Shown: positions 1 through 64,000 of the stretch, piece by piece | Layout of the letters: every line of letters starts with the position of its first letter | Position numbering within the stretch: position 1 is the first letter of the stretch | Source of the DNA: Sphaerolaimus hirsutus | Taxonomy: Eukaryota; Nematoda; Chromadorea; Monhysterida; Sphaerolaimidae | Length of the DNA: 64,000 nt | Reading direction: 5' to 3' | Assembly: GCA_964036195.1 (NCBI GenBank) | Contig: OZ038455.1 | Span: 6,775,855 to 6,839,854, forward strand | Program-made: the position numbers and the translations under genes | Notes under the pieces: generated by a model | The model's input: only the letters and a program-made list of their open reading frames with translations | Told to the model about the DNA's origin: nothing | Database searches by the model: none

Positions 1-377
1 AATTCAATTTGATGCCGAATGTGAATGAAATGCGGTGAATTAATAGGAATTATTTGAGCACCTCATAGACTAGGATGCATTGCACTGGAATTTGTCTTTT
101 TGGCAGTCGATTTTTTGCGATGTCTGCAGAATGAAAGTGAATGAAATGTTCATTACGCAATTTTGAAAGGGTGATTAATGAAGCAAATGGTAATGAGTTA
201 ATTTTCTATTTATAAATGCCAGACTTTACTTGATGCACCGCGGTTAGCATCGCAAAATGGATGATTTTGATAAAATATAGGTAATCTCAAACAATGTATC
301 AAAAAGAAAACGAAATTAGATCTCACTGAAAAACGCAGTTAAATATAAAAAATATTTTTGATCCCATGAATAATATA

Positions 378-492
378 CTGTATTACCTCGAAATACCCCC
401 ATGGGGGTTTATTATTTCGCCAGCAAAATTTGAGGGGGGAGGTTAATTCGAGGGGAGGTTAATTCAAGGGGGGATAATTCGAGGTAATACGG
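378..492. mobile_element. TA-flanked CCGTATT palindromic MITE
   Basis: It begins CTGTATTACCTCGAA and ends with the inverse, TTCGAGGTAATACGG, between TA dinucleotides at 376-377 and 493-494. The interior is CCCCC/GGGGG-rich. The same insertion is in the right copy (23864-23982), so it predates the duplication or haplotype split. Confidence 0.8.
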
Positions 493-960
493 TATACTTG
501 ATCAAATTACTCTGAAAAACAGGAGAAAATATAGATAAATGCAACATTTTGACTCTTTCTGATATAAAAAAATATAAATCACCAAGGATTTTCCAATGCT
601 GATCGAGGTGAATTTTTGGACACGGAAAATCTTCCGTGAACCAAAATTTCTGTCTCAAAAATGCCAAATTACCACATTCGTAAACGCAATATCGCACTAA
701 TTTGAACTGAAATAATGATACATTCTCACATCGAAAGTAAACAGTCACCATTTCGAACGTTTATTTGACTGCGCGCGGAAAAGTCAAGTATGTGCAAAGT
801 TTAAGGAGCCCTGACATTTCCGATTTTTAGTGAGCTCCATTTCCACCTAACACAGTCCAACAAATTTACATGTAAAATAGTTCGGCTTGTCAGATAAATA
901 GGCGTTTGAAAAAATGGCGTAAAGCGCAAGCCAAAATATAAAAATTCTATCAAGAATATA

Positions 961-1413
961 CCATATTTCATCGAATTACCCCCAGGTGGTTTATTATTTC
1001 GCCGGAAATTTTTTGAGGGAGGTTAATTCAAGGGGGGTTATTATTTCACGTGAAATTTTACGAAGTTCCATTATTTTTGTAACATAGTCGGAACCAGAAA
1101 AATTCAACAATAACAGAGGTGTAATAGCGTCTATAGAATAGGGGGGGGGGATAATTCAAGGAGACCAGTGGCTAGGTCCGCAAACGAAGAAGTGAGAAGT
1201 GAAATGGCAAAGGCGAAGTAAAAGCGCAAAGGCGAAGTGAAACGGCAAGTGAAATGGCAAGTGAAATGGCGAAAGCGAAGAGAAATCACTTTTTATTTAT
1301 ATTTATTTTTACTTCGCTTTTGCCAATTCACATGCCGTTTCACTTGCGCTTTGTCTTTTACTTCGTCTTTGCCATTTCAGTTCTCACTTCTCATTTTCCG
1401 AACTGGCACCCGG
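961..1413. mobile_element. CCGTATT-family MITE, interrupted
   Basis: It starts CCATATTTCATCGAA and ends CCCGG next to TA at 1414-1415. The orthologous element at 25274-25491 is uninterrupted, whereas this copy has a foldback inserted at about 1167-1409. Confidence 0.65.
1167..1409. mobile_element. Foldback insertion made of GAAGTGAAATGGC units
   Basis: The left half repeats GAAGTGAAATGGCAAAGGC-like units and the right half holds their reverse complement (GCCATTTCAGTTCTCACTTC). The right copy lacks it (about 25480-25492), so it is a recent insertion. Ends are approximate. Confidence 0.65.
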
Positions 1414-1459
1414 TAAATCTCCCTATATTTTCAGAAGGCTGATGACAGGCGTTATCCTA

Positions 1460-1926
1460 CCGTATTACCTCTAATATAAGGTGTACCTTATATTGTTTTC
1501 GTCACATTTTTCGAGCCAAAACTTATGCCTTATATTAGAGGGTACCTTATATTAGAGGGTACCTTCAATTATTTTCACCAGATTTTAAAGAAATTTCAGT
1601 AACAGTGAACAACGATACAATTCATTTTTTTCAAATTGGAATGTACAAAATAGGTGGTACAGTATCACTACAAAATGGCAGAAGTCGACCAAGAGTTATC
1701 GCAGTGCCCTTCGGCACCATTTCCATCATTTTCCGCCATGTTTGGCGACCGTTTTTATGATTTTGCGCGTTTTGGCACGCAGCCAGCTGTGCCTAATATT
1801 AAAGGTTTGCCTTATATCAGAGGGTACCTTATATTTATTTCGTCGCCTTCAAAATAGCCAAAAGTTATACCTTATATTAGAGGGTACCTTATATTAGAGG
1901 TATGCCTTATATTGGAGGTAATACGG
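1460..1926. mobile_element. TA-flanked CCGTATTACCTC element with CCTTATATTAGAGGGTA repeats
   Basis: It runs CCGTATTACCTC...GAGGTAATACGG between TA at 1458-1459 and 1927-1928. The right copy has the empty site, a single TA at 25536-25537. Inside are repeated CCTTATATTAGAGGGTA motifs and some 240 bp of unique DNA (about 1560-1800). Confidence 0.85.
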
Positions 1927-2075
1927 TAAATCCAGTGTTCAAATCCACTCGCATTTCCTTGCCGAGCGCAATTTTAATAATTATATTGGCGCCACGCCAA
2001 AAAAGGCGCCAACGAAAAGTAAAATACCAATAAAAGGCACAAATACATCACTATCCAGTAAAATACAACAGTGTA

Positions 2076-2265
2076 TACTCGGCGGACACCACACTTAGTA
2101 TGAAAACCTACCATAACCCATCTGAATAATGAACCAAAAATTATACAATTTTTTATCATTATATTTCTTTTTTTACTACGAATTGATTAATTACGAAATT
2201 TATCTCAAAACTTTATTCATTAAATTATGGTAGGTTTTCATACTAGCTGTACTGTCCGCCGAGTA
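2076..2265. mobile_element. 190-bp TA-flanked MITE, TACTCGGCGGAC ends
   Basis: A near-complete palindrome with ends TACTCGGCGGAC/GTCCGCCGAGTA and inner arms containing TTTTCATACTAG/CTTAGTATGAAAA. The TA duplications are 2074-2075 and 2266-2267. The right copy has the unoccupied TA at 25682-25683. The TA target suggests mobilisation by a Tc1/mariner-type transposase. Confidence 0.88.
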
Positions 2266-2563
2266 TACCATTAAAGTGAATACTTTTTCCACTGGTCCGC
2301 GTAGAATACATTCATAGAGGAGTGAAATTGAATTTTTTGCTGTGCATTGCACACGACCGCAACGTAGCACTGCATACATGCACACTGGTTCAAAAATGCG
2401 ACATTATTGTGCGGGGGGAGGGGGGGGGGTAAATTGAAGGATTTATTCTTGAGTGGGGTTGGGACGATATAAATACTTTCCGATATTGATACTCGATTTT
2501 TTTTGAAATCTGTCGCCGGCGCTATTTTTTACACCAGGACACGTAAATACAACGACGCTTGTA

Positions 2564-3136
2564 CAGGGGTGGGCATTTTCAGTTACCGCTGGAAAAACGC
2601 GATAGCTTGAGCTATGGTTGAGCTATCACAGTGAAATTTTAACACAATCGAGTAGACTCCATAGGACACCTATTCTGAAGTTTGCAACCAAAACGGCCAC
2701 ATTTTGTGTGGGTTATGGAACACACAGTTTTTTTGTGTAATTTTGTGTCTTAACCCCCTTTATCTCGGGACTGGGGTACTGTTCGAGAAAAAAAAAGAAT
2801 TTGGTCGTAGCCCCGACCCCAAACCCCAACATATTTACTCAAAGGGCATCAAAATCGGCCAATGTACGACAGATTGGGACGACGCCAAAGCCAGTGACCC
2901 CCCCCCCCCCCCCTCAAATGCCACCCTTGATTTATCCTATCGTGACGCCGAGTCACAAAATTACACTAAAAACTGTGTGTTCCACAACTCACCCAAAATG
3001 TGCCCGTTTGGGTTGCAAACTTCAGAATAGGTGTCCTATGGAGTGTACTCTATTGTGTTAAAATTTCACTGTGATAGCTCAACCGTAGCTCAAGCTATCG
3101 CGTTTTTCCAGCGGTAACTGAAAATGCCCACCCCTG
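2564..3136. mobile_element. 573-bp foldback element, CAGGGGTGGGCATTTTC ends
   Basis: Long imperfect inverted arms cover most of the element, from CAGGGGTGGGC to GCCCACCCCTG, with a C14-class homopolymer near the middle (about 2890). It is flanked by TA at 2562-2563 and 3137-3138. The right copy has the empty site at 25976-25977. The terminal sequence resembles hAT ends, but the empty site supports only a 2-bp TA duplication. Confidence 0.85.
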
Positions 3137-4556
3137 TATTTACATACCTATTTATCAAGTATACACGTAGATTGACTGTTTTTCGCAAGGAATTTAATAG
3201 AAAGCACATATCACATATCTATTGTCACCAAAAACATTGAAAAGCCTTTGCAAAAAGTAGGATTCAAAAATATTAAACCTTTTGTCATCGATATTATTTT
3301 TTCAGCCACGAACGAGTGCAAAGCCCATGATTCAATCATCATTCTGTACTGTATTTTTACCTTTAAATGAATAAAGCTGTACCTGAATAAAGCTACCAAT
3401 ATTAAGACATTTGACTCTATAATAAATCGACATCAACCCACCACCCAATTATAAATACATTACATAATAACCCCCTCTCGAATAGCCCCCCCCCCCCTAA
3501 AAACCCCTTCATACTTAACAAAAACCAAGAGTCAACCCCCAATGACAAATGAGCATATATCATCTGGTCATAATAAGACTCACATGTAGCTAACACATGT
3601 AAGCTAACAAACTTGGCCTAGCATAAGCTACTGTTCTATTTATAGCATTCTTTACTACACATTCGTTTTGTCACTAATTAGTTATTTTACTAGGTCTACC
3701 TACTGATTCTACTTACTGAACGCTATATAAAGAATGTTACCGTATTTTTATGAATAGAGCACCGGGGGATATTGTGCGCCAAATTCTCCCATAGTGAGGA
3801 TAATGTAATCTGATGAAATCTTTTTCTCAAATTTTTGGATTTTATTCAGATGGAATATGGTAGATCGATGGACGTAACTCTAATAGCCACTCTATTAGAA
3901 GAATTATGGTATTTTTATATTTATTAGAGACAACAGGTAAATTACAAGTACACAGGTTATTTATTTTTCCAGTATAAATTACCCTTCTACATACTTTGAG
4001 CCCAATGAGTAATTTTTTTGAAATTATAGAAAAATGCAAATTCTCTATGAAACAAATGTCACGGAGGCAAAATTAGCTGGGGTTTTAAATCACCGTGGAA
4101 CAGTTATTTGAAAAAGAGAGTTATTTATGCGAGTTCTGACTTCTGATCTGGATGCTAATACGCGCTAAAAGTATAAAAAGCACATGTTTCTCATTAAAAA
4201 ATTTTGCTCTGAAAATTTCTGACGAAAATGGGCAGAAATACTGAAACGTATGAAAGCCATAAAATCTACGATCATTTGCAAAAAAAATACAAAAAGGAAA
4301 AATATATAGAAAAAGCCATCTCAAAAATATTTATCGAAAAACCGAGTCAAGTCAAGCCGAGTTAATCTGAAGAAAGCTCCACATGGACGCACGTTAGCAT
4401 TAGTGGTGTGAAAACGCCATTAACGCTTAACGCCATTTTGCCATTTCGCCACTTTGTTATTTTTAAGCGCTTAACGCCATTTTGAAGTGTCTTGTTTTAA
4501 AAATATCAAAAACTAGGAGTTAGGAACAATTTCGAGTATCGATAGCTTTTCATATT

Positions 4557-4745
4557 TATTGTTGCCGCACGCACTAATTTACTAGGTAACGTACATATAC
4601 GATTGGGTGCTCACAAATCAGCTTTGAATACACTTAACATACAGAAAGAGTTATTTTAAACCTCCGCCAACTGCAGTTGACAGACATCTCATTCCAGTCA
4701 ACTCAAATGCGATTTCTGACTTTTGTCAACTACAGTTGACGGGCG
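4557..4745. mobile_element. MITE of the GCTGCNCACACTA / CAACTGCAGTTGAC family
   Basis: It contains CAACTGCAGTTGACAGACA and the near inverse TCAACTACAGTTGACGGGCG, with the shared phrase ATCAGCTTTGAATAC. The same phrases occur at 27352-27520, 28754-28945, 44613-44828 and 52531-52763. This copy is degenerate. Confidence 0.5.
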
Positions 4746-5199
4746 TCTCATTTTGGCGCCTAGCGCCATTTATATTGGTGTAGGCGCCATTTACCAGCGC
4801 CTATTTTTCAACGTGTAAGCTCAAGCATGCTCGCAGGCTATATAATCAATTTGTAAATACAAGATGAGCGCAGCCCGGAAAGTTCACTTGTTCATTCTTG
4901 TACATTTTGTTGACTTACTTGATTCGTGTATTGGAAGGTGTGTTAGTTATGAGTGAAGATTGCACTAAAAATAAGTTGAAAGTATTGTGATCATTTTAAA
5001 AAAATCTGAAATTTGTTAAGGAATGCTCATCGCTTTTTTGATCCTGAATTGATGTGAAATTTACGTTTTTTCATGGACAATTTCTAAAGATTTCAAATTT
5101 ATTTTACCTACACAAGTAAGCTATTGCTTCCTACAATCAGTAAAATTTATAGGACAAGTGAAATCAAATGTGAAATCAAGTGAGTTATTGTTTGAGGGC

Positions 5200-5412
5200 A
5201 TTTTACATGACTTTCGACACTTTGCATGACATTTGACATTTTACATGACTTTTGACACTTTGCATGACATTTGACATTTTACATGACTTTTGACACTTTG
5301 CATGACATTTGACATTTTACATGACTTTTGACACTTTGCATGACATTTGATATTTTACATGACTTTTGACACTCGGCGGCATGCGTGACATGATATTTGA
5401 TATTTTACATGC
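5200..5412. repeat. Tandem repeat, 38-bp unit (GCATGACATTTGACATTTTA)
   Basis: About four to five head-to-tail 38-bp units, each holding TTTACATGACTTTTGACAC followed by TTTGCATGACATTTGACA. The orthologous site at about 27940-28165 uses a 54-bp unit instead. Related sequence recurs at 15425, 40570, 41170, 53110 and 63210. Confidence 0.8.
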
Positions 5413-7538
5413 CTGTGAATGGCACCAGATCGAATTTTGAAGACAAATGAACTTGAGTAACCCATCACATATCTTCGTGCAAAAACAGGGGTGCCTAGGG
5501 GCAACGAAAAGATACTTGAATTGGATTGGTGTCAATTTCCTATTGACTGACGGACCGTTTTTTCTCTATTTTTTGTCCGCTTTTTACTTTGATGGTTTTC
5601 ATCACATCTCAAAGTTAAGCAAAAGTTACGTAGATTTTTGCAATATTTATTGGATATCTATTATTCAGACATGACTTTTGATGCCGCAAATAAGTCAAAG
5701 ATGCCAAGAAGTTTCGGACGCAAAAAATGCCGTTTTCTTGGTGGACAGTTTTTCTAAACTAAAAATATCACAATATAAAAAATTGCCTGATTGATGCCGT
5801 TATAAAATGTCATCTTCAAAGCGATTTGTCCTCTTTCAGCAAGTAAATCCTAAGTTTGATTAATATTCATTTTTTGCTACATGTGAGGTCTGATTTTATG
5901 GATCCCCGAAAACTTTTCCGCTATACATTTCTGTATCCAAATGAAGAAAAACACATTTTTGATACGGAACTAGCTGTACTTCAAAAATGGAATTTCGAAT
6001 GGAAAAAAGTTTGGCCAAAAATTGACTGCATCAACTAAAAATGAGAAAATCGGGGTTTTCCAGTTGTCGTCGGGTATAACCTTAAGAATGGCACCAAATT
6101 GCATGTTATACGCTGGTGCCACAGAGCCACACCTCATTATAATGACCGGTGTTTCGCGAAAATGTGGTGCTTTTATTGGCATTATGCCAAGTCAATTCCG
6201 GGACAAGTGACGATAGAAGTGTGAAGAACAAGAAATGGCATGTTTCAAACAGTGAGAACGTGAAATTTCTGTTGGACCTGCACAAACATTATTACTTTTG
6301 TATTTTTGAAACTTATTGTAACTTCACCAGGGGAGGAAGTAATCAAAAAAGTTCGGTTTGAAATCTGCAACTTTCCCCGACCCTGATAGTTGACAAAGTG
6401 CTGGATTCACCCCGTGACAATGTGCTATAAATTCCGTAAGAAATATATATAGACACTCTAATATCCTAATAATAATGTTCAATCCAACCTCTACTGAAGC
6501 AACTTTAAAGTGCGCAGAAAGTATCCTACTTAATGATGGACTGAAATCAGGCCATCAAATTCCAAATGAAAACTGCTTCAACCTAATCATGATCAGTCAC
6601 GCAACACTCGCTCACTCCACTTACCATACCTATTTTACTTTTAAATTCTTAAATAAGCCCCCCCCTCCGAATAATCTGACATGCTTAAAAAAGTACACCG
6701 TGTTATAGATTGGATACAAAAAGACATTCAGCAACAAGAAGAAAGTAAAGTCTCGCTTGAATAAGTCCCCCGGCTGGAGTGAGCGTGGTAGGTAGTTAAA
6801 AGTCCGCCATGAAAATGCAACAAAAACATTCATTTCGACATACGAAAATGGCAATTTCTTGCTCAAAAATAAAGCGGAAATTTTGATTAAAATAACAAGT
6901 TTCGAATGAAATTCAAATCAAAATTGTCTAATTGAAAATTAACACCCCGGGGGCTATTCAAGGACGATTGGTAAATAAAATTAGCTTACGCAATACACAA
7001 AATACACATCGTTGCTAGGTGAGGAATAAGCCAAGTGAACGCAAGAACTCGATTAAAAAGCTAAAGTGTGAATCTGAAAAAATCTGACGTTCAGAGCTAA
7101 ATAAAAATTCGCGGCTGAAAAAATCTGCGCTGAATTTCACACGGTACCCGTAGAAAAAATTTATGCAACCACAAATTTCCCATCAAACCCCGAATTGTTC
7201 CATCCCAACTACACAGGAACCAAAAGGGCATAAAATTTTTTTATTACATTTTCCTATAGCTTGGAACATGGAGCTATTTATTTATTTATAGTTCACTGAC
7301 TGAACACTTTACGATAAAATCTACCATATCACATCTGAATAAAAGACCACTAATTATATCACATTGCTATCACTATGTGTGTGCACTTGCTGCGAAATTT
7401 ACAATTGATAATCACAATTTGACTATATTCATCAAAATATGATAACACATTCTGCAAAGCGTTCAGTTTGATCAGTGTAGAAAACACGGTTCAACTCCCA
7501 TCGAAATCCTACAATTTTACGACTTTTAAAAAGACCTG

Positions 7539-7689
7539 GCTCCAAATTCAATTTGAACGTAAGGTTGAAATAAGGCGCCCGGCACGCGAGTAAGTGCTGA
7601 AAATCTGCACAAGTTTATACTTTAATTTAGGTATCCAGCGCCTACTAGCGCCTTACAAGCACCCTACCTTCTAATTGGGTCTGGCCCCT
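7539..7689. mobile_element. MITE with AAGGCGCC arms
   Basis: An imperfect palindrome containing GAACGTAAGG...AAGGCGCC on the left and AGCGCCTTAC...CCTTCTAATTGGG on the right. Its ortholog is at about 31938-32093, and relatives are at 13941-14086 and 63110-63190. Confidence 0.5.
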
Positions 7690-8067
7690 GCATTTGGAAC
7701 ACGCGAAGTAACGGAAGTGCGGCAATTTTTCTTATTCCTTTGTGATGTTCAAAAATGCATGCAAAAATGGCCAATGTACTTGTCTAATGGGTTAGGAAAT
7801 GAGCCTTTCGAAAAGTCGGTCGGTATGGAGAAAAATTGAAAGTCAGTTGTGAATTAAGTGCGCTTTTTAAGTGCGACACTGTCTTCAAAATGTAATAAAG
7901 CAGTATTTTGGATTTACAAAGTGTAGGTGCAATAGTTGGCTTCTAATTGGACACTGACCAAATTGAAATTTTCTACAGCAGATGCGTGGCTCCCAAAAAA
8001 ACAATGTCGCTGTAGGGTCAGTGAAATGACACTACAAATAAAGTGATTTAAAAAAATACTACAAATA

Positions 8068-8436
8068 AACACCTTCCCGATCAAGTCCGGCCCCCCATTT
8101 TTTATTTTACTTCTGACGTCCTATCTCCAGTTCTATGACGCGCCAGAAGCTGAAACTTGGGATAGATATTGGCGCAACCCCCCTCTACTTCGCTTGAATT
8201 GGAGGGGTCGTGGCAATCCCCTACAGGGTGGGTCACCCTAAGTGCACAAAATTTTCGTGGCTTTTTTAGTGTACCACATAGACATAGGTCCGGCCACCAC
8301 TGATTTCTTGCACTGCGGGTGCTGTACCTCCAGCTGTGGGAGGGATATAAATCTAAAATTTTGGGGATGTGTCGCCAACACCCATCCCCTAATATACACT
8401 GGCCAGGCGGTTTTTGGCAACTCACCACAGTGTGGG
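8068..8436 (+). mobile_element. Left arm of the AACACCTTCCCG foldback, cut by the gap
   Basis: Collinear with the first 363 bp of the complete foldback at 32467-33933. It is lost at the assembly gap, consistent with collapse or failure at a long palindrome. An open frame in it is only an arm of the palindrome. Confidence 0.85.
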
Positions 8437-8636
8437 NNNNNNNNNNNNNNNNNNNNNNNNNNNNNNNNNNNNNNNNNNNNNNNNNNNNNNNNNNNNNNNN
8501 NNNNNNNNNNNNNNNNNNNNNNNNNNNNNNNNNNNNNNNNNNNNNNNNNNNNNNNNNNNNNNNNNNNNNNNNNNNNNNNNNNNNNNNNNNNNNNNNNNNN
8601 NNNNNNNNNNNNNNNNNNNNNNNNNNNNNNNNNNNN
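8437..8636. other. Assembly gap of exactly 200 N
   Basis: Exactly 200 ambiguous bases, the kind of fixed-size filler a scaffolder inserts rather than a measured gap. The left edge is inside a palindrome arm and the right edge is inside a hAT-like element. Confidence 0.98.
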
Positions 8637-8765
8637 ATTTCCATCAAAAATATCTTTTTTTATGTTGACTCGTGACATATATTGCCTTTTGTCGAACATT
8701 TGTAACTTCAAGTGAAGTTGGGCATGGAATAGTGCTTTAAAAAAGTTATAGGAGAAGGCTAAAAT
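8637..8765 (+). mobile_element. Fragment of the TAGGGTTGG hAT-like element
   Basis: Phrases such as TCGTGACATATATTGCC, GTCGAACATTTGTAACTTC and AAAAGTTATAGGAG align with 42650-42770 and 59855-59970, inside the two complete members of that family. This copy is more diverged. Its left part lies in the gap. Confidence 0.6.
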
Positions 8766-8821
8766 TAATGGCTGACATAAAATTACATCGTAAAATTTAT
8801 TACATCAAAATAGACAGAGGT

Positions 8822-8985
8822 TACAGAATTGAAGTTTCAGAATTAGAAAGTTCTAGTAATTGTGTGTTACGTCCCAAAAATTATGGGTGTTACGTAAAAT
8901 AAATAACTACTTAAATAATGATTATTTTAGATAAATTTTTTGAGACATAACTCACAATTACTAGAACTATCTAATTCTGAAATTT
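8822..8985. mobile_element. Palindromic MITE, TTCAGAATTAGA arms
   Basis: Arms of some 40 bp (CAGAATTAGAAAGTTCTAG and CTAGAACTATCTAATTCTG) flank an AT-rich core. No target duplication was defined. 8986-9360 has no gene. Confidence 0.55.
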
Positions 8986-9360
8986 GCTGCCAAATGCTGC
9001 CAGATGCTGTCAGCAGGCAAATTGAAAAAAGTATTTTTTCAAAACCTTATTTGTAAAAAAGTAAAAAAAATTGAACACTAATTCAGTAAACTAGTGTTCA
9101 AAATGACTACCCGGAATTATCAATGTTGATTCCGGGTCAAGTTCCAGGTAGTGTTCCAGCTCGAAAAAAGTTTCAAAAAATTTACACATTAAATCGCTTC
9201 AATCCCGTGCGCGCAGTGTGCGTTTGTACTTTGTGCAGCATCTGGGCACTTCAAATCCTTTGGGCAGCCTTTATGTTCCGCTCTAATTTGCTCTCTTACA
9301 AACAGGTGCAGGAAATTCAATAAGGTCTCAATATTGGAGTGCTCTCGAGTTACCCAATAC

Positions 9361-11216
9361 TAGGGTGTCAAAAAATTTTTTTTACGGAAAACGGAAAACG
9401 GAAAACGGAAAGGTAAAATTTTTTCACTTTACGGAAAACGGAAAACGGAAAGGTAAAAAAAAAATTTCTGCCGGAAAACAGAAAACGGAAAGGTAAAAAA
9501 ATTTCACTCAGCGGAAAACGGAAAACGGAAAGGTAAAAAAAAAATTTTTGGCCGGAAAACGGAAAACGGAAAAATGAAATGCCGGAAAACGGAAAACGGA
9601 AAGCCAAATTTTCACGGAAACGGAAAAAAATAAAGTGAAATTAGCACAGTAATGCTGCATGCAGGTTTGCCTGTTTGGCTTTGATTGTGGTAGCTGTACA
9701 TTCTGCAACTATGGATCATGCCTGTAACTTCACTTGTAGTTCAAGCTTAACTGAACCAACAAAAAATCATCAAAAAGTAGCCATAGTGGCCATAGGAAAG
9801 GAAACACTATGACAATTTCACAGCTTAGAAGCAGTGGGAAGCACTGATGACCCCTATGCAATTGATGACAACATTGCAGAGGAGATGATAATAAATAGCA
9901 TAAAATTCAATGACAACAACAAACAATACTATATTGACTGGCCGTATAAAGAGAGTATCAGTGACCTGCCCATGGGAAAAGCAGAAGCCTTGGTGTGGTT
10001 TAAATCACTGATAAGAAGATTCAACAAAGATCCAAACTTATTCAAACAATACCGGAAAGTTTTGGACGACCAACTAAAAAAGGGAATAATTGAGATCTGT
10101 GACAACAAAACAGACAACAAGGGGATTCATTACCTGCCACACCAGCCAGTAATCACGCCGGGCAAATCGACATCATGCATAATCGTGTACGATGGGTCGG
10201 CAGTTAAGCCCAGTTTCAACGAGTGCCTTTTTAGAGGACCAATTACAACACCATTAGCACTGGGCCTACTCCTGAGGTTCAGGGCAGGCAATTTAGCATT
10301 AATTGCCGATGTTGAAAAGGCATTTTTGCAAATAGGATTGCATGACCAAGCTAGAGACTACACAAAATTTTTCTGGCTGAAAGATGCCTCAAAACCAGTA
10401 ACTGAAAATAACTTAATAGTACTTTGTTTTAAACGCGTACTGTTTGGACTTGTCTGCAGCCCAGCAATTTTGGGAGCAGTCATAAAATACCATTTAAATG
10501 TGACAATAAACAACATGAATGAATATGACTAAAATGAAGGGGAACAAAACCAGTTGGCAATGATAATAAAAAACATTTATGGCTGTCAAACTCCAGATCC
10601 GTCATGAATGAAATAGCAGAAAACAACAGGAGTCCAAAGGTGAATAAAATTGTCGCAGTAATGGGCATGAAATAAAATCACCAAAGGGACATGCTGGCAA
10701 TATCAACACCAAAATTGCAAATTGACAGCATCACAACACCAACCAGACCAAACTTGAATAAATTATTGGTGTCAGCATATGACCCAATTGGGTTCACAGC
10801 ACCTGTTTCATTGACCCTGAAATCCCAGTTGTCAATGCTGCTCCAAGAGACAAAAACAACACAATGGGATGAGCCAATTGAAGATAAATACAGATTGGAA
10901 AAACAATGGGAAAATGCCAGAAAACTGAAAATCGAGCCAGAAAATGGAAAAATGGCCTGGTAAAACGGAAACGGAAAGGTAAAAATTTTTCAGCCGGAAA
11001 ACGGAAAAATGGGCCGGAAAAACGGAAACGGAAAGGTAAAAAATTTTCAGCTGCCGGAAAACGGAAAACGGAAAGGTAAAATTTTTTCGGCTGCCGGAAA
11101 ACGGAAAACGGAAAGGTAAAAATTTGTCGGCTGCCGGAAAACGGAAAACGGAAAGGTAAAAAATTTTCCTGCGGAAAGGCGGAAACGGAAAACGGAAACG
11201 GAAATTTGACACCCTA
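9361..11216 (+). mobile_element. hAT-like element with CGGAAAA minisatellite and captured BEL/Pao fragment
   Basis: Terminal repeats are TAGGGTGTCAAA at the left and TTTGACACCCTA at the right, starting YARNG as in hAT transposons. Next to each end are arrays of CGGAAAACGGAAAACGGAAAGG; near 11050-11160 these form 40-bp higher-order units. The centre holds a decayed retrotransposon pol fragment. The left flank (cccaatac) does not match the right flank (cttgggac), so either recombination has occurred or the boundaries are not from a single event. A relative at 24182-24746 shares the sub-terminal phrase around GCATGCAGGTTTGCC but lacks pol. Confidence 0.75.
9825..10963 (+). pseudogene. Degenerate BEL/Pao-type retrotransposon pol (RT and following region)
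   Basis: The first open stretch (to 10532) has the order typical of BEL/Pao reverse transcriptase: a KKGIIE segment, YLPHQPVITP, a VYDGSA box, LFRGP, then ADVEKAFLQIGL containing the first catalytic Asp and a LFGLVCSP box. The reading is broken where the catalytic Y-x-D-D region should follow: after KNIY the frame runs into stops near 10605 and 10674. Homology resumes from about 10690 with SAYDPIGFTAPVSL and a following WDEPI box, as in the region C-terminal to RT. No LTRs, gag, protease or integrase are visible. It cannot encode an active polymerase. Both sides are flanked by CGGAAAA arrays. Confidence 0.88.
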
Positions 11217-11224
11217 CTTGGGAC

Positions 11225-11324
11225 TAGGGTGTCAAAAAAATTTTCTTTACGGAAAACCAAAAGGTAAAAAATTTACCTGCGGAAAGGCGGAAACGGAAAA
11301 CGGAAACGGAAATTTGGCACCCTA
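11225..11324 (+). mobile_element. 100-bp TAGGGTGTCAAA mini-element with perfect 8-bp TSD
   Basis: TAGGGTGTCAAA to TTTGGCACCCTA, with CTTGGGAC on both sides (11217-11224 and 11325-11332). The TSD fits the hAT pattern nTnnnnAn. It consists almost only of termini plus a few CGGAAA units. Confidence 0.85.
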
Positions 11325-11885
11325 CTTGGGACTGCCCCCTGGCGCCATTTTTACTTGACATTCGTGCAAAGCGCCATTTTGCTCTTCTGGCGCCAGATGT
11401 CGGAAAAGCGCCACGCCAAAACGCGTTTGGCGCTCCGCGCCAAACTTTTGGCGCTTTTTAGATCACTACATAGGATAATTTCGCTAATATCGGACAACTA
11501 GCTGACAGTGAGAGAGAAATGAAAAGGGCGTGTCGTTTATTAAGAGTAAAACCAGCATATAGGTAAGTATTTATATTATAGCGATAATGAATATAAATGA
11601 TATTTACCAAACACACGATAATGTGTAAAAAGTGTTCACACAAAAAAAACAACGAAAAATCAAAATACCTCCAAGTGTTACCATGCTTTTGCTACCCAAA
11701 AAGGTGTAAAAAACGTCAATTAAGTTGCAAGCGGTTTAATTGAACAATATGAGATTTGTTCCAAGTATTTACATACCACTGTAATGTGTAAGATTATTTG
11801 TAGGAACTTTCCCATGATGTGTGAGAGCAGTGAAAAGCATGACGATTTTATATGTTGAAACGCTCACAAACAAAGGTACACTGTA

Positions 11886-12114
11886 TACTCAGCAGACTTG
11901 ACACTCTGCACTCCCACATCTATGTCTCACGTTGGAAGCGTGCCAATGATAATTACCGCATGCGATTTTTGTAAAATGTTACAAAACTTCATTGTTGTGA
12001 ATACATCAATGTTTGACATTGTTTGATATTCATGATTTGTTCAACTTTTTTTTAAATCGACTGCGTTAAATACAGTTGGCAAGCTTCCAGCATGAACCAC
12101 TCGTGCAAGGAGTA
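11886..12114. mobile_element. TA-flanked MITE, TACTCAGCAGAC end
   Basis: TA at 11884-11885 and 12115-12116. The ends are TACTC/GAGTA, and the inner phrase GGAAGCGTGCCAATGATAAT is shared with the host MITE at 24163-24983. Confidence 0.7.
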
Positions 12115-13940
12115 TACCATATAATGATTTATGACAATTGAAAAGACAATTTATGGTACGCTGGCAAGATGATATAAAGTCGTCGGTGAAAACAAAGACA
12201 AAAAAATGTAGAAAAAGCTCATAAAGCATGGTTGGTTCGATACCGAAGTAAATATTAACAACGCAAAAAAACTACCGCAATATGAAAAAAGGGGTAAAAA
12301 ATGGTTTCCTCACAAGAACCTATCACAGCCAAAAAACAAACATTTATGACATGTGTTGCTGTTCAAAAAGTTCTGAGACAGAATTTGTGATAAAATGTGA
12401 AATTTATGATAATTCTTGATTTTTTGCATCCATATCTCGCAGAGATAATCATCTATCAATAGCACGATATTCACATTTATTTCAGAGCAAATTTTGGCAT
12501 CCTTTCTGGCCAAAAAAAATTGATACACTATGTTGCATGAAATTCCGGAAATTTATATCGTGAATTTTCTGGTTATGTTCAAATGCAAAGAAACATGGCT
12601 GTCAATTTTGACGGATAAGCTCAGAACTTAATGAATATCCGGTACAAAAATGAGAAACATATTTCAAATATCAAACATATAGGTATATACGTGTAAAATA
12701 ATGAACATAGACTAATGTATGTTGCCATGACATCAAAAGTTCATGTGACAGATTTACATTGTAATCTGTGATGTAGCTCAAGCTTGTGCAGGGTTAGTGC
12801 ATACTAATATCAACTGATTGCATATTTTACGATTAACTCTACCATAATTCATCAGAATAAAAACGTATTTCATTTGTCAGATTACATTTCTCTCACTATG
12901 GATAAATTTTGTGCACAATTATTCACGTGCCTTTGATCGTTAAAATACGGTAACAGTCATCTTTTCATTGTATAGACTCCTGCCAGTCAGTACAAATATT
13001 TACATACACTTTCATTATTTAATAAACATTCAATTTGAAGTTTTCTGAAAGTTCTTAGAAGGTAAACTTGCACATACGCACGCAAATACAAAAAAAATTA
13101 TGCACTGACCCTACGCAAGCATTTCTTATTTATTTCCCTTTTTATATCCCTTCTTGCATACCCACTTAGGGTTTTTCAGTATACCTGAAAGCTTTATAAT
13201 ATATGGGTGAATTGATACGTGGCTGGAAATGTGAAATTCAGAAAAGAATTTATCAAATGTCATAAAAATGCACTTTTGGCTAAGCCACTTGAAGTGAAGT
13301 GTGAGTGAATCTAAATTGAAATTTTATGACACACTTTTGAAATTGAGTAAGATTAAAAAATATAATTTTTTGGCACTTTTCCAACCGCCCAAACTCACCC
13401 AAAGACACGGTGACATGAGGATTCTGAATCAGTCACAAAAATACTAAAAGTAGCGAGAAGAACAACTGGCTTCGAAATTAAAATAATTGAATCATGGTGA
13501 AAATGGTAAATGTTGGAACCCGACTGTGGCCATAATTCAAACATTACAGGAAAAAATAAACAGAAAATAAAAATGCTACTCAAAACATTATTTGAAGCGA
13601 ATCAAATATTATAATAGTAAATACGTCAGGTGATCATCATCAATAGTTCCTAGAAAATGTTTTTACTTTTTCCCTACCTAAATATATGTGTAAATACCTA
13701 GGTACATGTCATATACATGTTCCATAAGATTCCTATTCTAAGCATTGTAAATCTAATCCAAATTCAACTAATACTTAATTCATTTTCAAATCAACATCAA
13801 AAATTTAGACAATTTTGTAAAGCATGGTGAAATGTGGCAAAATACATACATTCCATAAGATACATACATACATGAAGACTTCTGAAAATTAGCTGACAAT
13901 ATTAATCGCAGAAAACAGAGCAGAGCCATTGAAAACCAGG

Positions 13941-14086
13941 AACCTAATCCAATTACACCTGGTAGAAAGTAAGGCGCACGTAAGGCGCCCAACACATGCT
14001 CAAGTGCATGATGTTGACACAATTCATGCGCCTACTCACCTATCGGATGCCTTACAGGCACTTACATTCTAATTGAGTCAGGCCTA
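13941..14086. mobile_element. MITE with AAGGCGC arms
   Basis: CCTAATCCAATTA...GTAAGGCGC on the left and GCCTTACAGGC...TCTAATTGAGTCAGG on the right, a relative of 7539-7689. Confidence 0.55.
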
Positions 14087-14163
14087 GCATTGAAAAAATC
14101 ATACGTGATTTATTTATTTTTTAACTCTCAATAAATATTAAACATGTATAAAGTTATTATATA

Positions 14164-14482
14164 CCGTATTTCCTCGAAATACCCCCGTCTCGAAATCCCC
14201 CACTCAAAATGAACGCCATGATTTTTTTAGCCCCCCCTCAAAATACCCCCCCTCGAAATACCCCCCTCAAAATGGGAATTATGAATTTGTGGTATGGGAA
14301 ATGCATAACAGACGTACAAAACACTTACTGTGTTACGTTAGAACATCGTTTATACCATCTACATCCTTATATAAGGCTGTAAAAACTTATAAATGGTGGT
14401 TATTGTTGCATTTTTCACGTTTTTCTCTCAAAATTGTCACTCTGAAAAAATAAACCCCTGGGGGTAATTCGAGGAAATAAGG
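14164..14482. mobile_element. CCGTATTTCCTCGAA palindromic MITE
   Basis: CCGTATTTCCTCGAA...TTCGAGGAAATAAGG between TA at 14162-14163 and 14483-14484. C/G-run sub-ends surround a 150-bp core (TACAAAACACTTACTGTG, TATAAGGCTGTAAAAACT) that is also found in 21699-21939. Confidence 0.85.
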
Positions 14483-14869
14483 TATTTATAATGAATATAT
14501 ATTCAAAATAAGTATTTCAGGCATATAATTTACAGACATAACAAGTATCGAAAGCTAACGTTTTTCATATACATTTTAGTAAACAGTAAAAATTATTTTC
14601 CCACCACTAAGCCATCTCGTAGCTGTACCGCATCACGAATTGCGAAAAAAAACTGTCATCATAAATACTTCCTCTTATTTGACGCAACAAAATTGCATCA
14701 AAAATAGCCGCCGGCAAATAGCAGCATCCATCAAAAATCAAATATATGTCATACGCATGTAGGTATGTATGTACCTTAATCGAACATCTAGCCAACAATA
14801 CTCACTTTTTATTATACTAATCATAGAAAAGTGGACAATCTCATACTAGTCTGAACATTGAACTAAATA

Positions 14870-15118
14870 TACTCAGCGGACCGCACACTATGCATTTTTC
14901 CGGAGGAAACACTCCATCATGACGTCTTCGTTTATAAAATAAAAATTGTTCCAGCAAAAACGTCTGAGGAAAAAACATTCGTCGATTTCAAGCGACTCCG
15001 CCTTTTTCTTTTCAAATTTTTTTTTTTTGAAAATTCCTAGGTACATAAGTATCCTGCTCTAGTATTATCAACCCAGACATAACTAATTTTGGGAGCATAC
15101 TTTGCGGTCAGCCGAGTA
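14870..15118. mobile_element. TACTCNGCGGACC MITE, 3' of the Ig gene
   Basis: The ends TACTCAGCGGACCGCA and GCGGTCAGCCGAGTA make the inverted repeat. Relatives are at 21141, 38648 and 50957. It ends 21 bp beyond the stop codon of the Ig-domain gene, so the mRNA 3' UTR must begin with or run through it. An AATAAA on the minus strand is at 14808-14813. Confidence 0.8.
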
Positions 15119-15139
15119 AACAAATATGCGGGAACATTA

Positions 15140-15255
15140 TTATCTGCACAGAAACGAGGCAAAGAGACAATAACAGAGCAACGCAAAACAGTGCAGCGCG
15201 GGTGCACTTTGCAGTTTTTTGTAGACGCTGCTCGCGGAACTGATGCTTCTGGTGT
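15140..15255 (-). CDS. Exon 10: GPI-anchor signal and stop
   Basis: The acceptor CATCGCAG at 15256 joins in phase 1 and gives 37 codons and TAA: a Ser/Ala stretch (SISSASS, candidate anchor site), a short spacer, then a hydrophobic end containing CFALLCYCLFASFL. This is what a GPI-anchored protein needs and what the first nine exons lack. The weak point is distance (1,705-bp intron) and an AT-rich acceptor; an undetected extra exon is possible. Confidence 0.65.
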
Positions 15256-18200
15256 CTGCGATGAATTTTATTTGTGGGATTAATTTTTGATTTTTGAACA
15301 CTTTTGGAAAACAATGAATTTTTGGAGAAAAAATCCAGTTGTACTTGTGATGATTAGGTTTGATTCAAAGTGTGATAATGTGCCTGGGCACACGCACACT
15401 TGGTGCCAATCCCAGACCCCGTGAAAAGCCCTGTAAAATGTCAAATGTTATGCAAAGTGTCAAAAGTCATGGAAAATGCCCTGCACAAGACACTTTGCAT
15501 GACATTTGACATTTTGTAGGGCTTTTTACAAGGTTTGGGAGTGCCCCCTGTTTACACACGAAATTTCGAAAACTCGCAAATCAGCTTAGGATGCATTTGA
15601 GTTCTCTGTAACGCTGGCAAACAGTCGAAAAAAAGTATTTAAATTTTTAAGTGGTTTTTCTGAAATGAATTTTCGAATTTCGAATTTTCGAATCTTTTTG
15701 GCAATTTTCGAATTTTTTTGACTAGTTTTTGAATTTTTTTGGAAAAATATTGAATCTGAAGCTTTAAACACATAACTTGTACTGTTTTCATGTTCTCCTA
15801 AGTTTTTATAACCTTATTTTATACCATATTTTAGCATTAAAAACGGTGGAAGGCATTATACAGACCAATGTCTTGCTTCTTCATTTAATTCACACATTGA
15901 CACATTTTATTCACCAACACAGCAAAGGCAATAAAAACAACAATTTAAAAATCAGTGCCAAATAAAATATCGGCATCAAATAGAATATTGGCTTCAAATA
16001 AAAAAATTGGCATCAAATACCGTATTTCCTAGAATTAATCCCCCCCCCCCCGGGGGGGTTTATTACTTTGCCAGAAATTTTTCGAAATCCGAGAATGAAG
16101 TTGTTGTTTGTAAGTAACACAGATGTCAAAAATGCAACAACAACCGCCATTTATAAGACTTTATAGACTTATATAAGTACGTAGACGGTACAAACCATGT
16201 TCTAACACAACACGTTCATTGTTTTTAACGTGTGTTCTGCGTTTCCCAGATAACAAACCGCCATTACGTTCTCTATACATCAAATATGGGGGGGGGGTAT
16301 TTCAAGGGGGGTTATAAATTCGTAGTGCAAATATTTAGTGGGGTATTTTGAGGGGGGGGGGGTATTTCAAGAAAATACGGTATAAAAACAGATGTGTCGA
16401 AGTCCGCCTCTTCCGCCGCGGATGACATTTCAATGTTTTTTTGTTACGTTTCGCTTTTTCGCATATCAATTGTCGATTTATTTAGCATGTTGAACTTAAG
16501 AGTGCGTTTTGTTGCCTTGAATTCCCTGAAAAATTCGAAAACTATTTTCGAATTTTCGAATTTTTTGAAAAATAAATCGATTTTTAAGTGTTTTTGGTAG
16601 GGGTGAAATAAAAATTCTAAAATTCCGAAAAAATTCGAAAATGTTTTCGAATTTTCGAATTTTTTTTGGCCATCGTGACGGAGATTACAATGACTCATTG
16701 TTGAAAACTTAAACACGTTCAAAGCATTAATGAATTTTAACATTAGTGAGTTTTCGAAATTTCATGTGAAAACTAGTATGCGCAGGGCCAATAGTTTTGA
16801 ATGTAAAATTTGGTTGCATTTCGCATTTCCAACAGGTAAATACTTGAATGATTTTAAAACAGAAAATTATTTAAAAAATCAACAAGTTTTCAAACAGGGC
16901 GGGGTGACCTCCACACGTCAAAAAGCCTCCAAAATCCCCCCCCCCCTAAAAAACACTCACTTTCGGTCATCCGCAAGGAATTGCTCCTTTTCACCTTGGC
17001 AGTTCTGTGCTTCAAATAATCCACATTGAAACTGCCCCAACCGTGGTCGTTTTTGGCGCGGATTTGAATGTCGTACAGGGTGTTCGCTTCAACTTGATCG
17101 ATTATATAGTTTGATGACCAGGTGTGACGCTGGGTTTTCGATAGCAATGTGCTCGCTGAATTGGGGGGGGGGTATTTTTTTTTATTTATTAAAAAAGCAT
17201 TTCTGGGTGTGGTGAATGTTTTTTTTCGCAAAGTTCCATTCACAATGCTTTTCGTGATTATTCACACTAATTTGTTTTTTTCTTTTTACTTACTCAAGTG
17301 TGCACACTATTAGTAAAGATAACGATAAAACATGGTTAGCGTTCTAAAAAATGGGTGCTTAGCAGAAAATATAGTTAAATATACAGGGTGCGGCAATTTA
17401 GACGGACCCCATAAAGTTTTGAAAAACTTGTCACTGGGTAGTCGGATTAACGTCAAATGTTAGGTCAACATTGACAACTAAATAGGAAAGGATCCCTGAA
17501 AATATGGCTGCGATAGCTCCACTCGTTCACAAGTTATTCATGTGAACGCGTAATTGTCACTTTTCCACCACCTTGTGATATCGTTCAAACGGGATTGACT
17601 TCTCGGGACCGGGGTCGGGGTCGGATTGTTTTTTTCAGGGTTTTTTTTTCTGATTTTCTTTTCGCAGCTGCATGCCTAAATGCGTGCACGCTCGCCAGCA
17701 ATTCGCTATGCCCACAAGGAAATCGGCGGGCGCTTGCGTAATTGGTCGTAAAGCTAGGTGGTGGAAAAGTGACAATTACACGTTTCAATGAATAACTTGA
17801 GAACGAGTCGAGCTATCGCTGCCATATTTTCAGAGATTCTTTCCTATTTAGTTGTTAATGTTGACCTAAAATTTGACGTCAATCCGACTACCCAGTGACA
17901 AGTTATTCAAAACTTTATGGGGTCCGTCTAAATTGCCGCACCCTGTAATCTCATAAAAAATCCCCAAAAGTGCGTTATAATTAAATTTCGCTGAAAAAAT
18001 GCTAAGAAAGTACTAATAAATATAAATGGGCGATTTTTTACATTTTTTTCTCATAAAATAAATATACCTAATTAGATACATCTTCCCGGAAACAAACCTG
18101 GAGAAAATATGACTAAATATCAAATTTATAAATATTTTCGTGTATTTTAAAATACATCAATCTCCCGAAATATTTGGAACCCTAAAAAACGGTACCAACA

Positions 18201-21200
18201 TCAAATTAAACCCCCCCCCCCCCGAAACAGACCCTTCCTAGGCTCGTAAAATACCGTATTCCACTGATCCAAACCCAATGTGTCACTCTTCCCCATATGA
18301 GGCTTCCAGCGGATTTCATACTCAGTGATATCGCTCGCAGATTGTATATGCCAGCGAAGCGAAATTCTGTTTCCATAGGTGCCATCTACTGAAATCAAGG
18401 GGGGTCCGGGCAGGCCTGGAATTTTTTAGGGGGGTTATTTGAGGGGTGGGTTTTTTGGTGATTGGATTAATGCCGTTTTGGGTATGTAAAATCTTATCTT
18501 AATCACAATCCGTCTCGAAAAGTTCTGGGGAAATAATAGCCCCGGGAAACAGCCCCTCAAAATTTTCACTTTGAAAAATAAAGCGGCACTTTTAAACCGG
18601 CACTTATCACATAACTCTTGCCCTTTGGCACCCTCAAATATCGCAAATCAAAACTAATGGCAGAAATGCAACCACCAATGAAACGAACCAGTCAATGCGA
18701 CATCCACTTTTTTCTCGCCCATATGATTAGCCACTCTGCACGTGTAAGTGCCGAAATCCGCCTCGTTCACGTCATTGATACTCAGGAAAACTTCCGTGTG
18801 ATTATCGCGAACTGCTTGGAACATTGCCAAACGGCCCGGAGTTGACAACTGGGGGGGGGGAATTGAAAGTGGGAATTTTGTTCGGAAAATTGGGGAGGGG
18901 GTAGTAATGTTACTACAGAAAATGTATTTTATAATATTTTGGGTTTAGAAATTTATGTATGTTTACTTTCCAGAATCAAATCTTTTTGTAAAATCAAATT
19001 TTTGAATTCAAAAGGGGCGGCTATCCATTGTGCGGTGATTTTGATATCTTTTCGTCTAAATGCATGAAGTGCTGTAATGTTTTTTATTATTTGAAAAGGA
19101 AACGTTACTGATTTGAAGGAAGGTTGAACAATTAGGCGAAAATCTAGAATAGCAAAGAAAACAGAATAGAAACATGGTGAAAAACAGGCCATCCTCAAAT
19201 AATCTTCCCTTAAACACCCACCTCCCCAATCATTAAAAAAAACAAAAAAAACTGACCTCCAACGGAAAATTGTTGTGCATCCAAGTGACCTGCGGTTCCG
19301 GTTCGGCCACAAAAACGCACGTCAAATTGACAGATTCCCCTATGGCGCCGGCGATCATTCTGTGCGGCGTGTGCACTTGGGGCGCGACTGCGTAGGGCGC
19401 AAAAGTAGGGTTTAGGGTAGGTTTTTCGTAGGGATTTTGCAGGGATGTAGGGATTCTAAGGCGCGCCACCCTGTGGTGTAGAAATGGGAAAAGTTCCAGA
19501 TTTAAGGGGTCACTGGTCAATGGCGCCAGTTTAATAAATGGGAAGGGACAACTTTAATAGGGGTGAATATAACTATTTCTGTCTGTAGGTACATATTTAC
19601 ATTATTTTGACCGCGCTTTGATTGCGACCCATTTTAACGCAGAATTGAATGCTCAATGGTGCCGCATTGTGATAATATTTTTAAGAAAACGTTTCGGAAA
19701 ATTGAGAGACACCGGTGGAGACACAGCAAAATGACAACATGTGTTTGTACTTTACCATATACCGTATTACCTCGAATTATCCCCCCCCCCGTGAATTAAC
19801 CCCCCCCCCCTCGAAATACCCCCCTAAATTTCGGCTGAGGAAATAATAAACCCACCCCTCGAAATACCCCCCCTAAAATTGACATGACCCCCGTACATGA
19901 CAAATACCGCAGTTTGTGATCTGTACAATGCAGAACACACGTTAAAACTGATGATAAAGTGACGTTAGGGAAGGGTTTTTGTGTATATACAGTAATATAT
20001 GCCTATAAACACATATAAATCTATGTAATTGTTCGATTTTTCTACAACTGTGTATGGGGAATTTCCGATAATTTCTGGCGAAATAATAGACCCCCCCCTC
20101 GAATAAACCCCCTCCCCCCTCGAATTATCCCCCCCCCCTCAAATTTTGCTGGCGAAATAATAAACCCCCTGGGGGTATTTGGAGGTAATACGGTATTGGC
20201 CAATGGTGGTACTATTCGAATTTCATCTAATATTATGATTATATTTTTCAACATTTTCAAAAAATGTTTGTGTATGCACATCACAATTTCGTCTATTAGC
20301 TAACTTCTAAAATTTAAGGGCTTTTTAGCAATTTGATAAGAAGTCTACCCATCCGAAACCCACACATAACCCAATGAAAAACATCACTATGATGAATATT
20401 TAGGCAACATTACATGCGGAAAGGTAACACAACACTAATTATATGTAGCACATTCACATCTACTATCATAAGAACATAGAAAACGAACACCCAAGCACGA
20501 AACATAGAAAATCCTTACCATCAACGCTGGCATTTGGCGCTGGAAAATACATTCTAACTTATACATAAATAAAACAATGAGTCACAAAGAAATGAAGTAT
20601 TTGCTTCAAAAATACCCCCCCCCCCCCCGCTATTAGTGGGGGGAGGGTGGCAAGTGAGAACACCGCCCATAAAGGCCAACTATCTATTTTGCAGAAATTT
20701 TTTTTGCTACCACAAACATACAACCAATGAAATCAATACCCACTGTTAATTTGTATGTGAAAATGCGCACGTGCGCATAAATAAATTGCAAAATACCACT
20801 CAAACATACATTTGAAAAACCCAAAAACCCAACCCCACCCAAAAACCTCAACCAAAACCAAACTCACAATGCACATTGACCCTTATCTGCCTTCGATCTT
20901 CACCCAAATCGTTTCTGGCCGTACATTCGTACGTGCCGGAATCCGCGGAAGTAGCCTTGGCGATGTAAAATCGACCCCCTTTTGCGGATGTTTTGGTGGC
21001 CTTGCCCCCTTGGACACTTGTAGATGGAGGGGTTTCGTCCTGGGTTGTTGGGGGATTGAGAAGGTAGGGTTTTTTTGGTATACTCTACTCCGTCTTTTTC
21101 TTTTTAAAATATTCTCTTTTTTGTGAAACTCTTTTTGGTATACTCGGCGAACCGTAACCATGCATGCATGCTATGCATTTTTCTGAAGAGAACACTCCAC

Positions 21201-23433
21201 CATAACATCATCGTTAATAGGATAAAAAAATTTTCCAGCAAAAAAAACGTACTGGGAAAAAGAACATTTGTTTCTTGTGTACAACTCCGACTTTTTAATT
21301 TTTAAATATTTTTCTTTTTGTGAAAGTGTGTAAAATACATAAGTATCCTTTTTGCGTGTTATCGACTAAAACATAAGTAACTTTGGGCGCATACTTTGCG
21401 GTCCGCCAAGAATATATTACTCGACAAGGTGTGCGATTCACAATTCCCATTTGGTCACGTACCACTTTGTTCCATTGCAATTCGGCAGGGGGGTTGCCAC
21501 TGGCTCTACAAGTCAAATCGATCGGTTCACCGGGGCGCACAATCAGTGGATTACTGTCAGGCACCAGCGTCACCGAGGGGGGCACTAAATAGGGGGGGGG
21601 GGTGCCGTTTATGGCGCCAGGAAAAAGTGAGACATGTAGGCGAGCACGCGCATGAAAAAGTACACACTTTTTACACGTTCTGTGAAGAAAACTAAATACC
21701 GTATTTCCTCGAAATCCCCCCCTCAAAATGGGCACTATGGATTTGTGGTCCGGAAAATGCATAACAGACGTTCAAAACACTTACTGTGTTATGTTACAAC
21801 ATCGTTTATACCATCTACATCCTTATATAAGGCTGTAAAAACTTTAAAATGGTGGTCATTGTTGCATTTTTCACGTTTTTCTCTCAAAATTTTCACTCTG
21901 AAACAATAAACCCCCGGGGGGTATTTCAAGGAAATACGGTACTTGCTTTAACATTTTTCAGGAAAAAAGTACTACCTAACTTTTACATTTTCCTGGGGAA
22001 AAAGTATTTTACACACATGTACTCATGAGTACGAGTAAAAAAAGTTTCTGTACTCAGCGGCGAGTAAAATAACTTGTGGTGATTTCACTGCAACTTTTCA
22101 GAAATTCCAACGATAGAGCATCAAAATTACCCGATCAAAAAGTACCACTTAAGTGGACCTAAAATAAATCCACAAAAACATAATCTGAAAACAAACCTTG
22201 CACAATCAATTCATGCGTAATCTTCTTATCACTGCCCGCAATCATGCACACATATTTTCCCGAGTCATAATAATCCACAGAATCGATTATCATGTCCCAG
22301 ACTCCGCCCATCCCGTCGGCAGCCAGTCGAAACCTGTATTTTTGTCACAGTTGTTAAAATGTATTTATATTTACTTGAAAAATAGATATACTCGAGTACT
22401 GGGTAAATACATTCACTAATACTTTCGAAAAAGTACCTGAACTCACCTGTACGCGTACCTTTTTAAAGTATGCATACACAGAAAATGTGTTTTGGAAATT
22501 AAAAATCGCTATTAAATTTTTTGTCGCTAAATTAAAGAAACGTCGTTTGAGTTTACTGGAATCAGGTCTTTCTCAACTACGGTGTACGGAACCGAAAAAT
22601 CACCCATTCCTGTAAACTCAAATGCATCTGATAAATTTACTAAATCTTCAAAATATCATTATCAAACCATTGACATTCAAAAAAAAACTTTTGTCATCTC
22701 AAAAATCTCCCATACCCACCTATCATCGGGAGTGAGCCTGCCATCCTCAGCGAAAAGTAATTTGGTGGTATTTTCGTTCGGTACTTCCCGTTCCCACATT
22801 ATTGCCTCGTACTCTGAAAAGTGTCAAAGGTGAAATGTGAAAGTGTACATTTTTTGTAGGGAAATATTCTACTTGGATTGGAGTACAAAAAATTCTGTCA
22901 AATAAGTACTGGGAGTTCAAAAAAAATTCTGGCGAAATAATTAACCCATAATACCTCCCCACTCCTCGTTTAACCCACCCTCAAAAAATAAACCCCCGGG
23001 GTAATTCGATGAAATACGGTATATTTTTGAACACCTACCCAGTGTCCACTCCTTTTATCTTCAAAAAACTCAATACATTGACATTTGAAACGTAAAAGTT
23101 TAGTCTACAATATTAAAAAGTAAAAGACAATCCTATCAATATCAACAATTCCGAACCCCATCAATAATAACCACTAAATTAACCGCCATAAAACACCACC
23201 AAGTGTGGGGGTGGGGTTTATAAAAAATACAGGATATTTTCATCTAAAAACGCACCATTATCCACCACTTTACAAGGCAGTGTCACACTCTGTCCCATTT
23301 TGGCCCGGTGTATTCCGTCCCCGCTATCCACAAATTTCGCCTCTTTCCCATACAACTCCAGTAGATTAGCAGCGGCGTCGCTTTGGCGTAGTGCCAAAAT
23401 TAGTGACATAACTATTTTTATTGCGGCGTTCAT
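15140..23433 (-). CDS. Wrapper/klingon-like GPI-anchored Ig-FN3 cell adhesion protein, ten exons
   Basis: Joining ten exons by GT-AG sites gives 1,488 nt, 495 residues, with every splice phase agreeing. Residues 1 to about 22 are a signal peptide. Ig1 (about 40-137) has Cys54, Trp66 and Cys120. Ig2 (138-235) has Cys162, Trp174 and Cys216. Ig3 (236-332) has Cys258, Trp270 and Cys315. A fibronectin III domain follows (about 333-445). The tail 458-495 has a Ser/Ala-rich stretch followed by a hydrophobic end, as in GPI-anchor signals. N-glycosylation sequons are at 74, 255 and 294. Three Ig plus one FN3 with a GPI tail and about 500 residues is the plan of insect wrapper and klingon, which act in neuron-glia contact and photoreceptor/neuronal differentiation; I cannot decide between them. 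Expected location is the outer face of the plasma membrane. The ATG context CAAAATG suits insects. The 5' UTR was not identified. Confidence 0.88.
15380..15555. mobile_element. Palindrome of the TGTCAAATGTCATGCAAAG family, 3' end of last intron
   Basis: Left: CCTGTAAAATGTCAAATG and GCAAAGTGTCAAAAGTCATG. Right: the inverse, CACTTTGCATGACATTTGAC, to CTACAAAATG-like sequence. Outer ends GGTGCCAATCCCAGACC and GGTTTGGGAGTGCCCC are inverted. Same family as 40348-40851 and 63176-63350. Confidence 0.65.
15660..16672. repeat. TTTTCGAATTTTCGAA minisatellites on both sides of a MITE, last intron
   Basis: 15662-15735 and 16520-16672 consist of repeated TTTTCGAA/TTCGAAAA motifs. Between them lies the CCGTATT element 16020-16380. 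Outside, 15548-15600 and 16735-16790 carry inverted parts of the CACACTAGTTTTCACACGAA family, so a larger composite probably spans 15548-16790. Confidence 0.55.
16020..16380. mobile_element. CCGTATTTCCT palindromic MITE in last intron
   Basis: CCGTATTTCCTAGAA...AGAAAATACGG between TA at 16018-16019 and 16381-16382, with long C and G runs inside each end. Confidence 0.82.
16961..17155 (-). CDS. Exon 9: second half of fibronectin III and linker
   Basis: The acceptor CAATTCAG lies behind C10. The exon encodes the FN3 phrases NTLYDIQIRAKNDHGWG, then a basic Ser-rich linker ending RMTE. The donor A|GTGAGT is followed by G11 at +15. Phase 1. Confidence 0.87.
17384..17945. mobile_element. 562-bp mariner-like foldback in intron 8
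   Basis: Long inverted arms of over 200 bp begin CAGGGTGCGGCAATTTAGAC and end with the inverse, flanked by TA at 17382-17383 and 17946-17947. The TA target and CAGGGTG ends suit Tc1/mariner. No transposase is present; the centre is a T-rich 150 bp. Confidence 0.88.
18233..18415 (-). CDS. Exon 8: first half of fibronectin III
   Basis: The acceptor ATTCCAG gives GLPGPPLISVDG, the usual FN3 start, then ISLRWHIQ and ITEYEIRWKP. I placed the donor at AAGG|GTCTGT because only this phase (1) fits exon 9; an earlier GT at ACG|GTATTT would break the frame. A run of G13 starts 9 nt into the intron. Confidence 0.82.
18689..18848 (-). CDS. Exon 7: second half of Ig3
   Basis: The acceptor is C10-AG. The exon encodes LSTPGRLAMF, the sequon NHT, then DFGTYTCRVANHMG with the last Ig Cys. 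The donor ACTG|GTTCGT is non-consensus but leaves phase 1, which exon 8 requires. Confidence 0.88.
19257..19387 (-). CDS. Exon 6: first half of Ig3
   Basis: The acceptor CTACGCAG joins in phase 1 to give FAPQVHTPHRM, the typical inter-Ig linker. Cys is in SVNLTCVF and Trp in PQVTWMHN. It ends in phase 0 at GAG|GTCAGT. Confidence 0.88.
19762..20193. mobile_element. CCGTATTACCTCGAA MITE in intron 5
   Basis: TA-flanked (19760-19761, 20194-20195). CCGTATTACCTCGAATTA at the left and GGAGGTAATACGG at the right, with multiple CCCCCCTCGAA blocks. The remainder of intron 5 (20196-20867) is AT-rich with no exon seen. Confidence 0.85.
20868..21039 (-). CDS. Exon 5: second half of Ig2
   Basis: The acceptor ACCCAG enters in phase 0. 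A Ser/Thr/Lys/Gly-rich loop precedes GRFYIAKATSADSGTYECTA, which carries the second Ig2 Cys. The exon ends RVNVH with donor GTGAGT, phase 1. Confidence 0.87.
21141..21415. mobile_element. TACTCGGCGAACC MITE filling intron 4
   Basis: Starts TACTCGGCGAACCGTA after TA, ends GCGGTCCGCCAAGAATA. It occupies most of the 423-bp intron between exons 4 and 5 and stops about 47 bp from the exon 4 donor. Right boundary is approximate. Confidence 0.78.
21463..21584 (-). CDS. Exon 4: first half of Ig2
   Basis: The acceptor CTATTTAG is preceded by C11. The exon starts with VPPSVTLVPDSNP, has Cys in IDLTCRASG and Trp in LQWNKV, and ends in phase 0 at GTG|GTACGT. Confidence 0.88.
21699..21939. mobile_element. 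CCGTATTTCCTCGAA MITE in intron 3
   Basis: TA-flanked (21697-21698, 21940-21941). Its core is nearly the same as that of 14164-14482, so these are recent siblings. Confidence 0.86.
22197..22333 (-). CDS. Exon 3: end of Ig1
   Basis: The acceptor ATACAG completes the split Arg. The exon encodes the second Ig Cys in DSGKYVCMIAG and leaves phase 1 at CAAG|GTTTGT. It lies between two GTACTC-rich transposon remnants. Confidence 0.88.
22720..22813 (-). CDS. Exon 2: core Trp of Ig1
   Basis: The acceptor TTTTCAG joins in phase 1 and encodes EYEAIMWERE with the Ig core Trp, then the sequon NTT and LLFAEDGRLTPDDR. The donor is AG|GTGGGT, phase 2. A 94-nt exon. Confidence 0.87.
22928..23020. mobile_element. 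Truncated CCGTATT MITE in intron 1
   Basis: Only the right end is intact: CCCCCGGGGTAATTCGATG then AAATACGG and TA. The left terminus is missing. Confidence 0.6.
23256..23433 (-). CDS. Exon 1: start, signal peptide, first Ig strand
   Basis: The ATG at 23433 opens a hydrophobic leader (IKIVMSLILAL) followed by small residues DAAA, a plausible cleavage site, then the first Ig Cys in SVTLPCK. The donor ATG|GTGCGT leaves phase 1. The duplicated flank starts only 53 bp upstream of this ATG. Confidence 0.85.
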
Positions 23434-23863
23434 TTTGAGTGATTAGGGTTGTAATTTTTTTATATTTAGAATAGATAGACTGATTAATTCAATTTGATGC
23501 CGAATGTGAATGAAATGCAATGAATTAATAGGAATTATTTGAGCACCTTATAGACTAGTATGCATTGCACTGGAATTTGTCCTTTTGGCAGTCGATTTTT
23601 TGCGATGTCTGCAGAATGAAAGTGAATGAAATGTTAATTACGCAATTTTGAAAGGGTGATTAATGAAGCAAATGGTAATGAGTTAATTTTCTATTTATAA
23701 ATGCCAGACTTTACTTGATGCACCGCGGTTAGCATCGCAAAATGGATGATTTTGATAAAATTTAGGTAATCTCAAACAATGTATCAAAAAGAAAACAAAA
23801 TTAGATCTCACTGAAAAACGCAGAGAAAATATAAAAAATATTTTTGATCCCATAAATAATATA

Positions 23864-23982
23864 CTGTATTACCTCGAAATACCCCCATGGGGGTTTATTA
23901 TTTCGCCAGCAAAATTTGAGGGGGGGTTAATTCGAGGGGAGGTTGATTCAAGGGGGGGGGGGGGTAATTCGAGGTAATACGG
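23864..23982. mobile_element. CCGTATT MITE, ortholog of 378-492
   Basis: Same insertion and TA flanks as the left copy; it differs mainly in the length of its G run (G14-class here). Confidence 0.8.
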
Positions 23983-24162
23983 TATACTTGATCAAATTAC
24001 TCTGACAAACAGGAGAAAATATAGATAAATGTAACATTTTGACTAATTCTGATATTTAAAAAATATAAATCACCAAGGATTTTCCAATGCTAATCGAGGT
24101 GAATTTTTGGACACGGAAAATCTTCCGCAAACCAAAATTTCTGTCTCAAAAATGCCAAATTA

Positions 24163-24983
24163 TACTCCAGTTACTTTACTCTAGGGTGTCAACAAAAACT
24201 TTTTGGTGGAAAACGGAAACGGAAACGGAAAAAGTTTGCACTTGCCGGAAAACGGAAACAGAAACGGAAAAAAATTTCCACCTGCCGGAAAACGGAAAAC
24301 GGAAAAATGAAAGCCCGGAAAACGGTAACGGAAACAGAAAAATTTGCTGAAATTATGCCGGAAACGGAAAAAATTTGCTGAAATTTTGCCGGAAACGGAA
24401 AAAAAATTGCACAAATTTATCCAGAAATCAAAAAATTTGCAGAAATCTTGCTAGAAATAGAAACAATTCACATAATTTAGAACCTGCATGCATGTTTACC
24501 AGTTTGGCTGAAACAGAAAACAGATAATTGAGCCAGAAAATGAAAAAAAGTTGGAAAAACATACAATTGAGCCGGAAAACGGAAAAAAGGCGGAAAAACT
24601 GAAATTTTAGCCGGAAAACGGAAAATGAGCCGGAAAAACGGAAACGGAAACGGAAAAAAAATTTAGCAGCCGGAAAACGGAAACGGAAAAAAATTTGCCT
24701 GAGGAAAGCGTAAACGGAAAACGGAAAACGGAAAGTTGACACCCTACTTTACACCCTGCACGCGTGGTTCCGCTGGAAGCGTGCCAACGGTTTTTTAATG
24801 CATGCGATTTTCAAAAAAAGTTGTAAAAAGTCATCGCTGTTATAACGCTATACGTCAACCAATTCACAACAATGATGATTTTATTCATCTTTTACACAAA
24901 CATCGCATGCTTTATCACCATTGGCACGCTGCCAACGTGAGACATAAATGAGTGCGAGGGCAGAGTATCATGTCAGCCGAGTA
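24163..24983. mobile_element. TA-inserted MITE carrying a nested CGGAAAA element
   Basis: Ends TACTC...GAGTA, flanked by TA at 24161-24162 and 24984-24985. The left copy has the empty TA at 670-671. The host MITE resembles 11886-12114, and 24182-24746 is inserted in it. Confidence 0.87.
24182..24746 (+). mobile_element. 565-bp hAT-like element filled with CGGAAAACGG minisatellite
   Basis: TAGGGTGTCAAC...GTTGACACCCTA, flanked by CTTTACTC and CTTTACAC (7 of 8 match). Nearly all of it is CGGAAAA/CGGAAAC repeat with a short unique centre (GCATGCATGTTTACC) shared with 9361-11216. Confidence 0.85.
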
Positions 24984-25273
24984 TACCACATTCGTAAACG
25001 CAATATCGCACTAACTTGAACTGAAATAATGATACATTCTCACATCGAAAGTAAACAGTCACCATTTCGAACGTTAAATTGACTGCGCGCGAAAAAGTCA
25101 AGTATGTGCAAAGTTTAAGGAGCCCTGACATTTCCGATTTTTGTGAGCTCCATTTCCACCTAACACAGCCCAACAAATTTACATGTAAAATAGTTCGGCT
25201 TGTCAGATAAATAGGCGTTTGAAAAAATGGCGTAAAGCGCAAGCCGAAATGTAAAAATTCTATCAAAAATATA

Positions 25274-25491
25274 CCATATTTCATCGAAATACCCCAGGGG
25301 GTTTATTATTTCGCCGGAAAATTTTTGAGGGAGGTTTATTCAAGGGGGCCTATTCGAGGGGGGGTATTATTTCGCGAGAAATTTTACAAAATTCCATTAT
25401 TTTTGTAACATAGTCGGAAGCAGAAAAATTCAACAATAACATAGGTGTAATAGCGTCTATAGAATAGGGGGGATAATTCAAGGAAACCCGG
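25274..25491. mobile_element. CCGTATT-family MITE, uninterrupted ortholog of 961-1413
   Basis: CCATATTTCATCGAA...GGAAACCCGG between TA at 25272-25273 and 25492-25493. Serves as the empty site for the 1167-1409 insertion. Confidence 0.7.
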
Positions 25492-27939
25492 TAAATCTCC
25501 CTAGATTTTCAGAAGGCTTATGACATGTGTGATGCTAAATCCCGTCTTCAAATCGACTCGCATTTCCCTGCCGAGCGCAATTTTAGTATATAGGCGCCAC
25601 GCGCCAAAAAAAGGCGCCAACGAAAAGTAAAATAGCAATAAAAGGCGCAAATACATCACTATTCAGTAAAATACAACAGTGTACCATAAAGTGAATACTT
25701 TTTCCACCGGTCCGCGTAGAATACATTCATAGAGGAGTGAAATTGAATTTTTTGCTGTGCATTGCACACGACTGCAGCAACGTAGCACTGCATACATGCA
25801 CACTGGTTCAAAAATGCGACATTTTTGTGCGGGGGGGGGGGGGGGTAAATCGAGGCATTTATTCTTGAGTGGGATTGGGACGATATAAATACCTTTCGAT
25901 GTCGATACTCGATATTTTTTAGAAATCTGTCGCCGGCGCTATTTTTTACACCAGGACACGTAAATACAACGCTTGTATTTACGTATTTATCAAGTATACA
26001 CGTAGATTGACTGTCATTTGCGGGGAATTCAATAGAAAGCACATATCACATATCTATTGTCACCAAAAACATTGAAAAGCCTTTGCAAAAGTAGGATTCA
26101 AAAATATTAAACCTTTTTTCATCGATATTATTTTTTTCAGCCACGAACGGGTTCAAAGCCCATGATTCAATTATCATTCTGTACTGTATTTTTAGTTTTT
26201 ACCCTTAAATGAATAAAACTGTACCTGAATAAAGCTATCAATATTAAGACATTTGACTCTGTAATAAATCGACGTCAACCCACTACCCAATTATAAATAC
26301 AGTACACAATAACCCCCCCTCGAATAGCCGCCCTAAAAACCCCCTTCATACTTAACAAAAACCAAGAGTCAACCCCCAATGACAAATGAGCATATATCAT
26401 CTGGTCATAATAAGACTCACATGTAGCTAACACATGTAAGCTAACAAACTTGGCCTAGTATAAGCTACTGTTCTATTTATAGCATTCTTTACTACACATT
26501 CGTTTTGTCACTAATTAGTTATTTTACTAGGTCTACTGATTCTACTTACTGAGCGCTATATAAAGAATGTTACCGTATTTTTATGAATAAAGCACCGACG
26601 TTTTTTTGTGCGCCAAATTCTCCCATAGTGAGGATAATGTAATCTGATGATATATTTTTTACAAATTTTTGGATTTTATTCAGATGGGATATGGTAGATC
26701 GATGGACATGACTCAATTAGCCACTCTATTAGAAGAATTATGGTATTTTTATATTTATTAGAGACAACAGGTAAATTACAAGTACACAGGTTATTTATTT
26801 TTCCAGTAGAAATTACCCTTCTACATACTTTTAGCCCAATGAGTAATTTTTTTGAAATTATAGAAAAATGCAAATTCCCTATGAAACAAATGTCACGGAG
26901 GCAAAATTAGCTGGGGTCTTAAATCACCGTGGAACAGTTATTTGAAAAAGAGAGTTATTTATGCGAGTTCTGACTTCTGATCTGGATGCTAATACGCGCT
27001 AAAAGTATAAAAAGCACATGTTTCTCATTAAAAAATTTTGCTCTGAAAAATTCCGACGAAAATGGGCAGAAATACTGAAACGTATGAAATCCATAAAATC
27101 TACGATCATTTGCAAAAAAAATACAAAAAGGAAAAATATATAGAAAAAGCCATCTCAAAAATATTTATCGAAAAACCGAGTCAAGTCAAGCCGAGTTAAT
27201 CTGAAGAAAGCTCCACATGGACGCACGTTAGCATTAGTGGTGTGAAAATTGTAAAATGGCGCTTAACGCCATTTTGAAGTGTCTTGTTTTAAAAATATCA
27301 AAAACTAGGATTTAGGAACAATTTCGAGTATCTATAGCTTTTCATATTTATCGTTGCCGCACGCACTAATTTACTAGGTAACGTATACGATTGGGTGCTC
27401 ATAACTCAGCTTTGAATACACTTAACTTACAGAAAGAGTTTTTTTAAACCTCCGCCAACTGCAGTTGACAGACATCTCATTCCAGTCAACTCAAAAGCCG
27501 AATTATGAGTTGACGGGCGTCTCATTTTGGCGCCTAGCGCCATTTATATTGGTGTAGGCGCCATTTACCAGCGCCTATTTTTCAACGTGTAAGCTCAAGC
27601 ATGCTCGCAGGCTATATAATCAATTTGTAAATACAAGATGAGCGCAGCCCGGAAAGTTCACTTGTTCATTCTTGTACATTTTGTTGACTTACTTGATTCG
27701 TGTATTGGAAGGTGTGTTAGTTATGAGTGAAGATTGCACTAAAAATAAGTTGAAAGTATTGTGATCATTTGAAAAAAATCTGAAATATTTTAAGGAATGC
27801 TCATCGCTTTTTTGATCCTGAATTGATGTGAAATTTTCCACCGACAATTTCTAAAGATTTCAAATTTATTTTACCTACACAAGTAAGCTATTGCTTCCTA
27901 CAATCAGTAAAATGTGAAATCAAGTGAGTTATTGTTTGA

Positions 27940-28165
27940 GGGCATTTTACATGACTTTCGACACTTTGCATGACATTTGACATTTTAAATACAGGACATT
28001 TTACATGACTTTCGACACTTTGCATGACATTTGACATCTTAAATACAGGACATTTTACATGACTTTCGACACTTTGCATGACATTTGACATTTTAAATAC
28101 AGGACATTTTACATGACTTTTGACACTCGGCATGCGTGACATGATATTTGATATTTTACATGCCT
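27940..28165. repeat. Tandem repeat, 54-bp unit
   Basis: About three 54-bp units in which TTTGCATGACATTTGACA is followed by TTTTAAATACAGGAC. Orthologous to the 38-bp array at 5200-5412, but the unit has gained 16 bp and been re-amplified. Confidence 0.8.
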
Positions 28166-28753
28166 GTGAATGGCACCAGATCGAATTTTGAAGACAAATG
28201 AACTCGAGTAACCCATCACATATCTTCGTGCAAAAACAGGGGTGCCTAGGGGCAACGAAAAGATACTTGAATTGGATTGGTGTCAATTTCCTGTTGACTG
28301 ACGGACCGTTTTTTCTCTATTCTTTGTCCGCTTTTTACTTTTTATGGTTTGCATCACATCTCAAAGTTAAGCAAAAGTTACGTAGATTTTTGCAATATAG
28401 ATGGGATATCATTTATTTAGACTGTAAATAAGTCAAAGATGCCAAGAAAGAACTTTCGGGCACAAAAAATGCCGTTTTCTTGGTGGACAGTTTTTCTAAT
28501 CTAAAAATATCACAATATAAAAATTGCCTGATTGATGCCGTTATAAAATGTCATCTTCAAAGCGATTTGTCCTCTTTCAGCAAGTAAATCCTAAGTTTGA
28601 TTAATATTCATTTTTTTGCTACATGTGAGGTCTGATTTTATGGATCCCCGAAAACTTTTCCGCTATACATTTCTGTATCCAAATGACGAAAACACATTTT
28701 GGATACGAAACTAAATGTACTTCAAAAATGAGTTGCGGAAGTGCCCAATTGGC

Positions 28754-28945
28754 CCTGCGCACACTAGTTTTCACACGAAATTTCGATAACTCATAAATGA
28801 GCTTTGAACGTGTTTGAGTTTTCCACAATGAGTCATTTTAATCTCCGTCAACTGTAGTTGACGGCCACCTCATTGTATGAAACTCAAATGCGTTCTAAGC
28901 TGATTTGTCAGTTTTCGAAATTTCGTGTGAAAACTAGTGTGCGCG
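28754..28945. mobile_element. Palindromic MITE, TGCGCACACTAGTTTTCAC ends
   Basis: The left arm reads TGCGCACACTAG, TTTTCACACG, AAATTTCGA; the right arm is its inverse, ending CTAGTGTGCGCG. The centre has CAACTGTAGTTGACGG. Part of the family seen at 44613 and 52531. Confidence 0.8.
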
Positions 28946-28948
28946 AGA

Positions 28949-30355
28949 CCCTACGCATTTCCCATACGGCGTATTCCACATGCAAATACGTTGCACAATT
29001 TTTCTCCTGTATTGCACAAACCTAACATTGCACATGAGTGCCGTCAATTGCACATGGCAGAACAAAGATTGCACATATATGGCGAGTCTCAAGTGGCAAA
29101 AATTGCACATGGCACCAGTAAATTCCCCATAATGCAAAGTATGCAGCTGTGAAATCACAGGGATTAGTGAGTATTGAGCTGAATGTGCAAACAAGTGCAA
29201 GTAAATGTATGTGATTGTGCCTACACACACTAGTTGACAACTGAAATTTCCCAAACTGATAAATCTGTTTTGAACACATTTGAGTTTACCATACTGACTG
29301 ATTTTTGATCTCTGTCAACTGTATTACTCAATATTAGATTTCTATTTGCATCAACTTATTCATTGAAAAATGAGACTGAGTTTGACTCAAGCAATTAAAA
29401 ATATATTTTCAATAATGGCAAACAAATCAGCCAGCTTAAAAATTGTATTTTTAATCAACCCCAAATACAATGGTGACAGAAAGTTTCAATGGCCATAAAT
29501 ATGTGGATAATCTGTGTACTTGACACTATTTATTATACAATTAAGGGCAACTGTGTTTTTGCATTAACTTGCATTATTGTATATACTGTTGACACACACT
29601 AGTTGACAACTGAAATTTCCAAAACTGATAAATCTATTTTGAATACATTTGAGTTTACCATAGTGAATTATTTTTATCTCTGAACAGTATTAGTCAATAT
29701 TAGATTTTTAATCTTCATAAACTTATTTATTCTGGAAAACTGAAATGTATTTAAAACAGATTTATCAGCATTGGACCTTTCAGTTGTCAACTAAAAAGTA
29801 TGTTTAGGGCCATATATTTGCTGAAAATGGCTACTACTGGTTATCATTTGGAATAGATTCTAGTGATCTATTTAAATTCCCTTCAGAGAGCTTTGACTAA
29901 AAATGAGACAGTTTCATTCAAGCAATTAAAACAAATCGATTTTCAATATTGGCTAAATAATCAGCCAGCTTAAATTCATAGATTTTAATCAACCCCAAAT
30001 ACAACAGTGACAGATAGTGCCAATGGCCAGTAATATTTGGATAATCTGTATAATTGACACTATTATGCAATGAAGGGCAGCTGTGTTTTTGCATTAACTT
30101 GCATTATTGTAAATACTATGAATTTGGACCCTTCACATCTGCACAAATTGCACATGGACACAGAAGATTGCACATGAGGGCTGTGCATACTTTGTGTTAT
30201 GGCAAATGGATACCCATTTTGGCGTTGAATCTTTGCCCGCCATGGGGAATATTATGTCCCCATGTGCAACTTATTAATTTGTGGAATGTGCGGCACTTAT
30301 GGGAGGTTTATTACAAATGTGCAATGCGCGGTTATGGGGAATCCGCCATTCCCCG
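28949..30355 (+). repeat. 1.4-kb TTGCACATG repeat, copy A
   Basis: Almost identical over its whole length to 53672-55075 in inverse orientation. TTGCACATG recurs near both ends (about 29020-29120 and 30147-30175). The interior is a double block: each half has a CACACTAGTTGACAACTG motif and a ATTTGAGTTTACCATA motif. It begins CCTACGCATTTCCCATA and ends GCCATTCCCC. Open frames of about 100-130 codons exist but show no coding character. Superfamily unknown. Confidence 0.85.
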
Positions 30356-32466
30356 TGTGCGCATGCGAAATAACACAATGAGCGGAAATAAGCTTGGACT
30401 TTCGAGTGGAAAAAAGTTTGGCCAAAAAACTGACTGCAGCGACTAAAAATGCTAAAATCGGGGTGGTCCAGTCCAGTTGTCGTCGTGTATAACCTCAAGA
30501 ATGGCACCAAATTGCATGTTATACGCTGGTGCCACAGAGCCACACCTCATTATAGTGGCCGGTGTTTCGCGAAAATGTGGTGCTTTTATTGGCATCATGC
30601 CAAGTCAATTCCGGGACAAGTGACAATAGAAGTGTGAAGAACAAGAAATGGCATTATTCAAACAGTGAGAAGGTGAAAGTTCTGTTGACCTGCACAAACA
30701 TTGTCACTTTTGTATTTCTGACACTTTTTGTAACTTCACCAGGGGAGGAAGTAATCAAAAAAGTTCGGTTTGAAATTTGCAACTTTCCCCGACCCTGATA
30801 GTTGACAAAGTGCTGAATTCACCCCGTGACAATGTGCTATATATTCCGTAAGAAATACATATAGACACTCTAATATCCTAATAATAATGTTCAATCCAAC
30901 CTCTAATGAAGCAACTTTAAAGTGCGCAGAAAGTATCCTACTTAATAATGGACTGAAATCAGGCCATCAAATTCCAAATGAAAACTGCTTCAAACTAATC
31001 ATGATCAGTCACGCAACACTCGCTCACTCAACTTACCATACCTATTTTACTTTTAAATTCTTAAATAAGCCCCCCCCCCTCCGAATAATCTGACATGCTA
31101 AAATAAATACGTCCACAGTGTTGAAGGAACGATAAAAAAAGGCATTCAGCAACAAAAACAACGTAAAGTCTCGCTTGAATAAGTCCCCCGGCTGGAGTGA
31201 GCGTGGTAGGTAGTTAAAAGTCCGGCATGAAAATGCAACAAAAACATTCATTTCGACATACGAATATGGGAAGTTGTTGCTCAAAAATGAAGCGGAAATT
31301 TTGATTAAAATGACACTTTTAGAATGAAATTTACATCAAAATTGTCTAATTGAGAATAAACACCCCGGGGGCTATTCAAGGACGATTGGTAAATAAAATG
31401 AGCTTACGCAATACACATCGTTGCTAGGTGAGGAATAAGCCAAGTGAACGCAAGAACTCGATTAAAAAGCTAAAGTGTGAATCTGAAAAAATCTGACGTT
31501 TAGAGCTAAATAAAAATTCGCGGCTGAAAAAATCTGACCTGAATTTCACACGGCACCCGCAGAAAAAAATTTATGCAACCACAAATTTCCCATCAAACCC
31601 CGAAAATGTTCCATCCCAACTACACAGGAACCAAAAGGGCATAAAAATATTTTATTACATTTTCCTATAGCTTGGAACATGGAGCTATTTATTTATATAT
31701 AGTTCACTGACTGAACACTTTACGATAAAATCTACCATATCACATCTGAATAAAAGACCACTAATTATATCACATTGCTATCACTATGTGTGTGCACTTG
31801 CTGCGAAATTTACAATTGATAATCACAATTTGACTATATTCATCAAAATATGGTAACACATTCTGTTTGATCAGTGTAGAAAACACGGTTCAACTCCCAT
31901 CGAAATCCTACAATTTTACGACTTTTAAAAAGACCTGGCTCCAAATTCAATTTGAACGTAAGGTTGAAATAAGGCGCCCGGCACGCGAGTAAGTGCTGAA
32001 AATCTGCACAAGTTTATACTTTAATTTAGGTATCCAGCGCCTTACCAGCGCCCTACAAGCACCCTACGTTCTAATTGGGTCTGGCCCCTGCATTTGGAAC
32101 ACGCGAAGTAACGGAAGTGCGGCAATTTTTCTTATTCCTTTGTGATGTTCAAAAATGCATGCAAAAATGGCCAATGTACTTATCTAATGGGTTAGGAAAT
32201 GAGCCTTTCGAAAAGTCGGTCGGTATGGAGAAAAATTGAAAGTCAGTTGTGAATTAAGTGCGCTTTTTAAGTGCGACACTGTCTTCAAAATGTAATAAAG
32301 CAGTATTTTGGATTTACAAAGTGTAGGTGCAATAGTTGGCTTCTAATTGGACACTGACCAAATTGAAATTTTCTACAGCAGATGCGTGGCTCCCAAAAAA
32401 ACAATGTCGCTGTAGGGTCAGTGAAATGACACTACAAATAAAGTGATTCAAAAAATACTACAAATA

Positions 32467-33933
32467 AACACCTTCCCGATCAAGTCCGGCCCCCCATTTT
32501 TTATTTTACTTCTGACGTCCTATCTCCAGTTCTATGACGCGCCAGAAGCTGAAACTTGGGATAGATATTGGCGCCACCCCCCTCTACTTCGCTTGAATTG
32601 GAGGGGTCGTGGCGATCCCCTACAGGGTGGGTCACCCTAAGTGCAAAAAATTTTCGTGGCTTTTTTAGTGTCCCACATAGGTCCGGCCCCCACTGATTTC
32701 TTGCACTGCAGGGGCTGTACCTCCAGCTGTGGGAGGGATATAAATCTAAAATTTTGGGGATGTGTCGCCAACACCCATCCCCTACTATACACTGGCCAGG
32801 CGGTTTTTGGCAACTCACCACAGTGTGGGGTGCAGCATTCAAAATTTATCAAAACATTACTGTCCCACACAGGTCCAGCAGCCAATTGAATTTTAAAAAA
32901 TAAACACTTTTGTGTTGTTTTAACACTAAAGTGATTGATAATGTCAAATAAGCATTAAATATCCTCTATAAATATCTTATCCCACCAAAAACTGCCCACC
33001 ACATGAACCAATCCCCTAATGTGGCTGACAAAAAATCACTTTTTACAACTTTTTTATTAGACACTTGAACTGTTGGTTTACAATATTTTATAGAGGAGGG
33101 TTAAGGGTTTTAAGTTGTGTAAAAAACCTTAGCTCCAAAAAGCCTTCATAAGAAAATTTGCTAGGGGTAAATTAAAAATTGTAAATTTTACTTATTTTTG
33201 TTCCTGCAATGATGTCATTTTTTCAATTTGAAATTCACCCCAAGCAAATTTTCTTATGAAGGCATTTTGGAGTTAAGGTTTTTTACACAACTTGAAACCT
33301 TGAACACTCCCTTAAAAATTATTGTAAACCAGCAGTTCAAGTGTCTAATAAAAAAGTTGTAAAAAGTAATTTTTTGTCAGCCACATTAGGGGATTGGTTC
33401 ATGTGGTGGGCAGTTTTTGGTGGGATAAGATATTTATAGAGGATATTTAATGCTTATTTGACATTATCAATCACTTTGGTGTTAAAACAACTCAAAAGTG
33501 TTTTTTTTAAATTCAATTGGCTGCTGGACCTGTGGGACAGTAATGTTTTGATAAATTTTGAATGCTGCACCCCACACTGTGGTGAGTTGCCAAAAACTGC
33601 CTGGCCAGTGTATAGTAGGGGATGGGTGTTGGCGACAAATCCCCAAAATTTTAGATTTATATCCCTCCCACAGCTGGAGGTACAGCACCCGCAGCGCAAG
33701 AAATCAGTGGGGGCCGGACCTGTGTGGGACACTAAAAAAGCCACGAAAATTGTTTGCACTTAGGGTGACCCACCCTGTAGGGGATCGCCACGCCCCCTCC
33801 AATTCAAGCGAAGTAGAGGGGGGTTGCGCCAATATCTACCCCGAGTTTCAGCTTCTGGCGCGTCCTAGAACTGGAGATAGGACGTCAGAAGTAAAATAAA
33901 AAATGGGGGGCCGGACTTGATCGGGAAGGTGTT
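32467..33933. mobile_element. Complete 1.47-kb foldback element, AACACCTTCCCG ends
   Basis: Two arms of about 710 bp, roughly 95% alike by eye, meet around 33182-33218. TA flanks at 32465-32466 and 33934-33935 suggest TA targeting. The mirrored open frames on the two arms are by-products of the palindrome. The left copy of the duplication holds the first part (8068-8436) before the gap. Confidence 0.9.
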
Positions 33934-33935
33934 TA

Positions 33936-36900
33936 TAAATATCTATTTATAAAATGTAAATCAAAGCGCTAATATTTACACAGCTCGAATGGGAAGTTTG
34001 GAACATTTAAGTCAGGGCTCAGTCAGAGCACTTATTGTTGCATTCCGGTTAGTGAAGGAATGACGCCATTTTCTCTATCGGTGCCATTGGAGCAAGCGCC
34101 ATTTTTATGGCGCCGTTCCATAACTACTGTAAATACTATTCTGTCCACCACCAATATCCGGAAATGCGAGTCCAAATGTTGGGGACAATGGGGGGGGGGG
34201 GCTTCCGGATACCCGGTTTCATATTCCGAGCCCTAAATAAATCGCAGCCTATCTAACACGAAACTGCCGCGCCCATGTCGCTTTATGCATAACATGTGCC
34301 AACAACAATAAGCTTGTCCAAAAGTCAGCGAGCATAAAAAAGTCATAACATGTGAAGCCGGCTGGCAACCGACACTGGCAAATAGTTGTTATTAAAAAGA
34401 ATCGATGGAAACTAGACAAAACCAGGGACGTATGCCAAGGATTTTTGAGTCGGGGGGGCACATTGTGTACGGACCCTGACTCCCCTCCCCCCCACAAAAA
34501 ATTGGCACCTATTAACAATAATAACGGAATGGAGTCATGGTGCTTCCGACAGTTGTAGGCGCCACGCCATGGCTAAATTGGCATTGGCGTTGGCACCAAT
34601 GTCCACTATATACACTCTGTTATTGAGATATATTGTGAGGCGAAGAAAAAATACACACTTGCATGCAATTTTTTTGGCAAACAGCCAACAAATTCCCAAT
34701 ATAAAATGGTTCATCCTGGCATTTTCTATATTTGCCCTGGGGAGGGGGGGGGACCCCCCCCCCCCCCGACCCCTGGGTGCGTCCTTGGACAAACCACAAG
34801 CTAAGCAGCTATAAATATATGACAAACATTTCAAGTTTATTAATATTTTATGCGACCTCTTTAATGATGCCCTCCCCCCACACTATAGCATGTTTTCTGT
34901 CAACTTGTGTCGGAAAGCGAATACTTTACGGCAATTTCATTACCGTATTTTCCGACAGTCCGATTTTTTGTAGTTACACAAATATAAATAAAATGTATTT
35001 CTCGAAAAAATGATCAACCGATAAAATTAGGGTATTTGGGTAATTTGGCATGCGCTTGACATCAGTTCATGATACAAAATTCGTACCGGAAAAAAACTGA
35101 TTCTTTAACAGTTTTTCAGGATGCATTGCAAATTTTCCACCCCTGCTCAAAAATAAAAAACCATACATTTGAACTGCCAAGAAAACTCCTTCTCAACAGA
35201 AAACCCTTCGAAATGCGTCCAGGCCAAAAGTTAAACATACAATTTGCCCACCAATTGTCATGTCATTTGAAATCAAACAAAAACAGCTGATTTGCATCCT
35301 ACTTTTGTTAGCTGGCAGCTGACAACTGTCAGTGAACACTGAATTGTTGTTTTTTGAATATTGTTTTTCTACATTAGGCACATAGAACTTTTGACACAGC
35401 TAGAAATGTATAGGGGCAGCGGCAGTAGTCAAAGTTGTTTTTTTTAGAAATGTTCCATAAAGTTGCTTATTTGCATTGAAATTACTTATTTTTGAACCAG
35501 GATGAAATTAGATCAGAGAAATTTGACAAAAGTTGTGGGGATAATAAACAAACAGCATGAATGTGTACAAAAGTACAGTGAAATGTGATTTGAACAAATA
35601 TAATAAAAAAATAAGGAATTTGTTTCAAACCAACATGTGCAGTGCACAAAAAAAAAGAAAACAAGAACTCTGGCAAACAAAACCTTTCCAGAAAATGTCT
35701 CTGGCATAAAAATAACGATCAAGACCACAAAAACAAATTTGAAATAACATTGAGAGGAGGTTTAAGCAGAAATATTTGAGTGACATTTCGATGTTGTCAA
35801 ACCAGCTGCTGTGAACTGCCAAAAATGTATTTATTTTCTAAATGTATGTATTAAATGCAAGTTCTAAATAAACAGTATTGCAGCATGTTTCAAGCAAATG
35901 ATGACTGAGTAAACAGTGAAAATACATACATATATAATACATGTAAATAGTGGCATTTTGCAGTGTAAAACTGGTTTGGGGGATTTTCCCTTATGGCAAA
36001 GGTATCCATGTTTATTTGAACTATTTGTGACAATTGGTAGAATATGGAACAGTCTGAACTTAAAATGGAACAAATTTAAATTCTGTAAGAAATGGAGGGT
36101 CACAAAACTTGGAAAATGTTTTGTTTGTAACAATTATTTTGCAATCTTCTGTTTCATTGCAAACCTGTCACACTAAAAACAACTATAAAATTAATTGACT
36201 TGGGAGTTGTACAAATGTACAAATCAACTCTCTACTAATGCGTTTTGGGCAATTAGTATTTACATATTCTATTTGAGTAGTGAAAGTGTAAAAATTTACA
36301 CCTCGCTAAATACATTACAAATTTACACGTGTCACATTAATGTGCCAACGTTTTAATCAAAATAGACAAAATGCATTCTGGCAACGTTTGATTTTACTGG
36401 AAACATGAGTGCAAAATTTTGCCTAACAACAAAAGTGGGCAAATGTGCAAATTAAAAATGCAAACATTCAGTTTCAGTATATTCGAAGTATTTAATTAAG
36501 AAGACATGTGAAATAGATATTAAATGTGTATATAATTGTTAAATATGAAAACTAGTGTAAGGACTATAAAGATCTATAAGTATTAATGACTTGTGAAACA
36601 TTTCGTCAAAACATACACATTTTGCATATCATTTCATCTAACGCATATCTTGCCTATAATAAACAGAAGAAAAAAATAAATGTATAGGTGAACGGGCGAT
36701 CTTTGTAAAAAACAATACGCGGCCAAAAATGAAAAAAACAACAACAAAAACACACAAAAGAACGCATTGTCAAATAGTTAGGATAGTTACTATCCCATCA
36801 CTTTTACCAATGGAACCCTCCAAATAGAGCAAACATACAGTATTTCTTGTAATAGAAGAACATGGCTGCAATTGAGCGACATAGCGATTTTTGTACTTAC

Positions 36901-37160
36901 GAGACTTTCGAATACCTGTATCAACTATGCGTAGCCATTTCGAAACTGTCAAAATAAGGTACCACAAATAAAATGACAGTTCAAAAAAGGTTGAAAGAAA
37001 TGTGATAGGACTGCGCCATTATATTATGAGGATTACGGTAATACCCTGAAACTGAAACAAATCACTGATGCAGGTTCGATAAATTTGGACCGGCCATTGA
37101 TGCATTTGCACGCTTTTATCAATAGTTTAGTTTTCCACATTACAACCGGGAACAAAAAAC
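33936..37160. other. No gene seen; AT-rich DNA with GGCGCC patches
   Basis: 34060-34135 and 34555-34600 have GGCGCC/GCCATT motifs. A G/C homopolymer hairpin is at 34740-34770. Near 34940 a lone TACCGTATTTTCCG resembles one end of the CCGTATT family. The rest has no exon or RNA I can support. Confidence 0.5.
34740..34770. repeat. G-run/C-run inverted homopolymers
   Basis: A run of about nine G, one A, then about sixteen C. The strands could fold into a G:C hairpin. Run lengths are prone to sequencing error. Confidence 0.7.
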
Positions 37161-37168
37161 GTCATGAG

Positions 37169-37431
37169 TAGTGATGGAAAAGCGCCATGGCGCTGGCGCC
37201 TGGCGCTAACGCCAAAGGAAAAAGTGTCATGGCGCTTTTGGCGCTTGGCGCTATTTTGCTGTGGCGCCATTGGCGCTTGGCGCCACACCCATAAAAAGCG
37301 CCATGGCGCTTTTGGCGCTTGGCTCCATTTTTGCCTGGCGCCAGGAACAAAATATCTGGCGCTGGCGCTTGGCGCCATTGGCGCTTGGCGCTTGGGTTTG
37401 GAAAAGCGCCATGGCGCTTTTTCCATCACTA
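37169..37431. mobile_element. hAT-like MITE built of GGCGCC/GCGCCATGGCGC motifs, perfect TSD
   Basis: TAGTGATGGAAAAGCGCCAT at the left and the inverse at the right, with GTCATGAG on both sides (37161-37168, 37432-37439). The inside is repeated GGCGCT, TTGGCGC and GCGCCATGGCGC. Open frames here are low-complexity only. Confidence 0.9.
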
Positions 37432-37457
37432 GTCATGAGGCATATGCGTGCATGCGA

Positions 37458-37602
37458 TAGTGATGGAAAGCGCCAAGAAGAATGGCGCCCAACGCCGAGG
37501 CCGCCATGGCGCTTTCCAAAAAATGGCGCTATCACTAATGGCGCTAAAAACAAGCGGCAGTGGCGCCGTCAAATAGCACCAGCGCCATGGCGCCATTCCA
37601 TC
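37458..37602. mobile_element. Second, degenerate GCGCCATGG element
   Basis: Starts TAGTGATGGAAAGCGCC. An inner end GCGCTATCACTA lies at 37526-37537 and an outer one near ATGGCGCCATTCCATC at about 37600. No target duplication, so the right boundary is uncertain. 37603-38647 has no recognisable gene. Confidence 0.6.
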
Positions 37603-38647
37603 GCAAATATTTATCTAGACCTAAATACTATGAGCAGAAATGTGAATGAACGTATCTGAGTTATTGTATTATGCCATTGATATTTGATATGACATTAGTT
37701 CAAGTGAAGTTGTAAATTTTTTCAAGTGAATGAAAAAAGTGATTTTATTCTCGGACATTTTTGAAGTGTGTTGATCTCGGGGCAAAACTAAATGGTAGGT
37801 AAATAGCTATAAAAATCAGCGAGAGTTTCCGCGGAATTAAAAAAATAAGTTGATTTGAACGAAAATCGGCAAAATATTCGTTCAACTTGCAAAAATTCGT
37901 TGGGGACAGTTACGGGGAGAACGGGGAATTTTTAAGGGAAAAATTGTAAACATGTAAAGTCGACACGCCATCCTTAACTCAGCCGATTCAAACACTTTAC
38001 GAAATATTGGTGGTGAGCCAAAGGTCGTAAATATGTAAATTGTTCTCTCATTAAAATGTCACACTGAATCAAATCAAGTGTGAACTAAATAGAATCCGTC
38101 CGTTAAACTTTGAATTTAAGACATAAGTAATCGTTACATAAGTGGAACAAAGTTGTAGAGTGAAAATTTCGTCGACTTTTACATATCCAGGTATTTTTAC
38201 AAAAACACGTAAATACGTATACCTATTTATCAATACCGGACCTAGAAAATTGTTGATACTTGGTACCAACGCCATAAAAACTTATTGGTAATTAAATCTT
38301 GCACAACAAGAACACGTAACGGCAACAGTGGAAAATTATATCGTAAAATAGCAATAAAATTTGTGACTATTTCCCACAATCGAATCTCTTCACTGAACAT
38401 CAAGAGTTATTTAGGCAAAAAAGTAATAGTATTTTTCAAGTTGCAAATGTAGAATGAAAAAGAACCTTAAAAAAGTTATTACACTTGAAGGTACTAAGTG
38501 TGAATCAGCGCAACGCCATATATTGTCTAATGTTCAATAAAAATACATGCAAATTATCTATATGTATTTAGTATACCCATTTACCTACCCCGTTCAAAAA
38601 TGAAAACCATTTGTCTAATGGAATGCGTGCAAAACTGTTTCAGTGTA

Positions 38648-38907
38648 TACTCGGCGGGCAGCAAAGTATGCGCCAAAAAATATTTATGTCTTGGTCGATA
38701 ATGCGTGAGCAGGATACTTATGTATTCACTTTCACAAAAAGAAAAATATTTCAAAAAGAAGAAGGCGGAGTCATGTACAAGTGTCGAATGTTTTTCCTGA
38801 AATGTTGTTTTCCTGCTTTTTTTCCTTCCAGAACGATTTTTTTCAACGATGACAGCATGATGGAGTGTTTCCTTCAGAAAAATGCATAGCGTGCGGTTCG
38901 CGGAGTA
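38648..38907. mobile_element. 260-bp TACTCGGCGGGC MITE, TA-flanked
   Basis: TA at 38646-38647 and 38908-38909. Ends TACTCGGCGGGCAGCAAAG and TGCGGTTCGCGGAGTA. In inverse orientation its inside matches the MITEs at 14870 and 21141 (ATACATAAGTATCCTGCTC-like, GAGTGTTTCCT). 38910-40347 has no gene. Confidence 0.85.
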
Positions 38908-40347
38908 TACCTAGATGAAAAAATTGCACTAAACTGAAAGAGAAAAATGCAAAATGCAAAAAGAACAACTTCGTTTGTAAAAAAGTGCCAAATATTTAGA
39001 ACTGGAATAGGAAATGTAATGCTGCGGTATTGCTCGATAAACACAAAATAATGCGACAAAATTGCTCCCATCCCAATGCATATTCAATTTTTTATTGCTG
39101 TTTGATGTCACCTTTACGCCCGACACTTAACTTTTTCAGAAGAGAAAAAATAACGTTCAGGAATTTTTATCAGTATCTTACATTCAACTTTGAAATGCAT
39201 CCACCAGTTTACAACTCAAATCACTCAGATACATTTCATGGGTGGTGAAATTCGAAATGATGCCAGATGGCTAGGGCAAATTTCATAAACACACACACAA
39301 CAAATTGCGAAATTTGCAAATCTCATTGGAAATTTCAGCTAATGCTGGGGGGGGGGGGCGTGGCGTATATTTACGTATCAACAGAAATAACAGGCACAAA
39401 TAATACACTAAAACCATTGTCTCGGCGCCAATTTAATCCACCACACAGGATTTCGAGATAATGTGAAAATTACAGGGTTTCAATTCAACCACACAGTAAT
39501 TTGGCTACTATTATTTGCAAATCCACAGCTAAAGCACATTTTGGAACCAAGGTGCCATTGTGGCTCAAATGTGGTATATATCCACGTCTAAATTGGTTGT
39601 AAATATAGCATAAATGTGGCAGCGTTCCAAGCTTTCTGTCACCGACACACACGTTTTATTGCGTCTGGTTTTATTGAGAGGGGGATTATTCAAGTGACGC
39701 ATAGAGATATTGTGACTGAAATAAATAAAAAGATTGATTCATTGAGACTAGTGACAATAAAAATTGTCATCATAATCTGAGAAAAGAATAGAGAAAAAGG
39801 GAAATATAATATAAATGCCGACCACCCTGCATTCAGTAGTGAGCATACACAATAATAAAGCAACATACTCAAAGTAGCGTTCCAAAAAGTGTGAATGTAA
39901 ATTCAGAAGATATAATTATATATAATCTCAGAAAATCTCTCAAAAAGAATGTAGCATTAAATATCCCTGGAGAAAAAACCGTGAAGAAATATAAATAAAT
40001 ATCAATTAAGTATATTTTTTATATTTTCTTATTTAAAAAATATAAAACCAGATTTTTGAAATGCTAACTGGGAGTAGGTCAAGTCAAGCGAGTGCATGTA
40101 GTAATTTAAATACTGACACCTCCATTCACAGCTTGCACGCAACCGTTGTAGCCAAAGAAAAAGTATTGAATTTTAATAAAACACTAGATGGAATCAAGTG
40201 AAACTACACATGCACACAGGTCGCATAAACTAGGTTGAAAAAATGACTAGGTATTTTTTGTGTGAGATAAAAAAGGGTCTGTATAGACCGAACAAAATGA
40301 CACGATGAACAACAAAATGATCACGCAACAAACACGCGATCCATGTG

Positions 40348-40851
40348 CACCAGGGGCCAGTCCCACATCTTTCAAAATGTCATGTAAAATGCAAATTGTC
40401 GGGTAAAATTTTCCTTCGGATTTTACCGGGCGGGCATCCCACCAAATCTTAGATGTTTTAGAAATTAACACTTTCAGATAGATAGTTAAGTGGCAAATGT
40501 GATTTAATTGCCATCACGACTTAACATTGCCATCTTAGGCGCAAGTCCTGGTGCGTGCCATTAAAATGCCTTGTAAATTGTCAAATGTCATGCAAAGTGT
40601 CAAAAGTCATCAAAATGTCAAAGGTTCATAAAAAATTGCATGACTTTTCTACTTTTCATGACATTTGACATTTTAAATGGCATTCGACAGGGTTAGAACC
40701 TGGGACTGGGAGGGAGTCGCACCGGCAAAACGTCAAGTGACTGACCGATAAAATTTTCTTTCAGATTTTACCGAGGATTTTACATGACATTTAAAAGGTT
40801 TCATCCAACATGCTACATGACATTTTACAGTGTGCGGGACTGGCCCCAGTG
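40348..40851. mobile_element. 504-bp palindromic element, CACCAGGGGCCAGTCCCAC ends
   Basis: CACCAGGGGCCAGTCCCAC against GCGGGACTGGCCCCAGTG, flanked by TCCATGTG and TCCGTATG (6 of 8). Inside are inverted blocks of TGTCAAATGTCATGCAAAG and ATTTTACATGACATTT. 40852-41747 has no gene; a short related piece is at 41165-41230. Confidence 0.7.
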
Positions 40852-42183
40852 TCCGTATGTCACACACCACGCACAGTGTTTCTATTTACTACACTTTATG
40901 CATGCTCCAGTTTTCTCACTCACACGCAAACAGCAACTAACTAAACTGAACTACAACTAAACTTAATTTCAGCTGACACTTTACTCAACTTAATGCAGAT
41001 GTGTTAAGTGGGGGGGAGGAAGTTGTTATACATGTTCAAAGTGGAGATGTTTCTTTTTCAGTGGAGATAAAAATAGAGATTTTATAGAATGATCATTTTT
41101 AACATTATTTGGATGCATCCATTTTGAATAATATTGCAGCTCAGGCTCACACCCAGTAGCAGTAGACTGCCCTGTAAAATGTAAAATATAATGAAAAGTG
41201 TCAAAGGTCATGTAAAATATTCTGTAAAATAGCAAACGGCAGACGACAATACTTCAGAAAAACAGCCAATAATACTAAAATTCAACCACTCTCCAAAATC
41301 CAATAAACAACTCTTCACACACTTTGCACTTTTCAATATGCTACAGCTACAAAAGCTTCCATTCTATTTATTTCCTACTTTCGCGATGCAGATGGTGGAT
41401 TGAAATTAAAACACATTGAAATGAATCAAACTAAATATATTTATTGCACAGTGGTATATAAAGTGATACAGTGACCATTATATTTAGGTGGGAAATATTT
41501 ATAGTATTTCATGTTGTTTCAAGAGTTTGGTTATTTTATTGGAAGGCTTTCTGCCCCCTATTATTCAGTTTTGAAACAGGTGACGAAATTTAATCAACTC
41601 AAGACGGTTTTCGGGGAAAAGGTGGTTCCAAATGGTTGACAATTATCAGAATTCAGAACCGAATCAAAATGGGCCGTATAATTATGTAAATTCTGATAAA
41701 AAATACACGGTATCGTTTTTAGTGTGCCTATACAACTAGTTTTCAACCAGAGTTGCGAAAGCGTATTTACGCTTACCCGAAATACCCGGGTAAATGGGTA
41801 TTTATACTTACGCTTACGCTTACGCTTTCATAAAATACCCGTACGCTTTTTTACGCTTTCCCGGCCAAAATACCCGGGTACTAAAAGCGTAAAAAAGCTT
41901 TTCACACGGTTCAGTTTTACACTTTTGAAAAAGCATAAAACCACAAAAAAGAATGAACGAAACTGCGTACAAAAAAATTACTGCGTGCGTGCGTGCAATA
42001 ATGTGATGGAAATAGTGTCACATTTACAAATTGTGTCGCAGTATGAATGTCTTGCTATAATACTGTGTCGTCGAGCAAAATAGTGGCTTCAGATAAGAAA
42101 TTTTGGGCTGAAAATGGATTCCGACGACGATGTTGTCGCCGTCGACAGCACTCACTCCAAGTTGGAAGATAAAAAATGACTTA

Positions 42184-42282
42184 CCGTGTTTCTTCTAATA
42201 GAACGGCACCTCCCATAGAACGGCAGGCAAATAAAGTTGACGAAAAAAATTTAACGGTGCTCTTCTATTAGAAGAAATACGG
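42184..42282. mobile_element. 99-bp CCGTGTTTCTTCTAATAG MITE, TA-flanked
   Basis: CCGTGTTTCTTCTAATAGAA...TTCTATTAGAAGAAATACGG between TA at 42182-42183 and 42283-42284. A distinct subfamily of the CCGTATT group. Confidence 0.85.
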
Positions 42283-42449
42283 TAAGTGCCGCTGCCGATG
42301 AATTGCCAAACAACAAGTGGACATCCGAAAAATGTCGCTGAGAGCTTGATTTGGAAAGAAATCACTGTGAAAACGTCTCTAAAAATTTTTTTCGCTTACG
42401 CTTTTATTTACGCTTTCCCAGGTATTTTAAAAATACCTTACGCTTTGAG

Positions 42450-43096
42450 TAGGGTTGGAAAAAAAAACGTTTTTTTTTTAACTCGATGTTTTTTTTAAAA
42501 AAAACAACGTTTTTTTTTAAAAGCTCCCAGATATGACCTAGTGTCAACATATATAGGTATATCAGACACTGGCAATACTCTGTGATGTTAAATATGACCA
42601 TATAATGGTAGTGGAGCCATGGGATAGCATTATAAGTGGTGATTTGTGTCAAAAATATCCATTTTTCGTCGACATATCGTTCGTATATCGCCTTATAGTC
42701 GAATGTTTGTGACTTCAGGTAAAGTTTGGCACGGAATGGTGATCAAACAAGGTTATAAAAGGAGGTTGTTACTTTGGGAGTGAAGTTACACACTGTGGAG
42801 GTACATGGAAGCACATTACCTCAATATTATATATTACAGCAACATATGTCGGCTTATTCACCCATGGTAGCACATAGAAATGGATGTTTTGATACTAAAA
42901 ATGCAACAAAACCAATGAAAACAACCACCAATGTCAATTTGTGTGTGAAATTGCGCGCTCGCGCGCAAAAATTTTGCAAAATATCTAGTGCTTAGTACTA
43001 AAAATTTCAGCCGATGTTTTTTTTTAAAAAAAAACATTTCGGACGTCATGTTTTTAAAAAAAAAAAAACGTTTAAAAAAAACATCGGCCAACCCTA
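42450..43096. mobile_element. Middle hAT-like element, TAGGGTTGG ends, perfect TSD
   Basis: TAGGGTTGGAAAAAAAAAC...CGGCCAACCCTA flanked by GCTTTGAG on both sides (42442-42449, 43097-43104). Sub-terminal arrays of ACGTTTTTTTT/TTTTTTAAAAAAAA. Centre is unique and shared with 59643-61455, without the inner insertion found there. Confidence 0.92.
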
Positions 43097-43195
43097 GCTT
43101 TGAGTACCTATCCATACTGAAAATTTGGAAAGTGTATTTACGCTTACGCTTACGCTTTCCAAAAATACCGGTATTTTAACAACTCTGTTTTCAAC

Positions 43196-44612
43196 TGCAG
43201 TTTTCAACAACTTCAAAACGCCATTTAAACAATAAATTTATAAATGTCATAAAATGACATTTGTTGAAAAACATGTTTCCAAATTTTCAGTTTCCATACG
43301 AGTTCCAAAATGAGTTGAAAAAGTAGGCTAGTAAAAAGTTACTTAAACAAATGCACTAGACGAACTTTAGAGGCGAAATGATGAAATTTGATAATAAATT
43401 GGCTAAGGCCAAAGATACACGAATATTCAGAGCAGACGAACACAGTGACATTCCAATTTCAACCCAAGAAAACATTCAAAATCAGTCAGTCAAAAGCACA
43501 CGAGCTCACTTACAAACTTCACAATGTTAACTTAACTTATGGCACTGATTTCTAATGGGAACGGAAATAAGCTGTCTTAGTGTCGTATAAATCTAGGCAT
43601 GTACAAGTCACAGTTGAAGCTAATTGGGTGTTCCATAAATGTGGCGCCATGTGTTATTCAGAAACTGTGCCAGGGTGGTTCAAAGAAAGTGAAAAGGAAT
43701 ATTTTTAAAGGTTATTTTTCCTTTTTTTAAAGGAGTTTTCTGCGTTCCTTTCTTTTTGTTAGACAATAGCTTTTCCCTCTATGAAGTTCATTTATGCGAA
43801 TGTTTTTACAACCAATACAAATGAGCCACACTGTAAATTGGTTCAAGTAATCCTATTCGCTTGCAGATAACCCAAAGTTGCCGTGTAGTCTATATAATCC
43901 GACGGCATGTTCCAATTCCAAACGTTCAGTTTGAAATGTAAGAAGTGACAGCTTGACGTTTGTATCATATTTTACATTCAAATACACATACATATATCAT
44001 TCATGTTATAAATATGACGGTAAGAAGATTTACCATTTAAGGTATAGCCTTAGAAGCACATCATAACAAATCAGAACATCAATTTAACTATGGGAGAAAT
44101 GAAATGAGATGCAAAGTTACCCTTGACCTTTATTGCTATAAAATTTGCGAAATAAAACTGAAATATCATGTAAATATTTCTCTGTACATCACTAAACGCA
44201 TACATTTGACCCAGAATAGCCAGGCATAAATGCTCAACGTCCACAATCACAAATGCATGCTTGAATCATGTAAATCAAGCAACACTTGAGAGTACTACCA
44301 GTGTGGTGCAATTAGATAAGTACCCCAGGCAGGAAATCTGCCGTGCAAAATACTTCTCACACTCCACTGGAGATAATCTGCATAATGATATACATACAGG
44401 GTGGCCCACAATCAGACACCAGTCATGATCAATGTCAAGTGCCCGGTTAAGTGACAGATTTGGGGTTAAGTTGAAAATTCCTGGTTAGCTGTAAAGTGTA
44501 CTGTTTCGAGTGACTTTAAATTAAGTGACAAGGGAAATTTCAGACACTTCAGATTCAGAAACTCAGAATTCAGAAATTTGTCAGAATTTTCAATTTTGAC
44601 ACTTCATGTTGC
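43196..44612. other. No gene seen
   Basis: AT-rich DNA without an exon or repeat family I recognise, apart from short dispersed phrases. Confidence 0.5.
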
Positions 44613-44828
44613 TGCACACACTAATTTACTAACAGAAATAAACTCAAATTGGGTGCTCATAAATCAGCTTTGAATGTATTTGAGTTTACCACAATGAGTT
44701 TTTGAAATTTTCGTCAACTGCAGTTGACAGACACCTCATCCTGGTAAACTCAAATGTGTTCAAAGCCGATTTATGAGTTCACCAAAATCCGAGTTCACTA
44801 GCAGTAAACAATCGCGCGCAGCACCAAA
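44613..44828. mobile_element. MITE, GCTGCACACACTAATTTAC end
   Basis: Left: GCTGCACACACTA, ATAAATCAGCTTTGAATG, TTTGAGTTTACC. Right: the inverse phrases, ending near GCGCGCAGC. The middle has CAACTGCAGTTGACAG. Confidence 0.72.
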
Positions 44829-44849
44829 ATAAATTCATCTCTTAACAGG

Positions 44850-45095
44850 TCACGCAAAAGCAACGGTTCCAAATTTATCCCGGAACCACGCACCACTTGA
44901 AGATCCACTTGAAATCGGGAATCAAGTGCAAAGTGCGCAACAATATTTTGCACACTTGAGCGGGTCGCGGGAATCATTGATGAGCGCCGCGGGGAATTTA
45001 CGGAAATTTGCATCGGCGGCTCAAATCAAAGGATTAGTAAATGTGGCTTTTCGGTTAGCTTCACACGAACGGAGGTCATGTGCTGGGGAATGGTA
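44850..45095 (+). CDS. Weak candidate exon in a GC-rich unique patch
   Basis: After a fair acceptor (CATCTCTTAACAG) one frame stays open for about 80 codons to TAA at 45093-45095; it includes NQVQSAQQYFAHLSGSRESL and an Ala-rich segment. Possible donors are CG|GTTAGC or GGAG|GTCATG. GC content is clearly above that of the surroundings. But the minus strand is open here too, no partner exon was found, and I recognise no domain. It could equally be a regulatory patch. Confidence 0.18.
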
Positions 45096-46218
45096 ATTAT
45101 TTATTTTGTCTTTTACGAAGCTGATTTTGGACGATTTTCGATTTACTGGTGTATAAAGAAAGGCAGAACATACAATTTGACCGGAAAATAAATGCCGTAG
45201 ATACTTGAAAAAGCCCCCGGCGAACTATTTTCATCAGACATTTCTAATGGGGCATTTATCCTGGGGGCATTTTCTATTCGTATTTTTGCAAATATCAACT
45301 TTGAGTTGAGACAACATTGAACTTGCGCACACAGCACAACCTCATTCTACAGTTGTCTATAGTAAATCATCAAAACACATGATGTCGTATTGACTATGAA
45401 TTTTTCCGCAATGATCAAAACTACATGGAATAAAAAATTGCCCCATTTTGGCGCCATTTTATGAATGAAAAGGGTATTTGCCCCATTTTATGCCATTAAA
45501 TAGCGCCACTCAATAACCACCCTACAGAAATCAAGCAAAAATGAACGCATGCCAGCAAAATGCAAGCTTTATCAGTGATCAAACAGAGGAAAATTATCAA
45601 TTATACTCACCCCAAGGCCACACTCTAGCGGAAACAATCCACAATTATCTACACGTGTTTCCTGTTTGCGATGCACATTTGAAACGTGCATTTTCTCACG
45701 TTTGCGAACATGGACGCATCAAAGGGGAAGCATGAACGATTATCAATTATGCATGAGTGAACGAGACAGAACAGCGGCTATCGGTCACATGCAAATTGCA
45801 AATATTGAGTGGATTCACTTGTGGAATTGGGGCTTTGTTCGAGTGGGGTGTGGATTTGGATATTTGGGGTTGATTAAACATTCTTTTTCAAAGTTTTCGA
45901 TTTTGGTTGAAAAACTCGCGATATATTTACATCACGATACGACTTATCTACCGACATTGTGTCCAATTCCCATTATGATATCCAATTTTCAATGTTGTTC
46001 CATTTTTCATTCGATACAACATTTTTCCGTGTTGAAAACTTCGCAATCTACTACTATTTACAAAATGCATCAATAATTGTGAATGTAGTAAATATAATAA
46101 ACAGTGAATAAATATAACTAAAGCACAACAAATTCAGAAAATACCATACATCTTCCAAATATTTATATCTTCAGACATGTCGATCAGATTTTGAGTTGGC
46201 GATTATAAAAGCGCCAAT
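45096..46218. other. No gene seen
   Basis: Unique AT-rich DNA with GGCGCCATTTTATG-like patches at 45445-45510. Open frames at 45541-46076 have no recognisable domain or coding bias. Confidence 0.45.
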
Positions 46219-46379
46219 GGCCCCACACACGCTAGTTGACATCGACACCAAATGTCAACTGGTTCCGTTCCTAATTCAAAGATTGTGTTTGAACGTCGTT
46301 CGTCCACTAGTCAGCAAGCTTTGAATCGGGATCGGCACCAGTTGACATTTCGTGTCGATGTCAACTAGCGTGTGGTGGC
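46219..46379. mobile_element. 161-bp MITE, GGCCCCACACACGCTAG ends
   Basis: GGCCCCACACACGCTAG, TTGACATCGACAC and AAATGTCAACTGG at the left; GACATTTCGTGTCGATG and TCAACTAGCGTGTGGTGGCC at the right. Related to the CACACTAGTTGAC motif of the 1.4-kb repeat. Confidence 0.8.
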
Positions 46380-48834
46380 CCAATGACGCCACAGAAAAGC
46401 ACAAAATTTTTGAACAGCACCTCAATAGAAAATGACCCTTTGTAAAATGCAAAGCATTTATCATCTGGGAACCTGAACTCATAAAGTACATTTAATTAAA
46501 ATGAAAATCCATAAAAATGGAAACATTAACATTTATGAAGAAAATGATACTTGGAAAAGAAAAGTCGCACTTGACATTTTTATGATTTTACTTATTCCAC
46601 CATAAATATATTTACTCGAACAACACCCCCCCCCCCCCCCCCCCCAAACCCAAACCCGCACACAAGCACAATCACTCAAATTAACTCCCCCGGGAACCAG
46701 CATAGTAGCACGGAATTCAGAAAGCTCCAGAAAAGGGGTCAACACATTTTCAACACCCCATTATTGATGATGCTTTCACTTTGATAGCCTTTGAAAGATA
46801 GATTTTGAAAGGCAAAAATTCCCACGGGAACTCATACAGAGACTGAGATCAATTGTGAATGATAGTGATTTGTGTCATGCACGATGCAGAAATGGATCAA
46901 AACAGAAACATGCTTCATGTGGATTTTGATAATGACGGATTGTGGAAGCATTTGCGGGCTGTTGTGTGCATTTATTTACTGTTTTGATTGAATGTTATGG
47001 ATTGAGGAAGTGGGAATGATGATATATTTAGGTATAATATGTGAAACATGGGTACATAAATACCTTTTTCGTCGCTTTAAACTAGAAAATGGATAAAACA
47101 CGCAAAAAATTGTTGCTTAAAGAAACAACTGTTACTTGAATTTGTTGCTTGAATTTTCGTGCATGTGTAAAAAAAATTTAATTTTGAAAAACAAATTTAG
47201 AAAAAAGCAAACGAACCCAATGGCAACACTTTTTCAAAATATACCACTCTGCCTAACATTCTTCCCAGAATTTGAATTATTAAATGGATCAAACCATACG
47301 TTTCCATACCTATAAAAATCTGTGCGATTACATAAAAGAGAGTACCTAATTTATTTGTTATTTCCAAATCTGTCACAGCTAGCAAATTGAGTAAGCAAGC
47401 TAATACGTAAATACTCATTATAACACATGAAAAGTTTAAGCAAATGGATCAAAATAGATCGAATAAAATTTGTTCATTCTTACCCGTCGAACAGCTTCCA
47501 AATAAAGGAGTACTGGCTTCTAAGCTGAACTAAATTTAATACCGGAATTAGTGAAACGTTGTCACAATAAATAAATGCTATATAAATATTGAGTTTCTGC
47601 GGTCACTAAAACTCAAAATAGCAAGAAAATGTTTTCAATGTAGAGTACAAGGAAAATTCGAATGACTTTTATATTAATGTGGCTGCCAGTGCGAAATTCA
47701 ACGTTAAAAAATATTCGAAAAAATTGACACACCCAAATTCCGCACTTATCTGTGTTGTGTGTGTGTGTTTGCAATGAGTAATTGCGATCAAAAAACGAAA
47801 ATATGTAGATGAAAAAACAGCAGAAAATGTCCGATTAAATGACGTTGGAAAAAAACACTGTAAATTTCACACCCCCGTGAAGTGAATCAGGCACTTCCGC
47901 TCTATTTGAGTGTAAATTATATATAAATTCTGCACGCTTCACACAGAATGCTACCATAATTTCATGAATAAAATCATCATAAATATAAATTTCGGGTAAA
48001 GTTGTCCCTTTGTGGGGCCAACGTATTATGGTGGTGACGAAATATTTAATGAGTGGTTATTAATTCAGATGGGTTATGGTAGATTTCCAAGCAAACTGTG
48101 GAACGGTAGACCATAGAAGATGTACGGAATGGAAGGAAATTTTATTTAGATTTCCCCCCGCACGATTTGCACAGAGAAAATCGAACTGCAGACTCTAAAA
48201 TGACAGAAATTGGAAAAAAATCTGCACAACACAATCTGAAAATAATAAAACTTGCGGCAAAAAATACACACAAAACAAAAAAGGGCAATAAAAATCATAA
48301 TATTAGTAAATATTAATTCACAAGAGCGCGGAAAAATGTGCATAAAAGCAAGCTGTGGTCCCATTTTTATGTGATCCATGCTCACAGGTTTTTGTGGCTT
48401 TATCCCCGTGTCTGTGTGCCTGTGCATCCAGTGTAGAACGGTGGTTAGAACGGAACCAGGGGCCATTCCCAATTTAGCCGACACTCTAAATTGCGCTATG
48501 GAAAATGTAAAGTAAATCTTGGTCGTTAACATTTTGCATAGTATTTGACAAATTTGTTTGACATTTTACATGGCATTTTGCATTTCACAGGGTCTGTGAC
48601 GCGAATGAGGGATAGATTCAGTGGTTATCATGTGACATAAAAAGTGCCAAGCTATGCAAACTTGCTGAAGTGAAAGGTATACTTATTAGTAGTGACAAAA
48701 TTTTGAAATCAAAACCAGTTGTCACTTGTCTCACCACTGACAAGTTTTCTAACCAACCACTTATCACTTAACGATTTACAGAAAAAGCTCCAGGGGATTT
48801 CTAGATACCGTCACGAACGCGGCGTGACCTTTGT
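46380..48834. other. No gene seen; C20 tract
   Basis: A run of 20 C at 46626-46645 is followed by AAACCCAAACCC. Around 47950-48085 phrases CTACCATAATTTCATG and TCAGATGGGTTATGGTAG form a loose inverted repeat, also seen at 2108 and 3850. 48470-48605 has diverged TGTCAAATG-family sequence. No exon supported. Confidence 0.45.
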
Positions 48835-50939
48835 GGCCACACAAGCTGGTTTTCAATGTTCCTTTTTGAAAACTCTCCTAGGCGACGCGTCGCTGTATGG
48901 AATTCAAAAGTGTGCAATTTGCACTTTTATTTTTCAATAAGTGACAGCATATGTGAATATTGGTTTCGGCAAGTCACATTTGCCGTTCAAAGTTCACATT
49001 TGCAGAACATTTTTGAAAACCGTAGGGCGACGCGTCGCCTCTGTAGCGGCGACGCGTCTCCACTATAATACTCTGAAGACAATTTTGAAAACTTAAAATT
49101 GAATAAATTAGTTTTCAAAAATGTACATTACAGTTTTCAAATTTGCAGAACATTTGTGAATGTAGAGATGTAGAGCGACGTACGGCGACGTCGCTGTACG
49201 TCGCTGTACGCGCCAGTTTTCAATATCTGTGGAACAAATGTGAAAATGCGTCGCCTCACACATCAAAAGTAGGAAAATCGTCGCCCAGCATCACCAGTTT
49301 ACAAAATTTCACCAACTTACTTCAAAATCCTTTAAAAACCACTGGATGAATGGGTTTATGTAAAATTGACACTGTAGATGCAGTATTTTTTGCTGCATCT
49401 GATGATAGGGTCGTAGAAAACTTGGGATTTATATAAAATAAAATAATTTTTTTTTTTTAAAACGTCGCTGTGGCGACGTTTCAGGTGACAACTGCATATG
49501 TCACCTGTTTCCATAAGTTTTTACCAATTTTGAAAAGTTTTAGATTTATGATGTTGTGAAGTGGGCGTTTTATTATATTGATTATGTCATATTTATGTAG
49601 GGTTGATGTCATATTTATGGTATTTATGTTGTTGCAACGTGAGGTCGATACCAGCATCAACACTCCAAGGTGACTAAACAACTAAACAGTATCTGGCCAG
49701 GTGCCAAACCTGATTTTCTGCATATTACATATGTCTTATTTTGTGCACTTCCACCTTGCATCACATTTACTAAGCTGAGTTTTCCTGTGCAGCTCTAGAT
49801 TTTCTTGCTTCATTGCACTGCTTCACAGCTGCACTGCTTGGCTCAGCTGGACTGGAGTTTTTGGTGTTTTTGCTGCAGGCTGGAGTGTTGTAATGGCCGC
49901 CATTGAGTGCTTGGTAGTTAATTTATACCTTTTGCACTGACACTTGGAAGTTGTGCACATACAGTAAATAATTTTGTAAAAATCTCTGGAAACATAAAAA
50001 GACTATGTGATGTTTTCCAAGCCTTTTTTTGCATCTTTACTTTTCTTTTACAAGACTTTCACTCAATTCCTCAATTCCATGGATAGATCTAGATAACTTT
50101 TGAGTTTTCAAAAAGGTTCATGTTTATGTTAAATTTCACGACAGATTGTAATATTAAATGAAAACATTTCTGAAAACAATACAATAAAATTGTTTTTATT
50201 TTTTTGTGCTAGTGTATTTAATGTGACATTGTTGCAGTCAGTGTTCACTTGTTGTTCATTTTTTTGGCTTTCATTTACATACAAAATCAGCTGTTTGAAT
50301 TGCACTTGTGATTTTTAAAAAAATTATAAAGTGGATTGTATAAAAATATCATTACTTGTTTTGCAGAAATGTTATTGAATTCAGTTTTTTTTGTTTGATG
50401 TGAAAAAATAAGGGCTTTTTACTGTGATAATGTGATAATTACAGATACAGGGATGTAATTTTAAAAAATTATTTAATGTTTTGAGCATCACAACAATTTC
50501 TCCATCATCTTTGAACTTCTATCATGAAACATGGTATCAAATGAAAGAGAAAACAAAACTGGACATATATCTGAGACGGATATCATATACAATGTAAAAC
50601 CAAATTTTTAAAAATATTTATAGTTATAAAATGAATTAATTTTTAAAAATATGTATAACAGCGCTAAAAATATACAATACAGTCCCAAAAATCAAGCATA
50701 ATTTTCTGCATCACATGCCGCTTACAGCTTGTCCTACAAATTTGTACTTATTCGACAAAAAAATATTTTGTCTGCAGCATTTTACCAGCGTTTTCAAATA
50801 TGTGTTCTCCTGGAGGAAAAATAGAAAAAAAACAAAGATGGTGGCCGTTTGGCTCATTACACAGACTGTTTAAATGAATTTGAAAACAAAATAATGGGTT
50901 TTCACAGAGGGAACCTTGAAAACCAGCTTGTGTGGGGCC
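48835..50939. mobile_element. 2.1-kb element, CACAAGCTGGTTTTCAA ends, with GCGACGCGTCGC motifs
   Basis: The left end GGCCACACAAGCTGG, TTTTCAATGTTCC is matched by inverse sequence at the right, ending CAGCTTGTGTGGGGCC. The left 700 bp carries repeated palindromes around GCGACGCGTCGC (48882, 49022, 49043) and variants up to 49470. No transposase is seen. The right 1.2 kb is AT-rich. No target duplication was identified. Confidence 0.65.
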
Positions 50940-50956
50940 TTTACTGTAAAATACAG

Positions 50957-51206
50957 GGTACGCGGACCGTACAGTATGCATACAAAATCACTTATGTCTT
51001 AGTCGATAACGCGTGAGCAGGATACTTATGAATGCACTTTCACAAAAAAAAACTTAAAATATAAAAAACTAAAAAGGCGATGTCGCTTACAAGCGACGAA
51101 TCTTTTTTTACCCAAAACGTTTTTTGGGGGACAATTTTGGCCTTGTTAACGATGACATCATGACGTAGACTTTTTCAGAAGTGCATAGCGTGCCGTCAGC
51201 GCGGTA
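50957..51206. mobile_element. Diverged TACTCGGCGGACC-family MITE
   Basis: Starts GGTACGCGGACCGTACAG, ends GTGCCGTCAGCGCGGTA. Shares CTTAGTCGATAACGCGTGAG and GGATACTTATG with 38648-38907. Confidence 0.7.
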
Positions 51207-51222
51207 AACCGCTGCTGGCGAC

Positions 51223-51518
51223 CAGGGTTGGCAAAATCTCAGTAAAAAATAAATAAAATAAAAACAAAATAGAAAATTGAAGAATAGAATAAAATCAAAA
51301 TACAATTTTTTACAATTATACTACAATTTTAGTAAAAAGAATTTTACAAAAACCAATTCTGGCCACGATCTAAAATAAAAAATAAAAATAAAATGGAAGA
51401 TTGAGGAATAAAATTAAAATAAAATGGAAAATTGAAGAATAAAATTAAACTAAAATAATTTTTTTTATACAATTTTACTACAATTTTAGTAAAAATAATT
51501 TTACTAAAACCAACCCTG
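51223..51518. mobile_element. hAT-like MITE, CAGGGTTGGCAAAATC, AAAATAAAAT minisatellite
   Basis: CAGGGTTGGCAAAATC...ACTAAAACCAACCCTG flanked by CTGGCGAC and ATGGCGAC (7 of 8). Inside are repeated AATAAAATAAAA, GGAAAATTGAAGAATAAAAT and TTTTACTACAATTTTAGTAA. A fragment of the same repeat is at 57955-58025. Confidence 0.85.
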
Positions 51519-51847
51519 ATGGCGACACAAAGACAACGGAATAAAGCGCGCGGCCACTCAGCCATATCAGGAAACGATTAATTCATTCGGGAAATTGATT
51601 GTGTCGAAATTGGATGGTGGCACTAGTGTTACGTATGGATTGCATTTGTATTTGTAGTAGTATGTGACAATTTAGCGTAGAAAATCAATCATTTATCGTT
51701 TGATTTATCATCAAAATCAAGCATTACGTGGGATACGGAATTTGAAAAATGCAAATGCGGCGTGTAAAAGATCCAGCTCCCCTTTGGAGACCCCCTGTCT
51801 AGAAAAAGGAAAACTTCTATTATTTTACGGGTTCAATTCAAGATTTA

Positions 51848-52120
51848 CCGTATTTTCTCGAAAGACTGCCCTGGAACAGACCCCCCCCCCTCGGCGCAAA
51901 GTAACCCCTTGAATTGACCCCCCTAGAAATAACCCCAGGTCTGACCGACCGGGGGGTAATAACTGCCCCTCGAAGTTGAGTGTAAAGCCCGAGTAATGTT
52001 CATAAAGATATGTATTGTACAAAATACACCCCTCTCCAATAAGCCCCCTTGAATTAACACCCCTCAAAAATTTGCCGGCGAAAAAATAAACCCCCTGGTG
52101 GTATTTCCTAGGAAACACGA
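51848..52120. mobile_element. CCGTATTTTCTCGAA MITE
   Basis: TA-flanked (51846-51847, 52121-52122). Ends CCGTATTTTCTCGAA and TTTCCTAGGAAACACGA; C- and G-rich sub-ends. Confidence 0.78.
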
Positions 52121-52530
52121 TATGCGTTTTTTACAAATAAGTTAAATAACGCAATGCATTTTTTACCAAAGCTCAGCCAATCATTTACTTTGATCCTGAA
52201 TTACAAAAAAAATTCTGTATTCATAGCAGCGGCGCGGATGCAAATTACGCGACAAGAGAAAAAAAATTGTTGTCGGAAAATACAGAAGGAAATTGATGTT
52301 TGCGCGCGCCTTAATTGAAATTCATGGGAAAATGTCGGTGCGGGGCGAAATGAAGAATCGTATTTTAAGATAAATTACAGCATAAAAGCAAATGTGCACA
52401 AGAGCCGATTTTAACAAGATTGTATGTACATATGTAAAAACAAATTAGGAAAATGAGACATACCAGTTTCCAGTCCAGAACCAGAAAAGCCAGGGTATGC
52501 TGCAATATTTCAGAAAACCCAATAGAATGT

Positions 52531-52763
52531 TGCTGCACACACACTGGTTCCTTAACACCAGTCAATTCAAATTTGAGTACTCATAAATCAGCTTTGAACA
52601 TAAATATTTGAGTTTAATTTTCAGTTTGCTCATCAATCTCCAGTTGACAGAGATTAGAAGGCAAACTCAAAATTAAAATCAAATACGTTCAAAATTCATT
52701 TCTGAGTACTCAATTTTCAGTTTACTGGTGTTAGTAAACCAGCATGCGCAGCACCAGTGCCAA
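52531..52763. mobile_element. MITE, GCTGCACACACACTGGTT end
   Basis: Inverted arms of about 100 bp: GCTGCACACACACTGGTT, GAGTACTCATAAATCAGC on the left; TTTCTGAGTACTCAATTTTC, AACCAGCATGCGCAGC on the right. Confidence 0.75.
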
Positions 52764-52909
52764 TATCTAATCAATGAATGAAAAAGTAGGCACGCAACGT
52801 AACCAGACATTTGTAGTATATAACTGACACATGGACAAAAGCAGCACGTCAATCAGCAAGCTTACGCACCCACCACCGGTCCAGTATATATTTATGTACT
52901 CGAAGAGGG

Positions 52910-53360
52910 AAAAACTCGACTCGAGTCGGGTCGGGTCAAAGTGCAATTCAATTGACCCGATCTGTTACAACATTTCAAAGTTTCATGTGCTCGATCGAAC
53001 GCTTTCAAAGTTTAAACCGACTATAATGATTTTGTGTGGAATTTGAAGCTTTAACTGAAATTTGTCATATCACAGGTCAAACAGGCCAGCGGATAGACCC
53101 TCAAAAAAGCCCTGGAAATTTTCAAAAGTCTTGCAAAATGCCCTGTAAAATGTTAAATTTTCTATTATCTTTCTACTGGGTGTTTGACATTTTGCATGAC
53201 ATTTTACACGACTTTGACTTCGTACATTTGGCATTAGATTGGTTCAAGAGTGGCATGATTTCTCAAATCAACCTTTGGATTTCGCCCAGTATTGCCCATC
53301 CAAAATCTCGAGTCGGGTCGGGTCGATTCAAATCGACTTTCGAGTCGAGTCAACGAGTCA
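52910..53360. mobile_element. Element flanked by CGAGTCGGGTCGGGTC arrays
   Basis: Both ends are runs of GAGTCGGGTCGGGTC and CGACTCGAG (52916-52940, 53308-53355). Between are TGTCAAATG-family sequence (53100-53220) and unique DNA. A related CCCGACTCGAACCCG piece is at 63491. No TIR or TSD defined. Confidence 0.5.
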
Positions 53361-53671
53361 GCGAGTCACACGCAAACAGAAACACAAACACAAGGTAACA
53401 TGCATAGTGACACCTTCCATACGCAGTCAACTAGCAGCCAAGACAACACGTGTCATTATGTTGACCTTTGCATGACATATTACAATTGCCATTCATTTTG
53501 CAAAGATATGTAGTTTCCTTACCGGATACCGTCGCGCTACATTTTCCGGGGCATGGGCGGGGAAGTGATCAAAAATAGTAGTGAGGTTTCATAGATCAAG
53601 TGGAGAAATTGACTTGAGCAACCAATTTGAATGCTAGGAAATGGCACCATTGCGCTGGCATTTTTTGTGGC

Positions 53672-55075
53672 GGGGAATGGCGGATTCCCCATAACCGCGC
53701 ATTGCACATTTGTAATAAACCTCCCATAAGTGCCGCACATTCCACAAATTAATAAGTTGCACATGGGGACATAATATTCCCCATGGCGGGCAAAGATTCA
53801 ACGCCAAAATGGGTATCCATTTGCCATAACACAAAGTATGCACAGCCCTCATGTGCAATCTTCTGTGTCCATGTGCAATTTGTGCAGATGTGAAGGGTCC
53901 AAATTCACAGTATTTACAAAAATGCAAGTTAATGCAAAAACACAGCTGCCCTTCATTGCATAATAGTGACAAGTATACAGATTATCCAAATATTACTGGC
54001 CATTGGCACTATCTGTCACTGTTGTATTTGGGGTTGATCAAAATCTATGAATTTAAGTTGGCTGATTATTTAGCCAATATTGAAAATTGATTTGTTTTAA
54101 TTGCTTGAATGAAACTGTCTCATTTTTCTACAAAATTCTCTGAAGGGAATTTTAATAGATCACTAGAATCTCTACCAAATGATAACCAGTAATAGCCATT
54201 TTCAGCAAATATATGGCCCTAGACATACTTTTTAGTTGACAACTGAAAATTCCAATGCTGATAAATCTGTTTTAAATACATTTCAGTTTGCCAGAATAAA
54301 TAAGTTGATGAAGATTAAAAATCTCATATTGACTAATACTGTTCACATAGATTAAAAATCATTCACTATGGTAAACTCAGATGTATTCAAAATAGATTTA
54401 TCAGTTTTGGAAATTTCAGTTGTCAACTAGTGTGTGCCAACAGTATATACAATAATGCAAGTTAATGCAAAAACACAGCTGCCCTTAATTGCATAATAGT
54501 GTCAAGTATACAGATTATCCACATATTTATGGCCATTGGCACTTTCTGTCACCATTGTATTTGGGGTTGATTAAAAATATAATTTTTAAGCTGGCTAATT
54601 TGTTTGCCATTATTGAAAATAGATTTTTAATTGCTTGAGTCAAACTCAGCGTCATTTTTCAATGAATAAGTTGATAGAGATAAAAATCTAATATTGAGTA
54701 ATACTGTTGACAGAGATCAAAAATCAGTCAGTATGGTAAACTCAAATGTGTTCAAAACAGATTTATCAGTTTGGGAAATTTCAGTTGTCAACTAGTGTGT
54801 GTAGGCACAATCACATACATTTACTTGCACCTGTTTGCACATTCAGCTCAATACTCACTAATCCCTTTGATTTCACAGCTGCATACTTTGCATTATGGGG
54901 AATTTACTGGTGCCATGTGCAATTTTTGCCACTTGAGACTCGCCATATATGTGCAATCTTTGTTCTGCCATGTGCAACTGACGGCACTCATGTGCAATGT
55001 TAGGTTTGTGCAATACAGGAGAAAAATTGTGCAACGTATTTGCATGTGCAATACGCCGTATGGGAAATGCGTAGG
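53672..55075 (-). repeat. 1.4-kb TTGCACATG repeat, copy B
   Basis: Inverse copy of 28949-30355, with only scattered differences over 1,404 bp. The limits of homology are sharp: GGGGAATGGCGGATTCC at 53672 and ATGGGAAATGCGTAGG at 55075. Open frames are shared shadows of the repeat. Confidence 0.85.
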
Positions 55076-55169
55076 CTCTCTTTGTGGCGACCCCCACCCA
55101 CAAGGTGCCAGTATCGCACCCTGTGAAGTGTGAAGTAGAGTGTCAAATGTCAGAATGAATATATAAATA

Positions 55170-55264
55170 CTGTATTTCCTCGAAATACCCTCAAAAGGGT
55201 TAATTTTTTATAGTGCAAATTTTGAGGGGGTATTTCGAGGGGGGGGGGGGTTGAGGAAATACGG
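55170..55264. mobile_element. 95-bp CTGTATTTCCTCGAA MITE
   Basis: CTGTATTTCCTCGAAATACCC...GAGGAAATACGG, TA at 55168-55169 and 55265-55266. Confidence 0.83.
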
Positions 55265-55266
55265 TA

Positions 55267-57300
55267 GCAGTAGCGACATTAGACCATGGTGTCATAACGA
55301 ATTCATTGGTGCCAGTCATCCCAACCGACCTCTGCGCAGAAAAACCTAAAACAAAAGTGCCGACAAAGTAATTTTCCGCCAATGCGCCAACGAAAATGTT
55401 GCATACCATGTCACTTGTCACCTGTGAAAATGCCGCCACCTAAATATGCGACTCAAAAAGTCAGACAGAACGGATGGTAAATGCAAACGGCGTTCGTGTG
55501 ACATTTTCAGTTCGCACATAAATCAGCCGTGTACTAACTAACCAGATAAGAGTACACGGGAATGGGAACGGAACCATTTCATGCCCCAGATGGCACATAC
55601 TGCAAATAGTGTTCTAAAAATCTTCAGGAGATTTAAATAAGAAAAAATTAGAAAAATAGAAGAATAATATTTTCTCCAGGATTTTTTTCCAGAATACTCA
55701 TTAAATTCATTTTATTAAAGGAAAATATAAAAAAACTCTCATTTAGGTATATATTTTTATTGTATTGTTTTATCTGCGTTTTTCATAGAGATTTAATATT
55801 TTCTGAGATATTATTGAATAATATTTTCTGAAAAAATACCCATTTTTGGAACGCTAACTGCAGTACATACAAACTACAAAAATACATTTGTATGTATGTT
55901 TACAACACTGTTTTACAATATGTCGCGGCAATATTTGGGATCTTGGAAGGGAGCAATGTTTGAATTGTCACCTGCCAATGAACAACATTCCACCTTGGGA
56001 AAAGTCATAAAGTCACACGTGACTTTGCGAGATTTGGGAACATTCCTTATGACATGTGAAATGGTCACTGGAAGGTCATGCCAGCTGTCATATGCATGGG
56101 TATCATGGATTAAATGAATGTATTTGTGTATGTACATAAATAAATAAATACATACATAAATGCAACCTCAAAGTGTGAATGAGAAATATTGGGGCTGTTA
56201 TGCATGCAGTTTCACAACCATAACATTTACATGCAGATTTATTTACATAAATATTTGTGTATTTACATTGGATATGCAACTTAAATGTGGTCATAGTTGC
56301 ATAGCATATCATCCACCAATATCACTTCAAAACTCAGCAATAGTTGACCAATGGTCAAAAAAATTCAAATATACATACACCATCAGAAAGAAAGGCCCTC
56401 ATACACCAGGCATAAATCCACATACATGAATCCCTGAAAATGCATGAAGTTGCAAAAAAAAGATTTCTCAAATTACAACAACACCATATGGTTTTATACT
56501 GGTAAATTTAGGCGTGGTGATTTCCAAAATTGGACTAGACTTTTTTAAATTTATTTTGTCTTTATTTAAATGAGCATGTTCAAAGGTTAATAATTGAATG
56601 GGATATTTATCTTTGATATTTACATTTATCATTAATAGAAACATTGACTACAAAAACGTCGAAAAAATATGTTTTTCATATAAAAAACATCAAACATCAC
56701 CTCGAAACGCTCACATCGCTATCGACAAGAAATATCGACGACAAAATATCGAATGCGGACATCAAAGTAACATCCTCCGAATTAAAGCGGCATTGTATTT
56801 ATTGCGAGTGCATCCTGGCAAACATCCAACTAAACAAGTGCATTATTTCAGCCACTATGACACACTTTACGATGGGGGAATTAGCCCTTTGAACTATGTT
56901 TAGATATGATATTTACGGTCATAAACATTGGGAACAGGTAAAAGCATGTAGTAAATACATACAGTAGACATGCGCGTAAAATTGAGTACGCATTTTATGA
57001 ACAGTGACCGGTGGTCATTCCCGAGTGACCTTCATTTCATTGTCACCGGGCTAATATAAAATGTTTATACCTGAATATTTGAATCGGGTTCAATGTGTTG
57101 TATGTATGTGTTACAATGACATTTAGAGTGTAAATATAGAGTGTTAATGATATGTGATACTAATTTTAGCAATAATACAATACTAGGTAGACTGCAATGG
57201 AATTATGCCTAAATATATAGGCCTCAGCTACGTCATGAAAACTGTCATGATTCCGACTGCAGAATCAGGAAAATGTCATCTGAATTCCCACTCAAATTTC
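55267..57300. other. No gene seen
   Basis: AT-rich, with ATACATAC simple repeats near 56120-56160. Overlapping frames at 56598-56903 have no recognised domain. No splice structure supported. Confidence 0.45.
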
Positions 57301-57302
57301 TA

Positions 57303-57606
57303 CCGTATACACTCGAATAATTCCCCCGCTTTGAATAACCCCCCCCCCCCCACCCCTTAGATGAGTGAGGAAAATATAACCCCCCCCCCCCCACCCTTTA
57401 GGTATATGATAGATAAATCTTTGCATCCAATTTGAACAAAAATTGCGCGTCATTTAGTAAACAAAGCATATTTCATGACATCAGTTGATAGAAACATGCT
57501 TAAATTTTTTGACGAAAAAAATGACCCCCCCCCCGAATAGCCCCCCCCCCCTCAAAAAAGTTTGACGAAAAAATTATTCCCCGGGAGATTATTCGAGTAT
57601 ATACGG
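57303..57606. mobile_element. CCGTATACACTCGAATAA MITE
   Basis: TA-flanked (57301-57302, 57607-57608). CCGTATACACTCGAATAAT...ATTATTCGAGTATATACGG with C10 to C12 runs. A subfamily with TATACACTC in place of TATTTCCTC. Confidence 0.86.
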
Positions 57607-57870
57607 TAATTAAATAATCAGCTCAGTCACGAATCATAAAGCTGTGATTAAATAGTGCGGCAAAGATCTGAATGCATATAAAGTGGGGCTAGTTCGCGCC
57701 AAAATGGCAGATTCCTGATGCGTACCTGCGCGTTGCGTACCTGTACTGATGAGAACCCCATTGGGATTCCCATCTGTACATGAGGGATTCCTTACAGTCA
57801 ACATATTAATTACCGTAAAAAAGTTGCCTGGTTGCGTATCCACTGAAACCCACCAAACGATTGATTGATT

Positions 57871-57922
57871 GATCTCTGTTTACTTACATGTGCATGCAGT
57901 GCACATGTAAGTAAAAAGAGAT
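57871..57922. repeat. Near-perfect hairpin, about 22-bp stem
   Basis: GATCTCTGTTTACTTACATG and its inverse CATGTAAGTAAAAAGAGATC flank a small loop around TGCATGCAGTGCA. The loop is too short for a normal miRNA precursor. Confidence 0.75.
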
Positions 57923-58802
57923 CGTGTTTCACTGCATCTGTTTCACTGAAAATAAAATGGAAAATTGAAGAATTAAATAAAAATAAAATGAAAAATGAAT
58001 TTTTTATACAATTTTATACAAATTTTCGATCTCTTATATTTCACTTCAATGTGCAGTTATTGATAGCTCTGACATGATGAGTACTCAAATATTTAAATGA
58101 TTGTCAGGTATTGATTGCACTTATACAGCTGCGTCAACTTTCTAATCCCCTATACTTCAATCTAACCGCGTACACACTGCGGTTTCCGGTTTCCAGTTGT
58201 TTACACATATAGGATATTTACACCGGTAGAAGGTTCCCTATCCTACATAGAAGGTTCCCTACAGTACATTGAAAGTTTTGCGTATCTTGCGTAGTGGGAT
58301 TCCCATTTGTACATAGACGAGGGTACGCATCGCGGGGGTTCCCAACAGTACTCTCCCGCCAAAATATGCAATATGACACCTATTCGCAATTGATAACGAA
58401 TTGTTGCATTTGCACCTGTCGCGGCGGATTCACACAATACCTTATCTTCGATTCGAGGCTTGTGATTAAAGGAGAATAGATGAATCAACTTATTTAAACT
58501 AGGTAGAATGAATTCACACAAACGTGAAAATATACGTAAATATGAGTATGCAACAATGACATAAATGTACATTTTTGTCGAAGAGAATATAATAAAATCT
58601 ACTTAAACTGGTGTACAGAAGGAAATAAATTTACCTAGGTGTGAAAATGTGCAAACAGCCCAAGGTCGACTTTTTTGAAAAAATATGCAATATTTTCTGC
58701 GGTTGCGACAATCTATCAAGTGCACCTGCCAGTGGGCGGCCATACACGGTGGTTCACACAAATTGATTTTCAGTTTGAACGAACTTGTATTTATATATAT
58801 TA

Positions 58803-59104
58803 CCGTATAGTTTTGAATAAATGCCCACGGGTAGTTATTCGGGGGGGGGGGGTATTTATCAGTAAAAGAATTACTTCGAAACACGACTTTTGACGGGGGG
58901 AGGGGTCGTTTGTCAATTCATTTTTTCAATTCAAATACAAAACTAGGTAGGTACGTAAATATTCAAATAACAGTTATCAACAACTAGCTAAGTGTGGCTT
59001 TATTTTTGTCAGCGAAAAAATTGGTGGGGAGTCATTTTTTTGCTCATCTCAGTTACAACCAGGTAGGTTATTAGACAGTTGGAGGATTATTCTACAAAAT
59101 ACGG
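58803..59104. mobile_element. CCGTATAGTTTTGAATAA MITE, diverged
   Basis: CCGTATAGTTTTGAATAA...GGATTATTCTACAAAATACGG with TA at 58801-58802 and 59105-59106; G11 near 58841. Confidence 0.68.
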
Positions 59105-60087
59105 TAACCCAGAGAACGCGCGCAGTAAATATCAATGGAAATTGTAAACACCATCTATATTCAAGAATCAAGAAAGGCACTGACAAGTGCTCTTGGCTAT
59201 TCAATAGATCGGGTGAGAAAAATTCGTGCCAATTTACAACGCAATGAAGCCAATTGTGCATGCATTTAGCATACTGCAGCATGTGTTTGATCGATGTCAG
59301 CGTAAATATTGATCATGTGCATTCACTGTTCACATGAAACCATAGCTGTTAAAAGTATTTACGTTTACTCAAAAAATACGTATACTCGAGTAGAGTAAAT
59401 ACGTTTACGTATACTTTGAAAAAAGTTCCTGTACTCGCTTTTACGTATACGTTTTGAAAGTACGCGAGTACAGAAAACGTATTTCAGATAGTCTTTTATG
59501 TCGATTTTTGAAGGCATAGAAGGAAAAAATGAGAGAATTTGCTAAAAACATGGAAAAATAATTGACAATGAACATATAAGCACATATCTAACCAAAATTG
59601 GGTTAAAATATGCAAAACGTTATGAAAATTTATGATCTTGAGTAGGGTTGGAAAAAAAACGTTTTTTTAACTCGATGTTTTTTTATAAAAAAACGTTTTT
59701 TTAAATAAAAAACGTTTTTTTAAAAGCTCCCAGATATGACCTTGTGTCAACATATATAGGTATATCAGACAGTGACAATACTCTGTGATGTTATATATGA
59801 CCATATAATGTCTGTGGAGCCATGGGATAGCATTATAAGTGGTGATTTGTGTCAAAAATATCCATTTTTCTACGACATATCGTTCGTATATCGCCTTATA
59901 GTCAAATGTTCGTGACTTCCAAGTGAAGTTTGGCATGGTATAGTGATCAAACAAGGTTATAAAAGAAGGTTGTTACTTTGGGAGTGATATGTTACACACT
60001 GTGGAGGTACATGGAAGCACATTACCTCAATATTATATACTACAGCAACATATTACGGCTTATTAACCCATGGTAGCAGATAGAAAT

Positions 60088-61219
60088 TAGGGTTGGGAAT
60101 TTCAAAATTTTCGGTTCCGGTTCTCGGTTCTCGGTTCTAAAAAATTTCGGTTCGGTTCTCGGTTCTCGGTTCCTCAAAATTTTCGGTTCCGGTTCTCGGT
60201 TCGGTTCTTAAGTTCGGTTCCGGTTCGGTTCTTTCGGTTCCAAATTGTCAAAAATTTCGGTTCCGGGTAATAAAAAGGTCGGGTATCGGGTAATGAAAAA
60301 ATCGGAAATAAGAAAATAATATGCGGAACAAAGGAAAAACAACATAAAACAACCTCCCCCTACAATTTTGCCCCTGTAGTGGCGGAATGGTGTCATGGCA
60401 CTCGCGCCATTCATAGGCACCACGCCATGGCGCGATTGGCGTTGGCGTAGGTGCCCCAGACGGCCAAAACTTGGTGTGCATGTAAACCCAGTGTGCATGT
60501 AGACCCCTTGCTTCGGGGGCCAGGTACATATCCAGGATTTATGAGCCTGCTGTATGGGAGGGGGATTCAGCCACCCACCCTAAAAGTTTACCTACATGGT
60601 GACGAAATGGCATCATGGCGCTGGCGCCATTGGCATTGGTGCCAAAAATCTCTGATATGTATGTTTATACATGTACATATAGAGAGACTGGCACCCCACT
60701 TGCTGTATTTTTTGAGAGAATAGTACGCTTACCAATGTACTTCTAAAATATCAGTGTGATGGAAAAATGTGGGAAAATGGGCCTACATGCGCACCAGGTT
60801 TACACGCACACTGGCACAGACCCCCACAGACTGCTGTATATGTATTTGACATACATATACACATTTTAGGTGGGATCGTGAACACATGAGGCTGCGCGAC
60901 CGGTGAGATGAAATCACCGGTCGCGTGAATCAAGAATTGCGCGCTTGCGCGCAAAATTTTTTGACAAATGACCCTAAAATTGATGCCGGAAGTTACATTT
61001 CCATGCATATCCCTACTCTCACCCAGGAAGGGGGGAGGCGGCCGATTATTTTATAAAATTTCGGTTCTTTCGGTTCTTTAGTTCGGTTCCGGGTCTAAGT
61101 GCCGGTTCTCGGTTCCGGTTCGGGTATTTTTTTCGGTTCCGGTTCTCGGTTCTCGGTTCCAAAATTGTGCTCGGTTCTCGGTTCGGTTCGGTTCGGTTCG
61201 GTTCGGTTCCCCAACCCTA
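60088..61219. mobile_element. Inner hAT-like element, CGGTTCT minisatellite, perfect TSD
   Basis: TAGGGTTGGGAATTTC...TCCCCAACCCTA flanked by ATAGAAAT on both sides (60080-60087, 61220-61227). The sibling at 42450-43096 has a single ATAGAAAT (42874-42881), the empty site. Arrays of CGGTTCTCGGTTCCGG fill both ends; the centre (60260-61050) is unique, with GGCGCC patches. Confidence 0.94.
60895..60925. repeat. Perfect hairpin CGCGACCGGTGA / TCACCGGTCGCG
   Basis: A 12-bp GC-rich stem with loop GATGAAA, inside the innermost hAT-like element; GCGCGCTTGCGCGC follows at 60939. Confidence 0.75.
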
Positions 61220-62127
61220 ATAGAAATGGATACTTTGATACTAAAAATGCCACAAAACCAATGAAAACAACCACCAGTGTCAATTTGTGTGTGAAATTGC
61301 GCGCTTGCGCACGAAATTTTTGCAAAATACCTAGTGCTTAGTACTAAAAATTTCGGCCGATGTTTTTTTAAAAAAAAACATTTCGGACGTCATGTTATTT
61401 AAAAAACAACGTTTTTTTAAATAAAAAACGTTTAAAAAAACATTGGCCAACCCTTATCTTGAGTTAAAATTGGAGTGACATTCCTAAAAAATACTCACGT
61501 TTACGTTTTGCGGAGGGAAAAGTACGTTTACTCACGTTTACTCATGAGTAAAAGTAAAAAATTGTACTTCACGTTTTCTGTACTCAAGGGGTGAGTAAAA
61601 AATAAATACTTTACGTTTACGTATACTTTGATAAAAGTTCGGTACTTTTAACAACTCTGACGTATACTCGAGTACTGAACAAATACGTTTACTTTTCTCC
61701 CGTAAACAATACCTGTACCTTCACGCGTACCTTTTAAAAGTACGCGAGTACAGAAAACGTATTTCGAAAAATTAATGGGGTGCATAACAAGCAAAAAAGA
61801 CTCAGAAGAATTGAAACAGCCGCGAAAGCGGCAGCGGAAATGATTGAAGTTGCAAAGGGTAGAGAAAGCGATGACTCTCACTTTTGCTTTTACTCACTTT
61901 TATGTTTTCCAGGGTACAAAATAAAAAAAAATACTCGCTTTTACTCATGATTTTACCTTACTCGCCATGAGTTTACTGGTATTCACGTTTACTCACCTTT
62001 TATGCACCGAAAAAGTAAAAAAATTACTTGAAGTTTCTGTTCAAAGGTGTGAAATTTTTTTATACTTTATGTTTTTTTTACTCCCGGAAAAATCCCGGTA
62101 CATGCTTTTAACGACTTTTTATGAAAC

Positions 62128-63109
62128 GCCTAGGCAGGGATGACAGAAAAATGCTTCTGAAGGACAAATCTTAAAAAAATTATGCACCTATGCAAGATGG
62201 CTTTTTAAAAAACGGTTGAAAAACGCAGGTCATTCATTCATGGTGGGAACGACCACAACAAACCATCTAAATAGTACCATACAGATTGCAATATCACCAT
62301 TCACTTATCAATAACGGAAAAGTGTGCGCAAAAACAGCAGAATATGCTCAGGGGATGTTTGCACAACATTGTGTAAACACTTGACGCAAACATACAGCAC
62401 ATTTACCTGAAAAATTTTTTTATTTCTCGCAATCGAGAACAGAATTGATCTACGAACGCTAAAAATTCCAATTTTTCCGGTTTGAATTTCTGATTTGTTG
62501 ACACGTGTCAACCAGAACAGACAAAACAATTTTTTGAAAGATAAATAAATTCCGCTGAAAATGTTGAGTTGACTTTATTGAGACATTTCGCATTCCAAAA
62601 GGTAAAATCATGTTCGTGTGTTGCATTCGGTGGGTTTGAAAAAGCCGCATTACCATTAAAATAATTGAACATTTTTTGGGGTCAAATATGAATCATAAAA
62701 TGTAGCAAAACGACAATTAAAACCAACATGGTAATTAAAGGCTAAATTTTATGGTATGTGGGCTGTGACCAAACAGTAAAAAGTTCACATTATTACATTT
62801 GCTGTAGCAATAGGGCAGGTAGGCATGCTAATATGAAAAACTATAAATTTCCTAGAAATCTTCACAACATGAATATTTAGACACCGGAAAAGCATACAAG
62901 TGTCATAAGCAATTACTGAAAACGACAAAATGCAGAAAATGTAGAAATAAAATTCAATGCAAATGAGCATTGTTGCGCAAGGAATCACGAATTCAGCGCA
63001 ATGCAAATTAAATAATCGCATTTAGCACACCTAATATTTCATTTTCACAGCCATTAATACCACACAATGAAATACCACCAGCACAGGGACCAAATTCAAT
63101 TAGATTGTA
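62128..63109. other. No gene seen
   Basis: AT-rich DNA. No domain, RNA or clear repeat was recognised. Confidence 0.5.
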
Positions 63110-63350
63110 AGGCGCGTGTAAGGCGCCCGACCCGAAAGTAAGGCCGCCCTGCGTTCTGTTTAGTTGAATTTTGGGCTAGATGCCCTTCGAGACCCTGTAA
63201 AACACTATGTAAAATGTCATGCAAAGTGTCAAAAGTCATCTAAAATGCCCTTCAAAATAGCAAACTCGTTTGACATTTACCAGGGCCTTTTCCGTGACTT
63301 TTGACACTTGATGACAATTGACATTTTACACGGTCTGGAAGTGCGCCCAG
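63110..63350. mobile_element. Two abutting MITE fragments (AAGGCGC and TGTCAAATG families)
   Basis: 63110-63190 has GTAAGGCGCGTGTAAGGCGCC and relates to 13941-14086. 63176-63350 has CCCTGTAAAACAC...AAGTGTCAAAAGTCAT and the inverse, ending TTTTACACGGTCTGG. Confidence 0.55.
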
Positions 63351-63665
63351 TAATGCATATGGGTCGCTCCCGGCCCAGATTACAGCATCACGTACATATT
63401 TACAGCTCTGCGAGACGAAATGTGTCACCATGCAAATTGGGCTCCGCTGGCGCAGTTGCTATATTAGCCAGTTAACTGTGCTAGAATTTTGACCCGACTC
63501 GAACCCGCCCGACCCGTCAAAAATACTAGTGAAAAATGGGCTAAATTGTAGAACGCGTAAAGTTGTACAATCTAGAAATTTAATTCAAGTTCCCCGACAA
63601 GGGACGGATTCACAAGAGTAGCCAAAAATTCTGCCGAGCTGACCGGCGCCAGTTATAGATAGATA

Positions 63666-64000
63666 CCGTAAATCCTCGAATAAGTCGCGGTAGTTTTTTT
63701 TATTCAGATTTTTTGAGGGGGACTTATTCGAGGGGAGGGGAGTCATTATTTCGCCGGAATATTCAGAAAGATTCATCAATATATTGTCTGAATGGGGTTG
63801 AATTCATTGCACAAACGTGTAAGCCAGAATAGAAATCCCGTAATTCATGCAATGAAAATTTGCACCTACTGCAATATAAATCATTCTTATAATGAACGTG
63901 GAATGAAATCTTATACATGGACGTCTTTCCCACCCATCAAAGAGGGAGGTGGGTTTCGATGGGGAGTTACCTTTTCTAGGTTGGGGAGTTATTCGAGGGG
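63666..64000. mobile_element. CCGTAAATCCTCGAATAA MITE, running off the window
   Basis: Starts CCGTAAATCCTCGAATAAG after TA at 63664-63665. The last bases (GGGGAGTTATTCGAGGGG) look like its opposite sub-end, so the right terminus should be just past 64000. Confidence 0.7.

Follow-up and report, generated by a model that had tools for sequence, protein, structure and literature searches.

The window, meaning the whole 64-kb stretch of DNA analysed, contains elements that are bounded by terminal inverted repeats (TIRs), flanked in all cases but one by duplications (TSDs), and in part nested within one another (Table 1). They had been described as a single family; several families are present instead, and we name them by the short word repeated in their bodies. 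The coordinates of all eight elements listed in the preliminary description with 8-bp flanking duplications are correct; the TSD matches at 8/8 positions in six of them and at 7/8 in those at 24182 and 51223. The start of the TIRs with YARNG stands as a hAT feature, though not at the mutated right tip of the 59643 element. The nTnnnnAn pattern of the TSDs stands as a preference and not as a rule, with T at position 2 and A at position 7 in 65/105 each (counted over TSDs of five families with no more than one mismatch) and with GCTTTGAG as the exception in the window.

Table 1. Features of the window, with their TIRs, TSDs and word counts
Feature	Position	Strand	Details
CGGAAAA-family element	9361..11217	+	1857 bp; TIRs TAGGGTGTCAAA; TSD absent; 42 CGGAAA and 27 AAACGG, every copy on + strand
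Pao/BEL retrotransposon fragment within 9361 element	9813..10963	+	Peptidase_A17 8.2e-7 (10676-10963); RVT_1 6.2e-4, below cut-off (9813-10529)
CGGAAAA-family element, 100 bp	11225..11324	+	TSD CTTGGGAC
CGGAAAA-family element	24182..24746	+	TSD CTTTACTC/CTTTACAC (7/8); 30 CGGAAA, 20 AAACGG, 0 on - strand
GGCGCC-family element	37169..37431	.	263 bp; TIR TAGTGATGGAAA; TSD GTCATGAG
TTACGC-family element, split by 42450 element	41748..43187	+	TIR CAGAGTTG; TSD TTTTCAAC
ACGTTTTT-family element, nested in 41748 element	42450..43096	+	TSD GCTTTGAG
AAAATAAAAT-family element	51223..51518	+	TIR CAGGGTTGG; TSD CTGGCGAC/ATGGCGAC (7/8); direct internal duplication, 107 bp, 86% identical
ACGTTTTT-family element, split by 60088 element	59643..61455	+	TSD ATCTTGAG; mutated right tip (AAGGG)
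CGGTTC-family element	60088..61219	+	TSD ATAGAAAT; 34 CGGTTC, 17 per half, all on + strand

Genome-wide copies and hAT identity

The 348-Mb genome assembly was searched and copies were sampled per word family. Most copies of the 24182, 42450, 51223 and 60088 elements have match ends within a few bases of the boundaries in Table 1, and for the 37169 and 41748 elements the left edge of the matches agrees with the boundary. Perfect 8-bp TSDs are seen in 27/28 sampled rows of the CGGAAAA family, 20/20 of ACGTTTTT, 16/17 of TTACGC and 9/10 of CGGTTC. The GGCGCC family gives 16/20 (one bad, three without both edges; L091, which is three tandem copies, was left out), and AAAATAAAAT gives 22/30 (three more at 7/8, four worse, one without both edges). 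The CGGAAAA, AAAATAAAAT, GGCGCC and TTACGC rows take in the window copy, and the pairs L002/L003 and L114/L119 each represent a duplicated locus with an identical TSD. The preliminary description had proposed examining 8-bp flanks in further genome copies, and had named as evidence against itself copies lacking such TSDs, or independent satellites hit by unrelated TIRs; the sampled rows of six word families have mostly perfect TSDs, and neither situation was found among them. A scan of 280 kb for TIR pairs returned 43 with an exact TSD of 8 bp, while lengths of 6, 7, 9 and 10 bp gave 1, 0, 0 and 0. Like MITEs, the elements are short, non-coding and multicopy, with TIR and TSD; exceptions with coding fragments are the 9361 element and the domain-bearing ones. 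Genome-wide, there are 15,514 exact tip matches for TAGGGTTCAAACG elements and 2,113 pattern matches for CAGAGTTG elements.

A profile search with the hAT C-terminal dimerisation domain (PF05699) gave 28 genome matches, and the domain was located within 17 elements that have TIR and TSD and belong to three lineages (TIRs TAGGGTGTC, CAGAGTTG and TAACGATGGCAA). The words of these lineages are CGGAAA, ACGTAA and TTCGAA, and each lineage has its own word at both ends. No dimerisation domain was seen inside the GGCGCC, CGGTTC, ACGTTTTT, AAAATAAAAT or TAGGGTTCAAACG elements, nor any transposase fragment in the last four of these. Profile searches found no BED or RNase-H domain in the elements of any family, though introns may break frames. 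Pfam zf-BED (PF02892) matches the genome 8 times, with 7 matches falling in a stretch of about 0.2 Mb on contig C1; PF14372 has 0 matches, with its control likewise silent. Among 40 scored copies, several of them partial, the match coordinates of the L009 interior revealed none extended toward a transposase N-terminus. One L009-interior copy (C4:27677346-27678648) shows an additional 0.66 kb or so between its match pieces. An autonomous hAT transposase with the same TIRs, for which the preliminary description had suggested looking, was not recognised via PF05699, PF02892, PF14372 or the L009 interior. Its claim of hAT-like identity, however, was borne out by the TSDs, the TIRs and, in three lineages, a hAT domain within same-TIR elements. 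Because exact 8-bp TSDs occur together with hAT domains within TIR+TSD elements of three lineages, assignment to the hAT superfamily, with mostly non-autonomous members, is well supported.

Enrichment and placement of the words

Word counts were judged against 500 dinucleotide shuffles. The claim that each element body consists of tandem copies of its own word holds for CGGAAAA, GGCGC, TTACGC, CGGTTC and ACGTTTTT, whose counts lie above all 500 shuffles, and is marginal for AACGTT in the 42450 element, AAAATAAAAT and AAAATAAA, where 8/500, 6/500 and 1/500 shuffles, respectively, reach the observed count. With 6-mer counts (at least three letters), ACGTTTTT and AAAATAAAAT are not above the shuffles, and with word-specific shuffles they are modestly and marginally so. 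Three of 15 unseeded elements have no word above all shuffles. Repeated words occur in the flanks as well, the top 6-mer being found 3-9 times in twelve 900-bp flanks, not far below the lowest element counts (10).

Crowding of the words near the ends, also described earlier, is confirmed for the 24182, CGGTTC and TTACGC elements (93-100% of words in the terminal zones) but not for the 263-bp GGCGCC element (60% vs 66% expected). In the domain-bearing elements (15 scored of 17), 91-100% of the words are terminal vs 44-56% expected. Since these relatives, 1.0-1.95 kb long, already have word arrays, the arrays are not an addition within short elements. The CGGAAA, CGGTTC, CGGGAC, CGGGAT, TACGCT and ACGTAA words lie mainly on one strand at both ends. 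GGCGCC, TTCGAA and CGATAT are near-palindromic, and array direction is hardly informative for them. Between L009 and L029, identity is 92% in words, 80% in array spacers and 75% in the interior; between L013 and L009 the words have only a small advantage (73% vs 65-67%).

Word switching between sister families

Families with a common TIR differ in their word, whose copies have changed together as a set. In the colinear ends of the CGGGAC and CGGGAT families, 24/26 word sites differ while word positions 1-5 are unchanged in 130/130 and the spacers are 69% identical; an alignment of the L180 and L175 left ends spans 167 columns and contains three 1-base gaps, at the same 69% spacer identity. The colinear ends of TACGCT and TACGTT differ at 13/14 word sites, and over all aligned word sites at 304/304. 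Inverted word copies have changed as well (76/81 and 30/30 sites, all pairs), and single elements of switched families are nearly pure for one word version. CGGGAT and CGATAT differ by GG/AT in an alignment that spans 70 bp only, and GCGCC/GCACC in the TAGTGATG clan is suggestive of a switch but noisy. Both word states are kept in colinear form in the tip families CAGAGTTG and TAGGGTTCAAACG. We found no report of set-wise switching in the literature searched, which took in few subscription papers. Switching as a set goes beyond the preliminary description, whose short-word idea already has precedents in Ac, Tol2, Hermes and Galileo.

Such a change could come about if the arrays were neutral minisatellites whose copies are homogenised by slippage, unequal exchange or gene conversion, so that the word evolved in concert with no protein reading it. 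The threefold higher-order repeat of L167, the 287-371 bp span of AAAATAAAAT copies and the 6-bp steps that favour slippage are in keeping with this. Homogenisation would, however, be expected to disturb colinearity, and therefore the colinearity of L180 and L175 despite their diverged spacers counts against it, as does the extension of the change to separate word runs at either end and to the inverted copies. We regard neutral homogenisation as improbable, though the most credible of the alternatives. A context-specific C to T process at word sites, for example non-CpG deamination, acting without selection, is considerably less credible. C/T is the change in both of the well-resolved switches, and 186/333 non-word C after A likewise show C>T in the first pair (degenerate words counted in). 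The two switches nevertheless differ in context (GAC-C and CGC-T), and neither is a CpG. Outside the words of the second pair, C in its commonest contexts has mostly stayed the same, vs 304/304 word sites that differ, with exact GCT rare there; and the CGGGAT/CGATAT change is not C/T.

Related systems and a proposed mechanism

Tandem repeats near transposon ends are known from other elements too. Sea urchin TU elements combine an 8-bp TSD with tandem repeats in the outer portion of their inverted repeats; their arrays are inverted, vs same-direction here. In the foldback elements Tetris, which has 8-10 bp TSDs and is assigned to Mutator, and Galileo, whose transposase has a THAP domain, internal tandem repeats lie near the ends inside inverted TIRs, and those of Galileo hold extra transposase sites, as outlined in PMC4079207. 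Membership of a foldback or Mutator/P-type group instead of hAT is nevertheless very unlikely given the hAT domain in three lineages, the YARNG TIRs, and TSDs of exactly 8 bp with a T2/A7 preference; because in most families the words at the two ends point the same way, and are not inverted, we reject a foldback element. Coral MITEs, as presented in PMC2872659, are TTAA elements and not a close parallel. Insertion of unrelated TIR elements into independent satellites, which the detection of the words as minisatellites by TRF might suggest, has next to no probability and is ruled out for the sampled copies, because the arrays move inside TSD-bounded units whose insertion sites differ between copies, a few duplicated loci excepted.

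The nearest likeness is to Ac/Ds of maize, also hAT, which has an 8-bp TSD, short non-autonomous derivatives, and multiple AAACGG hexamers bound by transposase within the terminal 200 bp near both ends (PMC3260210). The Ac TIR, C/TAGGGATGAAA, resembles TAGGGTGTCAA here, and the Ac hexamer itself has 20 copies in the 24182 element. Three hexamers suffice at the Ac 5' end, whereas AAACGG, in the CGGAAAA family only, forms dense arrays of 17-27 per element in 8 of 11 examined (14 in L014, 6 in L027 and 3 in the 100-bp element); the account of Ac in PMC3260210, as far as it goes, describes no switching of word versions. In Hermes, the BED domains bind numerous short repeats in the subterminal regions (AAGT/AAGC, 17 + 14 by end), which are scattered, unlike the minisatellite-like arrays here (PMC10368747). 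Herves transposase binds a short motif, CG/AATTCAT, in both subterminal regions, with no array in the description given in PMC3143072, and Tol2 has a highly repetitive subterminal sequence that is essential for transposition (Urasaki 2006). As summarised in PMC8097297, hAT-derived proteins with BED and Hermes domains, namely CGG-binding proteins and hAT-19 transposases, favour CGG, GCGC or AT-rich motifs, and the motifs of four hAT proteins match their own subterminal regions. These classes correspond to CGGAAA/CGGTTC/CGGGAC, GGCGCC and AAAATAAAAT here; that work, in the same summary, concerns proteins and not word arrays or set-wise switching.

In the most likely reading, the word would be a subterminal binding site of the transposase. 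Words in domain-bearing relatives, their conservation above spacers, the set-wise switching and the match to the Ac hexamer lend indirect support to the amplified transposase-binding motifs that the preliminary description had suggested. From the sequence comparisons and these analogies, we consider it probable that the elements are hAT elements, mostly short and non-autonomous, whose transposase would read a conserved TIR plus a family-specific word of about 6 bp, present in most cases 10-40 times near both ends. A BED zinc finger of the transposase would bind the word, and the many sites would load several transposase subunits, as the subterminal repeats of Ac and Hermes do. If transposase specificity drifted, elements with the matching word change would be mobilised and others would die, so that the word set would switch while the TIR stayed constant.

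Every word named here except AAAATAAAAT contains a CpG, and in the CGGAAAA elements the words are all on one strand at both ends. CpG transitions are 4-7 fold above those at other C/G in three families, and the CpGs of CGGAAA words decay alike at both ends; methylation is therefore plausible on these substitution patterns. Against it, word CpGs hardly decay in TTACGC (3/253) and ACGTTTTT (0/58), and GGCGCC has no CpG transition excess, on an alignment too poor to use. An asymmetry in TG/CA between the two ends has a Fisher p of 0.04 in one family chosen post hoc, and we do not claim it. It is a long shot that the arrays serve as strand-directional methylation sensors besides address labels. 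Ac uses one-ended methylation, and its binding is reported to differ according to the strand that carries the mark in a hemimethylated site. If the same were true here, replication would leave one sister chromatid with both ends permissive and the other with both closed, so that jumping would be chromatid-selective and would not need the one-ended methylation of Ac.

It is hard to see how a transposon lineage with dozens of sites can change its recognition code, since the enzyme and all sites must change together. Because the two word versions remain colinear under the CAGAGTTG and TAGGGTTCAAACG tips, and exact tip matches run into the thousands within a single genome, such a change becomes directly testable. 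Questions that can be put are which residue of the BED domain recognises the base that switched, whether sister families can still mobilise each other, and how the changes at the sites are ordered. The arrays may allow the binding word of unknown hAT transposases to be guessed from sequence only, and may explain some of the minisatellites of this genome at transposon ends.

Elements of the window and their genome copies

The preliminary description had listed eight elements with 8-bp duplications, and all are confirmed at their coordinates, the target-site duplication (TSD) matching at 8/8 bases in six and at 7/8 in two (24182 and 51223, named by window start). The CGGAAAA element at 9361 is directly adjoined by a second element that has a TSD, and is perhaps a rearranged or end-swapped product of transposition.

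Features of the window and domain-bearing elements of the genome
Feature	Position or loci	Remark
Window	C7:6775855-6839854	Assembly 348 Mb, 762 contigs
Nested element	42450-43096	Within 41748-43187
Nested element	60088-61219	Within 59643-61455
Additional element	9361-11217	Terminal inverted repeats (TIRs) good, TSD absent; holds Pao/BEL retrotransposon fragment
TAGGGTGTC/CGGAAA, domain-bearing	L009, L010, L014, L028, L029, L030, L033, L036	
CAGAGTTG/ACGTAA, domain-bearing	L012, L015	
TAACGATGGCAA/TTCGAA, domain-bearing	L021, L022, L024, L025, L026, L032, L034	

Elements with TACCGTATTACCTCGAAT- or TACCGTATTACCTCTAATATAAGG-like tips and tandem words of their own (CCCCCCTCGAATTA, CCTTATATTAGAGGGTA) were seen by eye at window positions ~376-496, 1458-1928, and 19760-20195; because such tips are not hAT-like, end-arrays may not be confined to hAT. 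A satellite-like word, TTTTACATGAC/CATTTGACATTTTA, recurs at 5199-5373, 15424-15478, 27939-28134, and 40291-40634, and no tie to hAT tips is seen in these four window stretches.

Every word family, named by its short repeat, is multi-copy genome-wide, with at least 40 copies each (the best 40 were scored per search). TSDs were read from the flanks of sampled genome copies, and 8-bp TSDs were found in all six families. Perfect 8-bp TSDs are present in 27/28 CGGAAAA, 22/30 AAAATAAAAT, 20/20 ACGTTTTT, 16/17 TTACGC, and 9/10 CGGTTC copies, and in 16/20 GGCGCC rows (three lacking an edge; one more locus, L091, dropped), the window copy being counted in four of the six sets. Except for the duplicated loci L002/L003 and L114/L119, copies sit at different insertion sites. 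At 1-2301, L091 holds three tandem copies of the GGCGCC element with a period of ~874 bp, which is a transposon becoming a satellite.

A family-blind scan of the window and loci L001-L066, 280,446 bases in all, for YARNG tip pairs with at least 10/12 bases matching and exact flanking duplications returned 1, 0, 43, 0, and 0 pairs for duplication lengths 6, 7, 8, 9, and 10. Fifteen of the pairs in loci lie away from the sequence used to pull the locus in, and in 12 of these the top 6-mer exceeds all 100 dinucleotide shuffles.

Word arrays in domain-bearing elements

The domain PF05699 has 28 genome matches. Seventeen of them fall in elements bounded by TIRs and a perfect 8-bp TSD, among which L024 and L025 form one duplicated pair. 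These elements were recruited via the protein domain and not via words. The hAT dimerisation domain is matched by five translated fragments (E 4e-18 to 2e-7), one of which, L017, lies outside any TIR and TSD element. In all 15 scored of the 17 elements the word stands above shuffles, with 91-100% of words in terminal zones vs 44-56% expected; in twelve 900-bp control flanks of these loci, some containing other elements, the top 6-mer occurs 3-9 times. The arrays belong to domain-bearing relatives already, so the short elements did not invent them. At 1.0-1.95 kb, the domain-bearing elements are read as internal deletions; the autonomous transposase that the preliminary description proposed to look for was not found in a search with the interior of L009, where none of the best 40 copies scored was recognised from coordinates as extending toward the transposase N-terminus. 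At L017/L018, two hAT dimerisation domains ~0.85 kb apart adjoin a GGCGCC element. Seven of the genome's eight zf-BED (Pfam) matches fall within C1:7466186-7680097 (G000), perhaps a host ZBED-like gene cluster.

The TIRs are inverted in orientation and the words direct. The seven scored CGGAAA domain-bearing elements contain 29-37 words, all on one strand (halves 11-19 and 16-18), CGGTTC has 17 + 17 words in two halves and 0 on the opposite strand, and by strand TACGCT and ACGTAA words number 12 vs 2 and 14 vs 1; for AAAATAAAAT, word support is marginal. AAACGG, repeated 20 times in the 24182 element and 27 times in the 9361 element, is the same hexamer that PMC3260210 describes as bound by maize Ac transposase. 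Between L009 and L029, identity is 92% in words, 80% in array spacers, and 75% in the interior; comparisons with L013 are weaker (73-79%, 63-65%, and 58-67%).

CpG transitions are 4-7 fold over other C/G in CGGAAAA, ACGTTTTT, and TTACGC copies, with no excess in the poorly aligned GGCGCC. CpG decay within words affects both ends in CGGAAAA and hardly occurs in TTACGC and ACGTTTTT. In the left third of CGGAAAA copies (L001-L008, L067-L086) this decay tends to CA, and in the right third to TG (TG/CA ~10/19 vs 20/11, Fisher p 0.04, a comparison chosen after the fact). Ac transposase is described as distinguishing hemimethylated strands (PMC5371812, PMC3878927), which serves only as motivation for a quite improbable reading, that word arrays might be strand-directional methylation sensors as well as address labels.

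Word switching between sister families

Exact genome matches to the flank TIR TAGGGTTCAAACG number 7,752 forward and 7,762 reverse (reversed pattern, 5 and 3). The first 20 forward-reverse pairs by listing order delimit elements with 15 perfect TSDs, one at 7/8, one at 6/8, and three worse, and their word is CGGGAC in 6, CGGGAT in 10, and CGATAT in 4. The words adjoining both TIRs are the element's own version in 19/20 (L177 has one changed base), and other-version words number 0 or 1 per element vs 6-72 own. The 20 elements represent three subfamilies and do not count as independent events; the evolutionary weight of the switching rests on the colinear comparison of L180 with L175. Over 26 CGGGAC words at both ends, positions 1-5 are identical at 130/130, while position 6 is changed to T in 24 (two being inverted copies), unchanged in one, and a gap in one; spacers are identical at 107/155. 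With the 100-bp L171 excluded, six x nine elements give 54 pairs, in which position 6 differs at 531/600, positions 1-5 are the same at 3,004/3,210, and spacers at 4,171/6,358. The array of the CGGGAT element L167 is a threefold higher-order repeat, with an identical spacing series three times.

A different TIR family supplies a second case, in which the TTACGC elements have a common TIR and framework with L012, the domain-bearing ACGTAA element. TACGCT is set against TACGTT at 13/14 sites (one gap), with the remaining word positions the same at 70/70 and spacers at 212/263. Across 32 pairs, aligned sites differ at 304/304 and inverted copies at 30/30, and spacers are the same at 4,254/5,009. 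With a 32-place pattern that covers a direct word and an inverted one, 1,060 and 1,053 matches were obtained (control, 0); among the 100 matches listed, a hand tally gave 43 G..C, 55 A..T, 2 with another base, and 0 mixed.

Context mutation bias could, with low probability, lie behind the CGGGAC/CGGGAT change, since C after A outside words is also often C>T (186/333), but for TACGCT/TACGTT other C contexts are mostly unchanged, the exact context outside words being too rare for a comparison. The words changed site by site, at a single shared position, in runs that lie apart, at either end and in either orientation, and the spacers drifted on their own; selection by a changed reader would leave this pattern. 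Had the arrays been homogenised, the spacers too should have been disturbed. PMC8097297 describes BED proteins derived from hAT as favouring CGG, GCGC, or AT-rich motifs, the same classes as the S. hirsutus words, and four measured hAT proteins whose own motifs recur in their own subterminal regions. On the basis of the switching pattern and these motif classes, the word is taken as a putative subterminal binding site of the transposase.
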